The position numbers and the translations under genes are program-made. The notes beneath the pieces were generated by a model. It worked only from the letters and a program-made list of their open reading frames with translations, made no database searches and was not told where the DNA came from. Below are positions 1 through 64,000 of a DNA stretch of 64,000 nt, one piece after another. Position 1 is the first letter of the stretch. Each line of letters starts with the position of its first letter. The stretch is from Phycicoccus sp. Root101 (lineage in GTDB: Bacteria; Actinomycetota; Actinomycetes; Actinomycetales; Dermatophilaceae): NCBI RefSeq assembly GCF_001426245.1, contig NZ_LMCM01000009.1, positions 310,001 to 374,000 of the forward strand. Reading direction: 5' to 3'.

Positions 1-1752
1 GTCGGCGCCGGCGGCCCGGGCCTTCTCGTAGTCGGTGACGTTGGCGAAGTTGCCCGCCGACCGCAGCAGCTCCTGGCGGCGGACCATCTCACCGTGCAGG
101 GCGTCCTGCATGCGGTCGACCAGGCTCAGCTCCTGCCCGAGGTTGGTGATCACGGCCGAGACGTGCGGCATGTCCGCCATGCCCGCGAACGTCGCACCAC
201 CCTTGAAGTCGACCAGGACGAAGTTCAGGGACTCCGACGAGTGCGTCATGGCGAGCGCCAGCACCAGGGTGCGCAGCACCTCGGACTTGCCCGAACCCGT
301 GGCACCGATCACCAGGCCGTGCGGGCCCATGCCCTGCTGGGCGGACTCCTTGATGTCGAGCGAGACGACCTGTCCGTTGGAGCCCAGGCCGATCGGCACG
401 CGGAGCCGGTCACGCTGCAGGCGGGGCCGCCAGGCAGCCTCCGGGTCGTAGTCGCGGACGTCGCCGAGGCCGAGCAGGTCGACGAGCTCGGTGGAGCTGG
501 TCATGGCGTCGCGCCGCTCGGGCTCGGCACCGGCATACAGGGGGGCGAGGCGGCGGGCGGCCGCCTCGGCCTGCACCAGCGAGAGCTGGTCGGCGTACCC
601 CTGGGCGGGGTCGGAGGTGAGGGTGATGATCTGCATCGGCACCCGGCCGGCGTAGGGACCCGAGCGCTGCGCGTTGCCGAGGGCGAGCCGCATCCGCCCC
701 TCCTGGGTCAGCTCGTCCCACCGCTCCGGCAGGTGCAGCACGGTCACGCCCATGACCCCGTCGTCGGTGACGATCGCGTTGCCCGGGGGCACCTCGCCGC
801 CGTCGACGACGATGAGCACGTGCGGCATGGTCGGCTGCTCGGCCGGGCCGAACCGCGGCCGGTCGGCGAGGTCGGCGGGCAGCATCGGCTCGAGGTCGGA
901 CAACGACGTCGCGAGCATCCGGGCCGGACCGACGCCGTCCCGCTCACGCTGGCTGTGGGCGTGCGGGAGCCACTTGACCCACTCCCACTCGGGCAGCGCG
1001 TCGGCCCCGGAGACGATGGCGATCTGGAGCTGGTCGGGGGCGTGCTGGGCCGCTGCGGCGGCGACCAGGGCACGGGCGAGGGCACGCGTGGGTTCGGCGT
1101 CGCCGGTGACCTCGATGCGCGAGAAGTAGGACAACGACACCGAGGCGGGCAGGTCCGGCTGCACCCGGTGGGTGGCGAGCAGGCGGTGCAGCGCCGAGGC
1201 GGCCACGGGGTCGAGCTGGGCCATCGGCGCGGTCTCCGGCGCCTCCAGGGTGATGCACAGCGGCTGGTTGGTGCGACCGAACCGGACCCGCAGGAAGTCG
1301 TCGTCGCTGGCGGAGCGTTCCCAGACGCGGGTGCGCTCCTCGCAGAGGGCGGCGAGCGCCTCGGGGGCCGGGTTGTTCCAGAGGGCTGCGGCCCGTTGGC
1401 GGTTGGCGGCCTCGCGGACGGTCTGGCGCACCTCGCCGAGGTAGGCGAGGTACTCGCGGCGGGCCTCGATCACCCCTGCGGTGTGCTGCTGGCGCTGGCG
1501 GTACCCGTTGACCCCGACGAACCCGAGCGAGGCGACGAGGAACATGCCACCGGCGATGTAGCCCTTGACCCCCGGCGAGGACAGCGCCACGAACGCGATG
1601 GAGCCGACGCTGCCGAGCATCGGCACCGCGTTGAGCAGCAGGCCGCTCACGCCCTCGCTCGGCGTGATCTCCGGCGGCGGCTGCAGGACGATCCGGCCCG
1701 ACGGCACCTCGGGCGCCTCTTCTCGAGGTCCCCGTCGCAAGGTCACTGACAT
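1..1752 (-). CDS. eccC: EccC, type VII secretion ATPase (N-terminal part, cut by window edge)
   Basis: Membrane-anchored FtsK/SpoIIIE-type ATPase that drives and gates ESX (type VII) secretion and recognises substrates. The 584 visible codons begin at an ATG preceded by GAGGAGG and run off the left edge; family members are about 1,300 residues, so nearly half is here. Two hydrophobic segments lie near residues 39-57 and 62-80, then a cytosolic stretch and the first ATPase domain. Its Walker A motif GATGSGKS contains Lys489 and is followed by the stretch LVDFKGGATF. The later ATPase domains, one of which binds substrate, are outside the window. It diverges from the first EccD-like gene across a 225-bp gap. 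The family assignment is secure; which ESX subtype this is cannot be told from this part. Confidence 0.93.
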   Translation of the reverse strand, partial: MSVTLRRGPREEAPEVPSGRIVLQPPPEITPSEGVSGLLLNAVPMLGSVGSIAFVALSSPGVKGYIAGGMFLVASLGFVGVNGYRQRQQHTAGVIEARREYLAYLGEVRQTVREAANRQRAAALWNNPAPEALAALCEERTRVWERSASDDDFLRVRFGRTNQPLCITLEAPETAPMAQLDPVAASALHRLLATHRVQPDLPASVSLSYFSRIEVTGDAEPTRALARALVAAAAAQHAPDQLQIAIVSGADALPEWEWVKWLPHAHSQRERDGVGPARMLATSLSDLEPMLPADLADRPRFGPAEQPTMPHVLIVVDGGEVPPGNAIVTDDGVMGVTVLHLPERWDELTQEGRMRLALGNAQRSGPYAGRVPMQIITLTSDPAQGYADQLSLVQAEAAARRLAPLYAGAEPERRDAMTSSTELVDLLGLGDVRDYDPEAAWRPRLQRDRLRVPIGLGSNGQVVSLDIKESAQQGMGPHGLVIGATGSGKSEVLRTLVLALAMTHSSESLNFVLVDFKGGATFAGMADMPHVSAVITNLGQELSLVDRMQDALHGEMVRRQELLRSAGNFANVTDYEKARAAGAD

Positions 1753-1842
1753 GGTGGTGTGCGCCCTCCTCGGCGTTCGTGCCCGTCCCGCCGGACGTCG
1801 CTGCCTCCCCCGGGTCGGCAGGCGTCCGCCCACAGCGGTGCC

Positions 1843-1908
1843 AACCTATCGCGTGGTGGTGGACGAACGGTGCAGTCTCGTCCTTCCCGGACAAACAGGC
1901 TGTAGGGT
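1843..1908. promoter_or_regulatory. Divergent promoter region between eccC and the EccD-like gene
   Basis: Two TANNNT -10 hexamers face opposite ways. TAGGTT on the minus strand (1848 to 1843) would serve eccC with a leader of about 85 nt, and TAGGGT on the plus strand (1903-1908) would serve the EccD-like gene with a leader of about 60 nt. Neither has a clear -35 box. This is an inference from sequence alone. Confidence 0.4.
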
Positions 1909-1977
1909 TCCCGGCGGGAGCTCGACGGCACGGTGGTCCGGACGCCGGAGCAGGTTCGCAGAGGGGGAGGTGCCGCG

Positions 1978-3513
1978 TTGAGCGAGGACTCGCACCGCAT
2001 CTCGCTGCTCGCCGACGACCGCCGCTACGACCTCGTCGCCCCGGCCAACGCCCAGGTGGGCGACCTCCTGGCCGCGCTCGGCATCGCCCCGCGCAACAGC
2101 CCGTATGCCGTGGCCACCCCTGCGGGGCGCGTCATCGCCCTCGGTGAGGTGCTCGGTGACGCGGTGCCGGAGGGCACCCTGCTCACCGTCATCCGGGCGA
2201 CCACCCACGAGGTGACCCGCGACGTCCTCAACTTCGACCGGTCCCCCGTCGCCGGTGGTGCCCGCTCGCCCGAGGGCCAGGGTGGCCGCCAGGTCGAGGC
2301 GTCGGAGGCCACCGTGTCGCGACGCGCGCTGGCCGAGGCGACCCGCCGCCGCGACGACCTCGCCGTGCCGGCACCGGTGGACGACGCGGGGCTGGCAGCA
2401 CCGGTCGTGCGCACCACGTCGCCGGTCCCCGTGGCGACGGCGACGCTGCTGCGCTGGGTCGGCGCCGGGCTCGCCGTGGCGGCCGTCACCGTGCTGGCCC
2501 CCGGGGTGTTCCGGGCCCACGCGACGCCCGACCCCCTCGTGGCCGGCGCTGCCGCCGCCCTCCTGCTCCTGTCAGGGCTCGCCCTGGCGACCGACCACGC
2601 CGCGTCGTCGGCGGCCCGCCTCTCGCGCCTCGCCGCGCCGCTGCTGGGATTCGCGGCAGGGCTGTCCCTGCCCGTGGCCGCGACCCCCAGCGCCGGCCGC
2701 ATCTCCCTGATCGCGGCCTGCACGGTGGCGACCGCGCTCGCCGGGGTCGCCCGGATCACCGGCGGGCCCCTCGACCGCGCCTCCCGCGCGGCGATGACGG
2801 CCCTCGCCGTGGTGGGGGGCCTCGCCGTCGTGGGGGTCCTGCTGGACTGGCCGGCGTTCGCCGTCGCCGCCGTGGTCGCCGGGCTGGTCCCCGGTGCCGT
2901 CCGGCTGCTGCCGTCCTTGGGCTTCGAGGTGCCCGACGAGCAGCTGGTCGACGTCGACCGGCTGTCGACGACCATCTGGACCGCGCGCGAGCAACGTCGA
3001 CGCCGGTTCCGTCGGCTGCGCGTCGCCGAGGTCGACACGGGGTTCCACGCCGCCCGCGAGACCGTCGCCGCCGGCACGGCGTGGGGGTGCCTGCTCGCCC
3101 CCGTGGCCCTGGTCGTGGTCGTGGCGACCCCGGGGCGCTCGGGCTGGTCCACGTGGGGCACGGTCGGCCTCTGCGCCAGCATCACGGTCGCCCTCGGGTT
3201 CCAGTCCCGCACGGTGCGGGACCGCCTCCCCCGCTACGCGCTGCTCACCACCTCCGCCCTCGCCGCCCTCCTCGGCACGTATGCCGCGGGCCGGCTCGTC
3301 GGGGTGGGCATCGGGGTGGCCCTGGCGTGCACCGCCGTCGCGCTCGGCCTGGTCGCCGTCGCGGCTGCCGTCGCCCTCGGGCGCGGGTGGCACTCGACCC
3401 GGCTCTCGCGCCTCGCCGACATGCTGGAGGGACTGGCCGTCGTCCTGAGCCTGCCCGCGGCGGCGCTGGCCGCGGGAGGGTTCGAGACCATGGCCCGGAT
3501 CGCCGCGAGCTGA
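1978..3513 (+). CDS. EccD-like type VII secretion membrane protein (first of two)
   Basis: Putative inner-membrane channel subunit of the ESX apparatus. The start chosen is TTG, placed behind the ribosome site AGAGGGGGAGG; a longer reading from an upstream ATG has no such site. The 511-residue product has an N-terminal domain of about 80 residues fitting the ubiquitin-like fold of EccD, a charged linker to about residue 145, and then eleven hydrophobic helices, with a basic cytosolic loop between helices 6 and 7. A second protein of the same architecture is encoded from 11060. Two EccD-type genes in one locus is unusual; in mycobacteria one eccD gene supplies both copies of the dimer. The next gene starts 10 nt downstream, so the two are probably co-transcribed. 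Confidence 0.75.
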   Translation: MSEDSHRISLLADDRRYDLVAPANAQVGDLLAALGIAPRNSPYAVATPAGRVIALGEVLGDAVPEGTLLTVIRATTHEVTRDVLNFDRSPVAGGARSPEGQGGRQVEASEATVSRRALAEATRRRDDLAVPAPVDDAGLAAPVVRTTSPVPVATATLLRWVGAGLAVAAVTVLAPGVFRAHATPDPLVAGAAAALLLLSGLALATDHAASSAARLSRLAAPLLGFAAGLSLPVAATPSAGRISLIAACTVATALAGVARITGGPLDRASRAAMTALAVVGGLAVVGVLLDWPAFAVAAVVAGLVPGAVRLLPSLGFEVPDEQLVDVDRLSTTIWTAREQRRRRFRRLRVAEVDTGFHAARETVAAGTAWGCLLAPVALVVVVATPGRSGWSTWGTVGLCASITVALGFQSRTVRDRLPRYALLTTSALAALLGTYAAGRLVGVGIGVALACTAVALGLVAVAAAVALGRGWHSTRLSRLADMLEGLAVVLSLPAAALAAGGFETMARIAAS

Positions 3514-3523
3514 CCGAACGACC

Positions 3524-4288
3524 GTGACCGCAGCAGACGCCGGCCGCGCAGCAGCCACCTCTGACGCCCCGCACGCCAGGGACACCACGGACGCCGGCAT
3601 GCGGCTCTGGGCCAGGATCCTGCTCGTCGTCGTGGCGCACCTCGCCCTCCTGCTCGCGATCTGGTGGTCGTGGCACCCCAGGGTTGGCGATGGCAACGCG
3701 ACGCCCGGCGCGATCAACCCGCTCCTGACCGGCATCGCCGCCGTCCTCTTCTGGGCCGTGCTGCTCCAGGTCTCGTCGCGGATCCCGTTCCCCGTCCTGT
3801 GCGGACTGTTCGTGCTGGTGCCGTTCTGCACCTTCTTCCTCCAGCACGCCGGGGCACGCTGGTGGACCACCGACGTCATGCGCCCGACCGGACAGGTCGA
3901 GGTGACCCGCGTGGACCGGTTGCTGAACGGCGCGAGCCGCGTCGAGGTCCGTCCGGCCGGCGGTCAGGGACCGAAGACGGTCGCCTGGTCCACGATCGGG
4001 CAGCGCCGGACCAACGAGTACTCCTTCGCCCGCATCAGCACCGGCGAACACTACGAGCTGGTCACCGACCCGACCGGGCTCGTCGTGCCGCTGATCCAGC
4101 CGATCGGGTACCGCGACTCCGCCGCTCGTCCGGACACCGCCGTCTGGGGACCGGTGACCGCCGCCACCCTCGTCGTGCTCGAGCTGGTCAGCGCGTCGGC
4201 CCTGACGCGGCACCGCAGCCAGGTCCAGGCGGTCGACGACCGCAGGCGCCCCGGCCGGCGACGTCGGAGGCGACGGGCCGCCGCCTAG
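3524..4288 (+). CDS. Membrane protein of unknown function, ESX locus
   Basis: I do not recognise this 254-residue protein. It starts at GTG 10 nt after the EccD-like gene. Three hydrophobic segments follow a polar N-terminus of about 27 residues (near 28-47, 66-84 and 88-108). Then comes a soluble domain of about 95 residues, a fourth hydrophobic helix near 208-226, and an extremely basic C-terminus rich in arginine. By position it could be an accessory membrane component, perhaps doing the job of EccE, which I did not find in the visible part of the locus, but no motif supports that. It converges on the next gene with a 6-bp gap and no obvious terminator. Confidence 0.6.
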   Translation: MTAADAGRAAATSDAPHARDTTDAGMRLWARILLVVVAHLALLLAIWWSWHPRVGDGNATPGAINPLLTGIAAVLFWAVLLQVSSRIPFPVLCGLFVLVPFCTFFLQHAGARWWTTDVMRPTGQVEVTRVDRLLNGASRVEVRPAGGQGPKTVAWSTIGQRRTNEYSFARISTGEHYELVTDPTGLVVPLIQPIGYRDSAARPDTAVWGPVTAATLVVLELVSASALTRHRSQVQAVDDRRRPGRRRRRRRAAA

Positions 4289-4294
4289 CCGCCC

Positions 4295-4753
4295 TCAGTC
4301 CACGCGGGGCAGCGGCTTGGCCGCGATCTGCTCCATCTGGGCGTGCATCTCGCGCAGGTGCTGCTGGGCCGCGGTGAACGAGACCTGCAGCTCCTGGGCG
4401 GACTCCTCGCGGCTGCCGAGCTCCTCAGCCTGGACCCGGGCCACCTCGCGCACGTTCTCGGCAGCCGTGCGCCGGACGTTCTCGGCCGGGACCGAGTCGT
4501 CGAGGCCGTGCACGATGGCCGTCAGGCTCGTCTCCCCCAGGTCGATCCGGCGCTGCAACCGCTGCCAGTCGGGTCCGAGCTCACCCGAGCGCGCCTTCTT
4601 CGCGCGGTCCTCGTCCTTGTCCTCGACCGTGCTGAGGTACTTCTCGTGCTCCGCGATCGCCTCCCGGGTCTGGCGGTCGATGTCGGCCCGGATGCCGCGC
4701 ATCTCCCCGAGCAGGGCCCGCACCTGGGCGATGGACCGGTCCGCGTCGCTCAT
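4295..4753 (-). CDS. Coiled-coil protein of unknown function, last gene of the esx operon
   Basis: A 152-residue, highly charged, almost entirely helical protein with heptad-like spacing, no cysteine, no signal peptide and no WXG motif. It starts at ATG 4 nt after the stop of the upstream gene, so translation is likely coupled. Its place at the end of the leftward substrate operon suggests a secreted helical protein, a chaperone, or a partner of one of the larger substrates. It is not similar to anything I can name. Confidence 0.6.
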   Translation of the reverse strand: MSDADRSIAQVRALLGEMRGIRADIDRQTREAIAEHEKYLSTVEDKDEDRAKKARSGELGPDWQRLQRRIDLGETSLTAIVHGLDDSVPAENVRRTAAENVREVARVQAEELGSREESAQELQVSFTAAQQHLREMHAQMEQIAAKPLPRVD

Positions 4754-4757
4754 GCGC

Positions 4758-5504
4758 TCACACCCCGAACTGGTTCTGCGCGGCCTCGTCCATCCGGGAC
4801 CCGTTGTAGGCCGCGAGGCCGCCGGAGATGCCGTTCAGGGTGAGCTTGATGACGTGCATGATGTTGACGACCGCGTAGATCGCGTCGATGAAGCGGTCGA
4901 TGGTGTCCAGGACGCGGCGGATCAGCTTGACGGCCTTGTCGAACCGGTCCCAGAAGCTCTTGATGTGGATCGCGATGTCAGCCGCCCCGACGAGCCAGCC
5001 CACCACGGGGACGGACGCCTCGATGATGAGCCGTTCGAGGATGTCGCTGATGAACGACACCAGCGTCGCGATGCCGAGGGCCGCGGACTTGGCCACCTCG
5101 ATCAGGCTCCCGGTGAGCTCGCCGATGAGGTCGCACCCCTCGGCATACGTGGCGTAGTTCTGCCCGAGCTGCACCATCCGCGAACGGAAGGCCTCCGCGG
5201 CCTCGCCGTCCCAGACGTCGACGGTGTTGACGTCGAGCTCGGTGAAGTTCTCGCCGACGCCCTTGCACATCTGGCCGGCGTCCGCCCAGCCCTGCTTGGC
5301 GACACCCATCAGGCCCCAGTCGCCGCACAGCGGCTTGACGAGCTCCACCAACGGGTCGGTGCCGAACGCCTGTCGGCAGAACCCCAGCAGGTGGCCGATG
5401 AGGAAGCCGCAGCTCGACTCGAACTCCTCGATGAAGTCGTCGTCGGGTGCGACGGCCAGGCACTGGTCGTAGCCGGACGGGTCGACCTTCTCGTAGACGC
5501 TCAC
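4758..5504 (-). CDS. WXG100-like putative type VII secretion substrate, cysteine-rich
   Basis: A 248-residue helical protein. The GTG start overlaps the stop codon of the upstream gene (GTGA) and sits 6 nt after a run of six G; a GTG one codon earlier is possible. A W-D-G turn near residue 100, inside VDVWDGEAAEAF, is flanked by helices in the WXG100 manner. A long hydrophobic stretch follows (about residues 135-180), then an amphipathic helical tail. Six cysteines are spread over the first half, which is unusual for this class and could form disulfides after export. No enzymatic domain is visible. It is probably exported as a partner of the 317-residue protein encoded just upstream. Confidence 0.65.
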   Translation of the reverse strand: MSVYEKVDPSGYDQCLAVAPDDDFIEEFESSCGFLIGHLLGFCRQAFGTDPLVELVKPLCGDWGLMGVAKQGWADAGQMCKGVGENFTELDVNTVDVWDGEAAEAFRSRMVQLGQNYATYAEGCDLIGELTGSLIEVAKSAALGIATLVSFISDILERLIIEASVPVVGWLVGAADIAIHIKSFWDRFDKAVKLIRRVLDTIDRFIDAIYAVVNIMHVIKLTLNGISGGLAAYNGSRMDEAAQNQFGV

Positions 5505-6454
5505 CACGTGCCCCCCTTGTCCTTGTTCGCCCAGCGGATCGCCTCGGTGTTGGCCGGGCCGTCGACGGCGTCGTCGGTGCGGCCGGTCTGGCCGAGGGTG
5601 TCGGCGAGGCGGTGGCCGGCGTCGAGGACGCCCTGGGTCTCGCTGAGCACGGCCCCGGGCGCCTGCAGCGCCTTGGCGCCCTTGCCCACCAGCTCGGAGT
5701 CGGGGTTGCTCAGGGCTCCTGCCGCCGGGCTGCGTGACCCGTCCTCGTCCTGCCGCCCCGGGACGTGGTCCCGCGCCCAGTCCTGCCCGCCTGCATACGC
5801 GTCGCGCTGGCGGTTGCGCAGGTAGGTGCCCCGCTCGGTCGGCGACATCCCGTCGAGCTTCTGGCGCAGGGCGTTGACCTGCTTGGTCAGGCCACGCTGC
5901 ACCCAGTACTTCGGGTCGGTGCGGTCCGCGAGGTCGTCGGCGCGCTCGTGAACCCGCCACAGGTCCTTGGGGTTCTGGCGCAGCGGCTTGGTCAGGGTGT
6001 CCGTCGTGCTGACGACGTCCTTGCTGCCCTTGAGGAACGAGAGCTGGTCGAGGAACCCGAACGGACCCGACCCACCGCGGCTGCCCGGTCCGATCGGTGC
6101 CCCCGGCCGGACGGTGCCGCCCCGCGGCGCCTCGTACGGCGCGTCGACCCCCTGCTTCGCGGCGATCCGCTCGTGGGCGGCCCGGTCGCGGGCGATGAAG
6201 TCGGCGCGGGTGGCGGCGGTCTTGTCCGAGGCGACGCGGGCGATGGTGGCGCCGTTGGTCATCCCCTGCGAGCCCGCGTCGTACGCGCCCCGGTAGTGGC
6301 CCTCGAGCAGCCCGAGGACGCCGGTGAAGGCGCCGTTCGCGCTGCAGTTGGTGCGGACGAACGACCCCACCCCCTGCATGTGCCCCTGCTGGCGGTCCAG
6401 GACCTGCCCGATGAGGTCCATCTGGGCGATCTCGACCTTGATCTTCGGTGCCAT
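5501..6454 (-). CDS. Putative type VII secretion substrate of unknown function
   Basis: A 317-residue protein with an N-terminal helical region of about 100 residues resembling WXG100-type export domains but lacking a clear W-x-G. A Gly/Pro-rich linker follows (about 107-130) and then a polar, helical C-terminal region. The ATG is preceded by GGGGGAG. It overlaps the next gene by 4 nt and follows the glycine-rich WXG gene by 27 nt, so it belongs to the leftward esx operon. No catalytic motif is recognisable. Calling it a substrate rests on context and on the helical N-terminus. Confidence 0.55.
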   Translation of the reverse strand: MAPKIKVEIAQMDLIGQVLDRQQGHMQGVGSFVRTNCSANGAFTGVLGLLEGHYRGAYDAGSQGMTNGATIARVASDKTAATRADFIARDRAAHERIAAKQGVDAPYEAPRGGTVRPGAPIGPGSRGGSGPFGFLDQLSFLKGSKDVVSTTDTLTKPLRQNPKDLWRVHERADDLADRTDPKYWVQRGLTKQVNALRQKLDGMSPTERGTYLRNRQRDAYAGGQDWARDHVPGRQDEDGSRSPAAGALSNPDSELVGKGAKALQAPGAVLSETQGVLDAGHRLADTLGQTGRTDDAVDGPANTEAIRWANKDKGGTW

Positions 6455-6481
6455 GCTCTCCCCCTTCGCCGACGTGCCGGA

Positions 6482-8053
6482 CTACTCCCAGACGGAGTCG
6501 CTCGCCTCCGCGTCGTCGTACCAGTTCTCCTCGTCCTCGTGGGTGAGCAGCTCGCGGTCCTTGCGCTCCTGCTCGGAGCTGCCGCCGCGGGCCGCGCCGC
6601 CGTGGGCCCCCACGACGCCCTGTCCACCCTGGCCACCGCGCCCGGAAGCGCCCGCGGCCACACCCGCCCGGCCGCCCGAGCCCGAGGTCCCGGAGCCCGC
6701 GGAGCCACCTGAGCGACCGCCGGAGGTGCCGCGACCACCGGCGCCCGCGCCGGACTGGCCACCACCGCCGGGCACCAGGGAGGTGCCTGCGCGCCCACCT
6801 GCGCCGGCGCCGTCGAGGCGGGGCACGCCGTACTTGCCCGACCCGGAGGCGCCGCTCACGGTCGAGCCGCGCGCGCCCGAGGCACTGCCCGAGCCACCGC
6901 CCGGCACCATGCCGGTGCCACGACCGCCGGCGCCTGACGCGACGATGTTGGTGCCGCCCCCGGCCCGGGAACCGGGCACGGCCGAGGTGCTGCCGCCGAG
7001 CCGCCCGGCGCCCGCACCGCGGGCCGCGCCGCCGGCGGCGTTCGCCGCACCCGACAGCGTGCTGCCGGCGCGCCCCGCGGCGCCGCGGATCGCCCCGCCG
7101 AGGCCACCCGCACCCCCGGCGACCATGCCGATCGTGCCCGCCGTCCCGGCCAGGCCGCCCGAGCCGGAACCGGACCCGCCGAGGCCGCTGGTGCCGGTGG
7201 CGCCGTGCAGGCCACCGGCGACCGGCACCGAGCCGGTCACCGTGCCGTCGACGCTGGTGAGCCCGTCGTAACCGGTGCCGACCACGCCGGTTCCGCCGGT
7301 GCCGTCGGTGCCGCCACCGCCCGTCCCGTCCTCGGGGATGATCTGGGGGACCATCGGGTCGCCGGGGAGCCCCTGGTAGCCCGTCACCGTCGGTGAGCCG
7401 ACCCAGCCGGCGTTCGAGATCGTGGGGGTCGCACCGGTGTTGCCGCCGGAGTACCCGCCGCCACTGCCGCCACCGCTGGGCGTGCCGCCCCCGCCGCCAC
7501 CACTGGGCAGCGAGCCCCCGCCGCGGCTGTAGTCGTCCTTGGCGTCGACGGGCAACGTGGTCGTGGCACTGGCCATGTCGACCTTGAGGGCCCGGAGAGC
7601 CTTGTCCGCGGCTGCCTCGCGCTGGGCCTCACGGTCGGCGACGGCCGCGTCGTACGCGCCCTGGTCGAACTTCTTCCCCACCGGTCCGGGGCTGTCGATC
7701 CCCTCCTGGCGCATGTACGCCTGGCGGTCCGGAGAGGGGTCCACCGTCTCGACGTCCGTCGCCAGCGCGGTCTGGGCCGCGGACACGGCGGTGTCGGCCT
7801 GAACCAGCGCGGACTTGACCTCGCGCAGCGCAGCGGCGTGCGCGGTCAGCTGGGCGGTCAGCGTGTCCATGGCGGTGTAGGCCGCCTTGGCTCCCTCGCC
7901 CTCCCAGTCCACCGCCAGGTCGTTCTTGGTGTTCTTGATGCTCGTCACGAGCTGGTCGATCTCGACCGCAGCGTCCTCCCAGTGCTGCGCCTGGCCGGCG
8001 ATGTTGCCCGCGGCCGCCTGGATCTTCCTGAGCTCTGCCTCCTTGGCGCCCAT
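6482..8053 (-). CDS. WXG100-domain protein with long glycine-rich body and acidic tail (putative ESX substrate)
   Basis: A 523-residue protein in three parts. Residues 1 to about 170 form a helical WXG100-like domain with the turn VDWEGEGAKAAY. From about 180 to 485 the chain is low complexity and rich in Gly, Ser, Thr and Ala. The last 35 residues are acidic and end EENWYDDAEASDSVW. This layout recalls PPE/EspI-like large ESX substrates of actinobacteria. The start has a strong ribosome site, GGGGAGGGGAG, and lies 1 nt after the mycosin stop. The product is probably exported and either stays in the envelope or is cut by a mycosin. The glycine region reads as coding throughout, with no frameshift seen. 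Confidence 0.75.
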   Translation of the reverse strand: MGAKEAELRKIQAAAGNIAGQAQHWEDAAVEIDQLVTSIKNTKNDLAVDWEGEGAKAAYTAMDTLTAQLTAHAAALREVKSALVQADTAVSAAQTALATDVETVDPSPDRQAYMRQEGIDSPGPVGKKFDQGAYDAAVADREAQREAAADKALRALKVDMASATTTLPVDAKDDYSRGGGSLPSGGGGGGTPSGGGSGGGYSGGNTGATPTISNAGWVGSPTVTGYQGLPGDPMVPQIIPEDGTGGGGTDGTGGTGVVGTGYDGLTSVDGTVTGSVPVAGGLHGATGTSGLGGSGSGSGGLAGTAGTIGMVAGGAGGLGGAIRGAAGRAGSTLSGAANAAGGAARGAGAGRLGGSTSAVPGSRAGGGTNIVASGAGGRGTGMVPGGGSGSASGARGSTVSGASGSGKYGVPRLDGAGAGGRAGTSLVPGGGGQSGAGAGGRGTSGGRSGGSAGSGTSGSGGRAGVAAGASGRGGQGGQGVVGAHGGAARGGSSEQERKDRELLTHEDEENWYDDAEASDSVWE

Positions 8054-8054
8054 C

Positions 8055-9485
8055 TCAGCTCCCCTCCCCTGGTTGTGCGGCCGCCGGACGGGCGGCCCCC
8101 TTGCGACTGACGACGAATGCGGTTCCTGCGGCGAGCACGACCACCAGCACGACGACCCACACCCAGGCCGGGACCCCGCCGCCGTCACCCGACGGCTGCG
8201 CGGTCGCGGAGCCGTCCTTGCCGGAGGTACCTGCCGGTGCCGAGCTCGTGGACGAAGACGTGGACGAGGACGCCGACGAGGACGGCGAGGCGGTGGACGA
8301 CGGCGACGACGTGGCATCGTCGGCCAGCACCCCCGAGGCGACCTCCTCGGCGGTCGGGCCGAGGCCGTTCGCGGTGCGCAGCAACGGGTTGGTGTCCGGG
8401 TAGGACGTCGGGTCGACCCGCACGGCGTCAGCGGGGGCGAAGATCCCCCAGCCGAAGCCCGTCCTCGTCGAGTCCTGGATCTTGGGGAAGCCGGACCCGA
8501 CCCTGCGGTAGGCCGCGATCCACCCCTTCGCGCCGCTGTTGCTGGTGCCCTGCTTCATGCCCGGGTTCTTCAGGGCGGCCTGCAGGACCTGGTCCGCGGT
8601 CGCCCCGGGGTACTTCGACCAGTAGGCCGCCAGGCCGCCGGCGACCAGGGGCGCGGCGAACGACGTCCCGTCGACCAGCTTGCCCTGGGCCACCCACGTC
8701 CCGCCCCGGTGCTCGCCCAGGACGAGGCCGACCCCGGGGGCGCAGAACGCGATGCCGTACCCGATGTCGTTGGCGCCCCGGGGATCCAGCTGCGCCTTGC
8801 TGTCGCAGGCGTTCACCGCGACGACGCCGTTGTATGCCGCGGGGAAGCTCACGGCCCCGTCACCGGTGGCCGCGACGACGATCGCGCCCGCGTGCTGGGC
8901 GAGCAGGATGGCCCGCTTCTCGTCGCCGCTGGTGCTGCTCGAGCCGAAGCTGAGGTTGACGATCCTCGCCCCGTCGGCGAGCGCCTTCTCCATCGCGATG
9001 AGCAGGGGTGAGCGCTTGTCGCCGTCGTCCTTCACGCCGCAGAGGTTCTTCTCCCCCGTGCCGATGCTGTAGTGGCGCAGGGTGACCTCGGGGGCGATAC
9101 CGCGCACGCCCGGCGTGCCACCGGAGCGCGCACCCGTGCCGACGATCACCTGGGCGATCTCCGTCGCGTGGTCGGCGTCGGCGTCGGCGGCTGTCGCCGG
9201 TGCCGTGCACGGGGTGAACACCGAGGCGATGCGGCCCTTGACGTCCGCGGCGTCCGGGTCGATGGTCCCGTCGATCACCGCCACGGTCACGCCCTTGCCC
9301 TTCGCGCCGGCCGCCGCGAGGTCGTCGAAGCCCATCGCCGCTGGCCACCACGGCGTCGGGTTGGCCGCCTCGGCCGACGACGCCAGGGGCGAACCGGCCC
9401 CCGCGAGCCCGGGCAGGGCGACGAGGGCAGCGGCCACGACGGCCACCAACGACGTCCGCACGACGGATCGGGTGGGACGGTTCAC
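8055..9485 (-). CDS. Mycosin-like subtilisin protease (MycP), divergent copy
   Basis: Subtilase of the ESX-associated mycosin family, acting outside the membrane. The 476-residue product starts at GTG 10 nt after GAGGAGG. It has an N-terminal signal segment to about residue 30, Asp72 in VAVIDGTID, His106 in DADHATEIAQ, Ser275 in DGTSFAAPL, a Ser/Thr-rich spacer (about 395-430), a C-terminal transmembrane helix (about 443-463) and a short basic cytoplasmic end, which is the mycosin layout. It departs from the family in two places. The usual H-G-T is H-A-T, and the oxyanion-hole Asn of A-G-N appears replaced by Asp209 (ATGDG). It may be weakly active or mainly structural. It sits inside the substrate operon, apart from eccB. 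Confidence 0.85.
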   Translation of the reverse strand: MNRPTRSVVRTSLVAVVAAALVALPGLAGAGSPLASSAEAANPTPWWPAAMGFDDLAAAGAKGKGVTVAVIDGTIDPDAADVKGRIASVFTPCTAPATAADADADHATEIAQVIVGTGARSGGTPGVRGIAPEVTLRHYSIGTGEKNLCGVKDDGDKRSPLLIAMEKALADGARIVNLSFGSSSTSGDEKRAILLAQHAGAIVVAATGDGAVSFPAAYNGVVAVNACDSKAQLDPRGANDIGYGIAFCAPGVGLVLGEHRGGTWVAQGKLVDGTSFAAPLVAGGLAAYWSKYPGATADQVLQAALKNPGMKQGTSNSGAKGWIAAYRRVGSGFPKIQDSTRTGFGWGIFAPADAVRVDPTSYPDTNPLLRTANGLGPTAEEVASGVLADDATSSPSSTASPSSSASSSTSSSTSSAPAGTSGKDGSATAQPSGDGGGVPAWVWVVVLVVVLAAGTAFVVSRKGAARPAAAQPGEGS

Positions 9486-9546
9486 GGGACGGTGCCCTCC
9501 TCGGGACTCGTGCGACAGCGGTGGGTCGGTCGGTCGGTGCGCGGCC

Positions 9547-10170
9547 TCAGCGGGAGGCCTGGACGGCCGTGTCGCCGTCGTCGGGCGCCGGCGGGGCACC
9601 CATGACGTTGTCCGTGCCGGTGGCGGGCTGGGGGCCGGCTGCCGGGTCCGTGCCCTGTCCGGTGCCCTGGTCACCGGCCTGGCCGGTGCCGCCGTCGACG
9701 GCGTCCTTGCGGGCCTGCTCCTGCACCTTCTCGGCGTCCCTGGCCTCCTGCGTCTCGTTGGCCCGGGTGTTGCGCTGGGTGCTGTGCAGGTTCTCGGCCG
9801 CCTTGGGTGCGGCGAGCGTGGCGAACACCTCGCCGGCGCGGTTGTCCTTGTCCTCGAGGTGCGTGGCCACCTGGAGCAGCTTCTCCTGGTAGTCCTTGAC
9901 GTCCTGCTCGACACCCTTGAGCGTGTCCTCGTAGATCTGCTTGGCCGTGGCGTAGACCGAACCGAACTCCTTGCAGGAGTCGATGCCGGAGAAGGAGTCG
10001 GCGTCCAGGGTCGTCCCCACGACCTTGGACCGGCTGCCGGTGGCGCGCTCGGTCCACGCCGCACCCCGGTTGTTCGCGAGCGTGCGGATGATCTCGAAGT
10101 CGGCCTTGAGCTTGCCGTTGGTGAAGCGGTACCCCTGCGCCTGCTGTCGGTCTTCGTCGGGCAGTGCCAT
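9547..10170 (-). CDS. Putative helical ESX-associated protein
   Basis: A 207-residue protein with a predicted all-helical first 150 residues and a disordered Gly/Pro/Gln/Thr tail. The start chosen is the ATG behind GGGGGGAA. There is no W-x-G, signal peptide or membrane helix. The helical region is about the length of a WXG100 unit plus extensions, and a single Cys lies near residue 66. It sits between the two small esx genes and the mycosin in the leftward operon, so it is probably an exported protein or a dedicated partner. I do not recognise the family. Confidence 0.6.
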   Translation of the reverse strand: MALPDEDRQQAQGYRFTNGKLKADFEIIRTLANNRGAAWTERATGSRSKVVGTTLDADSFSGIDSCKEFGSVYATAKQIYEDTLKGVEQDVKDYQEKLLQVATHLEDKDNRAGEVFATLAAPKAAENLHSTQRNTRANETQEARDAEKVQEQARKDAVDGGTGQAGDQGTGQGTDPAAGPQPATGTDNVMGAPPAPDDGDTAVQASR

Positions 10171-10267
10171 CTGATTCCCCCCTGGGTCTAGTCGTGGACC
10201 TGGTGCCAGTGGTCGCGGCACGTGCCGGACCCCTTGCGGGCTCCGGCACGACCGTGGCGACTGGCTC

Positions 10268-10546
10268 CTACTGGAACAGCCCGGCGGACTTCTTGTCGCC
10301 GTCCCGGTAGTCCTCGTTGCTGGTCTCGACGGCGCTGCCGATCTCGGCCAGGACGAGCTTCATGTCCGTGATGGCCTGGGTCCACTTCTGCTTGGCCTGG
10401 GTGTAGGCCTCCTTGGCAGAACCGTCCCACTCGCTCTTCAGCGGAGAGAGCGCCTGGTCCATGTCGTTGAGCTTGTTCTCGATCTTCGACGCGCCCTGGG
10501 CGATGTCGCCGGCAGCAGCGCTCAGTCCTCCGTGGTCGACAAGCAT
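10268..10546 (-). CDS. WXG100 family protein (EsxA/EsxB-like)
   Basis: A 92-residue WXG100 protein with two predicted helices joined by the turn SEWDGSAKEAY. It ends with a Y-x-x-x-D export signal (YRDGD, about residues 80-84), the motif read by the ESX ATPase in exported partners. It follows the other small esx gene by 3 nt, the normal arrangement for a secreted heterodimer. Length and motif are typical of the family. Confidence 0.9.
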   Translation of the reverse strand: MLVDHGGLSAAAGDIAQGASKIENKLNDMDQALSPLKSEWDGSAKEAYTQAKQKWTQAITDMKLVLAEIGSAVETSNEDYRDGDKKSAGLFQ

Positions 10547-10549
10547 GTC

Positions 10550-10849
10550 TCACATACCCCCGTACTTGTTCTTCATGGCGGTCGCGGCGTTCTCGTCGCG
10601 CTCGGTGAAGGTGTTCTGCGTCGTGCGCAGGTTCTCCTCGAACGTGGACAACGCGGCGATGATCTTGGCGGAGTCCTCCTTCCAGCGGGTGAAGGTGGCC
10701 TGGAAGCTGGCCGCTCCCTGTCCCTTCCACTGGCTCTGCAGACCCTGCAAGCGGCCCTCGAGGGACTTCAGCTCGTTGTCGAGCTGTCCCCGGTAGTCGC
10801 TGACGATGCCGGCGCCTTTATTGAGTACGCCATCTCCAGCAGCAAGCAT
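10550..10849 (-). CDS. WXG100 family protein (EsxA/EsxB-like), first gene of the operon
   Basis: A 99-residue WXG100 protein, probably the partner of the next gene. The turn is SQWKGQGAASF near residue 50, between two amphipathic helices. The ATG chosen follows GGGAGG; a longer reading adds about 20 residues that do not resemble the family. No clear YxxxD/E tail is present, as expected when the other partner carries the signal. This is the first gene of an apparently eight-gene leftward operon ending at 4295. Confidence 0.9.
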   Translation of the reverse strand: MLAAGDGVLNKGAGIVSDYRGQLDNELKSLEGRLQGLQSQWKGQGAASFQATFTRWKEDSAKIIAALSTFEENLRTTQNTFTERDENAATAMKNKYGGM

Positions 10850-10954
10850 GGTGCCTCCCAACTTCCATTTCTGGCCCCCCTGGGGGCGCGCTGATCCCAG
10901 CTGCGTGCGCATGGGACGGACCCCGAAACACCATCCCCCGAGGTCCGATTTGAG

Positions 10955-11006
10955 AGACTAGCAACGTTTGCAACAGCGCAACATGGGGAGAACTCCCCCT
11001 TATGCT
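10955..11006. promoter_or_regulatory. Divergent promoter/operator region for the esx operon and eccD
   Basis: The gap of about 210 bp holds a leftward -10 candidate TAGTCT (10960 to 10955) for the esx operon and a rightward TATGCT (11001-11006) for eccD. Between them GCAAC occurs three times, at 10961, 10970 and 10978, spaced about one helical turn or less. That suggests a shared regulator site. No regulator gene is in the visible part of the locus. Confidence 0.4.
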
Positions 11007-11059
11007 GCGTCTGGCCCCACCGGGGCCGAAGGACATTTCGTCGTCACCGGGAGGGGCCC

Positions 11060-12409
11060 GTGACCGTGAGCACTGGCAGTTCTGGCACCACCACGTCGCT
11101 CATCCGGCTGTCGGTCACGGCGGGGACGCGCCGCGCGGACCTCGGTCTGCCGGGCGGCATACCCGTCGCCGAGCTGGTGCCCGAGCTGGCCCGCGAGCTG
11201 GGGCAGCTCGATCCCGCCACGGCAAGCAGGGGGTTCCGGCTCGTGCGGCACGACGGGATCACCGTGGAGCCGGACCGCAGCCTCGCCGCCCAGGGGGTCG
11301 AGGACGGGTTCGTCCTGTCCCTGGAGCCGGCCGGTGACCCCGTCGAGCTCAAGGTCTACGACGACGTGGTCGAGGCGGTCGCCGACCTCGTGGAGTCCTC
11401 CTTCGCACCGTGGACGCCCGAGAACTCTGCGCGGACGGCCCTCGGTGCCGCGGTCGCCCTGTTCGGCGCGGGCGCCGTCGCGCTCGTGACCGCCCGCACG
11501 AACGGCGTGCTCGTAGTGGGCATGGCCGGTGCCGTCGCCGTCCTGCTCGTCATCGCCGCCGCCGTCCTTTCCCAGGCCCGCCGCCAGTCCGTGTCCGGTG
11601 CTGCCCTCGCCCTGGCCGCGAGCGCGTATGCCGCCGTGGCCGGCTTCGCCGTGCCGCTGGACGGGACCGTGTGGGGACGCCCGCTGATGGTCGCCGGACT
11701 CGGCGCCGCCGTGGTCGGGGCCCTCGGGGTGCTGGTCGTCCGAGAGCACCGTCAGGTGGTGCTGGTCGGCCCCGTGGTCGGGCTGGTCCTGGCCGTGGCC
11801 GGCGCCCTGGTCGCCTACGGCGGCTTCCCGGTGGACGGCGTGGCCGCGGTGGTCTTCGCGGTCGCGATCATCGCCGGGAACCTGTTCCCGTGGTTCGCCG
11901 TGTCGTCGAGCCGGCTGACGACCCACCCGCCTCGCACGGACGCGGAGATCTTCGCCGACGCGCCAGCCGTCGACAGCCGCTCGGTCCGCCGCCAGGTGGT
12001 CGCTGGCCACGACCTCATGCTCGGCCTCGGGATCGCCGCGGGGCTCGTGGCGCTGCTCACCGCGCCGTTCGTCGCGCGCACCGGCTGGCTGGGACCAGTC
12101 CTGGGTGCCGTCGGTTTCGCCGCGGTCCTGCTGCGCACCCGCCACAGCCGCACCCACGCCACCGTCCTGGTGGCCATGGTCGTGGGCATCCTCGGCCTGT
12201 CGGTGGTCGGGGTCAGCGCCGCCCTGGCGCACCCGTCCTGGCGACCGCTGCTGGGTGTCGCCCTGGCCGGAGCCGCCGCGGTCGTCGTGGGCCTGGCGCT
12301 GGTGGCGCCGCGCTCGAGGGTCCGTCTCGGCCGCGTCGCGGACGCCGTCGACGGCGTCTGCCTCGTGGCGCTGCTGCCGCTCGCAGCTGCCGCGGCCCAC
12401 GTGTTCTAG
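11060..12409 (+). CDS. eccD: EccD, type VII secretion integral membrane protein (second of two)
   Basis: Inner-membrane pore component of ESX secretion. The 449-residue product has an N-terminal ubiquitin-like domain (about 1-85) and eleven hydrophobic helices from about residue 125 to the end, which is the EccD layout and length. The GTG start is preceded by GGGAGGGG. It diverges from the esx operon and is followed by a hairpin. The EccD-like gene at 1978 shares the architecture but has a longer linker. The two could form a heterodimer or belong to alternative complexes. Confidence 0.9.
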   Translation: MTVSTGSSGTTTSLIRLSVTAGTRRADLGLPGGIPVAELVPELARELGQLDPATASRGFRLVRHDGITVEPDRSLAAQGVEDGFVLSLEPAGDPVELKVYDDVVEAVADLVESSFAPWTPENSARTALGAAVALFGAGAVALVTARTNGVLVVGMAGAVAVLLVIAAAVLSQARRQSVSGAALALAASAYAAVAGFAVPLDGTVWGRPLMVAGLGAAVVGALGVLVVREHRQVVLVGPVVGLVLAVAGALVAYGGFPVDGVAAVVFAVAIIAGNLFPWFAVSSSRLTTHPPRTDAEIFADAPAVDSRSVRRQVVAGHDLMLGLGIAAGLVALLTAPFVARTGWLGPVLGAVGFAAVLLRTRHSRTHATVLVAMVVGILGLSVVGVSAALAHPSWRPLLGVALAGAAAVVVGLALVAPRSRVRLGRVADAVDGVCLVALLPLAAAAAHVF

Positions 12410-12420
12410 ACGGCACCGCA

Positions 12421-12457
12421 GCTCCGCTCCCGGGCGGCACCACACCGCGGGCGGAGC
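12421..12457 (+). terminator. Possible terminator after eccD
   Basis: GCTCCGC (12421-12427) pairs with GCGGAGC (12451-12457), with further partial GC pairing inside. There is no T-run. This is a weak call. Confidence 0.35.
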
Positions 12458-12491
12458 AGACCCGCAGCGATCCGGTGGGATTCGTGGGATT

Positions 12492-12522
12492 TTGACGCGT
12501 GGCGCGGCATTTCCCCTAGAAT
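12492..12522 (+). promoter_or_regulatory. Sigma70-type promoter for the LARTG protein gene
   Basis: TTGACG (-35, 12492-12497) and TAGAAT (-10, 12517-12522) are separated by 19 bp. Both boxes are close to consensus, giving a leader of about 80 nt before the GTG at 12612. The gene therefore seems to have its own promoter inside the ESX locus. Confidence 0.65.
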
Positions 12523-12611
12523 CGCACCGGCCCGGCGCGGCACCCAGGGATGAGGGGGGCAGCGGCACCGGGGCGACCACACGACGTTCGACTCGTCCAG
12601 GGGGACACACC

Positions 12612-13445
12612 GTGACATCGACTTGGCGCTCGCTCGCGCTCACCACCGCCGTCATCGCCGGATCGGGCCTGATGTTCCTGGGCCAGCAGTCCGCCTCGGC
12701 CGACACGGCCACGCCGTGCGTGACGACCACCAGCGCGACCGTCTCGGTCGACCTGACGGGGACCGGCCCCGCCGCCTGCGGCATCGACGCCCGCGACGAC
12801 AGCGCGCCGCTCGACCCGCCGGAGCCGGTCTGCGAGATCCTCCCGCAGCTCTGCGAGACCACCACGACGACCGTCCCCGACGAGACGACGAGCAGCACCA
12901 CGACGACCACGACCGACCCCGGCCCGACCGACCCGCCGACCGACACCGTGACGTCGACGACGAGCACCACGGCGACCCTGCCGACGCTGCCCACCACGAG
13001 CACGACGAGCAGCACGTCCACGACGTCGGAGCCGTCGACGACCTCGCAGCCCCCCACCAGCGGGCCTGCGACCACGACCTCCAGCTCGACGAGCACCGCG
13101 CCGGGCACTCCCGGTGGTGGGACCGGCACCGGCGGCGGGACCGGTGGCGGCACCAGCGCCCCCACCGGCACGCTCGGCACCGCCCCGGTCGACGTCGAGG
13201 GCAGCGTGGGGGCCGGCGACTGCACCGGGTTGCAGTGCGCCGACCAGTCCTACCTGGACGCCCTCGGCTCGCGCACCCAGCAGAACGCCGCCGTGCCGGC
13301 CGCCACCGCCGGCCAGGGTGCGCTGGCCAGGACCGGCGCCGAGCTGCCCTCGATGACCACGCTGGCAGGCGGACTGCTGCTCGGCGGCGCCCTGCTGCTC
13401 ACCGCCCGCAGGCGCCTCACCCCGGGGTACGCCCGCCGCCACTGA
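12612..13445 (+). CDS. Secreted Thr/Ser-rich protein with LARTG sortase-E type anchor
   Basis: A 277-residue surface protein. It has a signal peptide (about 1-31) and a small Cys-containing region. A mucin-like Thr/Ser/Pro stretch runs from about residue 83 to 165, followed by a Gly/Thr stretch and a second Cys-containing region (CTGLQC). The C-terminal sorting signal is LARTG, a hydrophobic helix and RRR. LAxTG is the form read by class E sortases of high-G+C actinobacteria. The Thr tract would be a target for O-mannosylation. Strand and position between eccD and eccB suggest a function with the secretion system, perhaps as a wall-spanning or surface element, but this is inferred from context only. 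Confidence 0.8.
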   Translation: MTSTWRSLALTTAVIAGSGLMFLGQQSASADTATPCVTTTSATVSVDLTGTGPAACGIDARDDSAPLDPPEPVCEILPQLCETTTTTVPDETTSSTTTTTTDPGPTDPPTDTVTSTTSTTATLPTLPTTSTTSSTSTTSEPSTTSQPPTSGPATTTSSSTSTAPGTPGGGTGTGGGTGGGTSAPTGTLGTAPVDVEGSVGAGDCTGLQCADQSYLDALGSRTQQNAAVPAATAGQGALARTGAELPSMTTLAGGLLLGGALLLTARRRLTPGYARRH

Positions 13446-13551
13446 CCCGGGTGGGGTCCGTCCCCGCCCGGCCACCGGCCCCCGGCCACCAGGTCCGGGC
13501 CGACACCGGCCGGGTTCGTGGCCCCGACCCCACGCAGCACGGCCACGCACC

Positions 13552-13557
13552 TAGGGT
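13552..13557 (+). promoter_or_regulatory. Putative -10 element of the eccB-mycP operon
   Basis: TAGGGT, 42 nt before the eccB start. No good -35 was found. The same hexamer is seen upstream of several other genes in the window. Confidence 0.4.
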
Positions 13558-13599
13558 GGTCGCAGCCGGACCAACCACCGCGAAAGGCAGGGAACGGGC

Positions 13600-14940
13600 G
13601 TGGCCACCAAGAAGGATCTGGTCGAGGCCCAGGCCTTCAGCCGTCGTCGGCTGACCACCGCCTTCGTCGCCGGCGCCCCCGGTGGACGCGAGGTCGAGCC
13701 TCAGCGCCCGCTGCGCGCCATCGTCGGCGGGATCGCGGTCACCGTCCTGCTCGGGGTGGGGGGCCTGGTCGCCGGCGCCCTGAAGCCGCCGCCGCCGACC
13801 GGCTGGGACGACAACCACCTCGTCATCGCCAAGAAGAGCGGTGCCCGGTACGTCGCCGTCAAGAAGACGCTCTACCCGGTCATCAACACGACCAGCGCGC
13901 GACTGCTCATCCCGTCCGGCTCGTTCTCCGTGGTCACCGTCGACGACGACAAGATCGCGACCACCCCGCGCGGACAGACCATCGGGATCCTCGGTGCCCC
14001 CGACTCGCTGACCCCGCCGTCTCGGCTGGCGCGGACCGGGTGGGTGTCCTGCCTGGCCCAGGACGGTGCCACCAGGACGGTCGTCGGACCGGGCTCCACC
14101 AGCGCGCCGGCCACGGGCCGCGCCACGGTGGTGCGCACCGCCGACGGCCTGTTCGTCGTCACCGGCCGGTACCGGCTCCCGATCTCCGGCAAGGACGCGG
14201 CGGCAGTGCTGCGCCAGCTGCGCCTGGACGCGGCCACCCCCGTGCCCGCGCCCGCAGCCTGGACCGGCCTCTTCCCTCAGGGCCCGACCCTCGGCCCCCT
14301 CCGGGTGGACGGGGCGGGCAAGGCCCTGCCCGACCTCCCTCCGGGTGCGGTCGTCGGCTCGGTCCTCGCGGTCAAGGACTCGGGCGAGACGCCCCGTCGC
14401 TACGTCGTGACGCCCACGGGCGAGCTGGCCCTGCTGTCACCGTTCGCCTACGCGCTCTACCAGATCGGGTCCGGTCGGGCGCTGGGCGCGGACCTGCAGG
14501 TCACCCCGGCCGAGATCGCCGCCCTCAAGACCACCGACCGGTCGATCGTGCCGTCCCAGTGGCCCGAGGAGCTGCCCGCCCCGGTCGACGGGCAGGCCTG
14601 CGCGACGCTCACGTCCGGTCCGAGCACGCTGCCCACCACGGCCCTCAGCACGTCGAAGGACGTGCGCGCGACCGACGGCACCGTGACCGAGGTGGCTGCC
14701 GGGTCCGGGGCACTGGTCCGCGCCATCGGCGACAACATCGTCAACCGCGGCCCCGTCTTCGTCGTCGACCCGACGGCCACCGCCTACAGCGTCGACGGCG
14801 GTGACGACACCCTGGGCCGACTCGGGTACGCCGCAGCCGACGTCGTCCCCGTCCCCCAGGCGTGGGTGGACCTGTTCCGCTCCGGCCCCACCCTCAGCGT
14901 GGCGGCGGCCCAGCAGGCCGTCACCACCGGGAAGAAATGA
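13600..14940 (+). CDS. eccB: EccB, type VII secretion protein
   Basis: Membrane-anchored ESX component whose large extracytoplasmic domain sits above the channel. The 446-residue product has a cytoplasmic N-terminus of about 38 residues containing FSRRRL, one transmembrane helix (about 39-62) and a long Pro/Val-rich periplasmic-type domain with two cysteines. Length and topology match EccB. The GTG start follows GAAAGGCAGGGA. It overlaps the downstream mycosin by 4 nt (ATGA), so the two are translationally coupled, as in mycobacterial loci. Confidence 0.9.
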   Translation: MATKKDLVEAQAFSRRRLTTAFVAGAPGGREVEPQRPLRAIVGGIAVTVLLGVGGLVAGALKPPPPTGWDDNHLVIAKKSGARYVAVKKTLYPVINTTSARLLIPSGSFSVVTVDDDKIATTPRGQTIGILGAPDSLTPPSRLARTGWVSCLAQDGATRTVVGPGSTSAPATGRATVVRTADGLFVVTGRYRLPISGKDAAAVLRQLRLDAATPVPAPAAWTGLFPQGPTLGPLRVDGAGKALPDLPPGAVVGSVLAVKDSGETPRRYVVTPTGELALLSPFAYALYQIGSGRALGADLQVTPAEIAALKTTDRSIVPSQWPEELPAPVDGQACATLTSGPSTLPTTALSTSKDVRATDGTVTEVAAGSGALVRAIGDNIVNRGPVFVVDPTATAYSVDGGDDTLGRLGYAAADVVPVPQAWVDLFRSGPTLSVAAAQQAVTTGKK

Positions 14941-16154
14941 CCCGCGCCCGGCTGGCCGCCGGTGTGGTCGCCGGCCTGCTCGGCGGTGCGGGGCTGGTGG
15001 CCACCTCGGCGGCACCGGCCGCCGCAGCGAGCTGCGACAAGGACAAGACGACCTATGTCAACGAGGAGCCGCAGGCACTGCAACGCCTCAACGCGCGCTT
15101 CGCCTGGACCCTGGCCACCGGCCGTGGAGTCACGGTGGCCGTGGTCGACTCCGGCGTGGAGGCGAAGAACGCCCACCTCGGACCGGTCCTGGTCGGTGGC
15201 AGGTCGTTCGTGCCTGACCTCGGGGCCCGCGGTGACGCCGTCGGCCACGGCACGGCCATCGCCGGGCAGATCGCGGCCCGGCCGGTCAAGGGGTCCGGGG
15301 TCATCGGGCTCGCCCCCGACGCACGCATCCTGCCGGTCCGCGTCTTCTACGCCGACGACGAACAGTCCCGCAGCGCCGGGGTCGGGCCGCGACCCGACCG
15401 GATCGCGGCCGGCATCCGGTACGCCGCCGACCAGGGCGCCAAGGTCATCAACGTCTCGATGAGCACCCCCTCGGACGACAGCCGGTTGCGGGACAGCGTC
15501 GCGTACGCCACGAAGAAGGGCTCGCTCGTCGTCGCCTCCGCCGGCAACCGGAACGTCTCGGAGAACAAGTCCGACGGGCCCCGCTACCCCGCGGCCTACC
15601 CCCAGGCCGTCGCCGTCGCCGCGGTCGACACCGCGGACCAGGTCGGCGAGGGGTCGATCCACGGACCCCACGTCGACGTCGCGGCACCGGGCACCCGCAT
15701 CCTCACCACGTTCTACGCCGCCGGGGACTGCCTCCTCGAGGAGGAGGCGGAGTCGACCAGCTTCGCGACGGCATACGTGAGCGCCGCGGCGGCGATGCTC
15801 GCCGAACGGTTCCCGGGCGAGGGGCCGGCCGGGTGGAAGCACCGCCTCGAGGCCACCGCCTCCCGCGACCAGCGCGACACCCGCGACGACTCCGCGGGCT
15901 GGGGACTGATCCAGCCCTACGAGGCCCTCACCGCGCTGACCGACGGGAGCGTCAGCGGTCCCGTCGCACCGGGTGCCACCAGGCCGCCCGTGGTCGCCGC
16001 GCCGGCCACCCGGCTCGACCTCACCCCGGCGTCGGACCCCCGCGCACCGGAACGCACCGCCGCCACGTGGTGGTCCCTGCTCGGGGTCAGTGCACTGGTC
16101 GCCCTCGCGCTGGGTGGCGCCCTGCGCCCGGGCCGGCGCCGCGCCGCCACCTGA
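14937..16154 (+). CDS. mycP: Mycosin (MycP), subtilisin-like serine protease of the ESX system
   Basis: Protease that associates with the ESX membrane complex on its outer side and is needed for its stability. The 405-residue product has a signal peptide (about 1-31), the catalytic triad Asp71 (VAVVDSGV), His104 (VGHGTAIAG) and Ser275 (ESTSFATAY), an intact oxyanion Asn204 (SAGN), a Pro/Ala-rich linker and a C-terminal transmembrane helix with a basic tail. Its coupling to eccB marks it as the core mycosin of the locus, in contrast to the divergent copy at 8055. The usual GTS around the nucleophile is STS here. Confidence 0.92.
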
Positions 16155-16225
16155 GGGTCCGCGGCGGGCACTGCCCCGCGGCAACCGGTTGGTCAGCGCA
16201 CGAGCCGGGATGGGAAGATCACGCC

Positions 16226-18847
16226 ATGACCGACGCACCCTCCACGCCCCGCGCTGCCACCATCCCCGACCGGCCCTCCATCGACGGGCTCGAGGACACG
16301 TGGTCGCAGGTATGGCGCGAGCAGGGCACCTACGCGTTCGACCGGGCGTCCGCCCACGAGCGCGGCCGGTCCTCGGTCTTCTCCATCGACACCCCGCCGC
16401 CGACCGCGTCGGGTTCGCTGCACATGGGGCACGTGTTCTCCTACACGCACACCGACTGCATGGCGCGCTACAAGCGGATGGCCGGGTTCGAGGTCTTCTA
16501 CCCGATCGGCTGGGACGACAACGGCCTGCCCACCGAGAAGCGCGTGCAGAACTACTACGGCGTCCGCGGCGACGCGACGCTCCCCTACGCGCCGGACTTC
16601 GAGCCGCCGCACCGCGGTGACGCCAAGAGCCTCAAGGCCGCCGACACGATGCCGATCTCGCGGCAGAACTTCATCGAGCTGTGCGACGAGCTGACCGTCA
16701 AGGACGAGGAGGCGTTCGAGAGCCTGTTCCGCCGGATGGGCTTCTCGCTCGACTGGGACATCTCCTACCGCACCATCGACGACCACTCCCGAGCCACGGC
16801 CCAGCAGGCGTTCCTGCGCAACCTCGCCCGCGGCGAGGCCTACCAGTCCGAGGCTCCCGGCCTGTGGGACGTCACCTTCCAGACCGCCGTGGCCCAGGCC
16901 GAGCTCGAGGCCCGTGACTACCCCGGCGCCTACCACCGCGTCGCCTTCCACGGCGCCGACGGCCCGATCCACATCGAGACCACCCGCCCCGAGCTGATCC
17001 CGGCCGTGGTGGCGCTGATCGCCCACCCCGACGACGAGCGGTATGCCGCGCTGTTCGGCACCACGGTCACGTCACCGTTGTTCGGGGTCGAGATCCCCGT
17101 CGTCGCCCACCCGGCGGCCGAGCCCGACAAGGGCGCCGGCATCGCCATGTGCTGCACCTTCGGCGACCTCACCGACGTGCTGTGGTGGCGTGAGCTCCAG
17201 CTGCCGACCCGCTCGATCATCACCCGCTCCGGCCGGATCCAGGCCGAGGTCCCCGACTGGGTCGCGGGCGGTCCCGGCGAGGCACTGTTCGCCGACGACG
17301 TCGCGGGCAAGACGACCTTCAGCGCCCGCGAGGCGATCGTGGCCGCGCTGCGCGAGTCCGGTGACCTCGACGGCGAGCCCAAGGCCACCCAGCGCAAGGC
17401 CAACTTCTACGAGCGCGGCGAGAAGCCGCTCGAGATCGTCACCTCCCGCCAGTGGTACATCCGCAACGGTGGACGCGACCGCGAGCTCAACGCCGAGTTC
17501 ATCGAGCGTGGGCGCCAGGTCGAGTTCCACCCGGCGTTCATGCGCGCCCGGTACGAGAACTGGGTCAGCGGTCTCAACGGCGACTGGCTCGTCTCGCGTC
17601 AACGGTTCTTCGGCGTCCCGATCCCCGTCTGGTTCCCGCTCGACGACGCCGGCGACCCGGTATACGACAAGCCCCTGGTGCCCTCTGAGGACGAGCTGCC
17701 GGTCGACCCGGCGGCGCAGGCGCCCTCGGGGTACGACGAGTCGCAGCGTGGCGTGCCCGGTGGGTTCGTCGGCGACCCCGACATCATGGACACCTGGGCG
17801 ACGTCGTCGCTCACGCCGCAGATCGCCGGTCGCTGGCGCGACGACCCGGAGCTGTTCGCGGACGTCTTCCCCATGGACGTCCGCCCCCAGGGCCACGACA
17901 TCATCCGGACCTGGCTGTTCTCGACGATGGTCCGCTCGCACCTCGAGTTCGACTCGGTGCCGTGGCACAACGCCGCGCTCTCGGGCTGGATCCTCGACCC
18001 CGACCGCAAGAAGATGAGCAAGTCCAAGGGCAACGTCGTCACGCCGGAGGACGTCGTCAAGGAGCACTCGGCCGACGCGGTCCGCTACTGGGCGGCCAGC
18101 GGCCGACTAGGGGCCGACGCGGCCTACGACACCGGGCAGATGAAGGTCGGCAGGCGCCTGGCGATCAAGGTCCTCAACGCCACCAAGTTCGCCCTGAGCT
18201 TCGGGGAGGTCGAGGGCGATCTTGCTGCGGCAGTGACGAACCCGCTCGACGTCGCCATGCTCGCGGAGCTGCGTGACGTCGTGGGCAAGGCGACGGCCGG
18301 GTTCGAGTCGTGGGACCACACCCGCGCGCTCGAGACGACCGAGACGTTCTTCTGGACGTTCTGCGACGACTACCTCGAGCTGGTCAAGGACCGCGCCTAC
18401 GGCGGCCAGGGCGACGAGGCCGCTGCGTCGGCCCGCGCTGCCCTGCGCATCGCCCTCGACGTGCTGCTGCGGCTGCTCGCGCCGTTCCTCCCCTACGTCA
18501 CCGAGGAGGTCTGGTCCTGGTGGCACGAGGGCTCGGTCCACCGTGCCGCGTGGCCGACCACCTACGACGTGGCCGTCGGTGCCGGTGGCGACCCGGCCGT
18601 CCTCACCGCGGTGGGCGAGGCCCTCGCCGGCGTCCGGAAGGCCAAGTCCGAGGCCAAGGTCGGCATGCGTGCCGAGGTCGCCTCGCTCGTCCTCGCCGGC
18701 CCCGCGGAGTGGGTGGCCCGGGTCCAGCTCGCCGAGACCGACCTGCGCGCCGCCGGCCGCATCACGGCGACGCCGACCTATGCCGAGGCAGAGACCCCGG
18801 AGGTCCGGGACGCCGAGCTCATCCCGGTGGAGAAGCCGAAGGCCTGA
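16226..18847 (+). CDS. valS: Valyl-tRNA synthetase, archaeal/rickettsial type
   Basis: Charges tRNA-Val in the cytoplasm. The 873-residue class I synthetase has HMGH (HIGH signature) in [13 protein letters not shown] and KMSKS in [11 protein letters not shown]. The ATG is preceded by GGGAAG. The stretch [19 protein letters not shown] just after the HIGH motif is characteristic of the archaeal-type ValRS, not of the common bacterial type, and the C-terminal coiled coil is short. The editing domain insert is present between the two signatures. It stands alone as a transcription unit and its 3' end overlaps the convergent downstream gene by 70 bp. Confidence 0.93.
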
Positions 18848-19479
18848 ACCCTGCGCAGCCCGTCGGGCTGGACGGCGACCCACGGGACGTCCCAGCCCGA
18901 CAGGCGCAGGGCCCGGCCCGCGAACCGGTCCTCGTCGAGCAGGGTGACCTGCCCGGTCGCCGGGTCGTAGACGTCGAGCACCCGGTCGCCATCACCCGGC
19001 AGCACGAGGGTCACGTGCCGGGGCAGGGTGGTGCTGCCGATGTAGAGCAGTGCCGGCTCCCCCTCGGCCACCACCTCGAGCAACCTGGCGTGGGCGGTGC
19101 GGAGCCCGGCGGTGGTGAGCGGGCGCACCACCCGCAGCTCGTAGCTCGCGCCCTTGCGGGCGGCCCCGAACTCCAGCTCCTTGCGGGCGCCCCACGGGGG
19201 CGTGCCGAGGGCCCGGGGCCACGGGAGGTTCAGTCGGCGTCCCCCGGCGAACAACCGGTTGGTGCGTGCCATGACCACCCGCTCGTATGCCGCGAAGCGC
19301 TCCTTCTCGGTCGCGCCCGCAGGGGCGTCACCCCGCGGCTCCTGGCCCGTGGTGATCCACCGCGCGAAGGCGGGGTTGACGAGCATCCGGGCCACGGTGA
19401 GACAGGCCGACCCGCAGGTGACCGGACTCTGCTGCACCGGTCCCACGTCGCCGCTGCCCAACCGGTACCCCATGGCCAT
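18778..19479 (-). CDS. Possible papain/C39-like cysteine protease, unassigned
   Basis: A 233-residue protein with no signal peptide. Near the N-terminus is [15 protein letters not shown] (Q-x5-C-G), the oxyanion Gln plus catalytic Cys arrangement of papain-fold and C39 peptidases. A His in LPRHVTLVL and an Asp in VYDPATGQV, about 150 and 170 residues later, complete a plausible triad with the spacing of that fold. The start is the first of two in-frame ATGs behind AGGATGGG. The last 23 codons lie antisense to the end of valS. The substrate is unknown, and the enzymatic role is an inference from three motifs. Confidence 0.6.
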
Positions 19480-19535
19480 GGGCCCATCCTGTCCGCTCGG
19501 CCCGGTCCCGTCCACCACGCCCGGGGGACCGGACC

Positions 19536-20126
19536 TCAGCGCACGGTGGCGCGCCGACCCGCCTGAGCCAGGAGCAGGGTCGCCGGGGGTGCGAAGTCGG
19601 GGACCTGGGGCGGTGGCGCGAACCGGCTGGGACGGTCTTCGTCGGTGATGTGGTCCCTCGCCCAGGGCCACAGGTCCATCGCCAGGGTCGAGGGGATGGG
19701 CCGGTCGAGCCCGAGGGCCGTGGCCACGTCCCAGCCGTGCAGCGTGATCTCCAACGCCCCGACCGCACCGAGCGTCTCGCGGGCGAGCTCGAGCGGACCG
19801 AGCACCACCATCGGCTCCGCGGGAGGGATCCAGGCGGCGACGAGCCCGCAGGCCCGCTGCCGGATGCTGGCGAGCAGGGCCCCGGCATCCACAGGGCCGG
19901 GCTCGGGGGCGAGGGCCAACGAGGAGGACCGGGCCGCCTCCGCCATCGCTGCCAGCGAGTCGTCCATGTGCAGGAGCAGGTCCAGCAACGACCACCGCGC
20001 GCAGGGCGTTGGCCGGTGCAGGGACTCGGGCGTCACGTGGGCCAGGCAGCCGCGGGTGTAGCCGACGGCCCGGTCCAGCAGCTCGACGGCGCTCGGGGTC
20101 GGTGGGGAGGAGCCTGGCAAGGACAT
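19536..20126 (-). CDS. DinB/maleylpyruvate isomerase-like metal-binding protein (TIGR03086-like)
   Basis: A 196-residue four-helix-bundle protein of the group that includes mycothiol-dependent maleylpyruvate isomerase. Signs are an N-terminal W-x-x-x-D-L-L-x-H region (WSLLDLLLH) and the signature LHGWDVATALG, whose histidines bind a divalent metal in the family. The start lies 5 nt after the stop of the sigma factor gene and lacks a good ribosome site, so translation is probably coupled to it. Some members of this fold act as zinc-dependent anti-sigma-like proteins, which makes the pairing worth noting, but the substrate or partner is unknown. Confidence 0.7.
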   Translation of the reverse strand: MSLPGSSPPTPSAVELLDRAVGYTRGCLAHVTPESLHRPTPCARWSLLDLLLHMDDSLAAMAEAARSSSLALAPEPGPVDAGALLASIRQRACGLVAAWIPPAEPMVVLGPLELARETLGAVGALEITLHGWDVATALGLDRPIPSTLAMDLWPWARDHITDEDRPSRFAPPPQVPDFAPPATLLLAQAGRRATVR

Positions 20127-20131
20127 GGTGG

Positions 20132-21154
20132 TCAGCGGGTGACGAGGTGGTCGGCCGGCAGCGTCGCCGGCAGGCCGAACTTCGCGAACAGCTCGAGGTC
20201 GAAGAAGGCCGCGACGTGCTCCACCTGCGTGCCGCGCAGGGTCAGCACCTGCAGGTGGAACGGGGCGAACGTGCCGTCGGGCTGGCGCATGTAGAGGCCG
20301 AACGCCGGCTGACCGTTCGCCATCGTCGCCACCATCGGCATGTCGTTGGTCCCGCCGGGGCACTGGGTGTCGATGAGCCGGCCGATCGCCTCGGCCCCCG
20401 AGTACCACCCGGTGAACGGAGGCATCTCCCACACCGCGTCGGCGGTGAGCATGCCGACGATCGCGGTGATGTCCTTGTCCCAGAACGCCTTCACGTAGCG
20501 GTCGAGCATCGCCTGCTTCTCGGCGTCGAGGGTCGTGTCGAGGGTGTCCTGGCTGAGGTCGGCCTTGGACAGCTGGGCGTGCGCGCGCTGGAGGGCGCTG
20601 TTCACGGCGGCCTCGGTGGTGTCGAGGGCTGCTGCCACCTCGGAGGCCTTCCAGCGCAGGACGTCGCGCAGGATGAGGACCGCGCGCTGCCGGGCCGGGA
20701 GGTGCTGGAGGGCGGCGATGAAGGCGAGGCGGATGCTCTCACGCTGGCCGACGATGCTCGCCGGGTCGCTCGACTCCCCGGCGACCAAGGGGTCCGGCGC
20801 CGGCTCCAGCCAGGAGATCTCGTTCGAGGACGCGAGGGCGTCGCCGGGCTCGCTGGCCGGGGCCCCCAGCCCCGTCGGCAGCGGCCTGCGGTCCTTGCCC
20901 TCGAGCGCGGTGAGGCAGACGTTCGTCGCGATGCGGTAGAGCCACGTCCGCACCGACGACCTCCCCTCGAAGCCACCGTAGGCGCGCCACGCACGGAGGT
21001 AGGTCTCCTGGACCAGGTCCTCGGCGTCGTGGATCGACCCGGTCATCCGGTAGCAGTGGGCGGTGAGCTCGCGCCGGTAGCCGTCGGCGAGCGCCGGGAA
21101 CGCCTCGGTCTGCGGCACCTCGGTGCCGGCCTGGGTGTCGCTCAGCTGGGTCAT
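20132..21154 (-). CDS. ECF sigma factor with C-terminal SnoaL-like domain (SigG/TIGR02960-like)
   Basis: RNA polymerase sigma factor of the extracytoplasmic-function group. In the 340-residue product, region 2 spans about residues 25-95 (CYRMTGSIHDAEDLVQETYL), region 4 about 135-190 (helix-turn-helix with SEVAAALDTTEAAVNSAL), and a SnoaL/NTF2-like domain about 205-330. That C-terminal domain is known to modulate activity in such sigma factors, replacing a separate anti-sigma factor. The ATG is preceded by AGGAGG. A minus-strand -10 TAGGGT lies about 40 nt upstream. It heads a two-gene unit with the DinB-like gene. Confidence 0.88.
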   Translation of the reverse strand: MTQLSDTQAGTEVPQTEAFPALADGYRRELTAHCYRMTGSIHDAEDLVQETYLRAWRAYGGFEGRSSVRTWLYRIATNVCLTALEGKDRRPLPTGLGAPASEPGDALASSNEISWLEPAPDPLVAGESSDPASIVGQRESIRLAFIAALQHLPARQRAVLILRDVLRWKASEVAAALDTTEAAVNSALQRAHAQLSKADLSQDTLDTTLDAEKQAMLDRYVKAFWDKDITAIVGMLTADAVWEMPPFTGWYSGAEAIGRLIDTQCPGGTNDMPMVATMANGQPAFGLYMRQPDGTFAPFHLQVLTLRGTQVEHVAAFFDLELFAKFGLPATLPADHLVTR

Positions 21155-21191
21155 CGGGATCCTCCTGGTCGGCCACTGCGGTGCTCGCCCC

Positions 21192-21197
21192 ACCCTA
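21192..21197 (-). promoter_or_regulatory. Putative -10 of the sigma factor gene
   Basis: TAGGGT on the minus strand, 38 nt before the ATG and upstream of its AGGAGG ribosome site. Confidence 0.4.
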
Positions 21198-21257
21198 GGC
21201 ACAGGGGGGTCGTACCGGGACAGACCCGCACGCCGACCAGAACTCATCGCCCGGGTA

Positions 21258-21277
21258 ACAAATCGCCCTCGATTTGT
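21258..21277. promoter_or_regulatory. Perfect 8-4-8 dyad, candidate operator
   Basis: ACAAATCG and CGATTTGT are separated by CCCT. The dyad is AT-rich against its surroundings. It lies between the sigma factor gene and the DUF4129/MoxR operon, 33 bp before the -10 of the latter, so a bound protein could affect either unit. Confidence 0.5.
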
Positions 21278-21309
21278 CGCCGTACCCGTCGACGGGCCAC
21301 CCCGCTGTC

Positions 21310-21315
21310 TAGGGT
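21310..21315 (+). promoter_or_regulatory. Putative -10 of the DUF4129-MoxR-DUF58 operon
   Basis: TAGGGT ends 8 nt before the GTG start and there is no ribosome site, consistent with a leaderless transcript. Confidence 0.55.
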
Positions 21316-21323
21316 CGTGGACC

Positions 21324-22058
21324 GTGACCGGACGCGGGCGGGTGCTGCTGGGCGGGGGCGGGCTGACGCTCCTGCTCGCTGCCTGGGTGTCGGCCACCGG
21401 CCCGGTGGCCATCTTCGCGCGCCGGGACCTCACCCGTGCGCCCGTCCCGGTCCCCGGCATCGACTACGGCGTGGACGGCAGCGCAGGGTCCGAGGGGCGC
21501 CGGAGCTCGAACGTCCTGCCCGGCCCCGACCAGCCCTTCCTGGTGGGGCTCGTGACCTGGGCGGCCAAGATCGTCCTCGCCGTCATCGTCCTGGCCCTCC
21601 TGGTCGCGGCGGTCCGCGAGCTGCGGCAGTGGTGGGACACCCGGACCGGTGCCGAGCCCCAGGTCCCCGACGACGTCGTCGTCCCCGAGGTGCTCCTGCG
21701 CGGTGCCCGCGAGGGCGAGGAGCTGCTGACCACCGGCACGCCCGCGAACGCCGTGATCGCCGCCTGGGTGGCGCTGGAGGCGGCAGCGCGCTCGATCGGC
21801 GTGCGCGACGACACGACCCGCACCTCGGAGGAGCTGGTCACCGCCGTCCTGCGCTCCTGGTCGGTCGACCGTGCCCCGCTCGACGTGCTGGCGGCCCTGT
21901 ACCGCGAAGCCCGCTTCTCGACCCACCCCGTGGGCGAGGAGATGCGTACCAGCGCCCGCGAGGCGCTGCAGCAGGTCCAGGTGGAGCTGCGCAACGCCGT
22001 CCCCAAGGGCCAGCGCCCGGGCGCCTCGACGTCGGCCGGTCCGGGCGGGAGACGATGA
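21324..22058 (+). CDS. DUF4129 domain membrane protein
   Basis: A 244-residue protein with two hydrophobic helices (about 8-28 and 73-96) and a cytosolic C-terminal domain of the DUF4129 type, helical and with a conserved A-W-x-x-L-E/A-x-A start (AAWVALEAAARS). DUF4129 proteins accompany MoxR ATPases and DUF58 proteins across actinobacteria. This is the first gene of a five-gene operon whose members overlap or abut. The function is unknown; a role in envelope assembly or protease-like maturation has been proposed for the cluster type. Confidence 0.75.
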   Translation: MTGRGRVLLGGGGLTLLLAAWVSATGPVAIFARRDLTRAPVPVPGIDYGVDGSAGSEGRRSSNVLPGPDQPFLVGLVTWAAKIVLAVIVLALLVAAVRELRQWWDTRTGAEPQVPDDVVVPEVLLRGAREGEELLTTGTPANAVIAAWVALEAAARSIGVRDDTTRTSEELVTAVLRSWSVDRAPLDVLAALYREARFSTHPVGEEMRTSAREALQQVQVELRNAVPKGQRPGASTSAGPGGRR

Positions 22059-22558
22059 GGGCGCGCCTCGTGGCCCTGGGCCCTGTCCGCCAGCTCGTCC
22101 TCGCGCTCGTGGTGGCGCTGGCCGTGGGGACCGTCACGGTCGCCGTCCCGGTCCTGGCCAGCCCCGGGCTGCTGCTCGCCTGCGCCTCCCTCGTCGCGGC
22201 CATCGCCGTGCTGGCGCAGTGGCTCTGGCAGTCCCGCGGGTCGACCGACTGGACGCACACGTTCACCTCCACGACGCCGGCCCGGGGCACCGACCTGCGC
22301 ATCGCCCGCATCGCCGGCGACATCCGGGCCACGACCTCGGGGAGCGACCCCGTCGCCGCGCAGCACCTCCACGACACCTTGACCTCCCTCGCGTCCGACC
22401 AGCTGCGCCTGCGCCGGGGGATCTCGCTCGCCGACGCCCCGGACGAGGCCCACGCGGCGCTCGGACCCGACCTCACGGCATACCTGACCCAACCGCCTCC
22501 GTCGCGCCTGACCGGCGCGCGCCTCGAGGCGTTCACCACCACCCTGGAGGAGCTCTAA
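22055..22558 (+). CDS. Small membrane protein of the MoxR operon
   Basis: A 167-residue protein with two adjacent hydrophobic helices (about 10-30 and 34-54) followed by a soluble, polar domain. It overlaps the DUF4129 gene by 4 nt (ATGA) and its TAA directly abuts the MoxR start. No motif is recognised. Uncharacterised proteins of this layout commonly sit at this place in actinobacterial MoxR/DUF58 operons. Confidence 0.65.
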   Translation: MRARLVALGPVRQLVLALVVALAVGTVTVAVPVLASPGLLLACASLVAAIAVLAQWLWQSRGSTDWTHTFTSTTPARGTDLRIARIAGDIRATTSGSDPVAAQHLHDTLTSLASDQLRLRRGISLADAPDEAHAALGPDLTAYLTQPPPSRLTGARLEAFTTTLEEL

Positions 22559-23575
22559 GTGACCCAGCCCGTGACCCCAACGGTGACCCTGACCCTCGAC
22601 CAGGTCTCGGCCCGTGCCGAAGCCATCCTCAGCGAGGTGGAGCGTGCCGTCGTCGGCAAACGCCGCAGCCTGGAGATCGTCCTCGCGGGCGTGCTGGCCG
22701 GTGGCCACGTCCTCATGGAGGACTTCCCCGGGCTGGGCAAGACCCTGGCGGCGCGGTCGTTCGCGCAGTCGCTGGGGCTCGACTTCGCCCGGGCCCAGTT
22801 CACGCCGGACCTGCTGCCGAGCGACCTCACCGGGTCGTTCCTCTACGACCAGCGCACCCACGAGTTCGCCTTCCGCAAGGGGCCGCTGTTCACCGGGCTG
22901 CTGCTTGCCGACGAGATCAACCGCACTCCCCCCAAGACGCAGTCGGCGCTGCTCGAGGCGATGCAGGAGGGGCAGGTGACCGTCGAGGGCGAGACGTTCG
23001 CCCTCCCGCGCCCCTTCCACGTCCTGGCCACGGCCAACCCGGTGGAGTACGAGGGCACCTATCCGTTGCCCGAGGCCCAGCTCGACCGGTTCCTGCTCCG
23101 GGTCAGCTTCGGCTACCCCACGGCCGCCGAGGAGTGGGACGTCCTGCAGCGCCGGATGGCCCGCCGGCAGGAGGCCCAGGAGGTCACCCGCGTCACCGAC
23201 GCGGCCGGCCTGCTGCAGATGCAGGCGGCCGTCGAGACCGTCGCCGTCGACGAGGGCGTGGGCCAGTACTGCGTGCGCCTCGCCGCCGCGACCCGCACCC
23301 ACCAGAACCTGCTCATGGGCGCCTCACCGCGAGGCTCGCTCGCGCTGCTGCTGACGTCACGGGCGTATGCCGTGCTGCGCGGCCGCGACTACGTCACCCC
23401 CGAGGACGTCAAGGCCGTCGCCCACGCCTGCCTCGACCACCGCGTCACCGTGCGCCCAGAGCTGTGGATGAACGACGTGTCGGCGGCGAGCGTCGTCGAG
23501 GCCGTCCTCTCCTCGGTGCCGACACCGTCGGCCACGGTGGCCGGATCGGCCCGGACGGGCTTCGAGCGCCCGTGA
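22559..23575 (+). CDS. MoxR family AAA+ ATPase
   Basis: Chaperone-like AAA+ ATPase thought to assist assembly of von Willebrand-type partner proteins. The 338-residue product has Walker A MEDFPGLGKT with Lys61, Walker B LLLADEIN near residue 117, and the MoxR signature EAMQEGQVTV just after it. The C-terminal lid domain is complete. The GTG follows the upstream stop with no gap. The next gene, a DUF58 protein, starts within its last 4 nt; this pairing is the usual partner arrangement. Confidence 0.92.
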   Translation: MTQPVTPTVTLTLDQVSARAEAILSEVERAVVGKRRSLEIVLAGVLAGGHVLMEDFPGLGKTLAARSFAQSLGLDFARAQFTPDLLPSDLTGSFLYDQRTHEFAFRKGPLFTGLLLADEINRTPPKTQSALLEAMQEGQVTVEGETFALPRPFHVLATANPVEYEGTYPLPEAQLDRFLLRVSFGYPTAAEEWDVLQRRMARRQEAQEVTRVTDAAGLLQMQAAVETVAVDEGVGQYCVRLAAATRTHQNLLMGASPRGSLALLLTSRAYAVLRGRDYVTPEDVKAVAHACLDHRVTVRPELWMNDVSAASVVEAVLSSVPTPSATVAGSARTGFERP

Positions 23576-24957
23576 GCGACCTGCGGGCCGGGGTCGGCGG
23601 CCGGGTGCTGGCCGGCCGGTGGCGGGCGACCCCGGCGCACGTCCGCTCCCTGGCTCTCGGCCTGGTGCTGGTGGCCGCGGGGGTCGTCCTGCGCCGTCCC
23701 GACGCGGTGGTGCTCGGGGGGCCGCTGCTGCTCGTGGCGCTGTGGGCCACCACGCGGCGGCCGACGACCGACCCCGCCGTGCACGCCCGGGTCGGCCACC
23801 CGCTCCTGCGCGAGGGGCAGGCCACCACCTGGCGGGCCACGGTGGAGCCGCACCCGGACGTCGAGGAGGTGGGCCTGACCCTGCTCCCCACGCCATACAC
23901 CGCCTACTCCCCTTCGTCCCGCTCCCTGTCGGCCACCACCGACGGGACGGAGCCGACCACGGTCTCCCTGGTCTGCCGCAGCACCCGTTGGGGACGCAGG
24001 CCCCTCGGTCCGGCCACGGTGGCGCTGACCAGCCCCCTGGGGGCGTTCCGCTGGGAGCCCGAGCCCGTCTCGCTGGCGCCCATCCCGACGGTGCCGCTGC
24101 CGGACAGCTTCACCGCGCGGGTCGCTGTTCCCCGCCCCGACGGGCTGGTCGGCCAGAACCGGTCCCACCACCCCGGTGACGGCGGGGAGCTCGACCAGGT
24201 CAGGCCCTTCCGGTTCGGTGACCGGCTGCGCCGGGTCCACTGGCCCGTCTCGGTCCGCACCGGCGAGCTGCACGTCACCGCCACCCACGCCGACCAGGAC
24301 AGCGAGATCCTCCTGCTCGTCGACGCCATGAACGACCTCGGGCAGAGCGAGGGTCTCGGTGGGTCCAGCAGCAGCCTCGACAACGCCGTCCGTGCCGCGG
24401 GCGCGATCGCCGAGCACTACCTGCGAGCCGGCGACCGGGTGGGCCTCATCGTCCTGGGCGCCCGCGACCTTCCACCCGTCACGGCGGCGGCCGGACCGCA
24501 CCACCTGCGCCGCCTGCTCGACGCCCTCGCGCGCACCACCGTGGCCGACGGCACGGTCAGCGACGAGAAGCGCCTGCGCTCCCAGCTGCGGCACCACGTC
24601 CCGGCCGGGACCCTCGCCGTCATCCTCACGCCCGCCGTCTCCCCCGACGTCCTCGCCCACGCCGTCGGGCTGTCGCGACGCGGCATCTCGGTCGTCACGG
24701 TCGACACGCTGCCGGCGCACCTCGCCACCGGCGACATCCCGCTCGAACGCCTGGCCGAGGTCGTCGCGACGAGCGCCGACCACCCGGCGGAGAGCCGTCT
24801 CGCATGGCGGTTGCGGCTGCTCGAACGCAACCGAGAGATGGCCCGCGCCCGTGAGGCGGGTGTGCCGATCGTCCCCTGGGCCGGTCCCGGCACCCTCGAC
24901 CTCGTGCTGCGCGACCTCGGGCGACGTTCGCGGTCGCCACGGGTGGTCAGCCGATGA
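23572..24957 (+). CDS. DUF58 domain protein (von Willebrand A-like, MoxR partner)
   Basis: A 461-residue protein with two hydrophobic helices near residues 20-60, a beta-rich stretch, the DUF58 core around residues 205-230 (GGELDQVRPFRFGD then RRVHWPVSVRTGEL) and a von Willebrand A-like domain beginning at EILLLVDAMND. The DxSxS metal site is only partly conserved. It overlaps moxR upstream and the last gene of the operon downstream by 4 nt each. Confidence 0.85.
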   Translation: MSDLRAGVGGRVLAGRWRATPAHVRSLALGLVLVAAGVVLRRPDAVVLGGPLLLVALWATTRRPTTDPAVHARVGHPLLREGQATTWRATVEPHPDVEEVGLTLLPTPYTAYSPSSRSLSATTDGTEPTTVSLVCRSTRWGRRPLGPATVALTSPLGAFRWEPEPVSLAPIPTVPLPDSFTARVAVPRPDGLVGQNRSHHPGDGGELDQVRPFRFGDRLRRVHWPVSVRTGELHVTATHADQDSEILLLVDAMNDLGQSEGLGGSSSSLDNAVRAAGAIAEHYLRAGDRVGLIVLGARDLPPVTAAAGPHHLRRLLDALARTTVADGTVSDEKRLRSQLRHHVPAGTLAVILTPAVSPDVLAHAVGLSRRGISVVTVDTLPAHLATGDIPLERLAEVVATSADHPAESRLAWRLRLLERNREMARAREAGVPIVPWAGPGTLDLVLRDLGRRSRSPRVVSR

Positions 24958-25532
24958 GTGCGTCAGCCGGCACCCCGCACCAGCCCCGGGCCGGTTCCCG
25001 CACCAGCATCCTTGGCCTCTCCGCGTCGCAGGCCGCCGTCCGCGGCGTGCTGCTCGGCGCGTCCGTGGCACTGGTGGCGACGACGCTCGTCGCCGCGCCG
25101 GACGGACTGCTCCCCGCCGCGATCCTGCTCGTCGCCCTCGCGTCGTGGGCCGCCTGGCGCCCGGAGTCCGCCGCGGCGTCCGCGCTCGTCGCCGCCCTGG
25201 CCCTGTTCTGGGTGGGCACCGTCCCCGTCCCCGCCACGACGCAGGGGTGGCTGCTGCTGCTCGTCGCCGCGTGGCTCCTCCTGCTGGTCCACCTCGCCGC
25301 CGCGCTCGCGGCGAGCCTGCCCCCGGGCGCCCCGGTCCCGGCACGATCCCTGCGTCGCTGGTCCCGTCGGACCGCGGTCGTCGCCGCGGGCACCGTGCCC
25401 CTGTGGGCGCTGTCCTCCACGGCCGGTCGCGAGGTGGTCGCCGGCCAGGTCTCCCTGACGTATGCCGCGATCGCCGCCGTGGCGATCCTCGCCCTGGCCG
25501 TGTGGCTGCTGTCGCGCGACCCGCGCCCCTGA
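24954..25532 (+). CDS. Multi-helix membrane protein, end of MoxR operon
   Basis: A 192-residue protein with six hydrophobic helices after a polar N-terminus of about 25 residues. It has no charged active-site-like residues within the membrane and I see no family signature. It overlaps DUF58 by 4 nt (ATGA) and ends just before a strong bidirectional terminator. It probably forms a membrane complex with the DUF4129 and 167-residue proteins. Confidence 0.65.
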
Positions 25533-25551
25533 CCGGGGACTCGCCAACGAC

Positions 25552-25588
25552 GTGAGGGGCCGCCCGGACAGTCCGGGCGGCCCCTCAC
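25552..25588. terminator. Bidirectional terminator between MoxR operon and clpX
   Basis: A perfect 17-bp inverted repeat (GTGAGGGGCCGCCCGGA) with a CAG loop, lying between convergent genes. Confidence 0.85.
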
Positions 25589-25601
25589 GGGTGGTTCGTG
25601 A

Positions 25602-26876
<1,275 letters not shown>

Positions 26877-27026
26877 TCGCGGTCCTCCGGTCTGTCCGTG
26901 CGAACACTGCCCAGTGCGGGCAGCAACGGTCCGACGCTACAACGCCGCATACCTCCGTGGCTCCATTGAAACCGCCGAGTCGGGCTCCCGTCGCCCTTGT
27001 CCGCTGAGGGCGGACAAGCCTCCGAG

Positions 27027-27056
27027 TTGGTGACCTTCCCGCACCCCCGGTATCCT
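27027..27056 (+). promoter_or_regulatory. Promoter of the riboswitch-terC unit
   Basis: TTGGTG (-35, 27027-27032) and TATCCT (-10, 27051-27056) with an 18-bp spacer. Transcription would begin just before the riboswitch-like element. Confidence 0.55.
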
Positions 27057-27063
27057 TTGAGCA

Positions 27064-27165
27064 CGAGGGGAGTACTTCCCACAGTCCGTCCGGTCAGTAC
27101 GAGCACCCCATGGTGCTTCCGGGCGGCGCCGCATTTCCCAGGCGGTGAAGGAGACCTCGGACGAC
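27064..27165 (+). ncRNA. yybP-ykoY (manganese) riboswitch candidate
   Basis: The leader of the TerC-family gene carries the 5' signature GGGGAGTA (27067-27074) directly followed by a TTCCC that can close the first helix. Two further hairpin arms follow (GAGCACCCC/TGGTGCTTC, then GGGCGGCGCC). The 3' element is GAAGGAGACCTCGG, which fits the conserved GAGACCU-type internal loop and also contains the Shine-Dalgarno-like AAGGAG. yybP-ykoY elements bind Mn2+ and typically precede TerC/Alx genes. A covariance search would settle it. Confidence 0.72.
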
Positions 27166-27170
27166 TAGCC

Positions 27171-28256
27171 ATGAGGTCATCCATGTCTTCGTTCTCCTCC
27201 CCGTCCCTCCTCACCGCCGCGGCCGATCCCGCCACCGGTGACTCCATCGGCACCCCGCTCCTGTGGGCGGTCAGCATCGGCGCCGTCGTCGCCCTCGTGG
27301 TGATGGACTTCCTGCTCACCCGACGCCCGCACGAGGTCTCCATGAAGGAGGCGCTCGGCTGGTCGGCGTTCTACATCGGCCTCCCGGTCGCCTTCGGTGG
27401 CTACATCTGGTCGCAGCACGGCAGCACGATCGGTGTCGAGTACTACACCGGCTACCTCGTCGAGAAGTCGCTGTCGGTCGACAACCTGTTCGTCTTCATG
27501 CTCCTGCTCGCGGCTTTCGCCGTGCCCAAGGAGCTGCAGCAGCGGGTGCTGCTCATCGGCGTCGTCGGGGCCCTGGCCCTGCGCGGGGTGTTCATCGCCC
27601 TGGGCGCCCAGATGCTCAAGACGTTCGACTGGACGTTCCTGCTCTTCGGGGCGGTGCTGCTGGTCACCGGGCTCAAGCTGCTCAAGGACGCCGTCCAGGG
27701 CAACGACCACGAGATCGACATCGACCGGATGCGCACGGTCCGCCTGCTCCGGAAGGTCATGCCCGTCAAGGACGAGTACCACTCCACCGCCATGACGATC
27801 CGCGAGAACGGCCGTCGCGCCCTCACCCCGCTGGCTCTCGTGACCGTCGCCATCCTCGCCACCGACATCGTGTTCGCGGTCGACTCCGTGCCCGCGGTCT
27901 ACGGCATCACCGGAGACCCGTACCTCGTGTTCGCGACCAACGCCTTCGCGCTGCTGGGCCTGCGCGCCCTGTACTTCGTCCTCGAGGGGGCGTTGTCGCG
28001 GCTGGTGCACCTGGGCTACGGCCTCGCCGCCATCCTCGGCTTCATCGGCGTCAAGCTCGTCCTGCACTGGGCGCACGGCGTGTGGCCCTCGACGCCGGAG
28101 ATCCCCACCCTGGCCTCGTTGGGCGTGATCGTCGGCATCCTCGCCGTGGTGACGGCCACCAGCCTGGCCGCCACGCGGGGCGACCAGGCCGACCACGGGG
28201 ACGACGGCTCGAGGGGTCAGGCCGACCCCGAGCCGGAGCGCGCCGCCCTGCGCTGA
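27171..28256 (+). CDS. TerC/Alx family integral membrane protein
   Basis: Membrane protein of the TerC family, implicated in metal (manganese) efflux or metalation of exported proteins. The 361-residue product has about nine hydrophobic helices. Acidic intramembrane motifs include SLSVDNLFVFMLLL and a mirrored ATDIVFAVDSVPAV, the paired Asp/Asn signatures that define the family. Two in-frame ATGs, four codons apart, could start it; GAGG lies 6 nt before the second. The riboswitch-like leader supports Mn2+ control. The C-terminal 25 residues are polar and disordered. Confidence 0.9.
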   Translation: MRSSMSSFSSPSLLTAAADPATGDSIGTPLLWAVSIGAVVALVVMDFLLTRRPHEVSMKEALGWSAFYIGLPVAFGGYIWSQHGSTIGVEYYTGYLVEKSLSVDNLFVFMLLLAAFAVPKELQQRVLLIGVVGALALRGVFIALGAQMLKTFDWTFLLFGAVLLVTGLKLLKDAVQGNDHEIDIDRMRTVRLLRKVMPVKDEYHSTAMTIRENGRRALTPLALVTVAILATDIVFAVDSVPAVYGITGDPYLVFATNAFALLGLRALYFVLEGALSRLVHLGYGLAAILGFIGVKLVLHWAHGVWPSTPEIPTLASLGVIVGILAVVTATSLAATRGDQADHGDDGSRGQADPEPERAALR

Positions 28257-28266
28257 GCCCCACCCG

Positions 28267-28869
28267 TCAGAGCCGCCGCCGCCGCACCAGCAGGACCGCG
28301 GCGGCGGCAGCCGCCAGGGTGCCGATCCCCGCGAGGGAAAGGACCCCCGCGCCCAGGCGCTGCCTGAGAGGCCCCGGGGCACGAGCGGCCCCCACCGACC
28401 GGCCGCTCGACCTCGCCGAGGGCGCGGTGCCCGACGCCGGCGGTCCCGGGGTGCGCACCGGTGGGTGCCCCGCCCCCGTCACGGCGACCACCCCGGCCTG
28501 GAGCTCGGCGCTCGCGGGCGCGGTTCCGCCGCAGAGCCCGGCCTCGAGGGCGCCGCCCCGATCGGTCGCGAAGAGCAGGTACTCGCGCCCCGGCACCACC
28601 TCGAGGCCGCACGACGCGCCGTCACGAGGGCTGCGCACCTCGACGGTGCGCGGCGGCGTCCCCTTGAACGCCACGGTGACCTCGACAGGGTAGGTCACGA
28701 CCGTGCCGTCGCCTGCCGGCTCTCCCACCGTCCCGCGGACGACGAGGTCGGCTCTGGTGACCTGGTCGGCCACCGGTGGAGCGGCACAGGAGCAGGCGAA
28801 CGCGGCCGTCCCGGGGACGACGACCAGGGCAGCCGCGAGGACCAGGACGAGCAGCGCTGCGCGTTTCAT
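28267..28869 (-). CDS. Secreted NTR/TIMP-like domain protein with C-terminal membrane anchor
   Basis: A 200-residue protein. A signal peptide (about 1-25) ends just before CSCAAPP, the cysteine pair that begins netrin-like (NTR/TIMP) domains. A beta-rich region with VVRGTVGEP and YLLFATD follows, then two more cysteines. A Pro/Ser-rich linker leads to a C-terminal helix with a RRRR tail, so the domain is displayed outside the membrane. TIMP-like folds bind metalloproteases in animals; the bacterial ones are uncharacterised. It is convergent with terC (10-bp gap). Confidence 0.72.
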   Translation of the reverse strand: MKRAALLVLVLAAALVVVPGTAAFACSCAAPPVADQVTRADLVVRGTVGEPAGDGTVVTYPVEVTVAFKGTPPRTVEVRSPRDGASCGLEVVPGREYLLFATDRGGALEAGLCGGTAPASAELQAGVVAVTGAGHPPVRTPGPPASGTAPSARSSGRSVGAARAPGPLRQRLGAGVLSLAGIGTLAAAAAAVLLVRRRRL

Positions 28870-28917
28870 GACGCTGGGACGGGACGGCCACCATCGGCGT
28901 TCCCGCCACCACGCACA

Positions 28918-28975
28918 GGTATGCCGCCCGCTCCGGGTCCCACGCGGTGCGTGGGCGGTGAGCGGACGGCATACC
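28918..28975 (-). terminator. Terminator after clpP2, stem built from an inverted GTATGCCG pair
   Basis: The outer 16-bp arms (28918-28933 and 28960-28975, one mismatch) begin and end with the dispersed octamer GTATGCCG/CGGCATAC. An inner perfect 7-bp stem CCCACGC/GCGTGGG has a GGT loop. The hairpin lies 16 nt after the clpP2 stop. Confidence 0.75.
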
Positions 28976-28991
28976 GGACGTGCGGGGCGAC

Positions 28992-29657
28992 TCAGTCGTC
29001 CAAGGTGCCCTTGCGCGAGGCGAGGACCTCGTCGATCAGGCCGTACTCCTTGGCCTCCTGCGCGGACAGGATCTTGTCGCGCTCGATGTCGTTGCGGACC
29101 TGCTCCGGCGTGCGACCGGAGTGCTGGGCCCACGTCTCCTCGAGCCAGGTGCGCATGCGCAGCACCTCGTTGGCCTGGATCTCGATGTCGGACGCCTGGC
29201 CACCCATGCCACCCTCGAGGGCGGGCTGGTGGATGAGGATCCGGGCGTTCGGCAGGGCGAACCGCTTGCCCTTGGCACCGGCCGACAGCAGCACCGCGGC
29301 GGCCGAGGCCGCCTGCCCGATGACGAACGTCTGCACGTCGGGGCGGATGTACTGCATCGTGTCGTAGATCGCGGCCATCGCGGTGAACGAGCCACCGGGG
29401 CTGTTGATGTACATGAGGATGTCGCGGTCGGGGTCCTGGGACTCCAGCACGATGAGCTGGGCGATGACGTCGTCCGCGGACGCGTCGTCGACCTGCACGC
29501 CGAGGAAGATGATGCGGTCCTCGAACAGCTTCGTGTAGGGGTCGAGGCGCTTCATGCCGTAGGAGGTGCGCTCCTCGAACTGCGGCAGGATGTAGCGGCT
29601 CGACGGAGCCGGGACGTGGAGCCCACCGTGCATGGCGGGGTTGGTGTTGTAGTTCAT
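28992..29657 (-). CDS. clpP2: ClpP2, ATP-dependent Clp protease proteolytic subunit
   Basis: Serine peptidase subunit of the mixed ClpP1P2 barrel. The 221-residue product has the triad Ser118 (GQAASAAAV), His143 (LIHQPALEGG) and Asp194. The N-terminus with SRYILPQFEERTSYG and the ASAAA motif match mycobacterial ClpP2. It starts 11 nt after clpP1 ends, so the two form an operon, and it is followed by a strong hairpin. Confidence 0.95.
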   Translation of the reverse strand: MNYNTNPAMHGGLHVPAPSSRYILPQFEERTSYGMKRLDPYTKLFEDRIIFLGVQVDDASADDVIAQLIVLESQDPDRDILMYINSPGGSFTAMAAIYDTMQYIRPDVQTFVIGQAASAAAVLLSAGAKGKRFALPNARILIHQPALEGGMGGQASDIEIQANEVLRMRTWLEETWAQHSGRTPEQVRNDIERDKILSAQEAKEYGLIDEVLASRKGTLDD

Positions 29658-29668
29658 CTGTCCGTCCC

Positions 29669-30313
29669 TCACTTGTCCCCGGTGACCGGGTTGTCGTCGC
29701 TGGCGCCCCGACCACCGGCCTGGGCGGCACTGCTGAACACGTGGTCGACGAAGCCGTACTCCTTGGCCTCGTCGGCACTGAACCAGCGGTCGCGGTCGGA
29801 GTCCTTCTCGATCTGTTCCTTCGACTGGCCGGTGTGCTCGGCGATCAGCTCGGCCATCTGCTTCTTGACGTAGAGCATCTGCTCGGCCTGGATCTTGATG
29901 TCCGACGCGGTGCCGCCGATGCCACCCGAGGGCTGGTGCATCATCACGCGGGCGTGCGGGGTGGCGTAGCGCTTGCCGTGGGTGCCGGCGGAGAGCAGGA
30001 ACTGGCCCATCGAGGCCGCCATGCCCATGGCCACGGTCGCCACGTCGTTGGGGATCCACTTCATCGTGTCGTAGATCGCCATGCCCGCGGAGATCGATCC
30101 GCCGGGGCTGTTGATGTACAGCCAGATGTCCTTGCTGGGGTCCTCGGCGGCGAGCAGCAGGAGCTGCGCGCAGATCGCGTTCGCGTTGTCGTCGCGGACG
30201 TCCGAGCCGAGGAAGATGATCCGCTCCTTGAGCAGACGGTTGTAGATGTGGTCGTCCAGACCACCCTGCGGCCGCTCGGCAGCGGCGACGATCTCGTGTG
30301 GTGTGCTCACCAT
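29669..30313 (-). CDS. clpP1: ClpP1, ATP-dependent Clp protease proteolytic subunit
   Basis: First gene of the clpP1P2 operon. The 214-residue product has the triad Ser101 ([10 protein letters not shown]), His126 (MMHQPSGG) and Asp175. The sequence around [14 protein letters not shown] and the order clpP1-clpP2 match the mycobacterial pair, where both subunits are needed for activity. The start is an ATG with GGAG nearby. Upstream lie a -10 TAGGGT and a ClgR-type box. In M. tuberculosis tig lies directly upstream; here about 3.2 kb of other genes is inserted. Confidence 0.95.
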
Positions 30314-30345
30314 GTCTCCATCGCTCGGGGTTGTGCTTGTCAGTG

Positions 30346-30351
30346 ACCCTA
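30346..30351 (-). promoter_or_regulatory. Putative -10 of clpP1P2
   Basis: TAGGGT on the minus strand, about 32 nt before the ATG. Confidence 0.45.
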
Positions 30352-30390
30352 ACGCGGAGGTGGCGGGCGGAAGTCCCCGATCCACCGCAT

Positions 30391-30404
30391 GTTCGCCCTG
30401 AGCG
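30391..30404. promoter_or_regulatory. ClgR operator candidate upstream of clpP1P2
   Basis: GTTCGC-CCTGA-GCG fits the GTTCGC-N5-GCG site described for the activator ClgR of Streptomyces, and the core of the Corynebacterium CGCYNANRGCG form on the other strand. It lies about 45 bp upstream of the -10, a normal place for an activator. No clgR gene is in the window. Confidence 0.65.
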
Positions 30405-30451
30405 CACAGCCGTGCGTGTGGCGCCCGGCCGCCGGGCGCCGCACGCCTGCG

Positions 30452-31684
30452 TCAGGAGCGGGTTGCGGGCTCCCGCTCGACGACCGCGGCCTCGGGCTCG
30501 CGCGTCGCCGGGATGACGAGCATCGCGGCGGCGACCATGACCGTGACGGCCATGAGGGCCTTGAGCACCGTGAAGTGGTCGCCGAGGAATCCGAGCAGCG
30601 GGGGCCCGGCGATGAAGGCGGTGTAGCCGATGGTGGCGACGACCGACATGCGGGCGGCTGCGCGGGCCGGGTCGTCGGCCGAGGCGCTCATGCCGACGGG
30701 GAAGCCCAGCGAGGCGCCCACACCCCAGACGGCGGTGCCGAGGTAGGCCACCCAGACGTTGCCGAAGATCACCATGATCGAGCCGACGGCAGCCATGGCG
30801 AAGGTGACCTGGAGCACCGGGACGCGGCCGTACTGGTCGAGCAAGCGGGTGCCGACGAGGCGCCCGACGGTCATGAAGGACAGGAAGGAGGCGAAGGCCA
30901 GCACGCCGGCCCAGGCGGGGAGGTCGTGGCCCTCCACGAAGCCGACCGCGATCCAGTCGTTGGCGGTGCCCTCGGTGAAGGCCGCGGCCAGCACGACCAG
31001 CCCGATCATCAGGGTGCGCGGCTCCAGCCACGCCGAGCGCGGCTTGGTCGCGACGGCGCCGCCCTCGGCGGTCGACGACTCGTCGCTCACCTCGACCTCA
31101 CGGGGGAGGAAGGACTTCAAGGCCCACAGGCCCAGGGCGGCCGAGACGACGATGGCTGCGACGAAGTGCACCAGCAGCGGCACGCTCCCCCACGACATAC
31201 CGGCGCCGATGAGGGCGCTGAGCACCGTGCCCCCGGAGAAGGCCGCGTGGAAGTGCGGCATGACCGTCTTGCCGAGCAGCCGCTCCACCGCGGCGCCCTC
31301 GAGGTTCATGGCGACGTCCCAGAGACCGACACCCATCCCGACGAAGTACAGGCCGGCGGCCATCAGCCAGCGCGACTGGGCGACGTCGACCGCGAGGGCC
31401 ACGACGAGCAGCCCGGCGAACCCGAGCACCATGCCGACGACGATCGTGCGCGCGGCCCCGATCCGACCGGCGACCCGCCCTGCGGACGGCAGCGCCGTGA
31501 GCGACCCCGCGGACGCCGCGAACAGGGTGAGACCGAGCTGGCCGGCGCTGAGGCCGAGCTCGGCCTTGCTGTCGGCGATGCGGGACGCGAAGGACGCGAA
31601 GGTGACGCCGGCGAGGGCGAAGACGATGAAGACGGCGTTGCGGGCGGAGACGACCCGGGCACGGTCGAGGGAGGTGTGGTTCAC
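30452..31684 (-). CDS. MFS transporter under LacI control
   Basis: A 410-residue major facilitator with about twelve hydrophobic helices and a central cytosolic loop (about residues 200-220). It resembles the bacterial fucose/YbjJ-type branch in its motif AMNLEGAAVERLLG, but the substrate cannot be read from the sequence. The GTG start follows AGGAAG by about 6 nt. It diverges from the lacI-family gene with 79 bp between them, and the intervening tandem operator implies induction by a sugar or related ligand. Confidence 0.8.
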   Translation of the reverse strand: MNHTSLDRARVVSARNAVFIVFALAGVTFASFASRIADSKAELGLSAGQLGLTLFAASAGSLTALPSAGRVAGRIGAARTIVVGMVLGFAGLLVVALAVDVAQSRWLMAAGLYFVGMGVGLWDVAMNLEGAAVERLLGKTVMPHFHAAFSGGTVLSALIGAGMSWGSVPLLVHFVAAIVVSAALGLWALKSFLPREVEVSDESSTAEGGAVATKPRSAWLEPRTLMIGLVVLAAAFTEGTANDWIAVGFVEGHDLPAWAGVLAFASFLSFMTVGRLVGTRLLDQYGRVPVLQVTFAMAAVGSIMVIFGNVWVAYLGTAVWGVGASLGFPVGMSASADDPARAAARMSVVATIGYTAFIAGPPLLGFLGDHFTVLKALMAVTVMVAAAMLVIPATREPEAAVVEREPATRS

Positions 31685-31722
31685 GGTGGCTTCCTGCGCG
31701 ACGCGCGGGTCTGGTACGGAGG

Positions 31723-31750
31723 TCGAATCGATTCGATCGAATCGTTTCGA
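31723..31750. promoter_or_regulatory. Tandem LacI-family operators
   Basis: Two 14-mers abut. TCGAATCGATTCGA is a perfect palindrome, and TCGAATCGTTTCGA has one mismatched pair. Both have the central CG typical of LacI-family sites. They lie upstream of, and abut, the lacI -10 box and face the divergent MFS gene. Confidence 0.8.
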
Positions 31751-31756
31751 TAGTCT
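31751..31756 (+). promoter_or_regulatory. Putative -10 of the lacI-family gene
   Basis: TAGTCT, directly after the second operator and 7 nt before the ATG, so the transcript is likely leaderless and autoregulated. Confidence 0.55.
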
Positions 31757-31763
31757 GTCCCGC

Positions 31764-32843
31764 ATGACCACTCCCCGTCAACCTCGGGCGACGCTCCGCG
31801 CCGTGGCCCAGGCCGCCGGAGTGTCCACCTCCACGGCGTCGCTCGCCTTCAGCGGCAAGGGACCCGTGGCGCCCGAGACGGCGGAGCGGGTGCGGGCCGC
31901 GGCGGTCGAGCTGGGCTACACCGGACCCGACCCCCTCGCCTCCTCGCTGCGCAACGGTCGCTCCGGGGTCGTCGGTGTCATCGTCGAGGGCCGGCTCCTG
32001 CACGCCTTCCGCGACCCGTTCGCGGTGAGCGTGCTGGACGGCCTGTCCCAGGTGCTGGACGAGATCCCGGCCGGGATGCTCCTCATCGCCCAGCACGCGG
32101 GGCACCCGGAGAAGGCCGTCCCCCAGCTCGGGGCGACCGCGCTCGACGCCGTCGTCTTCTCGCTCTGCGGCCCCGACGACAACCCGGCGGTCGACCACCT
32201 GGCGGCCCGCGGCATCCCCATGCTCGGGGACGGCTCGCCGGCGGACCCGCGCGTGGTCCAGCTCGCGCTCGACAACCGGGGGGCCAGCGCCACCATCACC
32301 CGACACGTGCGCGACCTCGGCCACCAGCGGGTGGCCCACCTGATGATGCCCCTGCGCCCCGACTCCACGACCGGCCTCGTGGACGTGTCCGCCCTGCGCG
32401 AGGCGACCTTCACCGACAGCCGGGACCGGGCCCTGGGCTTCCTCGACGTGTACGACCTCGCCGGCCGACCCGGCCTCCTCGCCGCCACGTCGCTGCCCGA
32501 TGTCGAGCAGGGGGCCGCCGCCGCCCGGCTGCTCCTCGACCGGCCGGTCGGTCAGCGTCCCACGGCCGTCGTCGCCCAGTCCGACCTCCTGGCGATGGGC
32601 GCCGTGCGCGCCGCCGACGAGCTGGGCCTGCGCGTCCCCGAGGACCTGAGCGTCACCGGCTTCGACGGGGTGGAGCTCCCCTGGTTCGCCGGCACGCTCA
32701 CCACGATGGACCAGCACGGCGAGCGCAAGGGACGCAGCCTCGGCGAGCTGCTGCGCCGCCTGCTCGACGGCGAACGCCCCGACGACCAGGTGGCCCCGGT
32801 GACGCTGCGCGTGGGCACCACCACGACGCCCCCGCCCGCCTGA
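31764..32843 (+). CDS. LacI family transcriptional regulator
   Basis: A 359-residue repressor. The helix-turn-helix spans about residues 8-30 (TLRAVAQAAGVSTSTASLAF), followed by the hinge and a periplasmic-binding-protein-like ligand domain ending in TGFDGVELPWF. The first ATG is used and there is no ribosome site, in line with a leaderless mRNA. It very probably binds the adjacent tandem operators and controls both itself and the divergent MFS transporter. The effector is unknown. Confidence 0.9.
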   Translation: MTTPRQPRATLRAVAQAAGVSTSTASLAFSGKGPVAPETAERVRAAAVELGYTGPDPLASSLRNGRSGVVGVIVEGRLLHAFRDPFAVSVLDGLSQVLDEIPAGMLLIAQHAGHPEKAVPQLGATALDAVVFSLCGPDDNPAVDHLAARGIPMLGDGSPADPRVVQLALDNRGASATITRHVRDLGHQRVAHLMMPLRPDSTTGLVDVSALREATFTDSRDRALGFLDVYDLAGRPGLLAATSLPDVEQGAAAARLLLDRPVGQRPTAVVAQSDLLAMGAVRAADELGLRVPEDLSVTGFDGVELPWFAGTLTTMDQHGERKGRSLGELLRRLLDGERPDDQVAPVTLRVGTTTTPPPA

Positions 32844-32856
32844 GGCGGACGGGGGC
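32828..32856 (+). terminator. Terminator overlapping the lacI-family stop codon
   Basis: GCCCCCGCCCGCC and GGCGGACGGGGGC pair with one mismatch around a loop that is the TGA stop itself. There is no T-run. Confidence 0.55.
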
Positions 32857-32997
32857 GGGGGCACGAACCGGTCCAGGGGGGATGGACCGGTCGGCGATCT
32901 GGGGCGGCCACGAGGACCGCGCCGGGCGGCTCGCAGGAACGCACCGCTGCACGGCCGGGGTCGACCTGCGCCGGGGAGGCGCCCTCGTGCCAGTCGG

Positions 32998-33456
32998 TCA
33001 GGCGTCGATCGTGGCGCTCCGCGGCGGCGGACCGTCGGTGCCCTCGGTGACCGACTGGGCCTGCGCCGGGTCGGGGACGCGAGCCGGCTCGGCGACCAGG
33101 TTGACGGTGACGTACCGCCCCTGGGCGTCCGTGGTCACGGCGCCCTCGAACTCCATGTAGCCGTCGTTCGCGGAGACGAGGTGGATCTCCCAGCGGGTGT
33201 CCAGAGCCGCCACACCCCACAGTCGCTCCACGCCGACCCCGGCCTCCCAGGGCGCGACGTCGTCGGCACAGCGGCAGATGCCGATGATCATCCGGTCCAC
33301 GTCCTGCGTGCGGCCGAGCTCGACCTCGGCGAACAGGCGGCTGCCGACCAGGCCCTTCTGGAGGGTGGCCTGCAGCGCCGCGACGTGGTGGTCGTCCGCG
33401 GGGTTGGCGTTCTCCTGGACCGCCAGCCGCAGCTTGTGGAACGAGGCCCTGTCCAT
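32998..33456 (-). CDS. Hypothetical protein
   Basis: A 152-residue soluble protein with no signal peptide or membrane helix and a mixed alpha/beta composition. Two nearby cysteines occur in GICRCADD. It begins MDRASFHKLRLAVQEN. It lies between the lacI terminator and the tig terminator, transcribed leftward, alone. I do not recognise it; the codon use looks normal for the window. Confidence 0.6.
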   Translation of the reverse strand: MDRASFHKLRLAVQENANPADDHHVAALQATLQKGLVGSRLFAEVELGRTQDVDRMIIGICRCADDVAPWEAGVGVERLWGVAALDTRWEIHLVSANDGYMEFEGAVTTDAQGRYVTVNLVAEPARVPDPAQAQSVTEGTDGPPPRSATIDA

Positions 33457-33501
33457 GGGACAAGACTCAGGGGCGGGCCCCTGTCAGCAATCCGGCAAAT
33501 G

Positions 33502-33540
33502 ACGTATGCCGTGTCCCGAATTCCGGGACACGGCATACGT
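33502..33540 (-). terminator. Terminator after tig, stem built from an inverted GTATGCCG pair
   Basis: Perfect 17-bp arms (33502-33518 and 33524-33540) with an AATTC loop, in which the dispersed octamer GTATGCCG and its complement form the base of the stem. It lies 37 nt after the tig stop. Confidence 0.85.
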
Positions 33541-33576
33541 TTGCCTGCGCTTGGCGGTCGTTGACCGCCGTTGACG

Positions 33577-34938
33577 TCAGTGGTCGTGACCCTCGTGGTC
33601 GTGGTCGTGACCTTCGGGGTCGTGGTCGTGACCCTCGTGGTCGTGGTCGGCGAGCTCGGACGCGACGTCGGTCGCGGTGACCTCGCTGAGGTCGATCGTC
33701 GCGCCGGTGGTGTCGACGACCTTGGCCTGCTCGAGCACGCTGGCCAGCGCCTTGCGACGGGCGACCTCGGCGACCATGGAGGGCACCTGGCCCTGCTGGT
33801 CGATCGCCTGGGCGAACTGGTTGGGGTCCATGCCGTACTGCTGGGCCGACATGACGAGGTACTCGATGAGCTCGGGCTGCTCGACCTTGACGTCGGTCTT
33901 CTCGGCGATGGCGTCGAGCAGGAACTGGGCCCGGAGCGCCTTGCGGGTGCTCTCGTCGACCTCGGCGCGGTGCTCGTCGTCCTCGAGGCGGTTCTCGCCC
34001 TCGAGGTGGGCGTTGACCTCGGCCTCGACGAGCGCGTCGGGCACCGGGATCTCGATGGTCTCGAGGAGGTGCTCGAGCACCTTGTCGCGGGCCTGGACGC
34101 CCTGCTCGAACTTCTTGGCCTGCTCGGCCTGCTTGGTCACGTCGGCGCGCAGCTCACGCAGCGTGTCGAACTCCGAGGCCAGCTGGGCGAAGTCGTCGTC
34201 CAGCGAGGGCAGCTCGCGCACCTTGACGGACTGGACGGTGACCGTGACGGCCGCGTCCTCGCCCTCGTGGTCGCCACCGGCGAGCGGGGCGGTGAAGTTC
34301 TTGGTCTCGCCCGCGGTCATGCCGGCGAGGGCGTCGTCGAGGCCGTCGAGCATGTTGCCGGAACCGACCTCGTAGGAGATGCCCTTGACCGAGTCGATCT
34401 CCTCGTCGCCGATGGAGGCGTCGAGGTCGATGGACACGAAGTCGCCGGTCTCGACGGCACGGTCGACACCGGTGAGGCTGCCGAAGCGCTCCTGGAGCGC
34501 GATGAGGCGCTCCTCGACGTCCTCGTCGGACGCCTTGGCCTCGTCGACCTCGACCGTGATGGCGCTGAAGTCCTCGGGGAGCTCGACCTCGGGACGGACG
34601 TCGACCTCGACGGTGAACTTGAGGTCCTGGCCGTCCTCGGCGGGGACCTCGGTCACGTCGACCTCGGGCTGGCCGATCGGCCGCACCTTGTTCTCCTCGA
34701 CGGCCTGGCCGTAGAACTGCGGGAGAGCCTCGTTGACGGCCTCCTGCAGCACGGCACCGCGGCCGACGCGCTGGTCGATGATGCGGCTGGGGACCTTGCC
34801 CTTGCGGAAGCCGGGGACCTGGATCTGGGAGCCGATGGTCGCGTATGCCGCGTCGAGGCTGGGCTTGAGCTCCTCGAACGGCACCTCGACGGTCAGCTTG
34901 ACCCGGGTCGGGTTGAGGGTCTCGACGGCACTCTTCAC
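33577..34938 (-). CDS. tig: Trigger factor with histidine-rich C-terminal tail
   Basis: Ribosome-associated chaperone and peptidyl-prolyl isomerase. In the 453-residue product the N-terminal ribosome-binding domain contains VPGFRKGKVP near residue 45 (the family G-F-R-x-G-K-x-P signature). The FKBP-like domain spans about residues 150-240 and the helical arm domain about 245-425. The last 25 residues are almost only His, Asp, Glu and Gly in HDHDHEGH-like repeats, where most actinobacterial trigger factors have a plain acidic tail. This suggests Ni2+ or Zn2+ binding as in SlyD. The GTG start follows GGAG. In M. tuberculosis it directly precedes clpP1P2. Confidence 0.95.
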   Translation of the reverse strand: MKSAVETLNPTRVKLTVEVPFEELKPSLDAAYATIGSQIQVPGFRKGKVPSRIIDQRVGRGAVLQEAVNEALPQFYGQAVEENKVRPIGQPEVDVTEVPAEDGQDLKFTVEVDVRPEVELPEDFSAITVEVDEAKASDEDVEERLIALQERFGSLTGVDRAVETGDFVSIDLDASIGDEEIDSVKGISYEVGSGNMLDGLDDALAGMTAGETKNFTAPLAGGDHEGEDAAVTVTVQSVKVRELPSLDDDFAQLASEFDTLRELRADVTKQAEQAKKFEQGVQARDKVLEHLLETIEIPVPDALVEAEVNAHLEGENRLEDDEHRAEVDESTRKALRAQFLLDAIAEKTDVKVEQPELIEYLVMSAQQYGMDPNQFAQAIDQQGQVPSMVAEVARRKALASVLEQAKVVDTTGATIDLSEVTATDVASELADHDHEGHDHDPEGHDHDHEGHDH

Positions 34939-35331
34939 TGCGGGGTACTCCAGGTTCAGGTGGGGAACGGGCGGGGCAAAGGAAGGGCCCTGCACACCGG
35001 CGGTGGGCGCGCGCGGGCCAAAAACCCATCGTAGCCGCTGCCGGACGTGCCACCGAACCGAGGCCGCCGGCACCGCCGGGAGGCGCCACGCGCCATACGC
35101 GCGGAGCGCCCGGCCGGACCCCGCGCGGACGGTGCGGCTATCGGTTTGGGCCGGGTGGGCACCCACGACATCTGTCACGAATCCCGGCAAAGTCTTCGGC
35201 TCACTGCCGTCATTTCTTCGTCAGGTGGCTCCGACGATGACGAATGTCACGGTTCGTCCCCCGGTGGCCGGCGAGAGTCCGACCAGGGACGGCAGCCGCC
35301 GACCTCTCCCCCCACACAGGAGAACCCACGC
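34939..35331. other. Intergenic region between tig and the S53 peptidase gene
   Basis: I see no convincing gene in these 393 bp. A minus-strand TACGAT (35033 to 35028) is a possible tig -10, giving a leader of about 85 nt. On the plus strand AGGAG precedes the peptidase start. No tRNA or conserved RNA fold was recognised; short GC-rich dyads such as GGGTG-GGC-ACCC occur near 35150. Confidence 0.5.
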
Positions 35332-36528
35332 ATGCGCAAGCAGATCCTCGCCGTCGCCCTCGCGGCCTCGGCCTCGCTCGGGCTCGCCGCGACGACGGTC
35401 ACCGCCGCCGGAGCGGCGCCGTCGGCACGCGGACACGCCACCCGTGTCTGTGCCACCCCGTCCTCCCCCACCGTCGCCGCGTGCTCGGCCGAGAAGCTGG
35501 TCGACGGCTCCGGCGCTGCCGTGAGCCCCTCGGGCAAGCCGGTGACGCCGCAGGCGATCTCCGGGAAGACCCCCGCCGACATCCAGAGCGCCTACAAGGT
35601 GACCGGGCTGTCCGCCGGTGGCCGCACCGTCGCCATCGTCGACGCCTACGGCTACCCCAACGCCGAGCGCGACCTCGGCGTCTACCGCAGCCAGTGGGGC
35701 CAGTCCGCCTGCACCACCGCGAACGGCTGCCTTCGCATCATCAACCAGACCGGCGGCACCTCGCTCCCGCGCTTCAACGCCGGCTGGGCCGGCGAGCAGG
35801 CGCTCGACCTCGACGCCGTCTCGGCCACCTGCCCCTCCTGCAAGATCGTCCTCGTCCAGGCCAACAGCGCCAGCCTTGCCGACCTCGGCGCCGCAGTGAA
35901 CACCGCCGCCAAGCAGGCCGGAGTCGCGGCGATCTCCAACAGCTACGGCGGCGGCGACCTCGCCGACAGCTCCTACGGTGCGGCCTACAACCACCCCGGC
36001 ATCGCCGTCACCGCCTCGACCGGTGACAACGGCTACCAGGGCGGCAGCTTCCCGGCCTCGTCGCACTACGTGACCGCCGTCGGTGGCACGTCCCTGTACA
36101 AGGACACCAGTGCCCGCGGCTGGAACGAGTCGGCGTGGAGCGGCGCCGGTTCGGGCTGCACCACCCTCAACGCGGCCCCGGCCGGCCAGACCTCGGCCAT
36201 GACCGCCTGCAGCGGTCGCGCCATCGCCGACGTCTCCGCGGTCGCCGACCCCAACACGGGCCTGGCCACCTACGCCCCGACCACGCAGAGCTCCTCGTCG
36301 TGGGCGCAGTACGGCGGCACCAGCCTCTCCTCGCCGATCGTCGCCTCGGTCTACGCGCTCAGCGGCAACACGGCCGGCTACGCCAACACGCTCCCGTACG
36401 CCAACCAGGCGGGCCTGTTCGACGTCACGTCGGGCTCCAACGGCACCTGCGCCTCGTGGTGCACCGCCAAGTCGGGCTGGGACGGCCCCACGGGCCTGGG
36501 CACCCCGAACGGCACGTCCGCGTTCTGA
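35332..36528 (+). CDS. Secreted S53 (sedolisin)-family serine peptidase lacking the usual pro-domain
   Basis: A 398-residue exported protein with a signal peptide (about 1-29) and the sedolisin catalytic residues: Glu155 and Asp159 or Asp161 in GWAGEQALDLDAVS, the oxyanion Asp232 in STGDNG, and Ser331 in GGTSLSSPIVAS. Between the signal peptide and the catalytic domain there are only about 50 residues, whereas classical S53 enzymes carry a pro-domain of about 170-200. Such short forms exist in actinobacteria. Paired cysteines suggest disulfides. The start is an ATG after AGGAG. A perfect hairpin follows the stop. Confidence 0.88.
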   Translation: MRKQILAVALAASASLGLAATTVTAAGAAPSARGHATRVCATPSSPTVAACSAEKLVDGSGAAVSPSGKPVTPQAISGKTPADIQSAYKVTGLSAGGRTVAIVDAYGYPNAERDLGVYRSQWGQSACTTANGCLRIINQTGGTSLPRFNAGWAGEQALDLDAVSATCPSCKIVLVQANSASLADLGAAVNTAAKQAGVAAISNSYGGGDLADSSYGAAYNHPGIAVTASTGDNGYQGGSFPASSHYVTAVGGTSLYKDTSARGWNESAWSGAGSGCTTLNAAPAGQTSAMTACSGRAIADVSAVADPNTGLATYAPTTQSSSSWAQYGGTSLSSPIVASVYALSGNTAGYANTLPYANQAGLFDVTSGSNGTCASWCTAKSGWDGPTGLGTPNGTSAF

Positions 36529-36543
36529 TCCACCTGCACCACC

Positions 36544-36577
36544 GACGGTCCCCGAGGCACGTGCCTCGGGGACCGTC
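36544..36577 (+). terminator. Terminator after the S53 peptidase gene
   Basis: A fully palindromic 34-nt element (17-bp arms beginning GACGGTCCCCGAGGCA), 15 nt after the stop. Confidence 0.8.
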
Positions 36578-36611
36578 GTCCGTCCGTCGGGCAGGACCGC
36601 GCGGGCCCACC

Positions 36612-36617
36612 TAGGTT
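36612..36617 (+). promoter_or_regulatory. Putative -10 of the FAD oxidoreductase gene
   Basis: TAGGTT, 6 nt before the ATG with no ribosome site: leaderless type. Confidence 0.6.
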
Positions 36618-36623
36618 TGAACC

Positions 36624-38045
36624 ATGAGCAGCGAGCAGCAGCCCCTGGAGTTCGACGTCGTCGTCATCGGTGCAGGGCCGGTCGGCGAGAACGTCGCCGA
36701 CCGCACACACAAGGCCGGCCTGACCGTGGCGATCGTCGAGAAGCACCTGGTCGGTGGCGAGTGCAGCTTCTACGCCTGCTCCCCCAGCAAGGCGCTCCTT
36801 CGGCCGATCCACGCGACGCGGGCCTCCCAGCGCGTGCAGGGGTCGGACGGCGCGCACCTCGACCCCCAGGGCGTCCTCGACCGCCGCGACTCCTGGATCA
36901 ACCACCTCGACGACAGCGGCCAGGTCGGCTGGCTCGACCACGTCGGCATCACCCTCCTGCGGGGCGAGGGCCGTCTCACCGGCAGCAAGGCCCTGGAGGT
37001 GGACGGCCGGGAGGTGCGTGCCCGCCATGCGGTCGTCCTCGCGACCGGCACGACGCCCGCCATGCCCCCGATCCCGGGGTTGCGCGAGGCGAAGCCGTGG
37101 ACCAACCGGGAGGCGACCACGACGCGGCGCATCCCCGAACGTCTCGCCGTCCTCGGCGGCGGGGTCGTGGCCTGCGAGCTCGCCCAGGTCTTCCAGGCGC
37201 TGGGCTCCGCAGTGACCGTGGTCGAGCAGGCGCCCGGGCTCCTGGGTCGCAACGAGGAGTTCGCGGGCACGGCGGTCGAGGAGGCCCTGCGGCGTGACGG
37301 CGTCGACGTGCGCACCGGCACCAAGGCGGAGGAGGTCTCCCGGCTCGGTCCCACCGGCGAGGTGACCGTCCACCTCGAGGGAGGCGGAACCGTCGTGGCC
37401 GACGAGCTGCTCGTCGCCGTGGGGCGCACCCCGGCCACGCACGGGCTGGGACTGGACTCCGTCGGCGCCGAGCTCACCGAGGCCGGCTACGTCTCGGTCA
37501 CCGAGCGCATGGAGGTCGAGGGGCTCTCGGACGAGACGCCTTGGCTGTATGCCGTGGGTGACGTCAACGGCATCGCCCTCCTCACCCACATGGGCAAGTA
37601 CCAGGCCCGCGCCTGTGGTGACCTCATCGGCGCCCGCGCCGCGGGTCACGAGCCCGACGCGGGGAAGACGACGCCGTGGGCGGACGACCTCGGCTCCCCC
37701 CAGGTCGTCTTCACCGACCCCGAGGTCGCGGCGGCCGGCCTCACCGAGGCGCAGGCCCGCGAGCGCGGGCTGAACATCCGCGTCGTCGACCTGCCGATGG
37801 ACAAGGCGTCCGGGTCGGGCCTGCAGGCCGAGGGATACCAGGGGCAGGCGCGGATCGTCGTCGACGAGGACGCGGGGGTGCTCGTCGGGGCGACCTTCGT
37901 CGGCCAGGACGTCGCCGAGCTCATCCACCCCGCGACCGTCGCCATCGTCGGCAAGGTGCCGCTCACCACGCTCTGGCACGCGGTCCCCTCCTACCCCACG
38001 ATGAGTGAGATCTGGTTGCGGCTGCTCGAGGAGTACGGCCTCTGA
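36624..38045 (+). CDS. FAD/NAD(P)-dependent pyridine nucleotide-disulfide oxidoreductase
   Basis: A 473-residue flavoenzyme of the dihydrolipoamide dehydrogenase/mercuric reductase superfamily. The FAD-binding GAGPVGENVA is near residue 16, with redox cysteines Cys47 and Cys52 in GGECSFYACSPSKA. The NAD(P)-binding GGGVVACELAQ is near residue 178. VGDV (about 313) and a C-terminal dimerisation domain with HAVPSYPTMSE supply the active-site His. The spacing is family-like but the intervening residues (SFYA) differ from the CVNVGC of true lipoamide dehydrogenases, so the substrate is open. It stands alone. Confidence 0.88.
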   Translation: MSSEQQPLEFDVVVIGAGPVGENVADRTHKAGLTVAIVEKHLVGGECSFYACSPSKALLRPIHATRASQRVQGSDGAHLDPQGVLDRRDSWINHLDDSGQVGWLDHVGITLLRGEGRLTGSKALEVDGREVRARHAVVLATGTTPAMPPIPGLREAKPWTNREATTTRRIPERLAVLGGGVVACELAQVFQALGSAVTVVEQAPGLLGRNEEFAGTAVEEALRRDGVDVRTGTKAEEVSRLGPTGEVTVHLEGGGTVVADELLVAVGRTPATHGLGLDSVGAELTEAGYVSVTERMEVEGLSDETPWLYAVGDVNGIALLTHMGKYQARACGDLIGARAAGHEPDAGKTTPWADDLGSPQVVFTDPEVAAAGLTEAQARERGLNIRVVDLPMDKASGSGLQAEGYQGQARIVVDEDAGVLVGATFVGQDVAELIHPATVAIVGKVPLTTLWHAVPSYPTMSEIWLRLLEEYGL

Positions 38046-38209
38046 GCGGATCCGCGCGGTGGCGTGCCCACGCCGCTCCACGGTCCGCCCAGCACGGATC
38101 GACGGGGGAAGTGTCCGAAAGATGCGTCTTCGGTACCAGCCACTGACGTCCCTGCGCGGGTAGCGTCCGCCGGAGCCCCCACGGGGGGAAGGTCTGCGAA
38201 GGGAACCCC

Positions 38210-39163
38210 ATGCGAGTCCGCACCCCGCTCCGCCTCGGCGTTCTGGCAGCAGCTGCCGTGCTGCTGCTCGGCACCGGATCTGCCAGCTCCGTCAGCGCCT
38301 CACCGGGCGGCACCTCACCCGGTGCCGCCTCCTGCTCCTCCGACGCCTCCAGCGCCGCGCGCGTCATCAAGGGCGCGACGGCCAAGGAGCCTGAGCTCTA
38401 CCCCAAGAACGAGGCCAACGCCTACGGCGTCCTCAAGGACCTGCCGAGCCTCGCGAACGGCAGCGTCCGGATCCCGACGGTCTTCCACATGATCGGCGAG
38501 GACGCGTTCACCGCCGCCGAGAAGCAGCGCTGGAACACCCTCATCGCCGCTCAGATGAAGGTCCTCAACGACTCCTACTCCGGCGCCACCGCCGCGGACG
38601 CGGCGAACACCCCGTTCCGCTTCGACCTCACCCAGACCACCTGGACGGTCAACCCTGCGTGGTACACCGTGGTCCCCGGCAAGAACGAGCGCGACATGAA
38701 GAAGTCGCTCTACACCGGAGACGCACGCACCCTCAACGTGTACGCCGCTGACATCGGTGGCGGCCTGCTCGGGTGGGCCTACTTCCCCAAGGGCTACAAC
38801 AACGGCCGGGACTTCATCGACGGCGTCGTCATGCTCGACGAGTCCATGCCCGGCGGGACCGCGGGCAAGTACGCGCTCGGCGACACCCTCACCCACGAGG
38901 TCGGTCACTGGCTGATGCTCGAGCACACCTTCGCCCACGGCTGCGCGGCCAGCGGTGACTACGTGGCCGACACCCCCCGCGAGGCGATGCCGCAGTTCGA
39001 CTGCCCGACCGGGGCGGACACCTGCACCGCGCCGGGCCTCGACCCGATCCACAACTTCATGGACTACACGCAGGACTCCTGCATGAACATGTTCACCCGG
39101 GGCCAGTCGGACCGGATGAGCGATGCGTGGCAGCAGTTCCGCGCAGGCGGCGGCAAGAGCTGA
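38210..39163 (+). CDS. Secreted zinc metalloprotease, M43 (pappalysin)-like
   Basis: A 317-residue exported protease. After a signal peptide (about 1-30) and a region of about 50 residues comes a metzincin domain. The zinc site HEVGHWLMLEH has His229, Glu230, His233 and His239, and the Met-turn is FMDYTQDSCM near residue 283. Four or more cysteines in the second half match M43B enzymes. The ATG follows GAAGGGA. A hairpin ends the gene. It is likely an extracellular protein degrader. Confidence 0.9.
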   Translation: MRVRTPLRLGVLAAAAVLLLGTGSASSVSASPGGTSPGAASCSSDASSAARVIKGATAKEPELYPKNEANAYGVLKDLPSLANGSVRIPTVFHMIGEDAFTAAEKQRWNTLIAAQMKVLNDSYSGATAADAANTPFRFDLTQTTWTVNPAWYTVVPGKNERDMKKSLYTGDARTLNVYAADIGGGLLGWAYFPKGYNNGRDFIDGVVMLDESMPGGTAGKYALGDTLTHEVGHWLMLEHTFAHGCAASGDYVADTPREAMPQFDCPTGADTCTAPGLDPIHNFMDYTQDSCMNMFTRGQSDRMSDAWQQFRAGGGKS

Positions 39164-39184
39164 CCTCTCCCCTCCGGCACGACG

Positions 39185-39211
39185 AAGGGCCCCACCACCG
39201 GTGGGGCCCTT
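39185..39211 (+). terminator. Terminator after the M43 protease gene
   Basis: AAGGGCCCCACC and GGTGGGGCCCTT (12 bp, perfect) around a 3-nt loop, followed by a few T and C. It also lies just downstream of the leftward tRNA-Gly. Confidence 0.8.
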
Positions 39212-39217
39212 CTGCTG

Positions 39218-39288
39218 AGCGGGCGACGAGAATCGAACTCGCGTAGCTAGTTTGGAAGACTAGGGCTCTACCATTGAGCTACGCCCGC
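39218..39288 (-). tRNA. tRNA-Gly (TCC)
   Basis: A 71-nt cloverleaf read leftward. The acceptor GCGGGCG pairs with CGCCCGC and the discriminator is T. The D-arm is GCTC-AATGGTA-GAGC and the T-loop is TTCGATT. The anticodon loop CTTCCAA gives TCC. CCA is not encoded. Confidence 0.96.
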
Positions 39289-39379
39289 GTGGACCGGGAC
39301 AGCCCCTCGGAGGCGCTGCAGATCCGAGGCGTTAGCCTAATGCCCGCGATCGTGTGAGCCGAAATCGGCTCGCCGTCCA

Positions 39380-39453
39380 CGGGGTATGGCGCAGCTTGGT
39401 AGCGCGTCCGCTTTGGGAGCGGAAGGCCGCCGGTTCGAATCCGGCTACCCCGA
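39380..39453 (+). tRNA. tRNA-Pro (TGG)
   Basis: A 74-nt cloverleaf. The acceptor CGGGGTA pairs with TACCCCG and the discriminator is A. The anticodon stem is TCCGC/GCGGA and loop TTTGGGA gives TGG. The T-arm is GCCGG-TTCGAAT-CCGGC. CCA is not encoded. The 3' end is repeated 128 bp downstream. Confidence 0.96.
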
Positions 39454-39581
39454 CGAACGGCCAAGCTTGCGCAGGCCGTCGGCGGGGGTGCCGGATGACG
39501 GGAGCCGGAGCGCACGGGCGACGAAGGAGCCCGGACGCGACGGCGGCGTCCGGACCCGACGGCGGCGTCCGGCTACCCCGA
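39440..39581 (+). repeat. Direct repeat of the tRNA-Pro 3' end (possible att remnant)
   Basis: TCCGGCTACCCCGA, the last 14 nt of tRNA-Pro (39440-39453), recurs at 39568-39581. Between them is a second direct repeat, GACGGCGGCGTCCGG at 39539-39553 and 39558-39572. A copy of a tRNA 3' end beside the tRNA is what an integrase-mediated insertion leaves, but no integrase is present in the 114 bp between. Confidence 0.5.
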
Positions 39582-39645
39582 GACCCGAGACAGCAGGACC
39601 ACTCGACACCTGACCCCGCGACCGGAGTCATCAGGGTGCTGGCCG

Positions 39646-40314
39646 TCAGTCGAGCAGGACGGCCCGGAACTCCGTGGTCGACCTTCCGGCGCGGTGCCCC
39701 TTCTCCTCGAACCCGTCGGTGGGCCGCCAGTCCGGCCGCTCGCCCTCCGTCACCTCGAACCGCGCGTCCGCGCCGAGCTCCGCGCGGGCGTGGGCGGCGT
39801 GCACGGGGTGGTCGGTGGCCACGAGGAGGTGCCCGCCGGGCACGAGGCGGGAGGCAACCAGGTCGAGGTTGTATGGCGCGAGGAAGCGCCGCTTCACGTG
39901 CTTGCCCTTGGGCCAGGGGTCGGGGAAGAACAGGTGCACGGCCGTGAGCGTGTCGGGGAGCAGTCGTTCCTCGAGCAGCTGGACCGCGTCGCCGCGGTGC
40001 ATCCAGAGGTTGCCCACGCCCCTGCGTTCGGCCTCGGCCAGCATGCGGGCGAGCGCGGGGGTGAACACGTCGACGGCCAAGAGGTCGTGCTCGGGGTGGG
40101 CGGCGGCATACGCCAGCGCGGCCGCGCCGTGGCCGCAGCCGATCTCGAGGACGACGGGGGCCGTGCGCCCGAACGCGGTGGCCGGGTCGAGGACGCCCTC
40201 GGGGATCCCGTGGAGGGGCACGAGCCGCTCGAGCCGGTCCAGGGTGAGGGCGGACAGCCGGCCGCGGCGAGCGCCGTACGACCGGACCCGGCCGGTGTCG
40301 CGCATGGGCTCCAT
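39646..40314 (-). CDS. trmB: tRNA (guanine-N7-)-methyltransferase TrmB
   Basis: Methylates G46 in the variable loop of tRNAs using S-adenosylmethionine. The 222-residue product has the SAM-binding motif LEIGCGHGAA near residue 56 and the TrmB signature FFPDPWPKGKHVKRR near residue 129. An alternative ATG lies three codons later. It stands next to two tRNA genes but is not co-transcribed with them. Confidence 0.94.
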   Translation of the reverse strand: MEPMRDTGRVRSYGARRGRLSALTLDRLERLVPLHGIPEGVLDPATAFGRTAPVVLEIGCGHGAAALAYAAAHPEHDLLAVDVFTPALARMLAEAERRGVGNLWMHRGDAVQLLEERLLPDTLTAVHLFFPDPWPKGKHVKRRFLAPYNLDLVASRLVPGGHLLVATDHPVHAAHARAELGADARFEVTEGERPDWRPTDGFEEKGHRAGRSTTEFRAVLLD

Positions 40315-40404
40315 GGGTCCAGCCTAGGAGGACCGGCGGCGCGGCCGGGATCGGGGCACGGACCGAGGGACGGGACGCTGGCGATAACTGTTGCTTATGT
40401 GATC

Positions 40405-40410
40405 CATAAT
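40405..40410 (+). promoter_or_regulatory. Putative -10 of the DUF4395 gene
   Basis: CATAAT, 6 nt before the ATG with no ribosome site: leaderless type. Confidence 0.5.
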
Positions 40411-40416
40411 GTGTCC

Positions 40417-40920
40417 ATGCGCATCTCCCGCTTCCCCAACATCGTCGACGAGATCGCCGTGCGCCTCATCGCCGGAGTCGTCCTCGTGCTCGCCGTGGTC
40501 GCCCTGGCCACGCAGCAGTGGTGGCTCTACGGCGTCCTCGCCGTGGACTTCGTGCTCCGTACCGGGTGGGGGCCGTCGGCCAGCCCGATCGCGCAGCTCG
40601 TCCGCCGCGTCATCCGGCCCCGGGTGGCGACGCCGCCGCGCTGGACCGCAGGACCGCCCAAGCGGTTCGCGGCGGCGATCGGGGCCGTGTTCACCGTGGC
40701 AGCCACCGTCCTGTGGCTCACCGGAGCCATCGTCCCTGTGGTCGTCATCGGCGTGGTCATGGTGGTCTTCCCGGCGCTGGAGTCGCTGGCCGGCGTCTGC
40801 GTCGGGTGCATCGTCTTCGGCTGGCTGATGCGGCTGGGGATCATCCCGGAGTCGATCTGCGTCGAGTGCGCCGACATCAGCAAGCGCGCCGCCCAGCGCC
40901 GGGCAGCCTCCCCGGCCTGA
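40417..40920 (+). CDS. DUF4395 family membrane protein
   Basis: A 167-residue protein with four hydrophobic helices and the conserved CVGC pair in the last one (about residue 130). A second Cys pair, CVEC, occurs near residue 149. DUF4395 proteins often neighbour thioredoxin or sulfurtransferase genes and may handle thiols or sulfur at the membrane. No such partner adjoins here. The start is inferred from the leaderless promoter; a GTG two codons earlier is possible. Confidence 0.8.
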   Translation: MRISRFPNIVDEIAVRLIAGVVLVLAVVALATQQWWLYGVLAVDFVLRTGWGPSASPIAQLVRRVIRPRVATPPRWTAGPPKRFAAAIGAVFTVAATVLWLTGAIVPVVVIGVVMVVFPALESLAGVCVGCIVFGWLMRLGIIPESICVECADISKRAAQRRAASPA

Positions 40921-40951
40921 ACGGACGGAGCGGTCCGGGCGGTCTGAGCGG

Positions 40952-42046
40952 TCAGCGGCGCCAGACCAGGACCGCAGCCCGGTCGTCGGTCTCGCCGGCC
41001 CGGGCCGCGGCGCACATCTTCGCCGCCATCCCCTCGAACCCGCGCCCGATCATCTGCTCGGCCGTCCCGAGCATGCGGTCGATGCCGTCGCGCAGGTCGC
41101 GGTTGCGCACCTCGATGACCCCGTCGGTGTAGAGCAGCAGGGCGTCACCGCGGCGCAGCGTGCCCCGCACGCGCGGGAAGCCGACGGCGTCCGTGACCCC
41201 GAGCACCGGGCCCTCGTCCCCCTCGAGGACCTTCCAGCGCCCCGAACCCGCGGAGAACCTCACGGCCGGGGGGTGGCCCGCCGAGGCGAGGCTGTACTCC
41301 CCCGTCTCGAGGTTGATCCAGGCGTGCGCTGCGCTCGCGAACCCCTCGTCCCACTGCTGGCGCAGGAGGTAGGAGTTCGCGGCCGTCAGGAACTGGTCGT
41401 AGGGCAGCGACCCGAGCAGGCCGCCGAACGCGCCGGACAGCAGCAGCGACCGGGTGCCGGCTGCGATGCCCTTGCCGGAGACGTCGACGAGCGCCAGCTC
41501 GAGGATGTCGTCGGACTTGTTGGTCACGAGGAAGTCACCGGAGAACGAGTCGCCGTAGGCCGACAGGACCGACAGCTCGGCGCCCCAGCCCGGCGGCATG
41601 GGCGGCAGCTCTCCCTGGGTCCTCAGCCGGTCACGCAGGTCGACCAGCATGGTCTCGCCCAGGTTGCCCTGGACCCCGAGCCGGGCCCGGGACGCAGCGA
41701 CCCAGAACATGATCACCATGACGATGACGAGGACGGTGTAGGCGCCGTAGTAGGGCGGACCACCACCCCGACTGACGAGCGTCAGCGCAGCGGTGAGGAG
41801 CACGAGCGCATCACCCGCCGCGAGGACGCGGGGAGCCAGGAAGAGACCGGCGAGAACGGCGACGAGGACGTAGCCAGAGAACGGGATCGAGGTCCCGATC
41901 CTGGCCATCGCCCAGAACAGCAGGAGGTCGGCGACGACGAGCAGCGCGAACGTGCTGCCGGTCCCCCACCGGCCGAAACGGCTCCGGGTCCGCTGGAAGC
42001 GCGTCATGAGGGAACGACGCGCGAGGACCGACCTGCCAACGTCCAC
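40952..42046 (-). CDS. SpoIIE-type PP2C serine phosphatase, membrane-anchored
   Basis: Signalling phosphatase likely acting on an anti-anti-sigma-type protein. The 364-residue product has four hydrophobic helices in the first 130 residues and then a PP2C/SpoIIE domain with the metal-binding motifs DVSGKGIAAG, SAGHPP and LLLYTDGVIE. A GTG start behind GAAGGAA is chosen; the ATG 13 codons later has no ribosome site. No sensor (GAF/PAS) domain is seen, so the membrane part may be the input. No anti-sigma kinase adjoins. Confidence 0.85.
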   Translation of the reverse strand: MDVGRSVLARRSLMTRFQRTRSRFGRWGTGSTFALLVVADLLLFWAMARIGTSIPFSGYVLVAVLAGLFLAPRVLAAGDALVLLTAALTLVSRGGGPPYYGAYTVLVIVMVIMFWVAASRARLGVQGNLGETMLVDLRDRLRTQGELPPMPPGWGAELSVLSAYGDSFSGDFLVTNKSDDILELALVDVSGKGIAAGTRSLLLSGAFGGLLGSLPYDQFLTAANSYLLRQQWDEGFASAAHAWINLETGEYSLASAGHPPAVRFSAGSGRWKVLEGDEGPVLGVTDAVGFPRVRGTLRRGDALLLYTDGVIEVRNRDLRDGIDRMLGTAEQMIGRGFEGMAAKMCAAARAGETDDRAAVLVWRR

Positions 42047-42179
42047 CAGTGCGAGTTCCTTCGGGCCGGTCGGGGGTGCAGGGCACCCCGAAGGGTCATT
42101 GGGGGCGGACTGGCCCCGTCTCCAGCCCTGCCTCAGCAGCCTAGTGGGCTGACCTCGTCGGGGCCGAGAAATCCACAGA

Positions 42180-42647
42180 TCACGGCTGGTCGGGCAGCGT
42201 CCCGTCCTGCTCGTAGGCACTGACCATGTCGATGCGACGCGCGTGTCGCTCCGCGCCCGAGAACGGCGTCGCGAGGAACGTCCGCACCATCGCCTTGGCC
42301 TCGTCCACCGTGTTCATCCGACCACCGATGGAGATGACCTGCGCGTTGTTGTGCTCACGCGCGAGCTGGGCCAGCTCCTCGTTGTAGCAGAGCGCGGCGC
42401 GGATGCCGGTGACCTTGTTGGCGGCCATCTGCTCGCCGTTGCCCGAGCCACCGAGCACCACACCGAGCGAGTCCGCATCGGCGGCGACGGCCCGGGCGGC
42501 GCGCAGCACGAACACCGGGTAGTCGTCCTCCGCGTCATAGGTGTGCGGACCGTGGTTGGTGACCTCGTGGCCCTCGGCCTCGAGGAACGCGACGAGCTCA
42601 CCCAGCAGCTCGTATGCGGCGTGGTCGCCGCCGATGTGGACGCGCAT
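42180..42647 (-). CDS. rpiB: Ribose-5-phosphate isomerase B
   Basis: Interconverts ribose 5-phosphate and ribulose 5-phosphate. The 155-residue RpiB/LacA-fold enzyme has IGGDHAAYELLGELVAFL at the N-terminus and SGNGEQMAANK, in which Glu72 takes the place of the catalytic Cys of the E. coli type, as in M. tuberculosis RpiB. It follows the Rv2466c-like gene by 10 nt on the same strand, the order found in mycobacteria (Rv2466c-Rv2465c). The ATG is preceded by GAGAGG. Confidence 0.93.
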   Translation of the reverse strand: MRVHIGGDHAAYELLGELVAFLEAEGHEVTNHGPHTYDAEDDYPVFVLRAARAVAADADSLGVVLGGSGNGEQMAANKVTGIRAALCYNEELAQLAREHNNAQVISIGGRMNTVDEAKAMVRTFLATPFSGAERHARRIDMVSAYEQDGTLPDQP

Positions 42648-42657
42648 CGCAGGCCTC

Positions 42658-43284
42658 TCAGTCGAAGATGGGGCCGACGGTGCGGCTGCGCTTGAGCTCG
42701 AAGAAGCCGGGCGTGCCGGCGACGAGCACGCAGCCGTCCCACAGCTTCGCAGCGGCCTCACCCTTGGGCGCCGGGCTCACGACCGGGCCGAAGAAGGCGA
42801 CCCCGTCGACCGCGATGACCGGGGTGCCCACGTCGTCACCCACGAGGTCGATGCCGCGCTGGTGGCTGGCCTTGAGGCGGTCGTCGTGCGCGTCCGTGTC
42901 GGCGAACTCGGCGAGCTCGACCGGCAGGCCGACCTCCTCGAGCGCCGGCACGATCACCTTGGCGTAGTCCTTCTCCCCACCGAGGTGGATGCGGGTGCCC
43001 ATGGCGTCGTAGAGGGGCTTGATGACCTTGTCGCCGTGCTCGGCCGCCGCGGCGAGGATGACGCGGACGGGGCCCCAGGCGCGGTCCATCATCTCGCGGT
43101 ACTGCTCGGGCAGGTCGCGTCCCTCGTTGAGGACGGCCAGGCTCATGACCGACCAGGTCACGTCCACCGGGCGGACCTTCTCGACCTCCATCATCCAGCG
43201 CGAGGTCATCCAGGCCCACGGACAGAGCGGGTCGAACCAGAACTCGGCGGAGGTACGGGTCTGGGCAGCGTCGGAAGCAGTCAC
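42658..43284 (-). CDS. Mycothiol-dependent nitroreductase/disulfide reductase, Rv2466c-like (DsbA fold)
   Basis: A cytoplasmic thioredoxin-fold enzyme of the mycothiol system. The 208-residue product has the active site DPLCPWAW (Cys21-Pro-Trp-Ala24), GTPVIAVDG with the cis-Pro, and the conserved C-terminus FFELKRSRTVGPIFD. In M. tuberculosis the site is CPWC; here the second Cys is Ala, so a monothiol mechanism with mycothiol is likely. The start is GTG. It forms a two-gene operon with rpiB and diverges from pepN. Confidence 0.9.
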   Translation of the reverse strand: MTASDAAQTRTSAEFWFDPLCPWAWMTSRWMMEVEKVRPVDVTWSVMSLAVLNEGRDLPEQYREMMDRAWGPVRVILAAAAEHGDKVIKPLYDAMGTRIHLGGEKDYAKVIVPALEEVGLPVELAEFADTDAHDDRLKASHQRGIDLVGDDVGTPVIAVDGVAFFGPVVSPAPKGEAAAKLWDGCVLVAGTPGFFELKRSRTVGPIFD

Positions 43285-43495
43285 CTGACCAATCCTGCCA
43301 CTGCCCCCGCGCCGACCGCACCCGAGGCCCGGAGGAACGCTCCGGGGCCGGGCTGGTTGACGTCACGGCAACCTGACCGGGGCCGCGACGCGGACCCGGG
43401 AGGCGACGCGGCGCCATACCCACCGTTGCGGGAACACCCCTCCGCGCGTGCGAGGATTGGCGCCGAAACGTGGACCAACCCCTGCAGGAGATTCA

Positions 43496-46057
43496 GTGCC
43501 CGGCACAAACCTGACCCGCGACGAGGCGGTCGCCCGCGCGGCCGTCGTCGCCGTCGACCACTACGACGTCGCGCTCGACCTGACGACGTCGGAGGAGACG
43601 TTCCGGACCACCACCACGGTGACGTTCACGAGCGCCCAGGTCGGGGAGTCCACGTTCGTGGACCTCATCGCCCCCTCGGTGGAGGCGATCACCCTCAACG
43701 GTGAGTCGCTGGACCCGGCGACCCACTTCGACGGCGTCCGCATCACGCTCCCGTCGCTCGCGGAGCACAACACCCTGACGGTGGACGCGACCGCCGCCTA
43801 CATGAACACCGGCGAGGGGCTGCACCGCTTCGTCGACCCGGTCGACGACGAGGTCTACCTCTACTCGCAGTTCGAGGTGGCCGACTGCCGTCGCATGTTC
43901 ACCGTGTTCGAGCAGCCCGACCTCAAGGCGACCTACGCCTTCACCATCACGGCTCCCTCGCACTGGGAGGTCGTGTCCAACTCCCCCACCCCAGAGCCGA
44001 GCCCCGTGCGTGACGGCGTCGCCCGCTGGGAGTTCGCCGCGACGCAGCGGATGTCCTGCTACATCACCGCGCTCGTCGCCGGCCCGTACGCCGTGGTCCG
44101 CGACGAGGTGCAGACCCGCAAGGGTGCGGTGCCCCTCGGCATCTTCTGCCGCAAGTCGATGCTCGAGCACCTCGACGCCGACAACATCTTCGACTGCACC
44201 AAGCGCGGGTTCACGTTCTTCGAGAACGAGTTCGACTGCGAGTACCCGTTCGAGAAGTACGACACGCTCTTCACGCCCGAGTACAACATGGGTGCGATGG
44301 AGAACGCCGGCGCGGTGACCGTCAACGAGACGTACGTCTTCCGCGCCAAGGTCACCGAGGCCATCGTCGAGCGCCGGGCCCTCACCCTCCTGCACGAGCT
44401 GGCCCACATGTGGTTCGGCGACCTCGTGACCATGAAGTGGTGGAACGACCTGTGGCTCAACGAGTCCTTCGCTGAGTGGGCGTCGACCACCTGCCAGGCC
44501 GAGGCCACCGAGTGGGAGTCCGCGTGGACGACCTTCGGCATCAGCGAGAAGGCCTGGGCCTACCGCCAGGACCAGCTGTCCTCCACCCACCCGATCGTGG
44601 CCCCGATCCGTGACCTCGAGGACGTCGAGGTCAACTTCGACGGCATCACCTACGCCAAGGGCGCCTCGGTCCTCAAGCAGCTCGTGGCCTACGTCGGCCG
44701 CGAGCCGTTCGTCGCCGGCCTGCGCGCCTACTTCGCCAAGCACGCGTGGGGCAACACCACCCTGCAGGACCTGCTCGGCGAGCTCGAGACCACCTCGGGC
44801 CGCGACCTCGGCACGTGGTCGAAGCTCTGGCTGGAGACCGCGGGCGTCAACACCCTGCGCCCCGTCGTCGAGGTCGACGACCGTGGCCTGATCTCCTCGG
44901 CGACCATCGAGCAGACCGGCGCCGAGGGCTACGCCACCCTGCGTCCGCACCGCCTCGCGGTGGGTCTGTACTCCGTGCAGGAGCAGGCCGACGGCCCCGT
45001 CCTGGTGCGCACCGACCGGCTCGAGCTCGACGTCGACGGGGCGTCCACGGCCGTCCCCGAGCTCGTCGGCCAGCCCGTGCCGGACCTGCTGCTCGTCAAC
45101 GACGAGGACCTGGCCTACGCCAAGATCCGCCTCGACGAGCGGTCCCTCGCGACGGCGCTGGCCCACCCGCGCGGTTTCCAGGACAGCCTCCCCCGGGCCC
45201 TGGTCCTGGGTGCCGCCTGGGACATGACCCGCGACGCGGAGATGTCGGCGCGTGCCTTCATCGACCTCGTCCTGGCCTCCCTGCCCGGCGAGACCAACTC
45301 GACGATGCTGCGCACCGTGCTCGCCCAGCTCCAGAGCGCGGCGCGCCTCTACGTCGCCCCCGACCACCGCGACGCGGCCCTGACCACCGTCACCGCCGGA
45401 CTGCGCGCCCTCACCGAGGCCGCCGAACCCGCCAGCGACGCCCAGCTCCAGCTCCTGACCGCGTACGCCGCCGTGCAGCGCGGCGGCGCGGACGCCGACT
45501 TCCTGCGCGGTCTGCTCGACGGGACCGGGTCGCTCGAGGGCCTGGCCGTCGACACCGAGATGCGCTGGATGCTGCTCACCGCGCTCGCCGCGGTGGGGTC
45601 GGCCACCGAGGAGGAGATCGCCGCCGAGCAGGCGCGCGACAACACCTCCACCGGTCGCGAGCGCGCAGCCCGCGCCCTGGCAGCCCGCCCGACGGCCGAG
45701 GTCAAGGCGCAGGCGTGGCACGACGGCGTCGAGGACCCGTCACTGCCCAACTCCGTGGTCGAGGCCACGGGGCTGGGCTTCACGCAGGCACTCGACACCG
45801 AGCTGCTGCGCCCGTACGTCGAGCGGTACCACGACGCGCTGCTCGACATCTGGGAGTCGCGCACCCACGCGATCGCCGAGTCGATCCTCGTGACCTACTA
45901 CCCGACGGTCCTCGCCGACCAGGGCCTGCTGGACGCCTCGCAGGCGTGGCTGGACAGCCACCCGGACGCTCCCGCCGGGCTGGTGCGCCTCGTGGCCGAG
46001 AACCGCGACGGTGTCGCCCGTGCCCTGCAGGCCCAGTCCCGGGACGCCGATGCCTGA
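43496..46057 (+). CDS. pepN: Aminopeptidase N (M1 family)
   Basis: Zinc metalloaminopeptidase removing N-terminal residues from peptides. In the 853-residue product GAMEN (266-270) holds the exopeptidase Glu, and the zinc site HELAH (His300, Glu301, His304) is followed by the second Glu ligand in NESFAEW. The C-terminal ERAP1-like domain is complete. The GTG start follows AGGAG by 6 nt. Its 3' end overlaps the mscS-type gene by 8 nt. It is the Rv2467 equivalent in conserved order. Confidence 0.96.
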   Translation: MPGTNLTRDEAVARAAVVAVDHYDVALDLTTSEETFRTTTTVTFTSAQVGESTFVDLIAPSVEAITLNGESLDPATHFDGVRITLPSLAEHNTLTVDATAAYMNTGEGLHRFVDPVDDEVYLYSQFEVADCRRMFTVFEQPDLKATYAFTITAPSHWEVVSNSPTPEPSPVRDGVARWEFAATQRMSCYITALVAGPYAVVRDEVQTRKGAVPLGIFCRKSMLEHLDADNIFDCTKRGFTFFENEFDCEYPFEKYDTLFTPEYNMGAMENAGAVTVNETYVFRAKVTEAIVERRALTLLHELAHMWFGDLVTMKWWNDLWLNESFAEWASTTCQAEATEWESAWTTFGISEKAWAYRQDQLSSTHPIVAPIRDLEDVEVNFDGITYAKGASVLKQLVAYVGREPFVAGLRAYFAKHAWGNTTLQDLLGELETTSGRDLGTWSKLWLETAGVNTLRPVVEVDDRGLISSATIEQTGAEGYATLRPHRLAVGLYSVQEQADGPVLVRTDRLELDVDGASTAVPELVGQPVPDLLLVNDEDLAYAKIRLDERSLATALAHPRGFQDSLPRALVLGAAWDMTRDAEMSARAFIDLVLASLPGETNSTMLRTVLAQLQSAARLYVAPDHRDAALTTVTAGLRALTEAAEPASDAQLQLLTAYAAVQRGGADADFLRGLLDGTGSLEGLAVDTEMRWMLLTALAAVGSATEEEIAAEQARDNTSTGRERAARALAARPTAEVKAQAWHDGVEDPSLPNSVVEATGLGFTQALDTELLRPYVERYHDALLDIWESRTHAIAESILVTYYPTVLADQGLLDASQAWLDSHPDAPAGLVRLVAENRDGVARALQAQSRDADA

Positions 46058-46988
46058 GTCGTTCCTGCACAGCCTCGTCACGCTCACCCCCGAGGGGGTG
46101 TGGCACTGGTTCCGTGGCGCCCCCCTCCAGGTGGTCGTGACGATCCTGGCGGGCGTGGTCCTGCGTTGGCTGGCGCTGCGCTCGATCAAGCGGGTCGTCC
46201 GGATCACCCTGGCCAAGTCCGACGCACGGCGCTCGCACGAGCCGGGGCGCGTCGGTAGGGCCGGCAACGCCCTGGCCGCGGCGGCGGGCATCGACCGTGA
46301 GCGGCACCGCCAGCGCACCCTGACGATGAGCTCGTTGCTGCGCAGCAGCGCGACCTTCGTCATCGCGCTGGTCACGATCCTGACCGTCATGTCGGCCGTA
46401 GGGCTCGACCTCGCCCCGCTGCTCGCGACTGCCGGCGTCGGCGGGGTGGCGCTCGGTTTCGGGGCGCAGAGCCTGGTCAAGGACTTCCTCTCCGGGATCT
46501 TCATGATCCTCGAGGACCAGTACGGCGTCGGTGACGTCGTCGACACCGGTGAGGCCATCGGCACCGTCGAGGAGGTCTCGCTGCGGGTCACCCGCCTCCG
46601 GGACGGCAGCGGCGTGGTCTGGTACATCCGCAACGGCGAGATCATCCGGATCGGCAACAAGAGCCAGGGCTGGTCGACCGCCATCGTCGACCTGCCCGTG
46701 TCCTACGCGGAGAACATCGAGCGCGCCGTCGCGGTCATCCGCACGGTCATGAAGGAGCTGGACGAGGACCCGGCGTTCGCCGACCTCCTCCTCGAGGAGC
46801 CCAACGTCGTCGGCGTCGAGTCCATCACCGGCAACGTCGTCACGATCCGCGTCATCGCCAAGACCGCGCCGGAGCAGCAGTACGGCGTCTCCCGCGAGAT
46901 CCGCGAGCGCGTCAAGACGGCGTTCGACGAGCACGGCATCAAGGCTCCCGTCATGACGCCCTTCGGCCCGGCCGGGGGCACCCCGTGA
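46050..46988 (+). CDS. MscS family mechanosensitive channel
   Basis: Small-conductance mechanosensitive channel that releases solutes on hypo-osmotic shock. The 312-residue product has TM1 near 24-44, a basic loop, TM2 near 104-122 and the pore-lining TM3 with [21 protein letters not shown] (about 129-150). A cytosolic beta domain with [18 protein letters not shown] follows. The start overlaps the end of pepN by 8 nt and the end overlaps the globin gene by 4 nt, so the three are translationally coupled. Confidence 0.92.
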
Positions 46989-47383
46989 GCACCTCCGGCC
47001 AGTTCGGCAGCTTCTTCGACGAGGTCGGCGGGCACGAGACCTTCCGCAAGCTCGTCCACGAGTTCTACCGCGGCGTCGCGACCGACGACGCGCTGCGCGC
47101 CCTCTACCCCGAGCAGGACCTCGGTCCGGCCGAGGAGCGGCTGCGCCTGTTCCTCGAGCAGTACTGGGGCGGCCCGACGACCTACTCCGAGCAGCGCGGT
47201 CACCCCCGGCTGCGGATGCGCCACCACCCCTTCAAGGTCACGCCGACCCAGCGGGACCGGTGGCTCCTGCACATGATGGCGGCCGTCGACACCCTCGACC
47301 TGCCCCCGGCGAACGACCTGCTGCTGCGCGACTACCTCGAGCGCGCCGCGTTCAGCCTGGTCAACAGCCTCGACGAGGACTGA
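46985..47383 (+). CDS. glbO: Group II truncated hemoglobin (trHbO)
   Basis: Oxygen or NO-binding heme protein, 132 residues. It has the 2-on-2 globin core: [19 protein letters not shown] at the N-terminus, [24 protein letters not shown] with the proximal His, and RDRWLLHM with the conserved Trp(G8) of group II. The GTG start lies inside the stop of mscS. M. tuberculosis glbO occupies the same place between pepN and aglA. Confidence 0.94.
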
Positions 47384-47416
47384 GCCGACGCCCGATCCGG
47401 CACCCCGCGCCATACC

Positions 47417-47439
47417 GGGCGGTGGTCGTCCGACCGCCC
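47417..47439 (+). terminator. Possible terminator after glbO
   Basis: GGGCGGT and ACCGCCC (7 bp, perfect) with a 9-nt loop, 34 nt after the stop. It has no T-run. Confidence 0.4.
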
Positions 47440-47502
47440 ACAAGGCAAGACGGCGGGAACCCGGTTTCGTCCACGGGTCGTGATGCCTCACCATGGTTTC
47501 CC

Positions 47503-49242
47503 GTGACTGACACCCTCTCCACGACGTCCGACGCCACCCTCGGCGGGACGCACCCCACCCACCTCCTCCACCCCGCAGACTCGGCCGACGCCGCCTGGTG
47601 GCGCCACGCGGTGATCTACCAGATCTACCCTCGCTCCTGGGCGGACGCCGACGGTGACGGCATCGGCGACCTGCCGGGCGTGACCGCGCGACTGCCCTAC
47701 CTCAAGGCCTTGGGTGTCGACGCGATCTGGTTCAGCCCGTTCTACACCTCGCCCCAGGCCGACGCCGGCTACGACGTCGCCGACTACCGCGACATCGACC
47801 CGCTGTTCGGCACCCTGGCCGACGCCGACGAGCTGGTGGCCAGGGCGCACGACCTCGGCCTGAAGATCATCGTCGACCTCGTGCCCAACCACAGCAGCGA
47901 CGAGCACGTGTGGTTCCAGGCGGCGCTGGCCGCCGGCCCCGGCAGCCCCGAGCGTGCCCGCTACATCTTCCGTGACGGCAAGGGCGAGCACGGTGAGCTC
48001 CCGCCGAACGACTGGCGCTCGGTCTTCGGCGGCGACGGCTGGACCCGGGTGACCGAGCCCGACGGCACGCCCGGCCAGTGGTACCTGCACCTGTTTGACA
48101 CCAAGCAGCCCGACTTCGACTGGGACAACCCCGAGGTCGGCGACGAGTTCGAGTCGATCCTGCGCTTCTGGCTCGACCGCGGCATCGACGGCTTCCGTGT
48201 CGACGTCGCCCACGGCCTGGTCAAGGAGAAGGGGCTGCCCGACTACGACGTGGAGCAGCACCTGCTCGACGGCGAGCTCAAGCCCGGCTCCCCCGTGCCC
48301 CCGATGTGGGACCAGGACGCCGTCCACGACGTCTACCGCCGCTGGCGCAAGGTCCTCGACGGCTACGGCACGCCCGACCGCATCCTGTGCGCCGAGGCCT
48401 GGGTCCGTCCACAGGAGCGCGCGGTCCGCTACGTCCGCCCCGACGAGATGCACCAGGCGTTCAACTTCGACTTCCTCAAGGCGCAGTGGACGGCCGAGGA
48501 GCTCCGCTCGGTCATCGCCTCGTCCCTCGAGGCCGCGGACTCGGTCGGCGCCCCGAGCACCTGGGTGCTGTCCAACCACGACGTCGTCCGGCACGCCTCG
48601 CGCCTCGGCCTGCCGGTCGGCGAGCGCCAGCCGAACGGCATCAGCGCCACGGACCCGCAGCCCGACCGCGCGCTGGGCCTCAAGCGGGCGCGGGCGGCCA
48701 CGGCGCTGATGCTCTCGCTGCCGGGTGGGGCGTACCTCTACCAGGCCGAGGAGCTCGGCCTGCCGGACTCGACCGACATGCCCGGCGAGTTCCGCCAGGA
48801 CCCGACGTTCATCCGCACCGAGGGCGCCGAGATCGGCCGTGACGGCTGCCGGGTGCCCATCCCGTGGGAGAAGGACGCCCCGGCGTTCGGGTTCGGCCCC
48901 TCGGACCAGACGTGGCTGCCCCAGCCCGAGGTCTACGGCGAGTACGCCGTGGACCAGCAGGACGGCGTCGAGGGCTCCACCCTCGAGCTGTACCGCTCGC
49001 TGCTGCGCATCCGCCGCGAGCGCGCGCTCGGCACCGGAGGCCTGCAGTCGGTGGACGGCTTCGGCGACGACGTCGTGGCCGTGCTCAACACTGGTCAGCA
49101 CGCCGGCGACACCCTAGTCCTCACCAACTTCGGTGCCGACGCCGTGCGGCTGCCTGCCGGCGCGACCGTCCTCGTCGCCTCGGGCCCCCTCGCCGACGAC
49201 GGCGCGGTTCCCACCGACACGACGGTCTGGGCCGCCGTCTGA
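47503..49242 (+). CDS. aglA: Alpha-glucosidase, GH13 (AglA-like)
   Basis: Hydrolyses alpha-1,4 or alpha-1,6 glucosides. The 579-residue GH13 enzyme has VIYQIYPRSWADADGDGIGD at the start of the barrel, nucleophile Asp234 (GFRVDVAHG), acid/base Glu298 (CAEAW) and stabilising Asp360 (SNHD). No signal peptide is present, so it acts in the cytoplasm. The GTG has no ribosome site, and a CATGGT 5 nt upstream may be a leaderless -10. It corresponds to Rv2471 in the conserved order. Confidence 0.93.
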   Translation: MTDTLSTTSDATLGGTHPTHLLHPADSADAAWWRHAVIYQIYPRSWADADGDGIGDLPGVTARLPYLKALGVDAIWFSPFYTSPQADAGYDVADYRDIDPLFGTLADADELVARAHDLGLKIIVDLVPNHSSDEHVWFQAALAAGPGSPERARYIFRDGKGEHGELPPNDWRSVFGGDGWTRVTEPDGTPGQWYLHLFDTKQPDFDWDNPEVGDEFESILRFWLDRGIDGFRVDVAHGLVKEKGLPDYDVEQHLLDGELKPGSPVPPMWDQDAVHDVYRRWRKVLDGYGTPDRILCAEAWVRPQERAVRYVRPDEMHQAFNFDFLKAQWTAEELRSVIASSLEAADSVGAPSTWVLSNHDVVRHASRLGLPVGERQPNGISATDPQPDRALGLKRARAATALMLSLPGGAYLYQAEELGLPDSTDMPGEFRQDPTFIRTEGAEIGRDGCRVPIPWEKDAPAFGFGPSDQTWLPQPEVYGEYAVDQQDGVEGSTLELYRSLLRIRRERALGTGGLQSVDGFGDDVVAVLNTGQHAGDTLVLTNFGADAVRLPAGATVLVASGPLADDGAVPTDTTVWAAV

Positions 49243-49263
49243 GCCGGCCAGCGGCACGCACGG

Positions 49264-49269
49264 CAGACT
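49264..49269 (+). promoter_or_regulatory. Putative -10 of the glycerophosphodiesterase gene
   Basis: CAGACT, 6 nt before the GTG with no ribosome site. A weak match but with the spacing seen at other leaderless starts here. Confidence 0.35.
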
Positions 49270-49275
49270 GGTGCC

Positions 49276-50070
49276 GTGCGTGCCGCTGACTTCGCCTACC
49301 TCGATGCGCCGACCCCCATCGGGCTGGCGCACCGCGGCGGTGCCAAGGTGGCGGCCAACCTCCACCTCGAGAACACGCTCGCCGCGTTCCGGCACGCCGT
49401 GGACCTCGGCTACCGCTACCTCGAGACCGACGTCCACGCGACGAGCGACGGGCAGCTGCTCGCGTTCCACGACCATGTGCTGGACCGGGTCACCGATGCG
49501 CGCGGCACCATCGCCCACCTCCCATATGCCGCGGTGCGCACCGCCCGCGTCAACGGCACCGAGCCGATCCCGCTGCTGTCCGAGCTGCTCGAGGAGTTCC
49601 CGCAGGCCCGGGTCAACATCGATGTGAAGGCCGACGGTGCCGTCGAGCGGCTCGCCGACGTGGTGCGGCGGCACGACGCGTTCGACCGGGTCTGCATCGG
49701 GTCGTTCTCCCGCCGCCGGCTGCGGGCCGTGCGGGCGCTGCTCGGTGCGGCCGTGGCCACGGCCGCCGGCCCGTCGGAGGTGGCGGTGCTGCGGTTCGCG
49801 CCGTCCGTCGTCGCCGACTGGCTGCGCTCCCCCGCGCCCGTCCTGCAGGTCCCCACCGGGCACGTCGTCGGCGGCCGTCGTCTCGACCTCGTCACCCCGG
49901 CCCTCGTCGAGCGGGTGCACGCCATGGGCAAGCACCTGCACGTCTGGACCATCGACGACGCCACCGAGATGCACCGACTGTTCGACCTCGGCGTCGACGG
50001 CATCGTCACGGACCGCACCGACACGCTCGCCGAGGTGCTCGCCGAGCGCGGCGTACCGTTGGGCCGGTGA
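49276..50070 (+). CDS. Glycerophosphodiester phosphodiesterase
   Basis: Cleaves glycerophosphodiesters to glycerol 3-phosphate and an alcohol. The 264-residue TIM-barrel protein has catalytic His19-Arg20 (AHRGG), Glu50 and Asp52 (YLETDVHAT) and His65 (FHDH). It has no signal peptide. It overlaps the MFS gene by 4 nt, so the transporter may share its substrate or product. Confidence 0.92.
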   Translation: MRAADFAYLDAPTPIGLAHRGGAKVAANLHLENTLAAFRHAVDLGYRYLETDVHATSDGQLLAFHDHVLDRVTDARGTIAHLPYAAVRTARVNGTEPIPLLSELLEEFPQARVNIDVKADGAVERLADVVRRHDAFDRVCIGSFSRRRLRAVRALLGAAVATAAGPSEVAVLRFAPSVVADWLRSPAPVLQVPTGHVVGGRRLDLVTPALVERVHAMGKHLHVWTIDDATEMHRLFDLGVDGIVTDRTDTLAEVLAERGVPLGR

Positions 50071-51509
50071 GCTCGCCCAGGCCTGCACCGGAGCAGGTTG
50101 ACGTCGGTGACGCACCCACGCGGGTCGCGCCGCCACGGCCCGGCGTCTTCGCGCCCGCCTACGCCCTGCTGTCCGTCGCCCTCGTCGCCCTCATCACGGT
50201 GATCGCCTTCGAGGGCATGGCCGTGTCCACCGCGATGCCCGAGGCGGCCCGTGAGCTCGACGCCGTGCGGTCCTACGGGTTGGCCTTCTCGGTCATGCTC
50301 ACCACGCAGCTGCTCGGCATCGTGCTTGCGGGGGTCTGGGCCGACCGGGCGGGTCCCCTTCCCTCGTTGTATGCCGGCCAGCTGCTGTTCGGGGTCGGCT
50401 GCGCCGTGTGCGGCTCGTCAGGCTCGTTCGGCCTGTTCCTGGCGGGCCGTGGCGTGGCCGGTCTGGGCGCCGGGCTCATCATCGTCGCCGGGTACGTCGT
50501 GATCGGCCGCGCCTACCCGGAGTCGTTGCGCCCCAAGGTGTTCAGCGTCATCTCGGCCGCCTGGGTCCTTCCCTCCCTGCTCGGCCCACCGGTCGCCGCG
50601 TGGGTGACGACGACGTGGTCGTGGCGCTGGGTGTTCTGGCTCGTCGTGGCACCCGTCGTGGTGGCGCTGCTGGCGGTGGTGGCCCGGCGTGGGCAGATCG
50701 CCGCCGCCGACGAGGGGGTCGCTGCCTCGGGCCGCGACCACCGCCAGCACGCCCGGGCCGCCTGGCTCGGGGTCGCCATCGCCGCCTCCGCGGGCGCCGT
50801 GCAGTGGGGCACGCACTCGCTGGAGCTCCGGTGGTCCGCGCAGACCCTCGTGGCGCTGGTGGGCGTGGTCGGGCTGGGGCTGAGCGCGCCGCTCCTGCTG
50901 CCGCCGGGCACCTGGGTCATGCGCCGCGGGCTGCCGTCGGTGATGGTGGCGCGGTTCCTCCTGACCTGCTCCTTCTTCGGCACCATCACCTACATCCCGC
51001 TCATGCTCGTCAACGAGCGCGGCCTGTCGCTCGGTGCGGCCGGCACGATCCTGGCCGTCGGGTCCCTCGGCTGGTCGGCGGGTTCGTGGGTCCAGGGCCG
51101 CGACCGCTGGGCCGGCCGTCGCGAGCGACTCGTCTCCGTCGGTGGCGCGCTCCTGTCCACGGGGCTCGTGGCGGTCGTCGCGATCACCCACTTCGCGTGG
51201 AACCCCTACCTCATCGCCCTGGCGCTGGTCGCCTGCGGCACCGGCATGGGGCTCGGCACGGCCAGCCTGTCGGTGCTGTCGCTCACTCTCACGTCGCCGG
51301 CCGACCATGGCTCCACCTCGTCCTCCCTGCAGCTCGCGGACGTCCTGGGCTCGGTCCTCGGGATCGCGGCGGCCGGCGCCGTGTTCGCCGCCCTGCACAC
51401 GGTCGCGGGCCGGGACGTGCCGGTGTACGTGACGATGTGGCTGGGCCTGACGGTCGTCGCCGCCCTGGTCGTCGTCGCCGGTCGGCGCATCGCGCCGCGA
51501 CAGCCCTGA
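50067..51509 (+). CDS. MFS transporter (DHA2/drug efflux type)
   Basis: A 480-residue major facilitator with an N-terminal polar stretch of about 30 residues and 12-14 hydrophobic helices. Motif A is degenerate (GVWADRAGPLP) and a motif C-like GRGVAGLGAGLII occurs around residues 133-145. It is similar in layout to EmrB/QacA drug transporters. The GTG lies in the stop of the phosphodiesterase gene. The substrate is not deducible. Confidence 0.85.
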   Translation: MSSPRPAPEQVDVGDAPTRVAPPRPGVFAPAYALLSVALVALITVIAFEGMAVSTAMPEAARELDAVRSYGLAFSVMLTTQLLGIVLAGVWADRAGPLPSLYAGQLLFGVGCAVCGSSGSFGLFLAGRGVAGLGAGLIIVAGYVVIGRAYPESLRPKVFSVISAAWVLPSLLGPPVAAWVTTTWSWRWVFWLVVAPVVVALLAVVARRGQIAAADEGVAASGRDHRQHARAAWLGVAIAASAGAVQWGTHSLELRWSAQTLVALVGVVGLGLSAPLLLPPGTWVMRRGLPSVMVARFLLTCSFFGTITYIPLMLVNERGLSLGAAGTILAVGSLGWSAGSWVQGRDRWAGRRERLVSVGGALLSTGLVAVVAITHFAWNPYLIALALVACGTGMGLGTASLSVLSLTLTSPADHGSTSSSLQLADVLGSVLGIAAAGAVFAALHTVAGRDVPVYVTMWLGLTVVAALVVVAGRRIAPRQP

Positions 51510-51626
51510 CCACCGCCGCCCTCGAGCCGGTCGCCCTCGACCCCCTTGACCTGCGCGGATGCCGTCCTAGCATGGGTGGTGGGCCCCGCGGTCCGGCCGT
51601 GGGGCGGTGGCCGAGGGGTGGTCGCG

Positions 51627-51905
51627 ATGGGCGACAGGACGACGAGACCGGGCGACAGCGCCGAGATGTCCGTCCGCGAGCTGATGGCGGCGCTCGCCGT
51701 GGTGGAGGAGCAGCTGCGCCAGGCGCCGTTGCTCGTGACGCTCGGCGGCACGACGGCGGTGAACCCCGAGGTCGCGCCCCTGCTGAGGAGGCAGCGCCAG
51801 CTCGTGGCGCGGTTGCGCGCGCGACGCACGTCCTGGGTCAGGTTCGGCAGCGGTGAGGCGCGTCAGCCGTCGGCCGCGTGGCCACCGCCGCCCTGGGCCG
51901 GCTAG
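51627..51905 (+). CDS. Small hypothetical protein
   Basis: A 92-residue protein with a predicted helical hairpin rich in Leu, Arg and Glu (about residues 16-70) and a Pro/Trp-rich end. The ATG follows GAGGGG; a GTG three codons earlier is possible. There is no recognised family and no membrane helix. It converges on the Rv2474c-like gene with a 24-bp gap. It is a plausible but unconfirmed gene. Confidence 0.5.
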   Translation: MGDRTTRPGDSAEMSVRELMAALAVVEEQLRQAPLLVTLGGTTAVNPEVAPLLRRQRQLVARLRARRTSWVRFGSGEARQPSAAWPPPPWAG

Positions 51906-51929
51906 CCCGGCCCCGGCTGACCGAGCAGG

Positions 51930-52568
51930 TCAGGCGGGGATGCCGCCGCGGATGAGGACGTGCCCGGCCGTCGTCGACAGCCGCGTCCAGCGGCCGTGGG
52001 TCCAGACGGTCACGTCCGACCCCGGTGCGGCGAAGCCGAGGGCGTAGGCCGCGAACGCACCGCCCGCAGGGACTGGCGGCGACGTGGTGGTGAGTCGGCC
52101 CCAGACGTGCCGGCGCAGTGCTGCGACCGCCTGACCACCGGCGTCCGAAGGCGCACCGGAGGCGACCTGCGAAATCCCTTCTCGCGCAACGGCATACACC
52201 TCGTCGGCCGTGACCGAACCCACCCGCTCCCAGCCGCTCCGCGGAGGCGCCATGGCGGCCCATCCGACGCTGACCGTGGTCGGCGGCAGCGACAACGTCC
52301 TGCCGTCGCCGCGAGCGAGCCGGTCGGCCACGGACGCGAGCGACACGGTGGTGTCGACCTCCACGGCCTCGGCGAGGGGCATGGCCCGCAGACCGATGAC
52401 CGCCCCCTCCCCCATCAGCCCGCTGCCGGGCAGGACACCGACGTAGGCGGCCAGGGTGGTGCCGGACGCCTGGAGCCGGATCGCGCCGTCGTCGTCGGCG
52501 GCCTTGGCGCGGGCGACGTAGGTGCGCAGGTCGTCCAGCCCCTGCGCATCGGGGAAGTGCAGGTCCAT
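51930..52568 (-). CDS. Conserved hypothetical protein (Rv2474c-like position)
   Basis: A 212-residue soluble alpha/beta protein without cysteine or signal peptide. It starts in the stop codon of the thioesterase gene (TGATG), so the two are coupled. A hypothetical gene of the same size (Rv2474c) follows the thioesterase Rv2475c in M. tuberculosis, which supports a conserved pair. I see no catalytic motif; pairs of Ala/Gly-rich strands and a WTHGRW segment near the C-terminus stand out. Confidence 0.7.
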   Translation of the reverse strand: MDLHFPDAQGLDDLRTYVARAKAADDDGAIRLQASGTTLAAYVGVLPGSGLMGEGAVIGLRAMPLAEAVEVDTTVSLASVADRLARGDGRTLSLPPTTVSVGWAAMAPPRSGWERVGSVTADEVYAVAREGISQVASGAPSDAGGQAVAALRRHVWGRLTTTSPPVPAGGAFAAYALGFAAPGSDVTVWTHGRWTRLSTTAGHVLIRGGIPA

Positions 52569-53059
52569 CAGCGCCGCCGCCAGCGGAACGGCACGGGCTC
52601 ACCGGAGTGCACCTCGAGCAGGGCCTTGAGGTCGGGCGCCATCCGGCGCGGCGTCGAGGTGGCGAAGTCGTAGAGCACGAGCGTGGTCTCGGCCCGGGCG
52701 TAGACGGTGTCGTCGGAGGCGAGCCCGTCGCGCACCTCGTAGGCGAGGTCGAACCCGGCACCGCCGATCTTCGTCGCCCACATCTGCACGACGATCGGGG
52801 GCACCCGGAACAGCAGCGGCGCGAGGTACTCGATCTCGTGGCGGGCCACGAGGATGCCCTCGGCGAGCACGGAGCGGTCCTGCCCGAACCACTCCTCGAA
52901 CCCGATCACCCGGGCGTCCTCGAGCAGCCGCAGGAACTGCACGTTGTTGACGTGGCCGTAGGCGTCCATATCGCTCCACCGCAGGGGGACGTTGACGCAG
53001 TAGCGCTCGGGGAGCTGCGGGGCCGCGTCCGCCTGCACCGGTGCCTGCTCGTCTGCCAT
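52568..53059 (-). CDS. Acyl-CoA thioesterase (4HBT, hot-dog fold)
   Basis: A 163-residue hot-dog-fold thioesterase. The motif WSDMDAYGHVNNVQFL contains the catalytic Asp32 and the family HxNN. The strands GILVARHEIEYLAPL and the C-terminal strand complete the fold. It is the first gene of a coupled pair with the Rv2474c-like gene. It is related to 4-hydroxybenzoyl-CoA thioesterases; the acyl substrate is unknown. Confidence 0.88.
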   Translation of the reverse strand: MADEQAPVQADAAPQLPERYCVNVPLRWSDMDAYGHVNNVQFLRLLEDARVIGFEEWFGQDRSVLAEGILVARHEIEYLAPLLFRVPPIVVQMWATKIGGAGFDLAYEVRDGLASDDTVYARAETTLVLYDFATSTPRRMAPDLKALLEVHSGEPVPFRWRRR

Positions 53060-53094
53060 GGACCCATCCTGTCAGGGGTGTCGGGCCGGCGGCA

Positions 53095-53100
53095 TACGGT
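53095..53100 (+). promoter_or_regulatory. Putative -10 of the RecQ-like gene
   Basis: TACGGT, 7 nt before the ATG; it overlaps a copy of the dispersed octamer (CGGCATAC ending at 53097). Confidence 0.45.
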
Positions 53101-53107
53101 GGTCACC

Positions 53108-55228
53108 ATGGAGACGACCGCTGCGGCCACCGACCTGCACACCCTCGCCACGGGGGTGCTGCGCAGGCTCGTCGGCCGCGACGACGTCGACTTCCGGGAC
53201 GGGCAGTTCGAGGCCGTGCAGGCGCTCGTGGGCGACCGGCGTCGCGTCCTGGTCGTCCAGCGCACGGGATGGGGCAAGTCCGCGGTCTACTTCGTGTCGA
53301 CCGCGCTGCGCCGCGAGCAGGGCGCCGGACCCACCGTGATCGTCTCCCCCCTGCTGGCGCTGATGCGCGACCAGATCGCCGCCGCCCAGCGCGCCGGCAT
53401 CAGGGCCGTCACGATGAACTCCGCCAACGCCGACGAGTGGGGCCGGGTCTCCGCGGCGCTGGCAGCCGACGAGGTCGACGTCCTGCTGGTCAGCCCCGAG
53501 CGGCTCAACAACCCGCGGTTCCGCGACGAGCAGCTGCCGGACCTCGCCCGGCGCTGCGGGCTCCTGGTCGTCGACGAGGCGCACTGCGTGTCCGACTGGG
53601 GCCACGACTTCCGTCCCGACTACCGCCGCATCCGCGACCTGCTCACGACGCTGCCCTCCGACACCCCCGTGCTGGCGACGACGGCGACCGCGAACGCGCG
53701 GGTCGTCACCGACGTCGTGGAGCAGCTCGGTGCCGGTGGGCACGACGTCCTGACGCTGCGTGGCGGCCTGGCTCGCGAGTCGTTGCGGCTCGGGGTCATG
53801 AGGCTGACCTCGCCCGAGCAGCGCCTCGCCTGGCTGCTGGCCCACCTCGACACGCTGCCCGGCAGCGGCATCGTCTACGCCCTGACCGTCTCGGCCGCCG
53901 AGGACGTCGCCGTGGCCCTGCGCGAGGCCGGCCACGAGGTCCGTGCCTACACCGGGCGCACCGACCCGGCCGACCGCGAACGCCTCGAGGCGATGCTGCG
54001 CGACAACCAGGTCAAGGCCCTGGTGGCGACGAGTGCGCTGGGCATGGGGTTCGACAAGCCCGACCTCGGGTTCGTGCTGCACCTCGGGGCACCGTCGTCG
54101 CCGGTCGCCTACTACCAGCAGGTCGGTCGTGCCGGCCGCGCCACCGAGCGCGCCGACGTGCTGCTCCTGCCGGGCCCCGAGGACAAGGACATCTGGGCCT
54201 ACTTCGCGTCGGCGTCGATGCCGCGCCAGGAACAGGCCGACGCCGTGCTGACGACCCTGGCCCAGTCGCAGAAGGCCCTCTCCACCGCAGCCCTCGAGGC
54301 GGTCGTCGACATCCGTCGCACCCGCCTCGAGCTGCTGCTCAAGGTGCTCGACGTGGACGGTGCGGTCCGCCGGGTCCCCGGGGGTTGGACCTCCACGGGG
54401 GTGCCGTGGACCTACGACGCCGAGCGCTACGAGCGGGTCAGCGCCGCCCGGGTCCGCGAGCAGGACCTCATGGTCACCTACGAGCAGACCGGCGAGTGCC
54501 GCATGGCGTTCCTCCAGGAGTCGCTCGACGACGACACCGCCCTGCCGTGCGGCCGGTGCGACTCGTGCGCCGGGGTGTGGTTCCCGACCGAGATCCCCGA
54601 CACCGCCGTCACCACGGCACGCGGCCGGCTCGAGCGGGCCGGCGTCGAGCTCGAGGCCCGCGCGCAGTGGCCGTCCGGCATGGACCGCCTGGGCGTCCCC
54701 CTCAAGGGCAAGATCGCCCCCGACGAGGGTATGGCGCCGGGCCGGGCCGTCGCCCGGCTCACCGACCTCGGGTGGGGCCAGCAGCTGCGCACCCTGCTGC
54801 GGGCCGACGACGGGCCGGCGCCCGCCGAGCTGCTGCGGGCCTGCGTCCCGATCCTGCGCGACTGGGACTGGGCCGAGCGCCCGGTGGCGATCGCCTCGGT
54901 CCCCTCGCGCCGCCGCCCCCAGCTCGTCGAGTCGGTCGCACAGGGCCTGGCCGAGATGGGTCGGTTGGAGTGGCTCGGACCGATGGACCTGGTCGAGGGC
55001 GGCCCGACCGGCGAGTCCGGCGGGAACAGCGCGTTCCGCCTCGCGGGGGTCTGGGGACGCCTGGCCCCGTCGGCGACCCAGCGCGAGGCGCTCGCCCGTC
55101 TCTCGGGGCCGGTGCTGCTGGTCGACGACGTGGCCTCGTCGCGCTGGACGCTGACCGTCGCCGCCCAGGAGCTGCGGCGGGCCGGGGCGCCCGGCGTGCT
55201 GCCCTTCGTCCTCGCGCTAGAAGCCTGA
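53108..55228 (+). CDS. RecQ-family DNA helicase with C-terminal phosphoribosyltransferase-like domain
   Basis: ATP-dependent 3'-5' DNA helicase, 706 residues. Walker A is RTGWGKS with Lys57 and the DEAH box is VVDEAHCVSDWG (156-159). Helicase motifs V and VI (ATSALGMGFDKPDLG, QQVGRAGR) are followed by a zinc-binding region ending CGRCDSC near residue 480. The last third is not a standard HRDC domain. It ends with LLVDDVASSRWT at about 671, the PRPP-binding signature of phosphoribosyltransferases (V-D-D-V/I-x-S/T-x-x-T). It overlaps the convergent yczE-type gene by 12 bp. Confidence 0.88.
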   Translation: METTAAATDLHTLATGVLRRLVGRDDVDFRDGQFEAVQALVGDRRRVLVVQRTGWGKSAVYFVSTALRREQGAGPTVIVSPLLALMRDQIAAAQRAGIRAVTMNSANADEWGRVSAALAADEVDVLLVSPERLNNPRFRDEQLPDLARRCGLLVVDEAHCVSDWGHDFRPDYRRIRDLLTTLPSDTPVLATTATANARVVTDVVEQLGAGGHDVLTLRGGLARESLRLGVMRLTSPEQRLAWLLAHLDTLPGSGIVYALTVSAAEDVAVALREAGHEVRAYTGRTDPADRERLEAMLRDNQVKALVATSALGMGFDKPDLGFVLHLGAPSSPVAYYQQVGRAGRATERADVLLLPGPEDKDIWAYFASASMPRQEQADAVLTTLAQSQKALSTAALEAVVDIRRTRLELLLKVLDVDGAVRRVPGGWTSTGVPWTYDAERYERVSAARVREQDLMVTYEQTGECRMAFLQESLDDDTALPCGRCDSCAGVWFPTEIPDTAVTTARGRLERAGVELEARAQWPSGMDRLGVPLKGKIAPDEGMAPGRAVARLTDLGWGQQLRTLLRADDGPAPAELLRACVPILRDWDWAERPVAIASVPSRRRPQLVESVAQGLAEMGRLEWLGPMDLVEGGPTGESGGNSAFRLAGVWGRLAPSATQREALARLSGPVLLVDDVASSRWTLTVAAQELRRAGAPGVLPFVLALEA

Positions 55229-55954
55229 GCCGGCCTCGTCCGGCACCTCGGCAGGGGCCTCGGGTACCGGCTCGGCGGACCGGTGCGGTGCCGTGCGGGC
55301 GTCGGCCGGGGCCTCGAGCGGAACGGTGAACAGCGGCAGGAACAGCTGCACGGTGGGGCCGATGAGCACGGCATACAGGACCGTGCCGATGCCCACGACG
55401 CCACCGAGGGCGAACCCGACGACCAGGACGGTCACCTCGATCGTGGTGCGCACCAGGCGGATGCTGCGCCCGGTCCGGCGGACCAGTCCGGTCATCAGCC
55501 CGTCGCGCGGTCCGGGACCGAACTGGCTGCCGATGTAGAGCGCGCCGGCCAGCCCGTTGAGCACGATGCCGCCACCGAGCAGCAGCACGCGGAGCACCAT
55601 CGCCGACGGCCGGTCGAGCAGCGCGAGGGTCGCATCGGTGACCAGGCCGATGACGACGACGTTCGCGATGGTCCCGAGCCCCGGCACCTGCCGCAGCGGG
55701 ATCCACAGGAGCAGCACCGCCACCCCCACGATGATGGTCACGGTGCCGAAGCTCACGGGCAGGTGACGGGCGATGCCGTAGTGGAAGACGTCCCACGGGT
55801 CGAGCCCGAGTCCGGCCCGGATGAGCATGCCCATCGAGACCCCGTAGAGGGTGAGCCCGACGAACAGCTGGGCCAGGCGGCGGGTCGTGTGTCCCGCGCG
55901 GAGCTGCTGCAGCGGCGTCATCGGGGTGAGGGTGGTGCGCGTCATGGTCCCCAT
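55217..55954 (-). CDS. yczE: YczE family membrane protein
   Basis: A 245-residue protein with five hydrophobic helices and the GLGLDPWDVFHYG signature of the YczE/YyaS (COG2364) family, of unknown transport or sensory role. The ATG at 55954 has AAGGA 6 nt before it; another ATG is three codons inside. It diverges from a MocR-type regulator, the usual YczE-YczR pairing. The C-terminal 35 residues are polar. Confidence 0.85.
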   Translation of the reverse strand: MGTMTRTTLTPMTPLQQLRAGHTTRRLAQLFVGLTLYGVSMGMLIRAGLGLDPWDVFHYGIARHLPVSFGTVTIIVGVAVLLLWIPLRQVPGLGTIANVVVIGLVTDATLALLDRPSAMVLRVLLLGGGIVLNGLAGALYIGSQFGPGPRDGLMTGLVRRTGRSIRLVRTTIEVTVLVVGFALGGVVGIGTVLYAVLIGPTVQLFLPLFTVPLEAPADARTAPHRSAEPVPEAPAEVPDEAGSGF

Positions 55955-56007
55955 GGTGGTCCTTGCTGGTCTGTTTTCCGATAGCCAATTGTGTCAAAGT
56001 GGTCTGC
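55955..56007. promoter_or_regulatory. Divergent control region of yczE and the MocR-type gene
   Basis: A 53-bp AT-rich island in a GC-rich setting. It contains TTTTCCGATAGCCAATTG and then GTGTCAAAGTGG, i.e. a CCAATTG palindrome core and a possible spaced half-repeat. Such a compact gap between the regulator and its target is the expected location of the MocR operator. Confidence 0.5.
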
Positions 56008-57459
56008 ATGTCTCCTCGTGCGCTCACCGCCGCCCGGCTCCGCCCGCTGCTCGGTGCGGCCCTCGACACGAGCCCGGCCTACCGGGGCCTCGCCGACGCC
56101 CTGCGCCTGCTGGTCGCCGACGGCCGGATCCCGGCCGGCACCCGGCTGCCCAGCGAACGCGACCTGACCGCCGCCCTCGGCGTCAGCCGGACCACCGTGG
56201 GCCGCGCGTACGCCGAGCTGCGGGACCGCGGGTACCTCGAGTCGCGGCAGGGGTCGGGCAGCGTGGCCGTGCTCCCCGGTGCGGCGACCGGCCGCCGGCA
56301 GAGCGGGCCGCTCCAGCCCACGTCCGACCAGCTCGACGGCCCGGTCATCGACCTGACCTGCGCCTCCATGAGTGCGCCGGTCGGGACCGTCGCCGCCTAC
56401 GAACGCGCGCTCGAACAGCTCCCCCGCTACCTCACCGGCACGGGCTACCACCCGCTGGGCCTGCCGGCGCTGCGCGAGCAGCTGGCCGCCGACCTCACGG
56501 AGCGCGGGCTGCCCACCGACGCCGAGCAGGTCATGGTGACCGGCGGCGCGCTCGCCGGCGTGGCCATCGCGGCCCGGGCCCTGCTCTCGCCGGGCGACCG
56601 CGTGCTGCTCGAGAGCCCGACGTACCCCAACGCCATCGAGACCCTCAGCCGCTCCGGCGCCCGCGCGGTCGCCCTGCCGATCGGGGCCGAGGGCTGGGAC
56701 CTCGACACCGCCGAGGCGACGCTGCGCCAGACGGCGCCGCGGGCGGCCTACCTCGTGCCCGACTTCCACAACCCCACGGGCGCCCTCATGCCCGAGGAGC
56801 ACCGCGCCCGGCTGGGCCGGGCCCTGGGGCAGACCCGGACGGTGGCGATCGTCGACGAGACGCTCGTCGAGCTCGCGCACGACCCGGGTCTGGTGATGCC
56901 GTCTCCGCTGGGGGCGCACCACGCGCGGACCGTCACCGTGGGCGGGGCGAGCAAGACGTTCTGGGGTGGTCTGCGGGTGGGCTGGCTGCGGGCGCCGCGT
57001 GACCTCATGCCCGCGCTGGTCACGGCTCGGCTCACGCTCGACCTCGGCAGCCCCGTGATGGAGCAGCTCGTCCTGCTGGACCTGCTCGAACACCGGGACA
57101 CCATCCTGCCGGTACGGCGGGAAGCGATCGTGGCGACGCGTGACGCGCTCGTCGGGGCCCTGCACAGTCGGCTGCCGGACTGGCGCTTCACCGTGCCGCA
57201 GGGCGGGTTGTGCCTCTGGGCGGAGCTGCCCGAGGCACTCTCGACGCCTTTGACCGTCGCGGCGGACCAGCGTGGGGTCGTCCTTGCACCGGGGTCGCAG
57301 TTCGCGGTGGACGGGGGCATGGAGCGGTTCCTGCGCATCCCGTTCACCGGCCACACCCCAGAGGTGGTCACCGACGCCGTGGAGCGGATCGCCCTGGCCT
57401 GGGAGGACGCCGTCGCGAGCCGACCGGCCGGCCGGCGACGTCCACCGCTGGTGGCGTGA
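56008..57459 (+). CDS. MocR/PdxR-type regulator (GntR domain plus aminotransferase-like domain)
   Basis: A transcription factor with two domains. An N-terminal GntR winged helix (about residues 25-92, LPSERDLTAALGVSRTTVGR) is joined by a linker to a fold-type I aminotransferase-like domain that binds pyridoxal phosphate, with the Lys in VGGASKTFWGGLRVG. The 483-residue length is typical. The ATG chosen is the last before the conserved start; an upstream in-frame start would extend into the control region. By pairing with yczE it belongs to the YczR group. Confidence 0.9.
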   Translation: MSPRALTAARLRPLLGAALDTSPAYRGLADALRLLVADGRIPAGTRLPSERDLTAALGVSRTTVGRAYAELRDRGYLESRQGSGSVAVLPGAATGRRQSGPLQPTSDQLDGPVIDLTCASMSAPVGTVAAYERALEQLPRYLTGTGYHPLGLPALREQLAADLTERGLPTDAEQVMVTGGALAGVAIAARALLSPGDRVLLESPTYPNAIETLSRSGARAVALPIGAEGWDLDTAEATLRQTAPRAAYLVPDFHNPTGALMPEEHRARLGRALGQTRTVAIVDETLVELAHDPGLVMPSPLGAHHARTVTVGGASKTFWGGLRVGWLRAPRDLMPALVTARLTLDLGSPVMEQLVLLDLLEHRDTILPVRREAIVATRDALVGALHSRLPDWRFTVPQGGLCLWAELPEALSTPLTVAADQRGVVLAPGSQFAVDGGMERFLRIPFTGHTPEVVTDAVERIALAWEDAVASRPAGRRRPPLVA

Positions 57460-57509
57460 GCGCCGACCGCACCGTCGAACTCGCCTCGAGCCGGCATCGG
57501 CACGCCCCC

Positions 57510-57515
57510 TAGGCT
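57510..57515 (+). promoter_or_regulatory. Putative -10 of the tesB-type gene
   Basis: TAGGCT, 6 nt before the GTG with no ribosome site: leaderless type. Confidence 0.55.
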
Positions 57516-57521
57516 TCCGCT

Positions 57522-58475
57522 GTGACCGACGACAGCACCGCACCCACCGAGCCCCTCGCCGACCTGCTCGCCACCCTCGACCTCGAGGAGCTGGGGACCG
57601 CCCGCATCACCGTCGAGGGCGTCGACGGCGCGGAGTCCATCGACCTCGGCGAGTCCGGTGCCTCGGTGTTCCTGGGCCGCAGCCAGAAGACCCCGCACGG
57701 CCGGGTCTTCGGCGGTCAGGTCCTGGCCCAGTGCGTCATGGCTGCCGGTCGCACCGTGGCCGACATCGACGACGGCGACGGCCCGCGCCACATCCACTCG
57801 CTGCACGGCTACTTCATGCGGCCGGGCGACGACACCAAGCCGATCCGGTTCGCCGTCGAACGGATGCGTGACGGCCGGTCGTTCTCGACCCGCCGCGTCC
57901 ACGCCATCCAGGACGGCCTGCCGATCCTGTCGATGATCACGTCGTTCCAGGAGCAGGCCGACGGCCTGGACCACCAGGACGCCATGCCTGACGTCCCGGG
58001 GCCCGAGACCCTGCCGTCGCTGCAGGACCTGTTCGGCGCCGTCGACCACCCGCAGGCCCGGCACCTGCTCAACCGTCCCGTCGAGCACCGGCACGTCGAG
58101 GGTGACGTGTTCGCGGCGCCCGGCCCGGAGCACGTCGCCCACCAGAGCGTGTGGCTCAAGGCGATCGGCGAGCTCCCCGACGACCCGCTCGTGCACGCCG
58201 CCGTCCTCGCCTACGCCTCCGACTACACACTGCTCGAGTCGGTCATCCGCCGCCACGGTCTCGCGTGGAGCGACCGCAGGCTGCGACCTGCCAGCCTCGA
58301 CCACGCCATGTGGTTCCACCGGCCGGTGAACGTCGACGACTGGATCCTCTACACCCAGGAGTCGCCCTCGGCGTCCGGCGGCCGCGGCCTCGGCATCGGC
58401 CGCATGTTCGGTGCCGATGGCACCCTCGTCGCGACCGTCGCCCAGGAGGGCATGGTCCGGGTGAAGAAGTCCTGA
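57522..58475 (+). CDS. tesB: Acyl-CoA thioesterase II (TesB-like)
   Basis: Hydrolyses medium and long-chain acyl-CoA. The 317-residue protein is a double hot-dog fold: the first unit has RVFGGQVLAQ (about residue 66) and LHGYFMRPGD; the second has SLDHAMWFHRP and the C-terminal QEGMVR typical of TesB. There is no signal peptide. It overlaps the GNAT gene by 1 nt. Confidence 0.93.
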   Translation: MTDDSTAPTEPLADLLATLDLEELGTARITVEGVDGAESIDLGESGASVFLGRSQKTPHGRVFGGQVLAQCVMAAGRTVADIDDGDGPRHIHSLHGYFMRPGDDTKPIRFAVERMRDGRSFSTRRVHAIQDGLPILSMITSFQEQADGLDHQDAMPDVPGPETLPSLQDLFGAVDHPQARHLLNRPVEHRHVEGDVFAAPGPEHVAHQSVWLKAIGELPDDPLVHAAVLAYASDYTLLESVIRRHGLAWSDRRLRPASLDHAMWFHRPVNVDDWILYTQESPSASGGRGLGIGRMFGADGTLVATVAQEGMVRVKKS

Positions 58476-58942
58476 TGGTCGAGCGCGAGGCATCCCGGTG
58501 GGTGGTCGACGCGCTGCGCGCCGAGGACCACGAGACGTGGACGGCGCTGCACCGCGGGTACCTCGACTTCTACGAGGTCACCGACCCCGAACGGGTCTCC
58601 CCCGCGATCTGGGCCTGGTTGACCGACCCCGACCACGAGCTCGAGTGTGTCGTCGTCCGCCCCGCCCCGGGCGCGCAGCCGGTCGGTATGGCGCACTTCC
58701 GCCCCTTCGTGCGACCACTCGCCGCCGCGACGGCCTGCTTCCTCGACGACCTGTTCGTCGCCCCGGCCGCCCGCGGCTCGGGCGCCGTGGACGCGCTGCT
58801 CGCCGCCCTTCAGCAGGTCTCCAGAGACCGGGGCTGGACCCAGGTTCGCTGGATCACCAGGGAGAGCAACGCCCGGGCGCGGTCGACCTACGACCGGCTG
58901 GCCAGGCAGACCGACCTCGTGACCTACGAGCTGCCCGTCTGA
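58475..58942 (+). CDS. GNAT family N-acetyltransferase
   Basis: A 155-residue acetyltransferase with the GNAT core: a strand ending CFLDDLFVAP, then the acetyl-CoA loop ARGSGAVDALL (Q/R-x-x-G-x-G/A) near residue 108, and the C-terminal ARSTYDRLAR. The ATG overlaps the stop of tesB (TGATG). The acceptor is unknown. It converges on treZ with a 21-bp gap. Confidence 0.9.
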   Translation: MVEREASRWVVDALRAEDHETWTALHRGYLDFYEVTDPERVSPAIWAWLTDPDHELECVVVRPAPGAQPVGMAHFRPFVRPLAAATACFLDDLFVAPAARGSGAVDALLAALQQVSRDRGWTQVRWITRESNARARSTYDRLARQTDLVTYELPV

Positions 58943-58963
58943 CCGCGCACGACTCGCAGGAGG

Positions 58964-60838
58964 TCAGCCGACGCGGACGATCGCCGCAGTGCGCGGCGGC
59001 AGGTGGACCGACTGCTCCTTGAGCTTGGTCTGGCCGGGCTCCCACGCCAGCACGACCCCGGTGGGTGCCGCGTCGAGCGGCACCGTCCAGCGCGAGCCGG
59101 CCAGGTTGACCACGGTGCGCAAGGAGCCACGGCGCATCACGAGCCACTGGCCGCGCTCGTCGAAGTCCACCTCGACGAGGTCGAGCCGCCCGTCGCTGAG
59201 CGCGAACTCCTTGCGCCGCAACGCGATCAGGTCCCGGTACCACGAGAGCATGCGCGCGTGCGGTGCGAGGCGGACCTCGTCCCACCGCAGCTGGGACCGG
59301 CGGTAGGTGGCCTCGTCCTGCGGGTCCGGGACGTCGTGCGCCGCCCAGCCGTGCGACTCGAACTCCCGGCGACGCCCCTCCGTGACGGCCTGCGCCATCT
59401 CCGGCTCCTCGAAGTCGGTGAAGAACTGGAACGGTGTCGTGGCTGCCCACTCCTCGCCCATGAACACCATCGGCGTGAAGGCTGACGTGAGGTAGAGCGC
59501 GGCGCCGATCGCCTGCTGCGAGGGACTGACCAACGCCGAGATGCGTTCTCCGACAGCGCGGTTGCCCACCTGGTCATGGGTCTGGAGGTAGGCGACGAAG
59601 CGCCGCCCGTCGACCTTCTCGCGATCCACCTCGGCACCCCAGTCGTGCCCGCGGAAGCTGGACCAGGTGCCGTCGTGGAGGAACCCACGAGTCAGCGTCT
59701 TCGCCAGGACGGCGAGCGGCCCACCGTCCGGGAGTGCGCGGCTGTGCCCGGCGAAGTCGGCGTAGTAGCCCTGGGTCTCCCCCGTGAGCGTCACGTGGAG
59801 GGCGTGGTGGACGTCGTCGTCCCACTGGGCGTCCATGCCGCGGCCACCGGCACCGGTCGGCGTCACCATCATCGCGTTGTTGAGGTCGCTCTCGGCGACC
59901 AGGTGCAGGGGCCGTCCGAGGGTGCGACCGAGCTCGGCCACCTCGTCGGCCAGCTGCGCCAGGAGGTGGGTCGGGGAGTCGTCGCGCAGCTCGTGGACGG
60001 CGTCGAGGCGCAGCGCGTCGACGTGGAAGTCGGCGAACCACCGCAAGGCGTTGTCCACCATCCACCGGCGCACGGCCTCGCTGTCCGGACCGTCGAGGTT
60101 GAACCCGGCCCCCCACGGCGTCGGGTGCGCGTCGGAGAAGTAGGGCCCGAACCGGGACAGGTAGTTGCCGACCGGCCCGAGGTGGTTGTACACGACGTCG
60201 AGGCAGACGCCGAGCCCCAGCCGGTGGCACTCGTCGACGAAACGCTGCAGCGCCGCGGGGCCGCCGTAGACGTCCTCGACGGCCCACGGGCCCACCCCGT
60301 CGTAGCCCCAGTTCCAGCGGCCGGGCCACGCCGAGAGCGGCATGAGCTCGACGACGTCGACGCCGAGCTCCACCAGGTGGGGCAGCCGCGCCTGGGCGGC
60401 GTCGAGCGTGCCCTCCTTGGTGAAGGTCCCCACGTGCAGCTCGTACACGACCGCACCCAGGACACCGAGCCCTTGTTGCGGACCGGCCCAGGTGGCGTCG
60501 TGCCACAGGTGCTGGGAGGCGTCGAACCACCGACTCGTCCCGTGGACTCCGTGCGGCTGGTGCGCCGACCGGGGGTCAGGCGTCAGGTCACCGCCGTCCA
60601 CACGGAAGCCATAGTCCAGGGCCGGGTACGGCGCCATACCGGGGTCACCGCCGGCGGTCACCACACCCGTGGTCGGGCCGTCGGCAGGAACCACGTCTGC
60701 GGGGAGCTCCCAGGCCCACCAGCCCCCGTCCTGCCGCACCAGTGGTGCGGTCGCGGCAGGGCGGTCGCCGAGGGTGAACTCGACGTCGACGCGTTCGGCG
60801 ACCGGCGCCCAGACGGTGACGGTGTGTGCGGAGCTCAT
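58964..60838 (-). CDS. treZ: Malto-oligosyltrehalose trehalohydrolase
   Basis: Last enzyme of the TreY-TreZ route: cuts trehalose from maltooligosyl-trehalose. The 624-residue GH13 enzyme has an N-terminal carbohydrate-binding beta domain (about 1-100) and barrel motifs VYELHVGTFTKEGT, DVVYNHLGP, nucleophile Asp in DALRLDAVHEL and acid/base Glu in HLVAESDLNN. It follows treY by 21 nt on the same strand. Confidence 0.95.
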   Translation of the reverse strand: MSSAHTVTVWAPVAERVDVEFTLGDRPAATAPLVRQDGGWWAWELPADVVPADGPTTGVVTAGGDPGMAPYPALDYGFRVDGGDLTPDPRSAHQPHGVHGTSRWFDASQHLWHDATWAGPQQGLGVLGAVVYELHVGTFTKEGTLDAAQARLPHLVELGVDVVELMPLSAWPGRWNWGYDGVGPWAVEDVYGGPAALQRFVDECHRLGLGVCLDVVYNHLGPVGNYLSRFGPYFSDAHPTPWGAGFNLDGPDSEAVRRWMVDNALRWFADFHVDALRLDAVHELRDDSPTHLLAQLADEVAELGRTLGRPLHLVAESDLNNAMMVTPTGAGGRGMDAQWDDDVHHALHVTLTGETQGYYADFAGHSRALPDGGPLAVLAKTLTRGFLHDGTWSSFRGHDWGAEVDREKVDGRRFVAYLQTHDQVGNRAVGERISALVSPSQQAIGAALYLTSAFTPMVFMGEEWAATTPFQFFTDFEEPEMAQAVTEGRRREFESHGWAAHDVPDPQDEATYRRSQLRWDEVRLAPHARMLSWYRDLIALRRKEFALSDGRLDLVEVDFDERGQWLVMRRGSLRTVVNLAGSRWTVPLDAAPTGVVLAWEPGQTKLKEQSVHLPPRTAAIVRVG

Positions 60839-60859
60839 GCGTGGTCCAAGGGTTGGGGC

Positions 60860-63355
60860 TCAGGCGATCTCATCGCGTCCCAGCGTGCCATGACGGACGA
60901 GCAGGGCGACGGGGAGGTCGGTCAGCAGACGTGCCAGCCGGACGCCGGGACGGCCCTCGAGCGAGACGACGGCCCGGCCGGTGAACAGGTCGTGCCACTC
61001 CCCCTCCGGCAGGGCGAGGTGGGCCTCGCCCCAGCCACCCGACGCGGCGAGCTTGTCGCTGAACCGGGTCACGACGGCGACGACCTGCAGGCCGCTCTCG
61101 TCGCCGCGACCGACGGCGAGCGCGTGGTCGCTGGTCGTCGCCACGCGCTCGTACGTCGCGTGGTGACCGGTGAACCACTGCGCGTGGTGGTGCCGCAGCC
61201 GCAGGGTGCGGGAGGTGACGAGCAGCTTCTCGTCGTCGAGGTCCGCCGGTTCCCCGCCCTTGTCGAGGCGGGCCAGCCGGGTGCGGCGCTGCCCGTAGTC
61301 GACGGGTCTGCGGTTGTCCGGGTCGACGAGCGACAGGTCGACCAGCTCGGTCCCCTGGTAGACGTCGGGGACGCCGGGGACGACGAGCTGCAGGAGCTTC
61401 TGGCCGAGGATGTTGGACCGGGACGCGGCTGCCGCGCGGTCGACCCAGGCCTGGCAGTGCGACACGAGCGCGGGTTGCCCCAGCAGGGCCGCGACGTACC
61501 GCTGCACGTCGGCCTCGTACGCGTCGTCCTGGTCGGTCCACGTGGTGTGCTGCTTGGCCTCGCGAATCGCCTTGGTGGCATAGGCCTGGAGGCGCTCGAC
61601 GCTGATCGGCCAGGCACCCACCGCGGTCTGCAGGAGGAAGTACTCCGTCGCCGGGTCGAGCTTCTTGCCGCGGTGGTCCTTGGCCAGTCGGCGCGCGGTC
61701 CCGACCCACGCCTTCCACTCGGCCGAGAGCTCGGACACCACGGCCAGCCGGGCCCGGACGTCCTCGGACCGCTTCGTGTCGTGGGTCGACAGGGTCGTCA
61801 TCGTCGTCGGCCAGGAGGCCAGCTGGCGCGAGGCGAACTCGTGCAGCTCCTCGGGGGCGATGCCGAGGAGGCCCGGGTCACCGCCGACCTCGTTGAGGGA
61901 GGTGAGCCGGGAGTAGCGGTAGAACGTGGTGTCCTCGATCCCCTTGGCCATCACCGGCCCGCAGGTCTGCTGGAAGCGCACCACGAACTCGCGCTGCGCC
62001 GACTCGGTGTCGGCGTGCGCCTCGGGGAGGCGGCCACCGCGGGCGAGCTGGGCGATCGTGCTCAGGCTGAGCTGGTCGGGCCCGGCGATCACTGCCATGG
62101 CGCGCGACTCGGCGGCGTTGAGGACGGCGGCCTGGCTCGGGTCGGCCTCGCTGCCGCCGACGTACGCGCGGTAGCGGTCCATGGCGACGAGGAGCTCACC
62201 CAGTGCGCGCTTCAGCGAGGCCTGGTCGTGCCACGGCAGCACCTGCTCGACCAGCCGCATCAACCGGTTGACCTCCGCGGCCTGCACCTCACGCACGACC
62301 TGCCGCTTGGCGTCGACGACCATGGCGTCGAGGTCCTCCTGGTGCCCGACGACCTGGTTCAGCAGGTCGGTGAGCGGTCCCTTGCCCGCGGGGTCGACGA
62401 AGACGCCGCCGACCCGGAGGAGGGTGTCGTACCCCGTCGTCCCGGCACAGCGCCAGGTGTCGGGGAGCTCCTCGTGCCCCTCGAGGATCTTCTCCGCCAC
62501 CACCCACGCGTCGTCCGTGGCCTCGGCCAGCCGGTCGAGGTAGCCACCGGGGTCGGCGAGGCCGTCCGGGTGGTCGATCCGGAACCCGTCGACGAACCCG
62601 GACCGGTAGAAGTACAGGAGCAGCCGGTGGGTGGCGTCGAAGACCTCGGGGTCCTCGACCCGCACGGCGGCCAGGGTCGTCACGTCGAAGAAGCGTCGGT
62701 AGTTGAGCCGCTGCGCGCCTTCGCGCCAGTCGCACAGCAGGTACCACTGCGCCTCGACGAGCTCGGCCACCGGGAGGTGCTCGGTTCCCGGGCGGACCGG
62801 GAACTCGTGGTCGAAGTACCGCAGCACCGCCTCGTCGCCGCGCGGACCGCCGTCCCGGTGGACCGCCAGCTCGCCGGCCGACAGGGCCGAGGAGAGGGGC
62901 CCACCGAGGACCGGCACCAGGACCCGGTCGTCCTCGGCCGCCCAGTCCACGTCGAACCAGTGCGCGTACTCCGAGTTGCGCCCCTCGCGCAGCAGCGACC
63001 ACCACTGGCGGTTCAGGTGCGCAGGGGTGGGCGTCGTCATGTGGTTCGGGACCACGTCGACGATCACGCCGAGGCCGTAGAGCGACAGGGTGCGCGACAG
63101 CCTGGCCAGCTCGGTGCCGCCCCCCGCCTCCTCGTTGATGAGGTCGTGGTTGACGACGTCGTAGCCGTGCGTCGAACCGGGCGCCGGCTGCAGGACCGGC
63201 GACAGGTAGGCGTGCGACACCCCGAGGGCGTCGAGGTAGCTCGCCTGCTCCGCCGCGTTGTCGAAGGTGAACCCGCCGTGGACCTGCAGGCGGTACGTCG
63301 CGGTGGGCACCACTCGCCCCTCCGCCGGCCGGTGCGGTGGCGTCCCGCGCTGCAT
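60860..63355 (-). CDS. treY: Malto-oligosyltrehalose synthase
   Basis: Isomerises the reducing end of malto-oligosaccharides to a trehalose unit. The 831-residue GH13 enzyme has PTATYRLQVHGGFTFDNA at the N-terminus, IVDVVPNHM, nucleophile Asp in GFRIDHPDGL and acid/base Glu in VVAEKILEG. The ATG at 63355 is preceded by AGGAG at 6 nt and is preferred over two ATGs 5 and 7 codons upstream. Second gene of the leftward treXYZ set. Confidence 0.95.
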   Translation of the reverse strand: MQRGTPPHRPAEGRVVPTATYRLQVHGGFTFDNAAEQASYLDALGVSHAYLSPVLQPAPGSTHGYDVVNHDLINEEAGGGTELARLSRTLSLYGLGVIVDVVPNHMTTPTPAHLNRQWWSLLREGRNSEYAHWFDVDWAAEDDRVLVPVLGGPLSSALSAGELAVHRDGGPRGDEAVLRYFDHEFPVRPGTEHLPVAELVEAQWYLLCDWREGAQRLNYRRFFDVTTLAAVRVEDPEVFDATHRLLLYFYRSGFVDGFRIDHPDGLADPGGYLDRLAEATDDAWVVAEKILEGHEELPDTWRCAGTTGYDTLLRVGGVFVDPAGKGPLTDLLNQVVGHQEDLDAMVVDAKRQVVREVQAAEVNRLMRLVEQVLPWHDQASLKRALGELLVAMDRYRAYVGGSEADPSQAAVLNAAESRAMAVIAGPDQLSLSTIAQLARGGRLPEAHADTESAQREFVVRFQQTCGPVMAKGIEDTTFYRYSRLTSLNEVGGDPGLLGIAPEELHEFASRQLASWPTTMTTLSTHDTKRSEDVRARLAVVSELSAEWKAWVGTARRLAKDHRGKKLDPATEYFLLQTAVGAWPISVERLQAYATKAIREAKQHTTWTDQDDAYEADVQRYVAALLGQPALVSHCQAWVDRAAAASRSNILGQKLLQLVVPGVPDVYQGTELVDLSLVDPDNRRPVDYGQRRTRLARLDKGGEPADLDDEKLLVTSRTLRLRHHHAQWFTGHHATYERVATTSDHALAVGRGDESGLQVVAVVTRFSDKLAASGGWGEAHLALPEGEWHDLFTGRAVVSLEGRPGVRLARLLTDLPVALLVRHGTLGRDEIA

Positions 63356-63430
63356 ACCCGTCTCCTGCATCGTCATCGAACGGTCACTGTGGTCGTCGTC
63401 GGTCGGTCCTCGACACCCCTGACAGGGAGA

Positions 63431-64000
63431 TCATCGCCGGGCGACGGCCGCTCCTGCGGGAGATCCGGAGGGAAGCGCACGAGGACACCGCAGGACCACG
63501 ACGCTACGCCCTTCGGCCTTGACCTTGGCGTCCGGCTTGTACTCCTTTGCCTGGACCTCCTGGGCCGACGTGTCGAGCTCGGTGACCCAGCGGTCGCCGT
63601 ACTCCTTGCCGGGCAGGACGAACGGGAGCACGTCGTGGTGGCCGTTGAAGATCACCAGGAAGTGGTCGTCCAGCGTCTGCTGTCCGCGCGTGTCCGGCTC
63701 GGGGATCGTCTGCCCGTTGAGGAAGACCATCATCGAGCGGGCGTAGCCGTTGGCCCAGGACTCCTCGTCCATGTGGTTGCCACCGGGCTCGAACCACGCG
63801 ATGTCGCCCACCGCGCTCTCGCCACCGTGGTCGGCCGAACCCGCGAAGAAGCGGCGACGACGGAACACCGGGTGGTCGTGACGCAGCTCGACGAGCTTCT
63901 GGGTGAAGGCGATGAGGTCGAGCTGGTCCTGGTCGAGGCTCCAGTCGATCCACGAGATCTCGTTGTCCTGGCAGTAGCCGTTGTTGTTGCCACCCTGGCT
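63431..64000 (-). CDS. treX: Glycogen debranching enzyme TreX/GlgX (C-terminal part, cut by window edge)
   Basis: Removes alpha-1,6 branches from glycogen to supply chains for TreY. Only the last 189 codons are present, entering from the right edge. They contain the family stretch QGGNNNGYCQDNEISWIDW followed by the C-terminal beta domain (LVIFNGHHDVLPFVLP). It ends 75 bp before treY on the same strand, which identifies it as the treX member of the operon. The start lies outside. Confidence 0.92.
   Translation of the reverse strand, partial: SQGGNNNGYCQDNEISWIDWSLDQDQLDLIAFTQKLVELRHDHPVFRRRRFFAGSADHGGESAVGDIAWFEPGGNHMDEESWANGYARSMMVFLNGQTIPEPDTRGQQTLDDHFLVIFNGHHDVLPFVLPGKEYGDRWVTELDTSAQEVQAKEYKPDAKVKAEGRSVVVLRCPRALPSGSPAGAAVARR

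Follow-up and report, generated by a model that had tools for sequence, protein, structure and literature searches.

The octamer GTATGCCG is probably an uptake sequence by which self-DNA is recognized during natural transformation, and which evolved independently in one actinobacterial family. This reading is well supported by features of the genomes: the word has dialects, is predicted to form hairpins behind genes, lacks replication polarity, is conserved between relatives and shows a strand-specific spacing like that of the Pasteurellaceae uptake sequence (USS). On sequence grounds the best reading is that these features mark a third family with a DNA-uptake-sequence system, which would be the first Gram-positive one.

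Occurrence of the octamer in the window

The window, that is the whole stretch of 64,000 nucleotides analysed here, contains 24 exact copies of GTATGCCG, 13 on the plus strand and 11 on the minus strand. The same count had been given in an earlier note on this DNA, and all 24 occurrences of the heptamer GTATGCC are followed by G, as stated there. The note had also put the number predicted from composition at about two. The order-0 expectation is 2.09 and the order-3 expectation 1.68, and 100 dinucleotide shuffles of the window yielded a mean of 0.73 copies and a maximum of 3.

Apart from two inverted pairs, plus-strand copies are located at 2103..2110, 3279..3286, 8832..8839, 11626..11633, 17041..17048, 19285..19292, 23365..23372, 25460..25467, 34843..34850, 37547..37554 and 50369..50376. 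Minus-strand copies lie at 531..538 (the start of this first site is 531, and not 532 as previously given), 5141..5148, 11155..11162, 15769..15776, 22476..22483, 40104..40111, 52190..52197, 53090..53097 and 55369..55376. The sister form GTATGGCG adds 10 further copies, again in agreement with the note. Those on the plus strand are at 16310..16317, 39384..39391, 39871..39878, 54729..54736 and 58686..58693, and those on the minus strand at 23891..23898, 35091..35098, 43412..43419, 47408..47415 and 60632..60639. The copy at 39384..39391 falls within a tRNA-Pro gene (39380-39454), which may constrain it, and may be a coincidence.

Enrichment across the genome

In the whole 4.38 Mb genome, GTATGCCG occurs 1,468 times (727 forward and 741 reverse), compared with 82 times for the reversed control word (36 and 46). 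A sample of 464 kb, consisting of the window and 20 other stretches of the same genome, holds 176 copies where a third-order Markov model predicts 10.9; the frequency does not match the expectation under the model that the note had proposed as a check. The strands are balanced in this sample (89 forward, 87 reverse) and in the relatives G002 (92/82) and G003 (46/38). No replication polarity of the word was found in the stretches read of these three genomes, those of G003 being ten stretches spread along its single 3.94 Mb contig.

The word had been described as independent of reading frame and not a codon effect, and this is borne out. Genes were predicted with a home-made gene caller. Among the 176 copies, which occupy all six frames, 78 and 30 are in the two commonest frames and 21 in the other four, and 47 lie outside called genes. 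Genic copies mostly read TAT-GCC or GCA-TAC, and 91 of the 155 TAT codons of the sample fall within the motif. The density of copies is higher outside called genes than inside them, by 2.1-fold in this genome, 1.9-fold in G002 and 1.75-fold in G003. It bears no relation to local G+C among the stretches of the genome, with no drop in those of low G+C that would point to depletion in foreign DNA.

Inverted pairs of copies at most 60 bp apart were found 8 times in the sample, 9 times in G002 and 5 times in G003. Fifteen of these 22 pairs lie within 200 bp behind the end of a called gene, and four are inside called genes. Most of the inverted pairs are thus predicted terminator-like hairpins behind genes, as in DUS and USS. 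Within the window, a perfect pair (33504+, 33531-) would form an intergenic stem-loop of -29.5 kcal/mol at 33504..33538, 38 bp behind a called minus-strand gene (33577-35190). The second pair (28919+, 28967-) gives an imperfect long stem-loop of -38.8 kcal/mol at 28919..28974, where all called gene ends are more than 200 bp away.

Strand-specific spacing

Copies of GTATGCCG on the same strand avoid each other over a range of 1-2 kb, and copies on opposite strands do not. This was observed in the present genome, G002 and G003. Control words with same-strand spacing as low numbered 1 of 600 in the 464 kb sample, 1 of 45 in G002 and 2 of 536 in G003. For the USS of Pasteurellaceae (AAGTGCGGT), 31 pairs separated by 60-500 bp were on the same strand and 78 on opposite strands, with 79.3 expected of each. 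This likeness, exclusion on the same strand only, is a criterion set in the present analysis and not taken from the literature. When the 20 other motif-rich genomes were pooled, the spacing effect was weaker, and opposite-strand pairs were in excess at 250-500 bp (37 compared to 15.5).

Distribution and conservation among relatives

Counting was extended to the relatives, as the note had advised. Of the 36 genomes of the family, 23 show strong enrichment of the word, with 625-4,724 copies, or 2.5-44 times the control. The same search never gave more than 167 copies in 22 genomes of other families. Likewise, GTATGCCG was strongly enriched in none of 392 genomes sampled from the phylum outside the family, where the highest count was 386, with a control of 176. 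No convincing word was found in 11 of the 36 family genomes. When the motif-poor genomes were searched de novo for words of their own, an excess of GTACGCCG was revealed in G033 and G034, and of GGACGCCG in G020. Both may reflect codon use. Same-strand exclusion is absent for GTACGCCG in G033, where 39 same-strand and 35 opposite-strand pairs were counted.

Conservation, also suggested as a check, was found at orthologous sites. Copies of GTATGCCG are kept at 18 of 27 such sites in G007, 10 of 23 in G010 and 12 of 22 in G003; control words of equal A+T pattern are kept at 25 of 79, 14 of 51 and 7 of 43, respectively.

Dialects of the word

Three genomes have a main word that differs from GTATGCCG by one letter: GAATGCCG in G022 (3,135 copies, control 27), GGATGCCG in G026 (3,816 copies, control 392) and GTATGCGG in G030 (1,204 copies, control 107). 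Where dialect sites of G030 could be aligned, the relative has GTATGCCG in 14 of 33 site-genome pairs, compared to 42 of 51,004 columns. For G022 the figures are 6 of 39 pairs and 60 of 94,432 columns. Among the sites of G026, only 3 of 71 align with GTATGCCG; the sole alignable GTATGCGG site of G028 does not. The positions at which the dialects differ are 2 and 7, with position 6 varying within genomes; G1, A3, T4, G5 and G8 are constant. The general form GTATGSCG proposed earlier holds for the genome from which it was derived, but other family members use other variants. The family shows dialects with a conserved core, partly at shared sites, as in neisserial uptake sequences.

Competence genes and pili

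A search for competence genes had been recommended, and comEC as well as a comEA match were detected in 36 of 36 family genomes. The present genome carries a tad-2-like locus with T2SSE, T2SSF and TadE/Tad domains, one TadE match being below the cut-off; we read it as including a Flp pilin that has no Pfam match. The stretch with this locus also carries a WhiB gene (Pfam PF02467), a type confined, to our knowledge, to actinobacteria; together with the G+C content it points to an actinobacterial host. Loci of a tad-1-like type occur in G002, G005, G014, G018 and G020. Four tad-2 pilin-like genes were found in 8 of 8 motif-rich and 7 of 7 motif-poor genomes, with a partial match in G019, and tad-1-like frames in three motif-rich and two motif-poor genomes, one long frame in G014 being partly matched. 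Proteins resembling Tad minor pilins are present.

Since comEC and comEA (10 genomes) and the tad-2 pilin-like genes (7 genomes) are also found in genomes with no word, these genes do not predict it. Neither T2SSF counts nor tad-2, tad-1 or comEA separate motif-rich from motif-poor genomes cleanly. In 20 kb neighbourhoods of comEC and tad-2, no frame cleanly tracks the word, and the top matches looked like antisense or shadow frames. PilM would accompany a ComP-like receptor. The type IV pilus protein PilM (PilM_2) was found in only 2 of 36 family genomes and is missing from the present one and 33 others, which led us to reject a classical type IV pilus receptor of the ComP or PpdA type.

Comparison with known systems and alternative explanations

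Like GTATGCCG, the USS is a short, non-palindromic word, balanced between strands, with inverted pairs and lineage-specific types (PMC12616744). Both words show same-strand exclusion and opposite-strand independence as measured here. However, the two words are unrelated, the hosts of USS are Gram-negative, and USS exclusion extends over about 0.5 kb compared to 1-2 kb. The DUS of Neisseriaceae (ATGCCGTCTGAA) also has dialects, which differ between related species (PMC3630211), and its inverted repeats act as terminators (PMC12616744). It shares ATGCCG with GTATGCCG, possibly by chance. The DUS receptor, however, is ComP, a minor pilin of the type IV pilus, whose PilM is absent from 34 of the 36 genomes studied here. 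In Micrococcus luteus, transformation depends on a Flp pilus and needs comEA/comEC plus tad loci, and our genome likewise has comEA/comEC and a tad-2-like locus; the text of that paper (PMC4322843) nowhere uses the term 'uptake sequence'. None of the other families sampled shows enrichment of GTATGCCG. Chi of E. coli and KOPS are over-represented octamers too, but both are polar and GTATGCCG is not. KOPS is polar towards dif, and a segregation signal of this kind is disfavoured by the lack of polarity in the stretches of the three genomes.

It is improbable that the word is a Chi-like recombination signal read by an end-resecting helicase-nuclease (RecBCD, AdnAB or other), even though Chi is an octamer as well and orientation-dependent reading would produce same-strand exclusion. 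That spacing does not single out Chi, because it is common to USS. Moreover, the Chi sites in 50 kb of E. coli K-12 are split 1 to 8, whereas GTATGCCG lacks polarity in the stretches read, and neither hairpin pairs nor dialect changes are expected of Chi. RecC is absent from the present genome; only 3 of the 23 motif-rich genomes have it, compared to 7 of the remaining 13. On the side of a Chi-like reader, PDDEXK_1 nuclease domains occur in 36 of 36 family genomes, many of them, among the matches listed, in frames longer than 1,000 aa, a length that in our reading would suit AdnAB. As an observation in itself, the presence of PDDEXK_1 in all 36 genomes is uninformative on the word.

A similarly small chance is given to an intracellular self-marking site of a HIP1-like or mismatch-repair-like kind, recognized by a protein of chromosome architecture, strand discrimination or methylation. 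A per-strand mark would suit the per-strand spacing, and exchange of a modification gene would suit the patchy occurrence. We know of no modification sites that are normally enriched 10-20 fold, as this word is, and uptake sequences are characterized by hairpins behind genes together with dialects at shared sites. Furthermore, GTATGCCG is not palindromic, unlike HIP1 (PMC1939737). Finally, a codon-usage or mutational artefact with no reader is already contradicted and very nearly discounted. The predominance of two codon readings among genic copies would agree with it, but the Markov excess, the copies in every frame and in intergenic DNA, their conservation at orthologous sites, a strand-specific spacing that control words do not share and the lack of such an excess outside the family all argue against it. 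Among the roles in uptake, recombination or segregation first envisaged for the word, the genomic hallmarks favour uptake, and the lack of polarity in the stretches read and the absence of RecC from this genome and 20 of 23 motif-rich ones speak against Chi and KOPS.

A proposed model for tagged uptake

Under the uptake-sequence reading, a putative surface or cell-wall reader would bind GTATGCCG (GTATGSCG in the present genome) on free DNA. The reader would probably belong to a Tad/Flp competence pilus or be fixed to one, and would let tagged DNA reach ComEA/ComEC. With repeated transformation, biased uptake could enrich the word along the chromosome. A shift in the specificity of the reader would then shift the word genome-wide, giving rise to dialects. 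We propose that strand-specific exclusion arises because the reader is orientation-sensitive: within about 1-2 kb of a copy, another would be redundant only if it lay on the same strand.

More tentatively, and with slightly less than even confidence, Gram-positive actinobacteria may represent a third origin of sequence-tagged uptake, with a Tad/Flp pilus; its at least four dialects may form mating barriers that separate genera, and the spacing shared with USS may mean that tags are read one-way. If the uptake reading is true, one actinobacterial family joins the two known to use uptake tags. Such mate recognition in a third family, most of whose members lack the classical type IV pilus, would be a case of convergent evolution. 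The dialects, at least four in number, would provide natural replicates for a receptor search by coevolution, and exclusion confined to the same strand in both GTATGCCG and USS makes the directionality of uptake testable. Frequent natural transformation in the family would also be implied, and a practical route to transform its members suggested.

Abundance and placement of the octamer

Exact counting in the window gave 24 copies of the octamer GTATGCCG, 13 on the forward and 11 on the reverse strand, as the earlier note had stated, and the 10 further sites that it had assigned to a sister form, GTATGGCG (general form GTATGSCG). One GTATGGCG copy lies inside a tRNA-Pro gene (39380-39454) and may therefore be constrained by the tRNA. 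Shuffles of the window that keep dinucleotides yield 0.73 GTATGCCG. Over the whole genome (4,384,879 bases, 12 contigs) the octamer occurs 727 and 741 times on the two strands, compared to 36 and 46 for a control word with its letters in reversed order. In a 464 kb sample of this genome (the window and 20 stretches of contig C1; the own sample below), 176 copies were found, while second-, third- and fourth-order Markov models predict 6.7, 10.9 and 44.9; the proposed excess over third-order expectation is thus confirmed. The octamer is preferentially followed by C (63%) or T (24%) and then by G (68%) in this sample.

The copies are independent of reading frame, as had been claimed, since all frames and both gene strands are used. 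With genes called by a simple script, 78 of the 176 copies read as G-TAT-GCC-G, 30 as GCA-TAC and 21 in the remaining four frames; 47 lie outside called genes. The tyrosine codon TAT is rare, and 91 of the 155 TAT codons of the own sample fall within the motif (55/106 and 31/82 in the relatives G002 and G003). Copies are denser outside than inside called genes, by factors of 2.1 (own sample), 1.9 (G002) and 1.75 (G003). Some copies form inverted pairs closer than 60 bp, with 8 such pairs in the own sample, 9 in G002 and 5 in G003. Of these 22 pairs, 15 follow a called gene end by no more than 200 bp, four lie within called genes and three are in other places. Perfect stem-loops are frequent among them, one example being that at 33504-33538 of the window.

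Alignments, which the earlier note had proposed as a check, revealed that the copies are kept above control words of equal A+T pattern. A site was scored as kept when it carried GTATGCCG or GTATGGCG, whereas control words had to match exactly. The values are 18/27 versus 25/79 for control words in G007, 10/23 versus 14/51 in G010 and 12/22 versus 7/43 in G003. In the comEC region of seven other congeners, where the same own sites recur across the seven comparisons, 31 of 41 sites are kept (26 exactly) compared to 21 of 142.

Strand balance and spacing

Uptake sequences, Chi sites and the segregation signal KOPS were the likenesses suggested in the earlier note. Strand totals of GTATGCCG are equal (89 and 87 in the own sample, 92 and 82 in G002, 46 and 38 in G003), the most uneven 20 kb stretches of the own genome having 5 to 1 and 3 to 7 copies. 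KOPS-like polarity was absent from every stretch read of the three genomes, including ten spread along the single contig of G003, and the suggestion of a segregation-type skew is not borne out there. E. coli Chi, by contrast with the balanced GTATGCCG, is polar (1 to 8 in one 50 kb stretch, too little for spacing).

In all three genomes same-strand copies avoid one another. Summed over distance bins from 60 to 1500 bp, GTATGSCG forms 38 same-strand and 92 opposite-strand pairs in the own sample, where 84.6 would be expected for either kind; the corresponding values are 66 and 121 (107.1) in G002 and 7 and 27 (26.9) in G003. Direct-repeat deletion or gene layout could be invoked; both were rejected because few control 8-mers of similar count reach a same-strand ratio as low as that of GTATGCCG (1/600 in the own sample, 1/45 in G002, 2/536 in G003). 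Pooling the comEC regions of 20 further GTATGCCG-rich genomes gave a weaker avoidance: between 60 and 1000 bp, GTATGNCG forms 82 same-strand and 143 opposite-strand pairs, where 112 would be expected for either kind. From 250 to 500 bp, GTATGCCG shows a surplus of opposite-strand pairs (37 versus 15.5).

The same count was applied to AAGTGCGGT, the uptake signal sequence (USS) of Pasteurellaceae, in 80 loci, nearly all from that family and each selected for containing the extended USS (636 kb, 496 copies). Like GTATGCCG, it is balanced between strands (249 forward, 247 reverse) and displays strand-specific exclusion, with 0 same-strand and 49 opposite-strand pairs within 60 bp (9.5 expected) and 31 and 78 at 60-500 bp (79.3 expected of each). 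Strand-specific exclusion therefore also characterises a word with an established uptake role. In the literature, uptake sequences are described as lacking orientation bias, with even spacing debated (PMC1939737), and as lacking a general orientation bias (PMC2346458).

Distribution and dialect words

Relatives were surveyed in 58 genomes including our own, 36 from its family (f1) and 22 from other families of the order. Within f1, 23 genomes carry 625 to 4,724 copies of GTATGCCG, exceeding the control by factors of 2.5 to 44. Enrichment is weak in G026 (235 versus 47), G029 (293 versus 130) and G030 (196 versus 125), and the remaining ten genomes have 11 to 95 copies. In the 22 genomes of other families the count never exceeds 167 (control 184). 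Four f1 members were part of a phylum sample of 396 genomes: G000, G001 and G193 are rich, G019 is poor; G193 represents a further f1 genus (1,251 versus 191). Among the 392 others the top count is 386 (control 176), and the best ratio seen in those with at least 100 copies is 161 versus 30 (G329). Because rich genomes occupy several deep f1 branches of a LeuS and ComEC tree (40 genomes, LeuS absent for five, several inner nodes weakly supported), GTATGCCG is probably ancestral to f1 and was followed by several losses or changes.

Candidate dialect words were suggested for some genomes by local tallies of words one mismatch away from GTATGCCG, and total counts in the 58 genomes were made for three of them. 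GAATGCCG occurs 3,135 times in G022 (control 27), which retains 1,025 GTATGCCG, and at most 352 times in every other genome. GGATGCCG reaches 3,816 in G026 (control 392) and 260-976 in other f1 members, save G011 with 1,336 (control 310). GTATGCGG reaches 1,204 in G030 (control 107), 459 in G028 (control 312) and 433 in G021 (control 461), the remaining f1 members having at most 208. The main dialect counts are balanced between strands. Local excess was also seen for GTATGACG in G013 (31 versus 1.1) and G014 (28 versus 1.1), and for GTATGGCG in the own genome. Positions G1, A3, T4, G5 and G8 are invariant across the four main words and GTATGGCG.

In the comEC region, dialect sites align with GTATGCCG of relatives in 14/33 site-genome pairs for G030 (column rate 42/51,004), 6/39 for G022 (60/94,432) and 3/71 for G026 (65/94,097), pairs being non-independent since several relatives share one site. 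The single alignable site of G028 there does not coincide with GTATGCCG. Eleven of the 36 f1 members (G011, G012, G016, G018, G019, G020, G023, G024, G029, G033, G034) yielded no convincing word, only 20-60 kb having been read for some of them.

Several local patterns were noted. G033 (stretches L042-L043, L052-L054) and G034 (L044-L045, L055-L057) contain about three to six times as many copies of GTACGCCG and words resembling it as expected, which may reflect a dialect whose fourth letter is C, or else codon use. The leuS stretch of G022 (L124, about 12300-18450) holds eight GTATGCCG, seven on one strand, and may have been acquired from a species that uses the other dialect. G055, from another family of the order, has 1,548 GGATGCCG (control 184), about twice most relatives. 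In G053 (C1, 28082-31265) GTATGCGG recurs every ~61 bases across 3 kb, in what looks like a CRISPR array.

Competence genes and interpretation

Competence genes and a pilin, which the earlier note had advised looking for, were searched. comEC is found in 57 of the 58 genomes and in all 36 f1 members, in each of which a comEA match adjoins it; in the own genome both are confirmed by Pfam (Competence; SLBB and HHH_3). The own genome also has a tad-2-like locus (T2SSE, two T2SSF, TadE, a sub-threshold TadE and a TadE/G-like protein by Pfam), adjoined by a short frame read as a putative Flp. tad-1-like loci were seen in G002, G005, G014, G018 and G020. Transformation of M. luteus requires such a tad-2 locus plus a second one, according to PMC4322843. 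The comEC of the motif-rich G005 (C1, 1517076-1517881) was matched in two pieces in separate open frames, reflecting either a frameshift or a sequencing error. comEC, comEA and tad genes are present alike in GTATGCCG-rich and poor genomes (exceptions: G016 without a T2SSF match, G023 and G024 with two) and therefore single out no reader of the word. The type IV pilus protein PilM was found in only 2 of 36 f1 genomes. RecC occurs in 3 of 23 rich versus 7 of 13 other f1 genomes, an inverse relation that may be due to chance or phylogeny.

According to PMC12616744, and similarly PMC5031613, motifs of this kind are known from no families besides Neisseriaceae and Pasteurellaceae; neisserial dialects are described in PMC3630211. 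Our search of largely open-access literature turned up no description of a comparable word from actinobacteria, and terms such as DUS do not occur in an M. luteus paper (PMC8467076). An uptake-sequence system fits the evidence better than any rival. The data directly reveal a footprint in the genomes, while uptake of DNA bearing GTATGCCG, a receptor for the word and a direction in which it is read are inferred.
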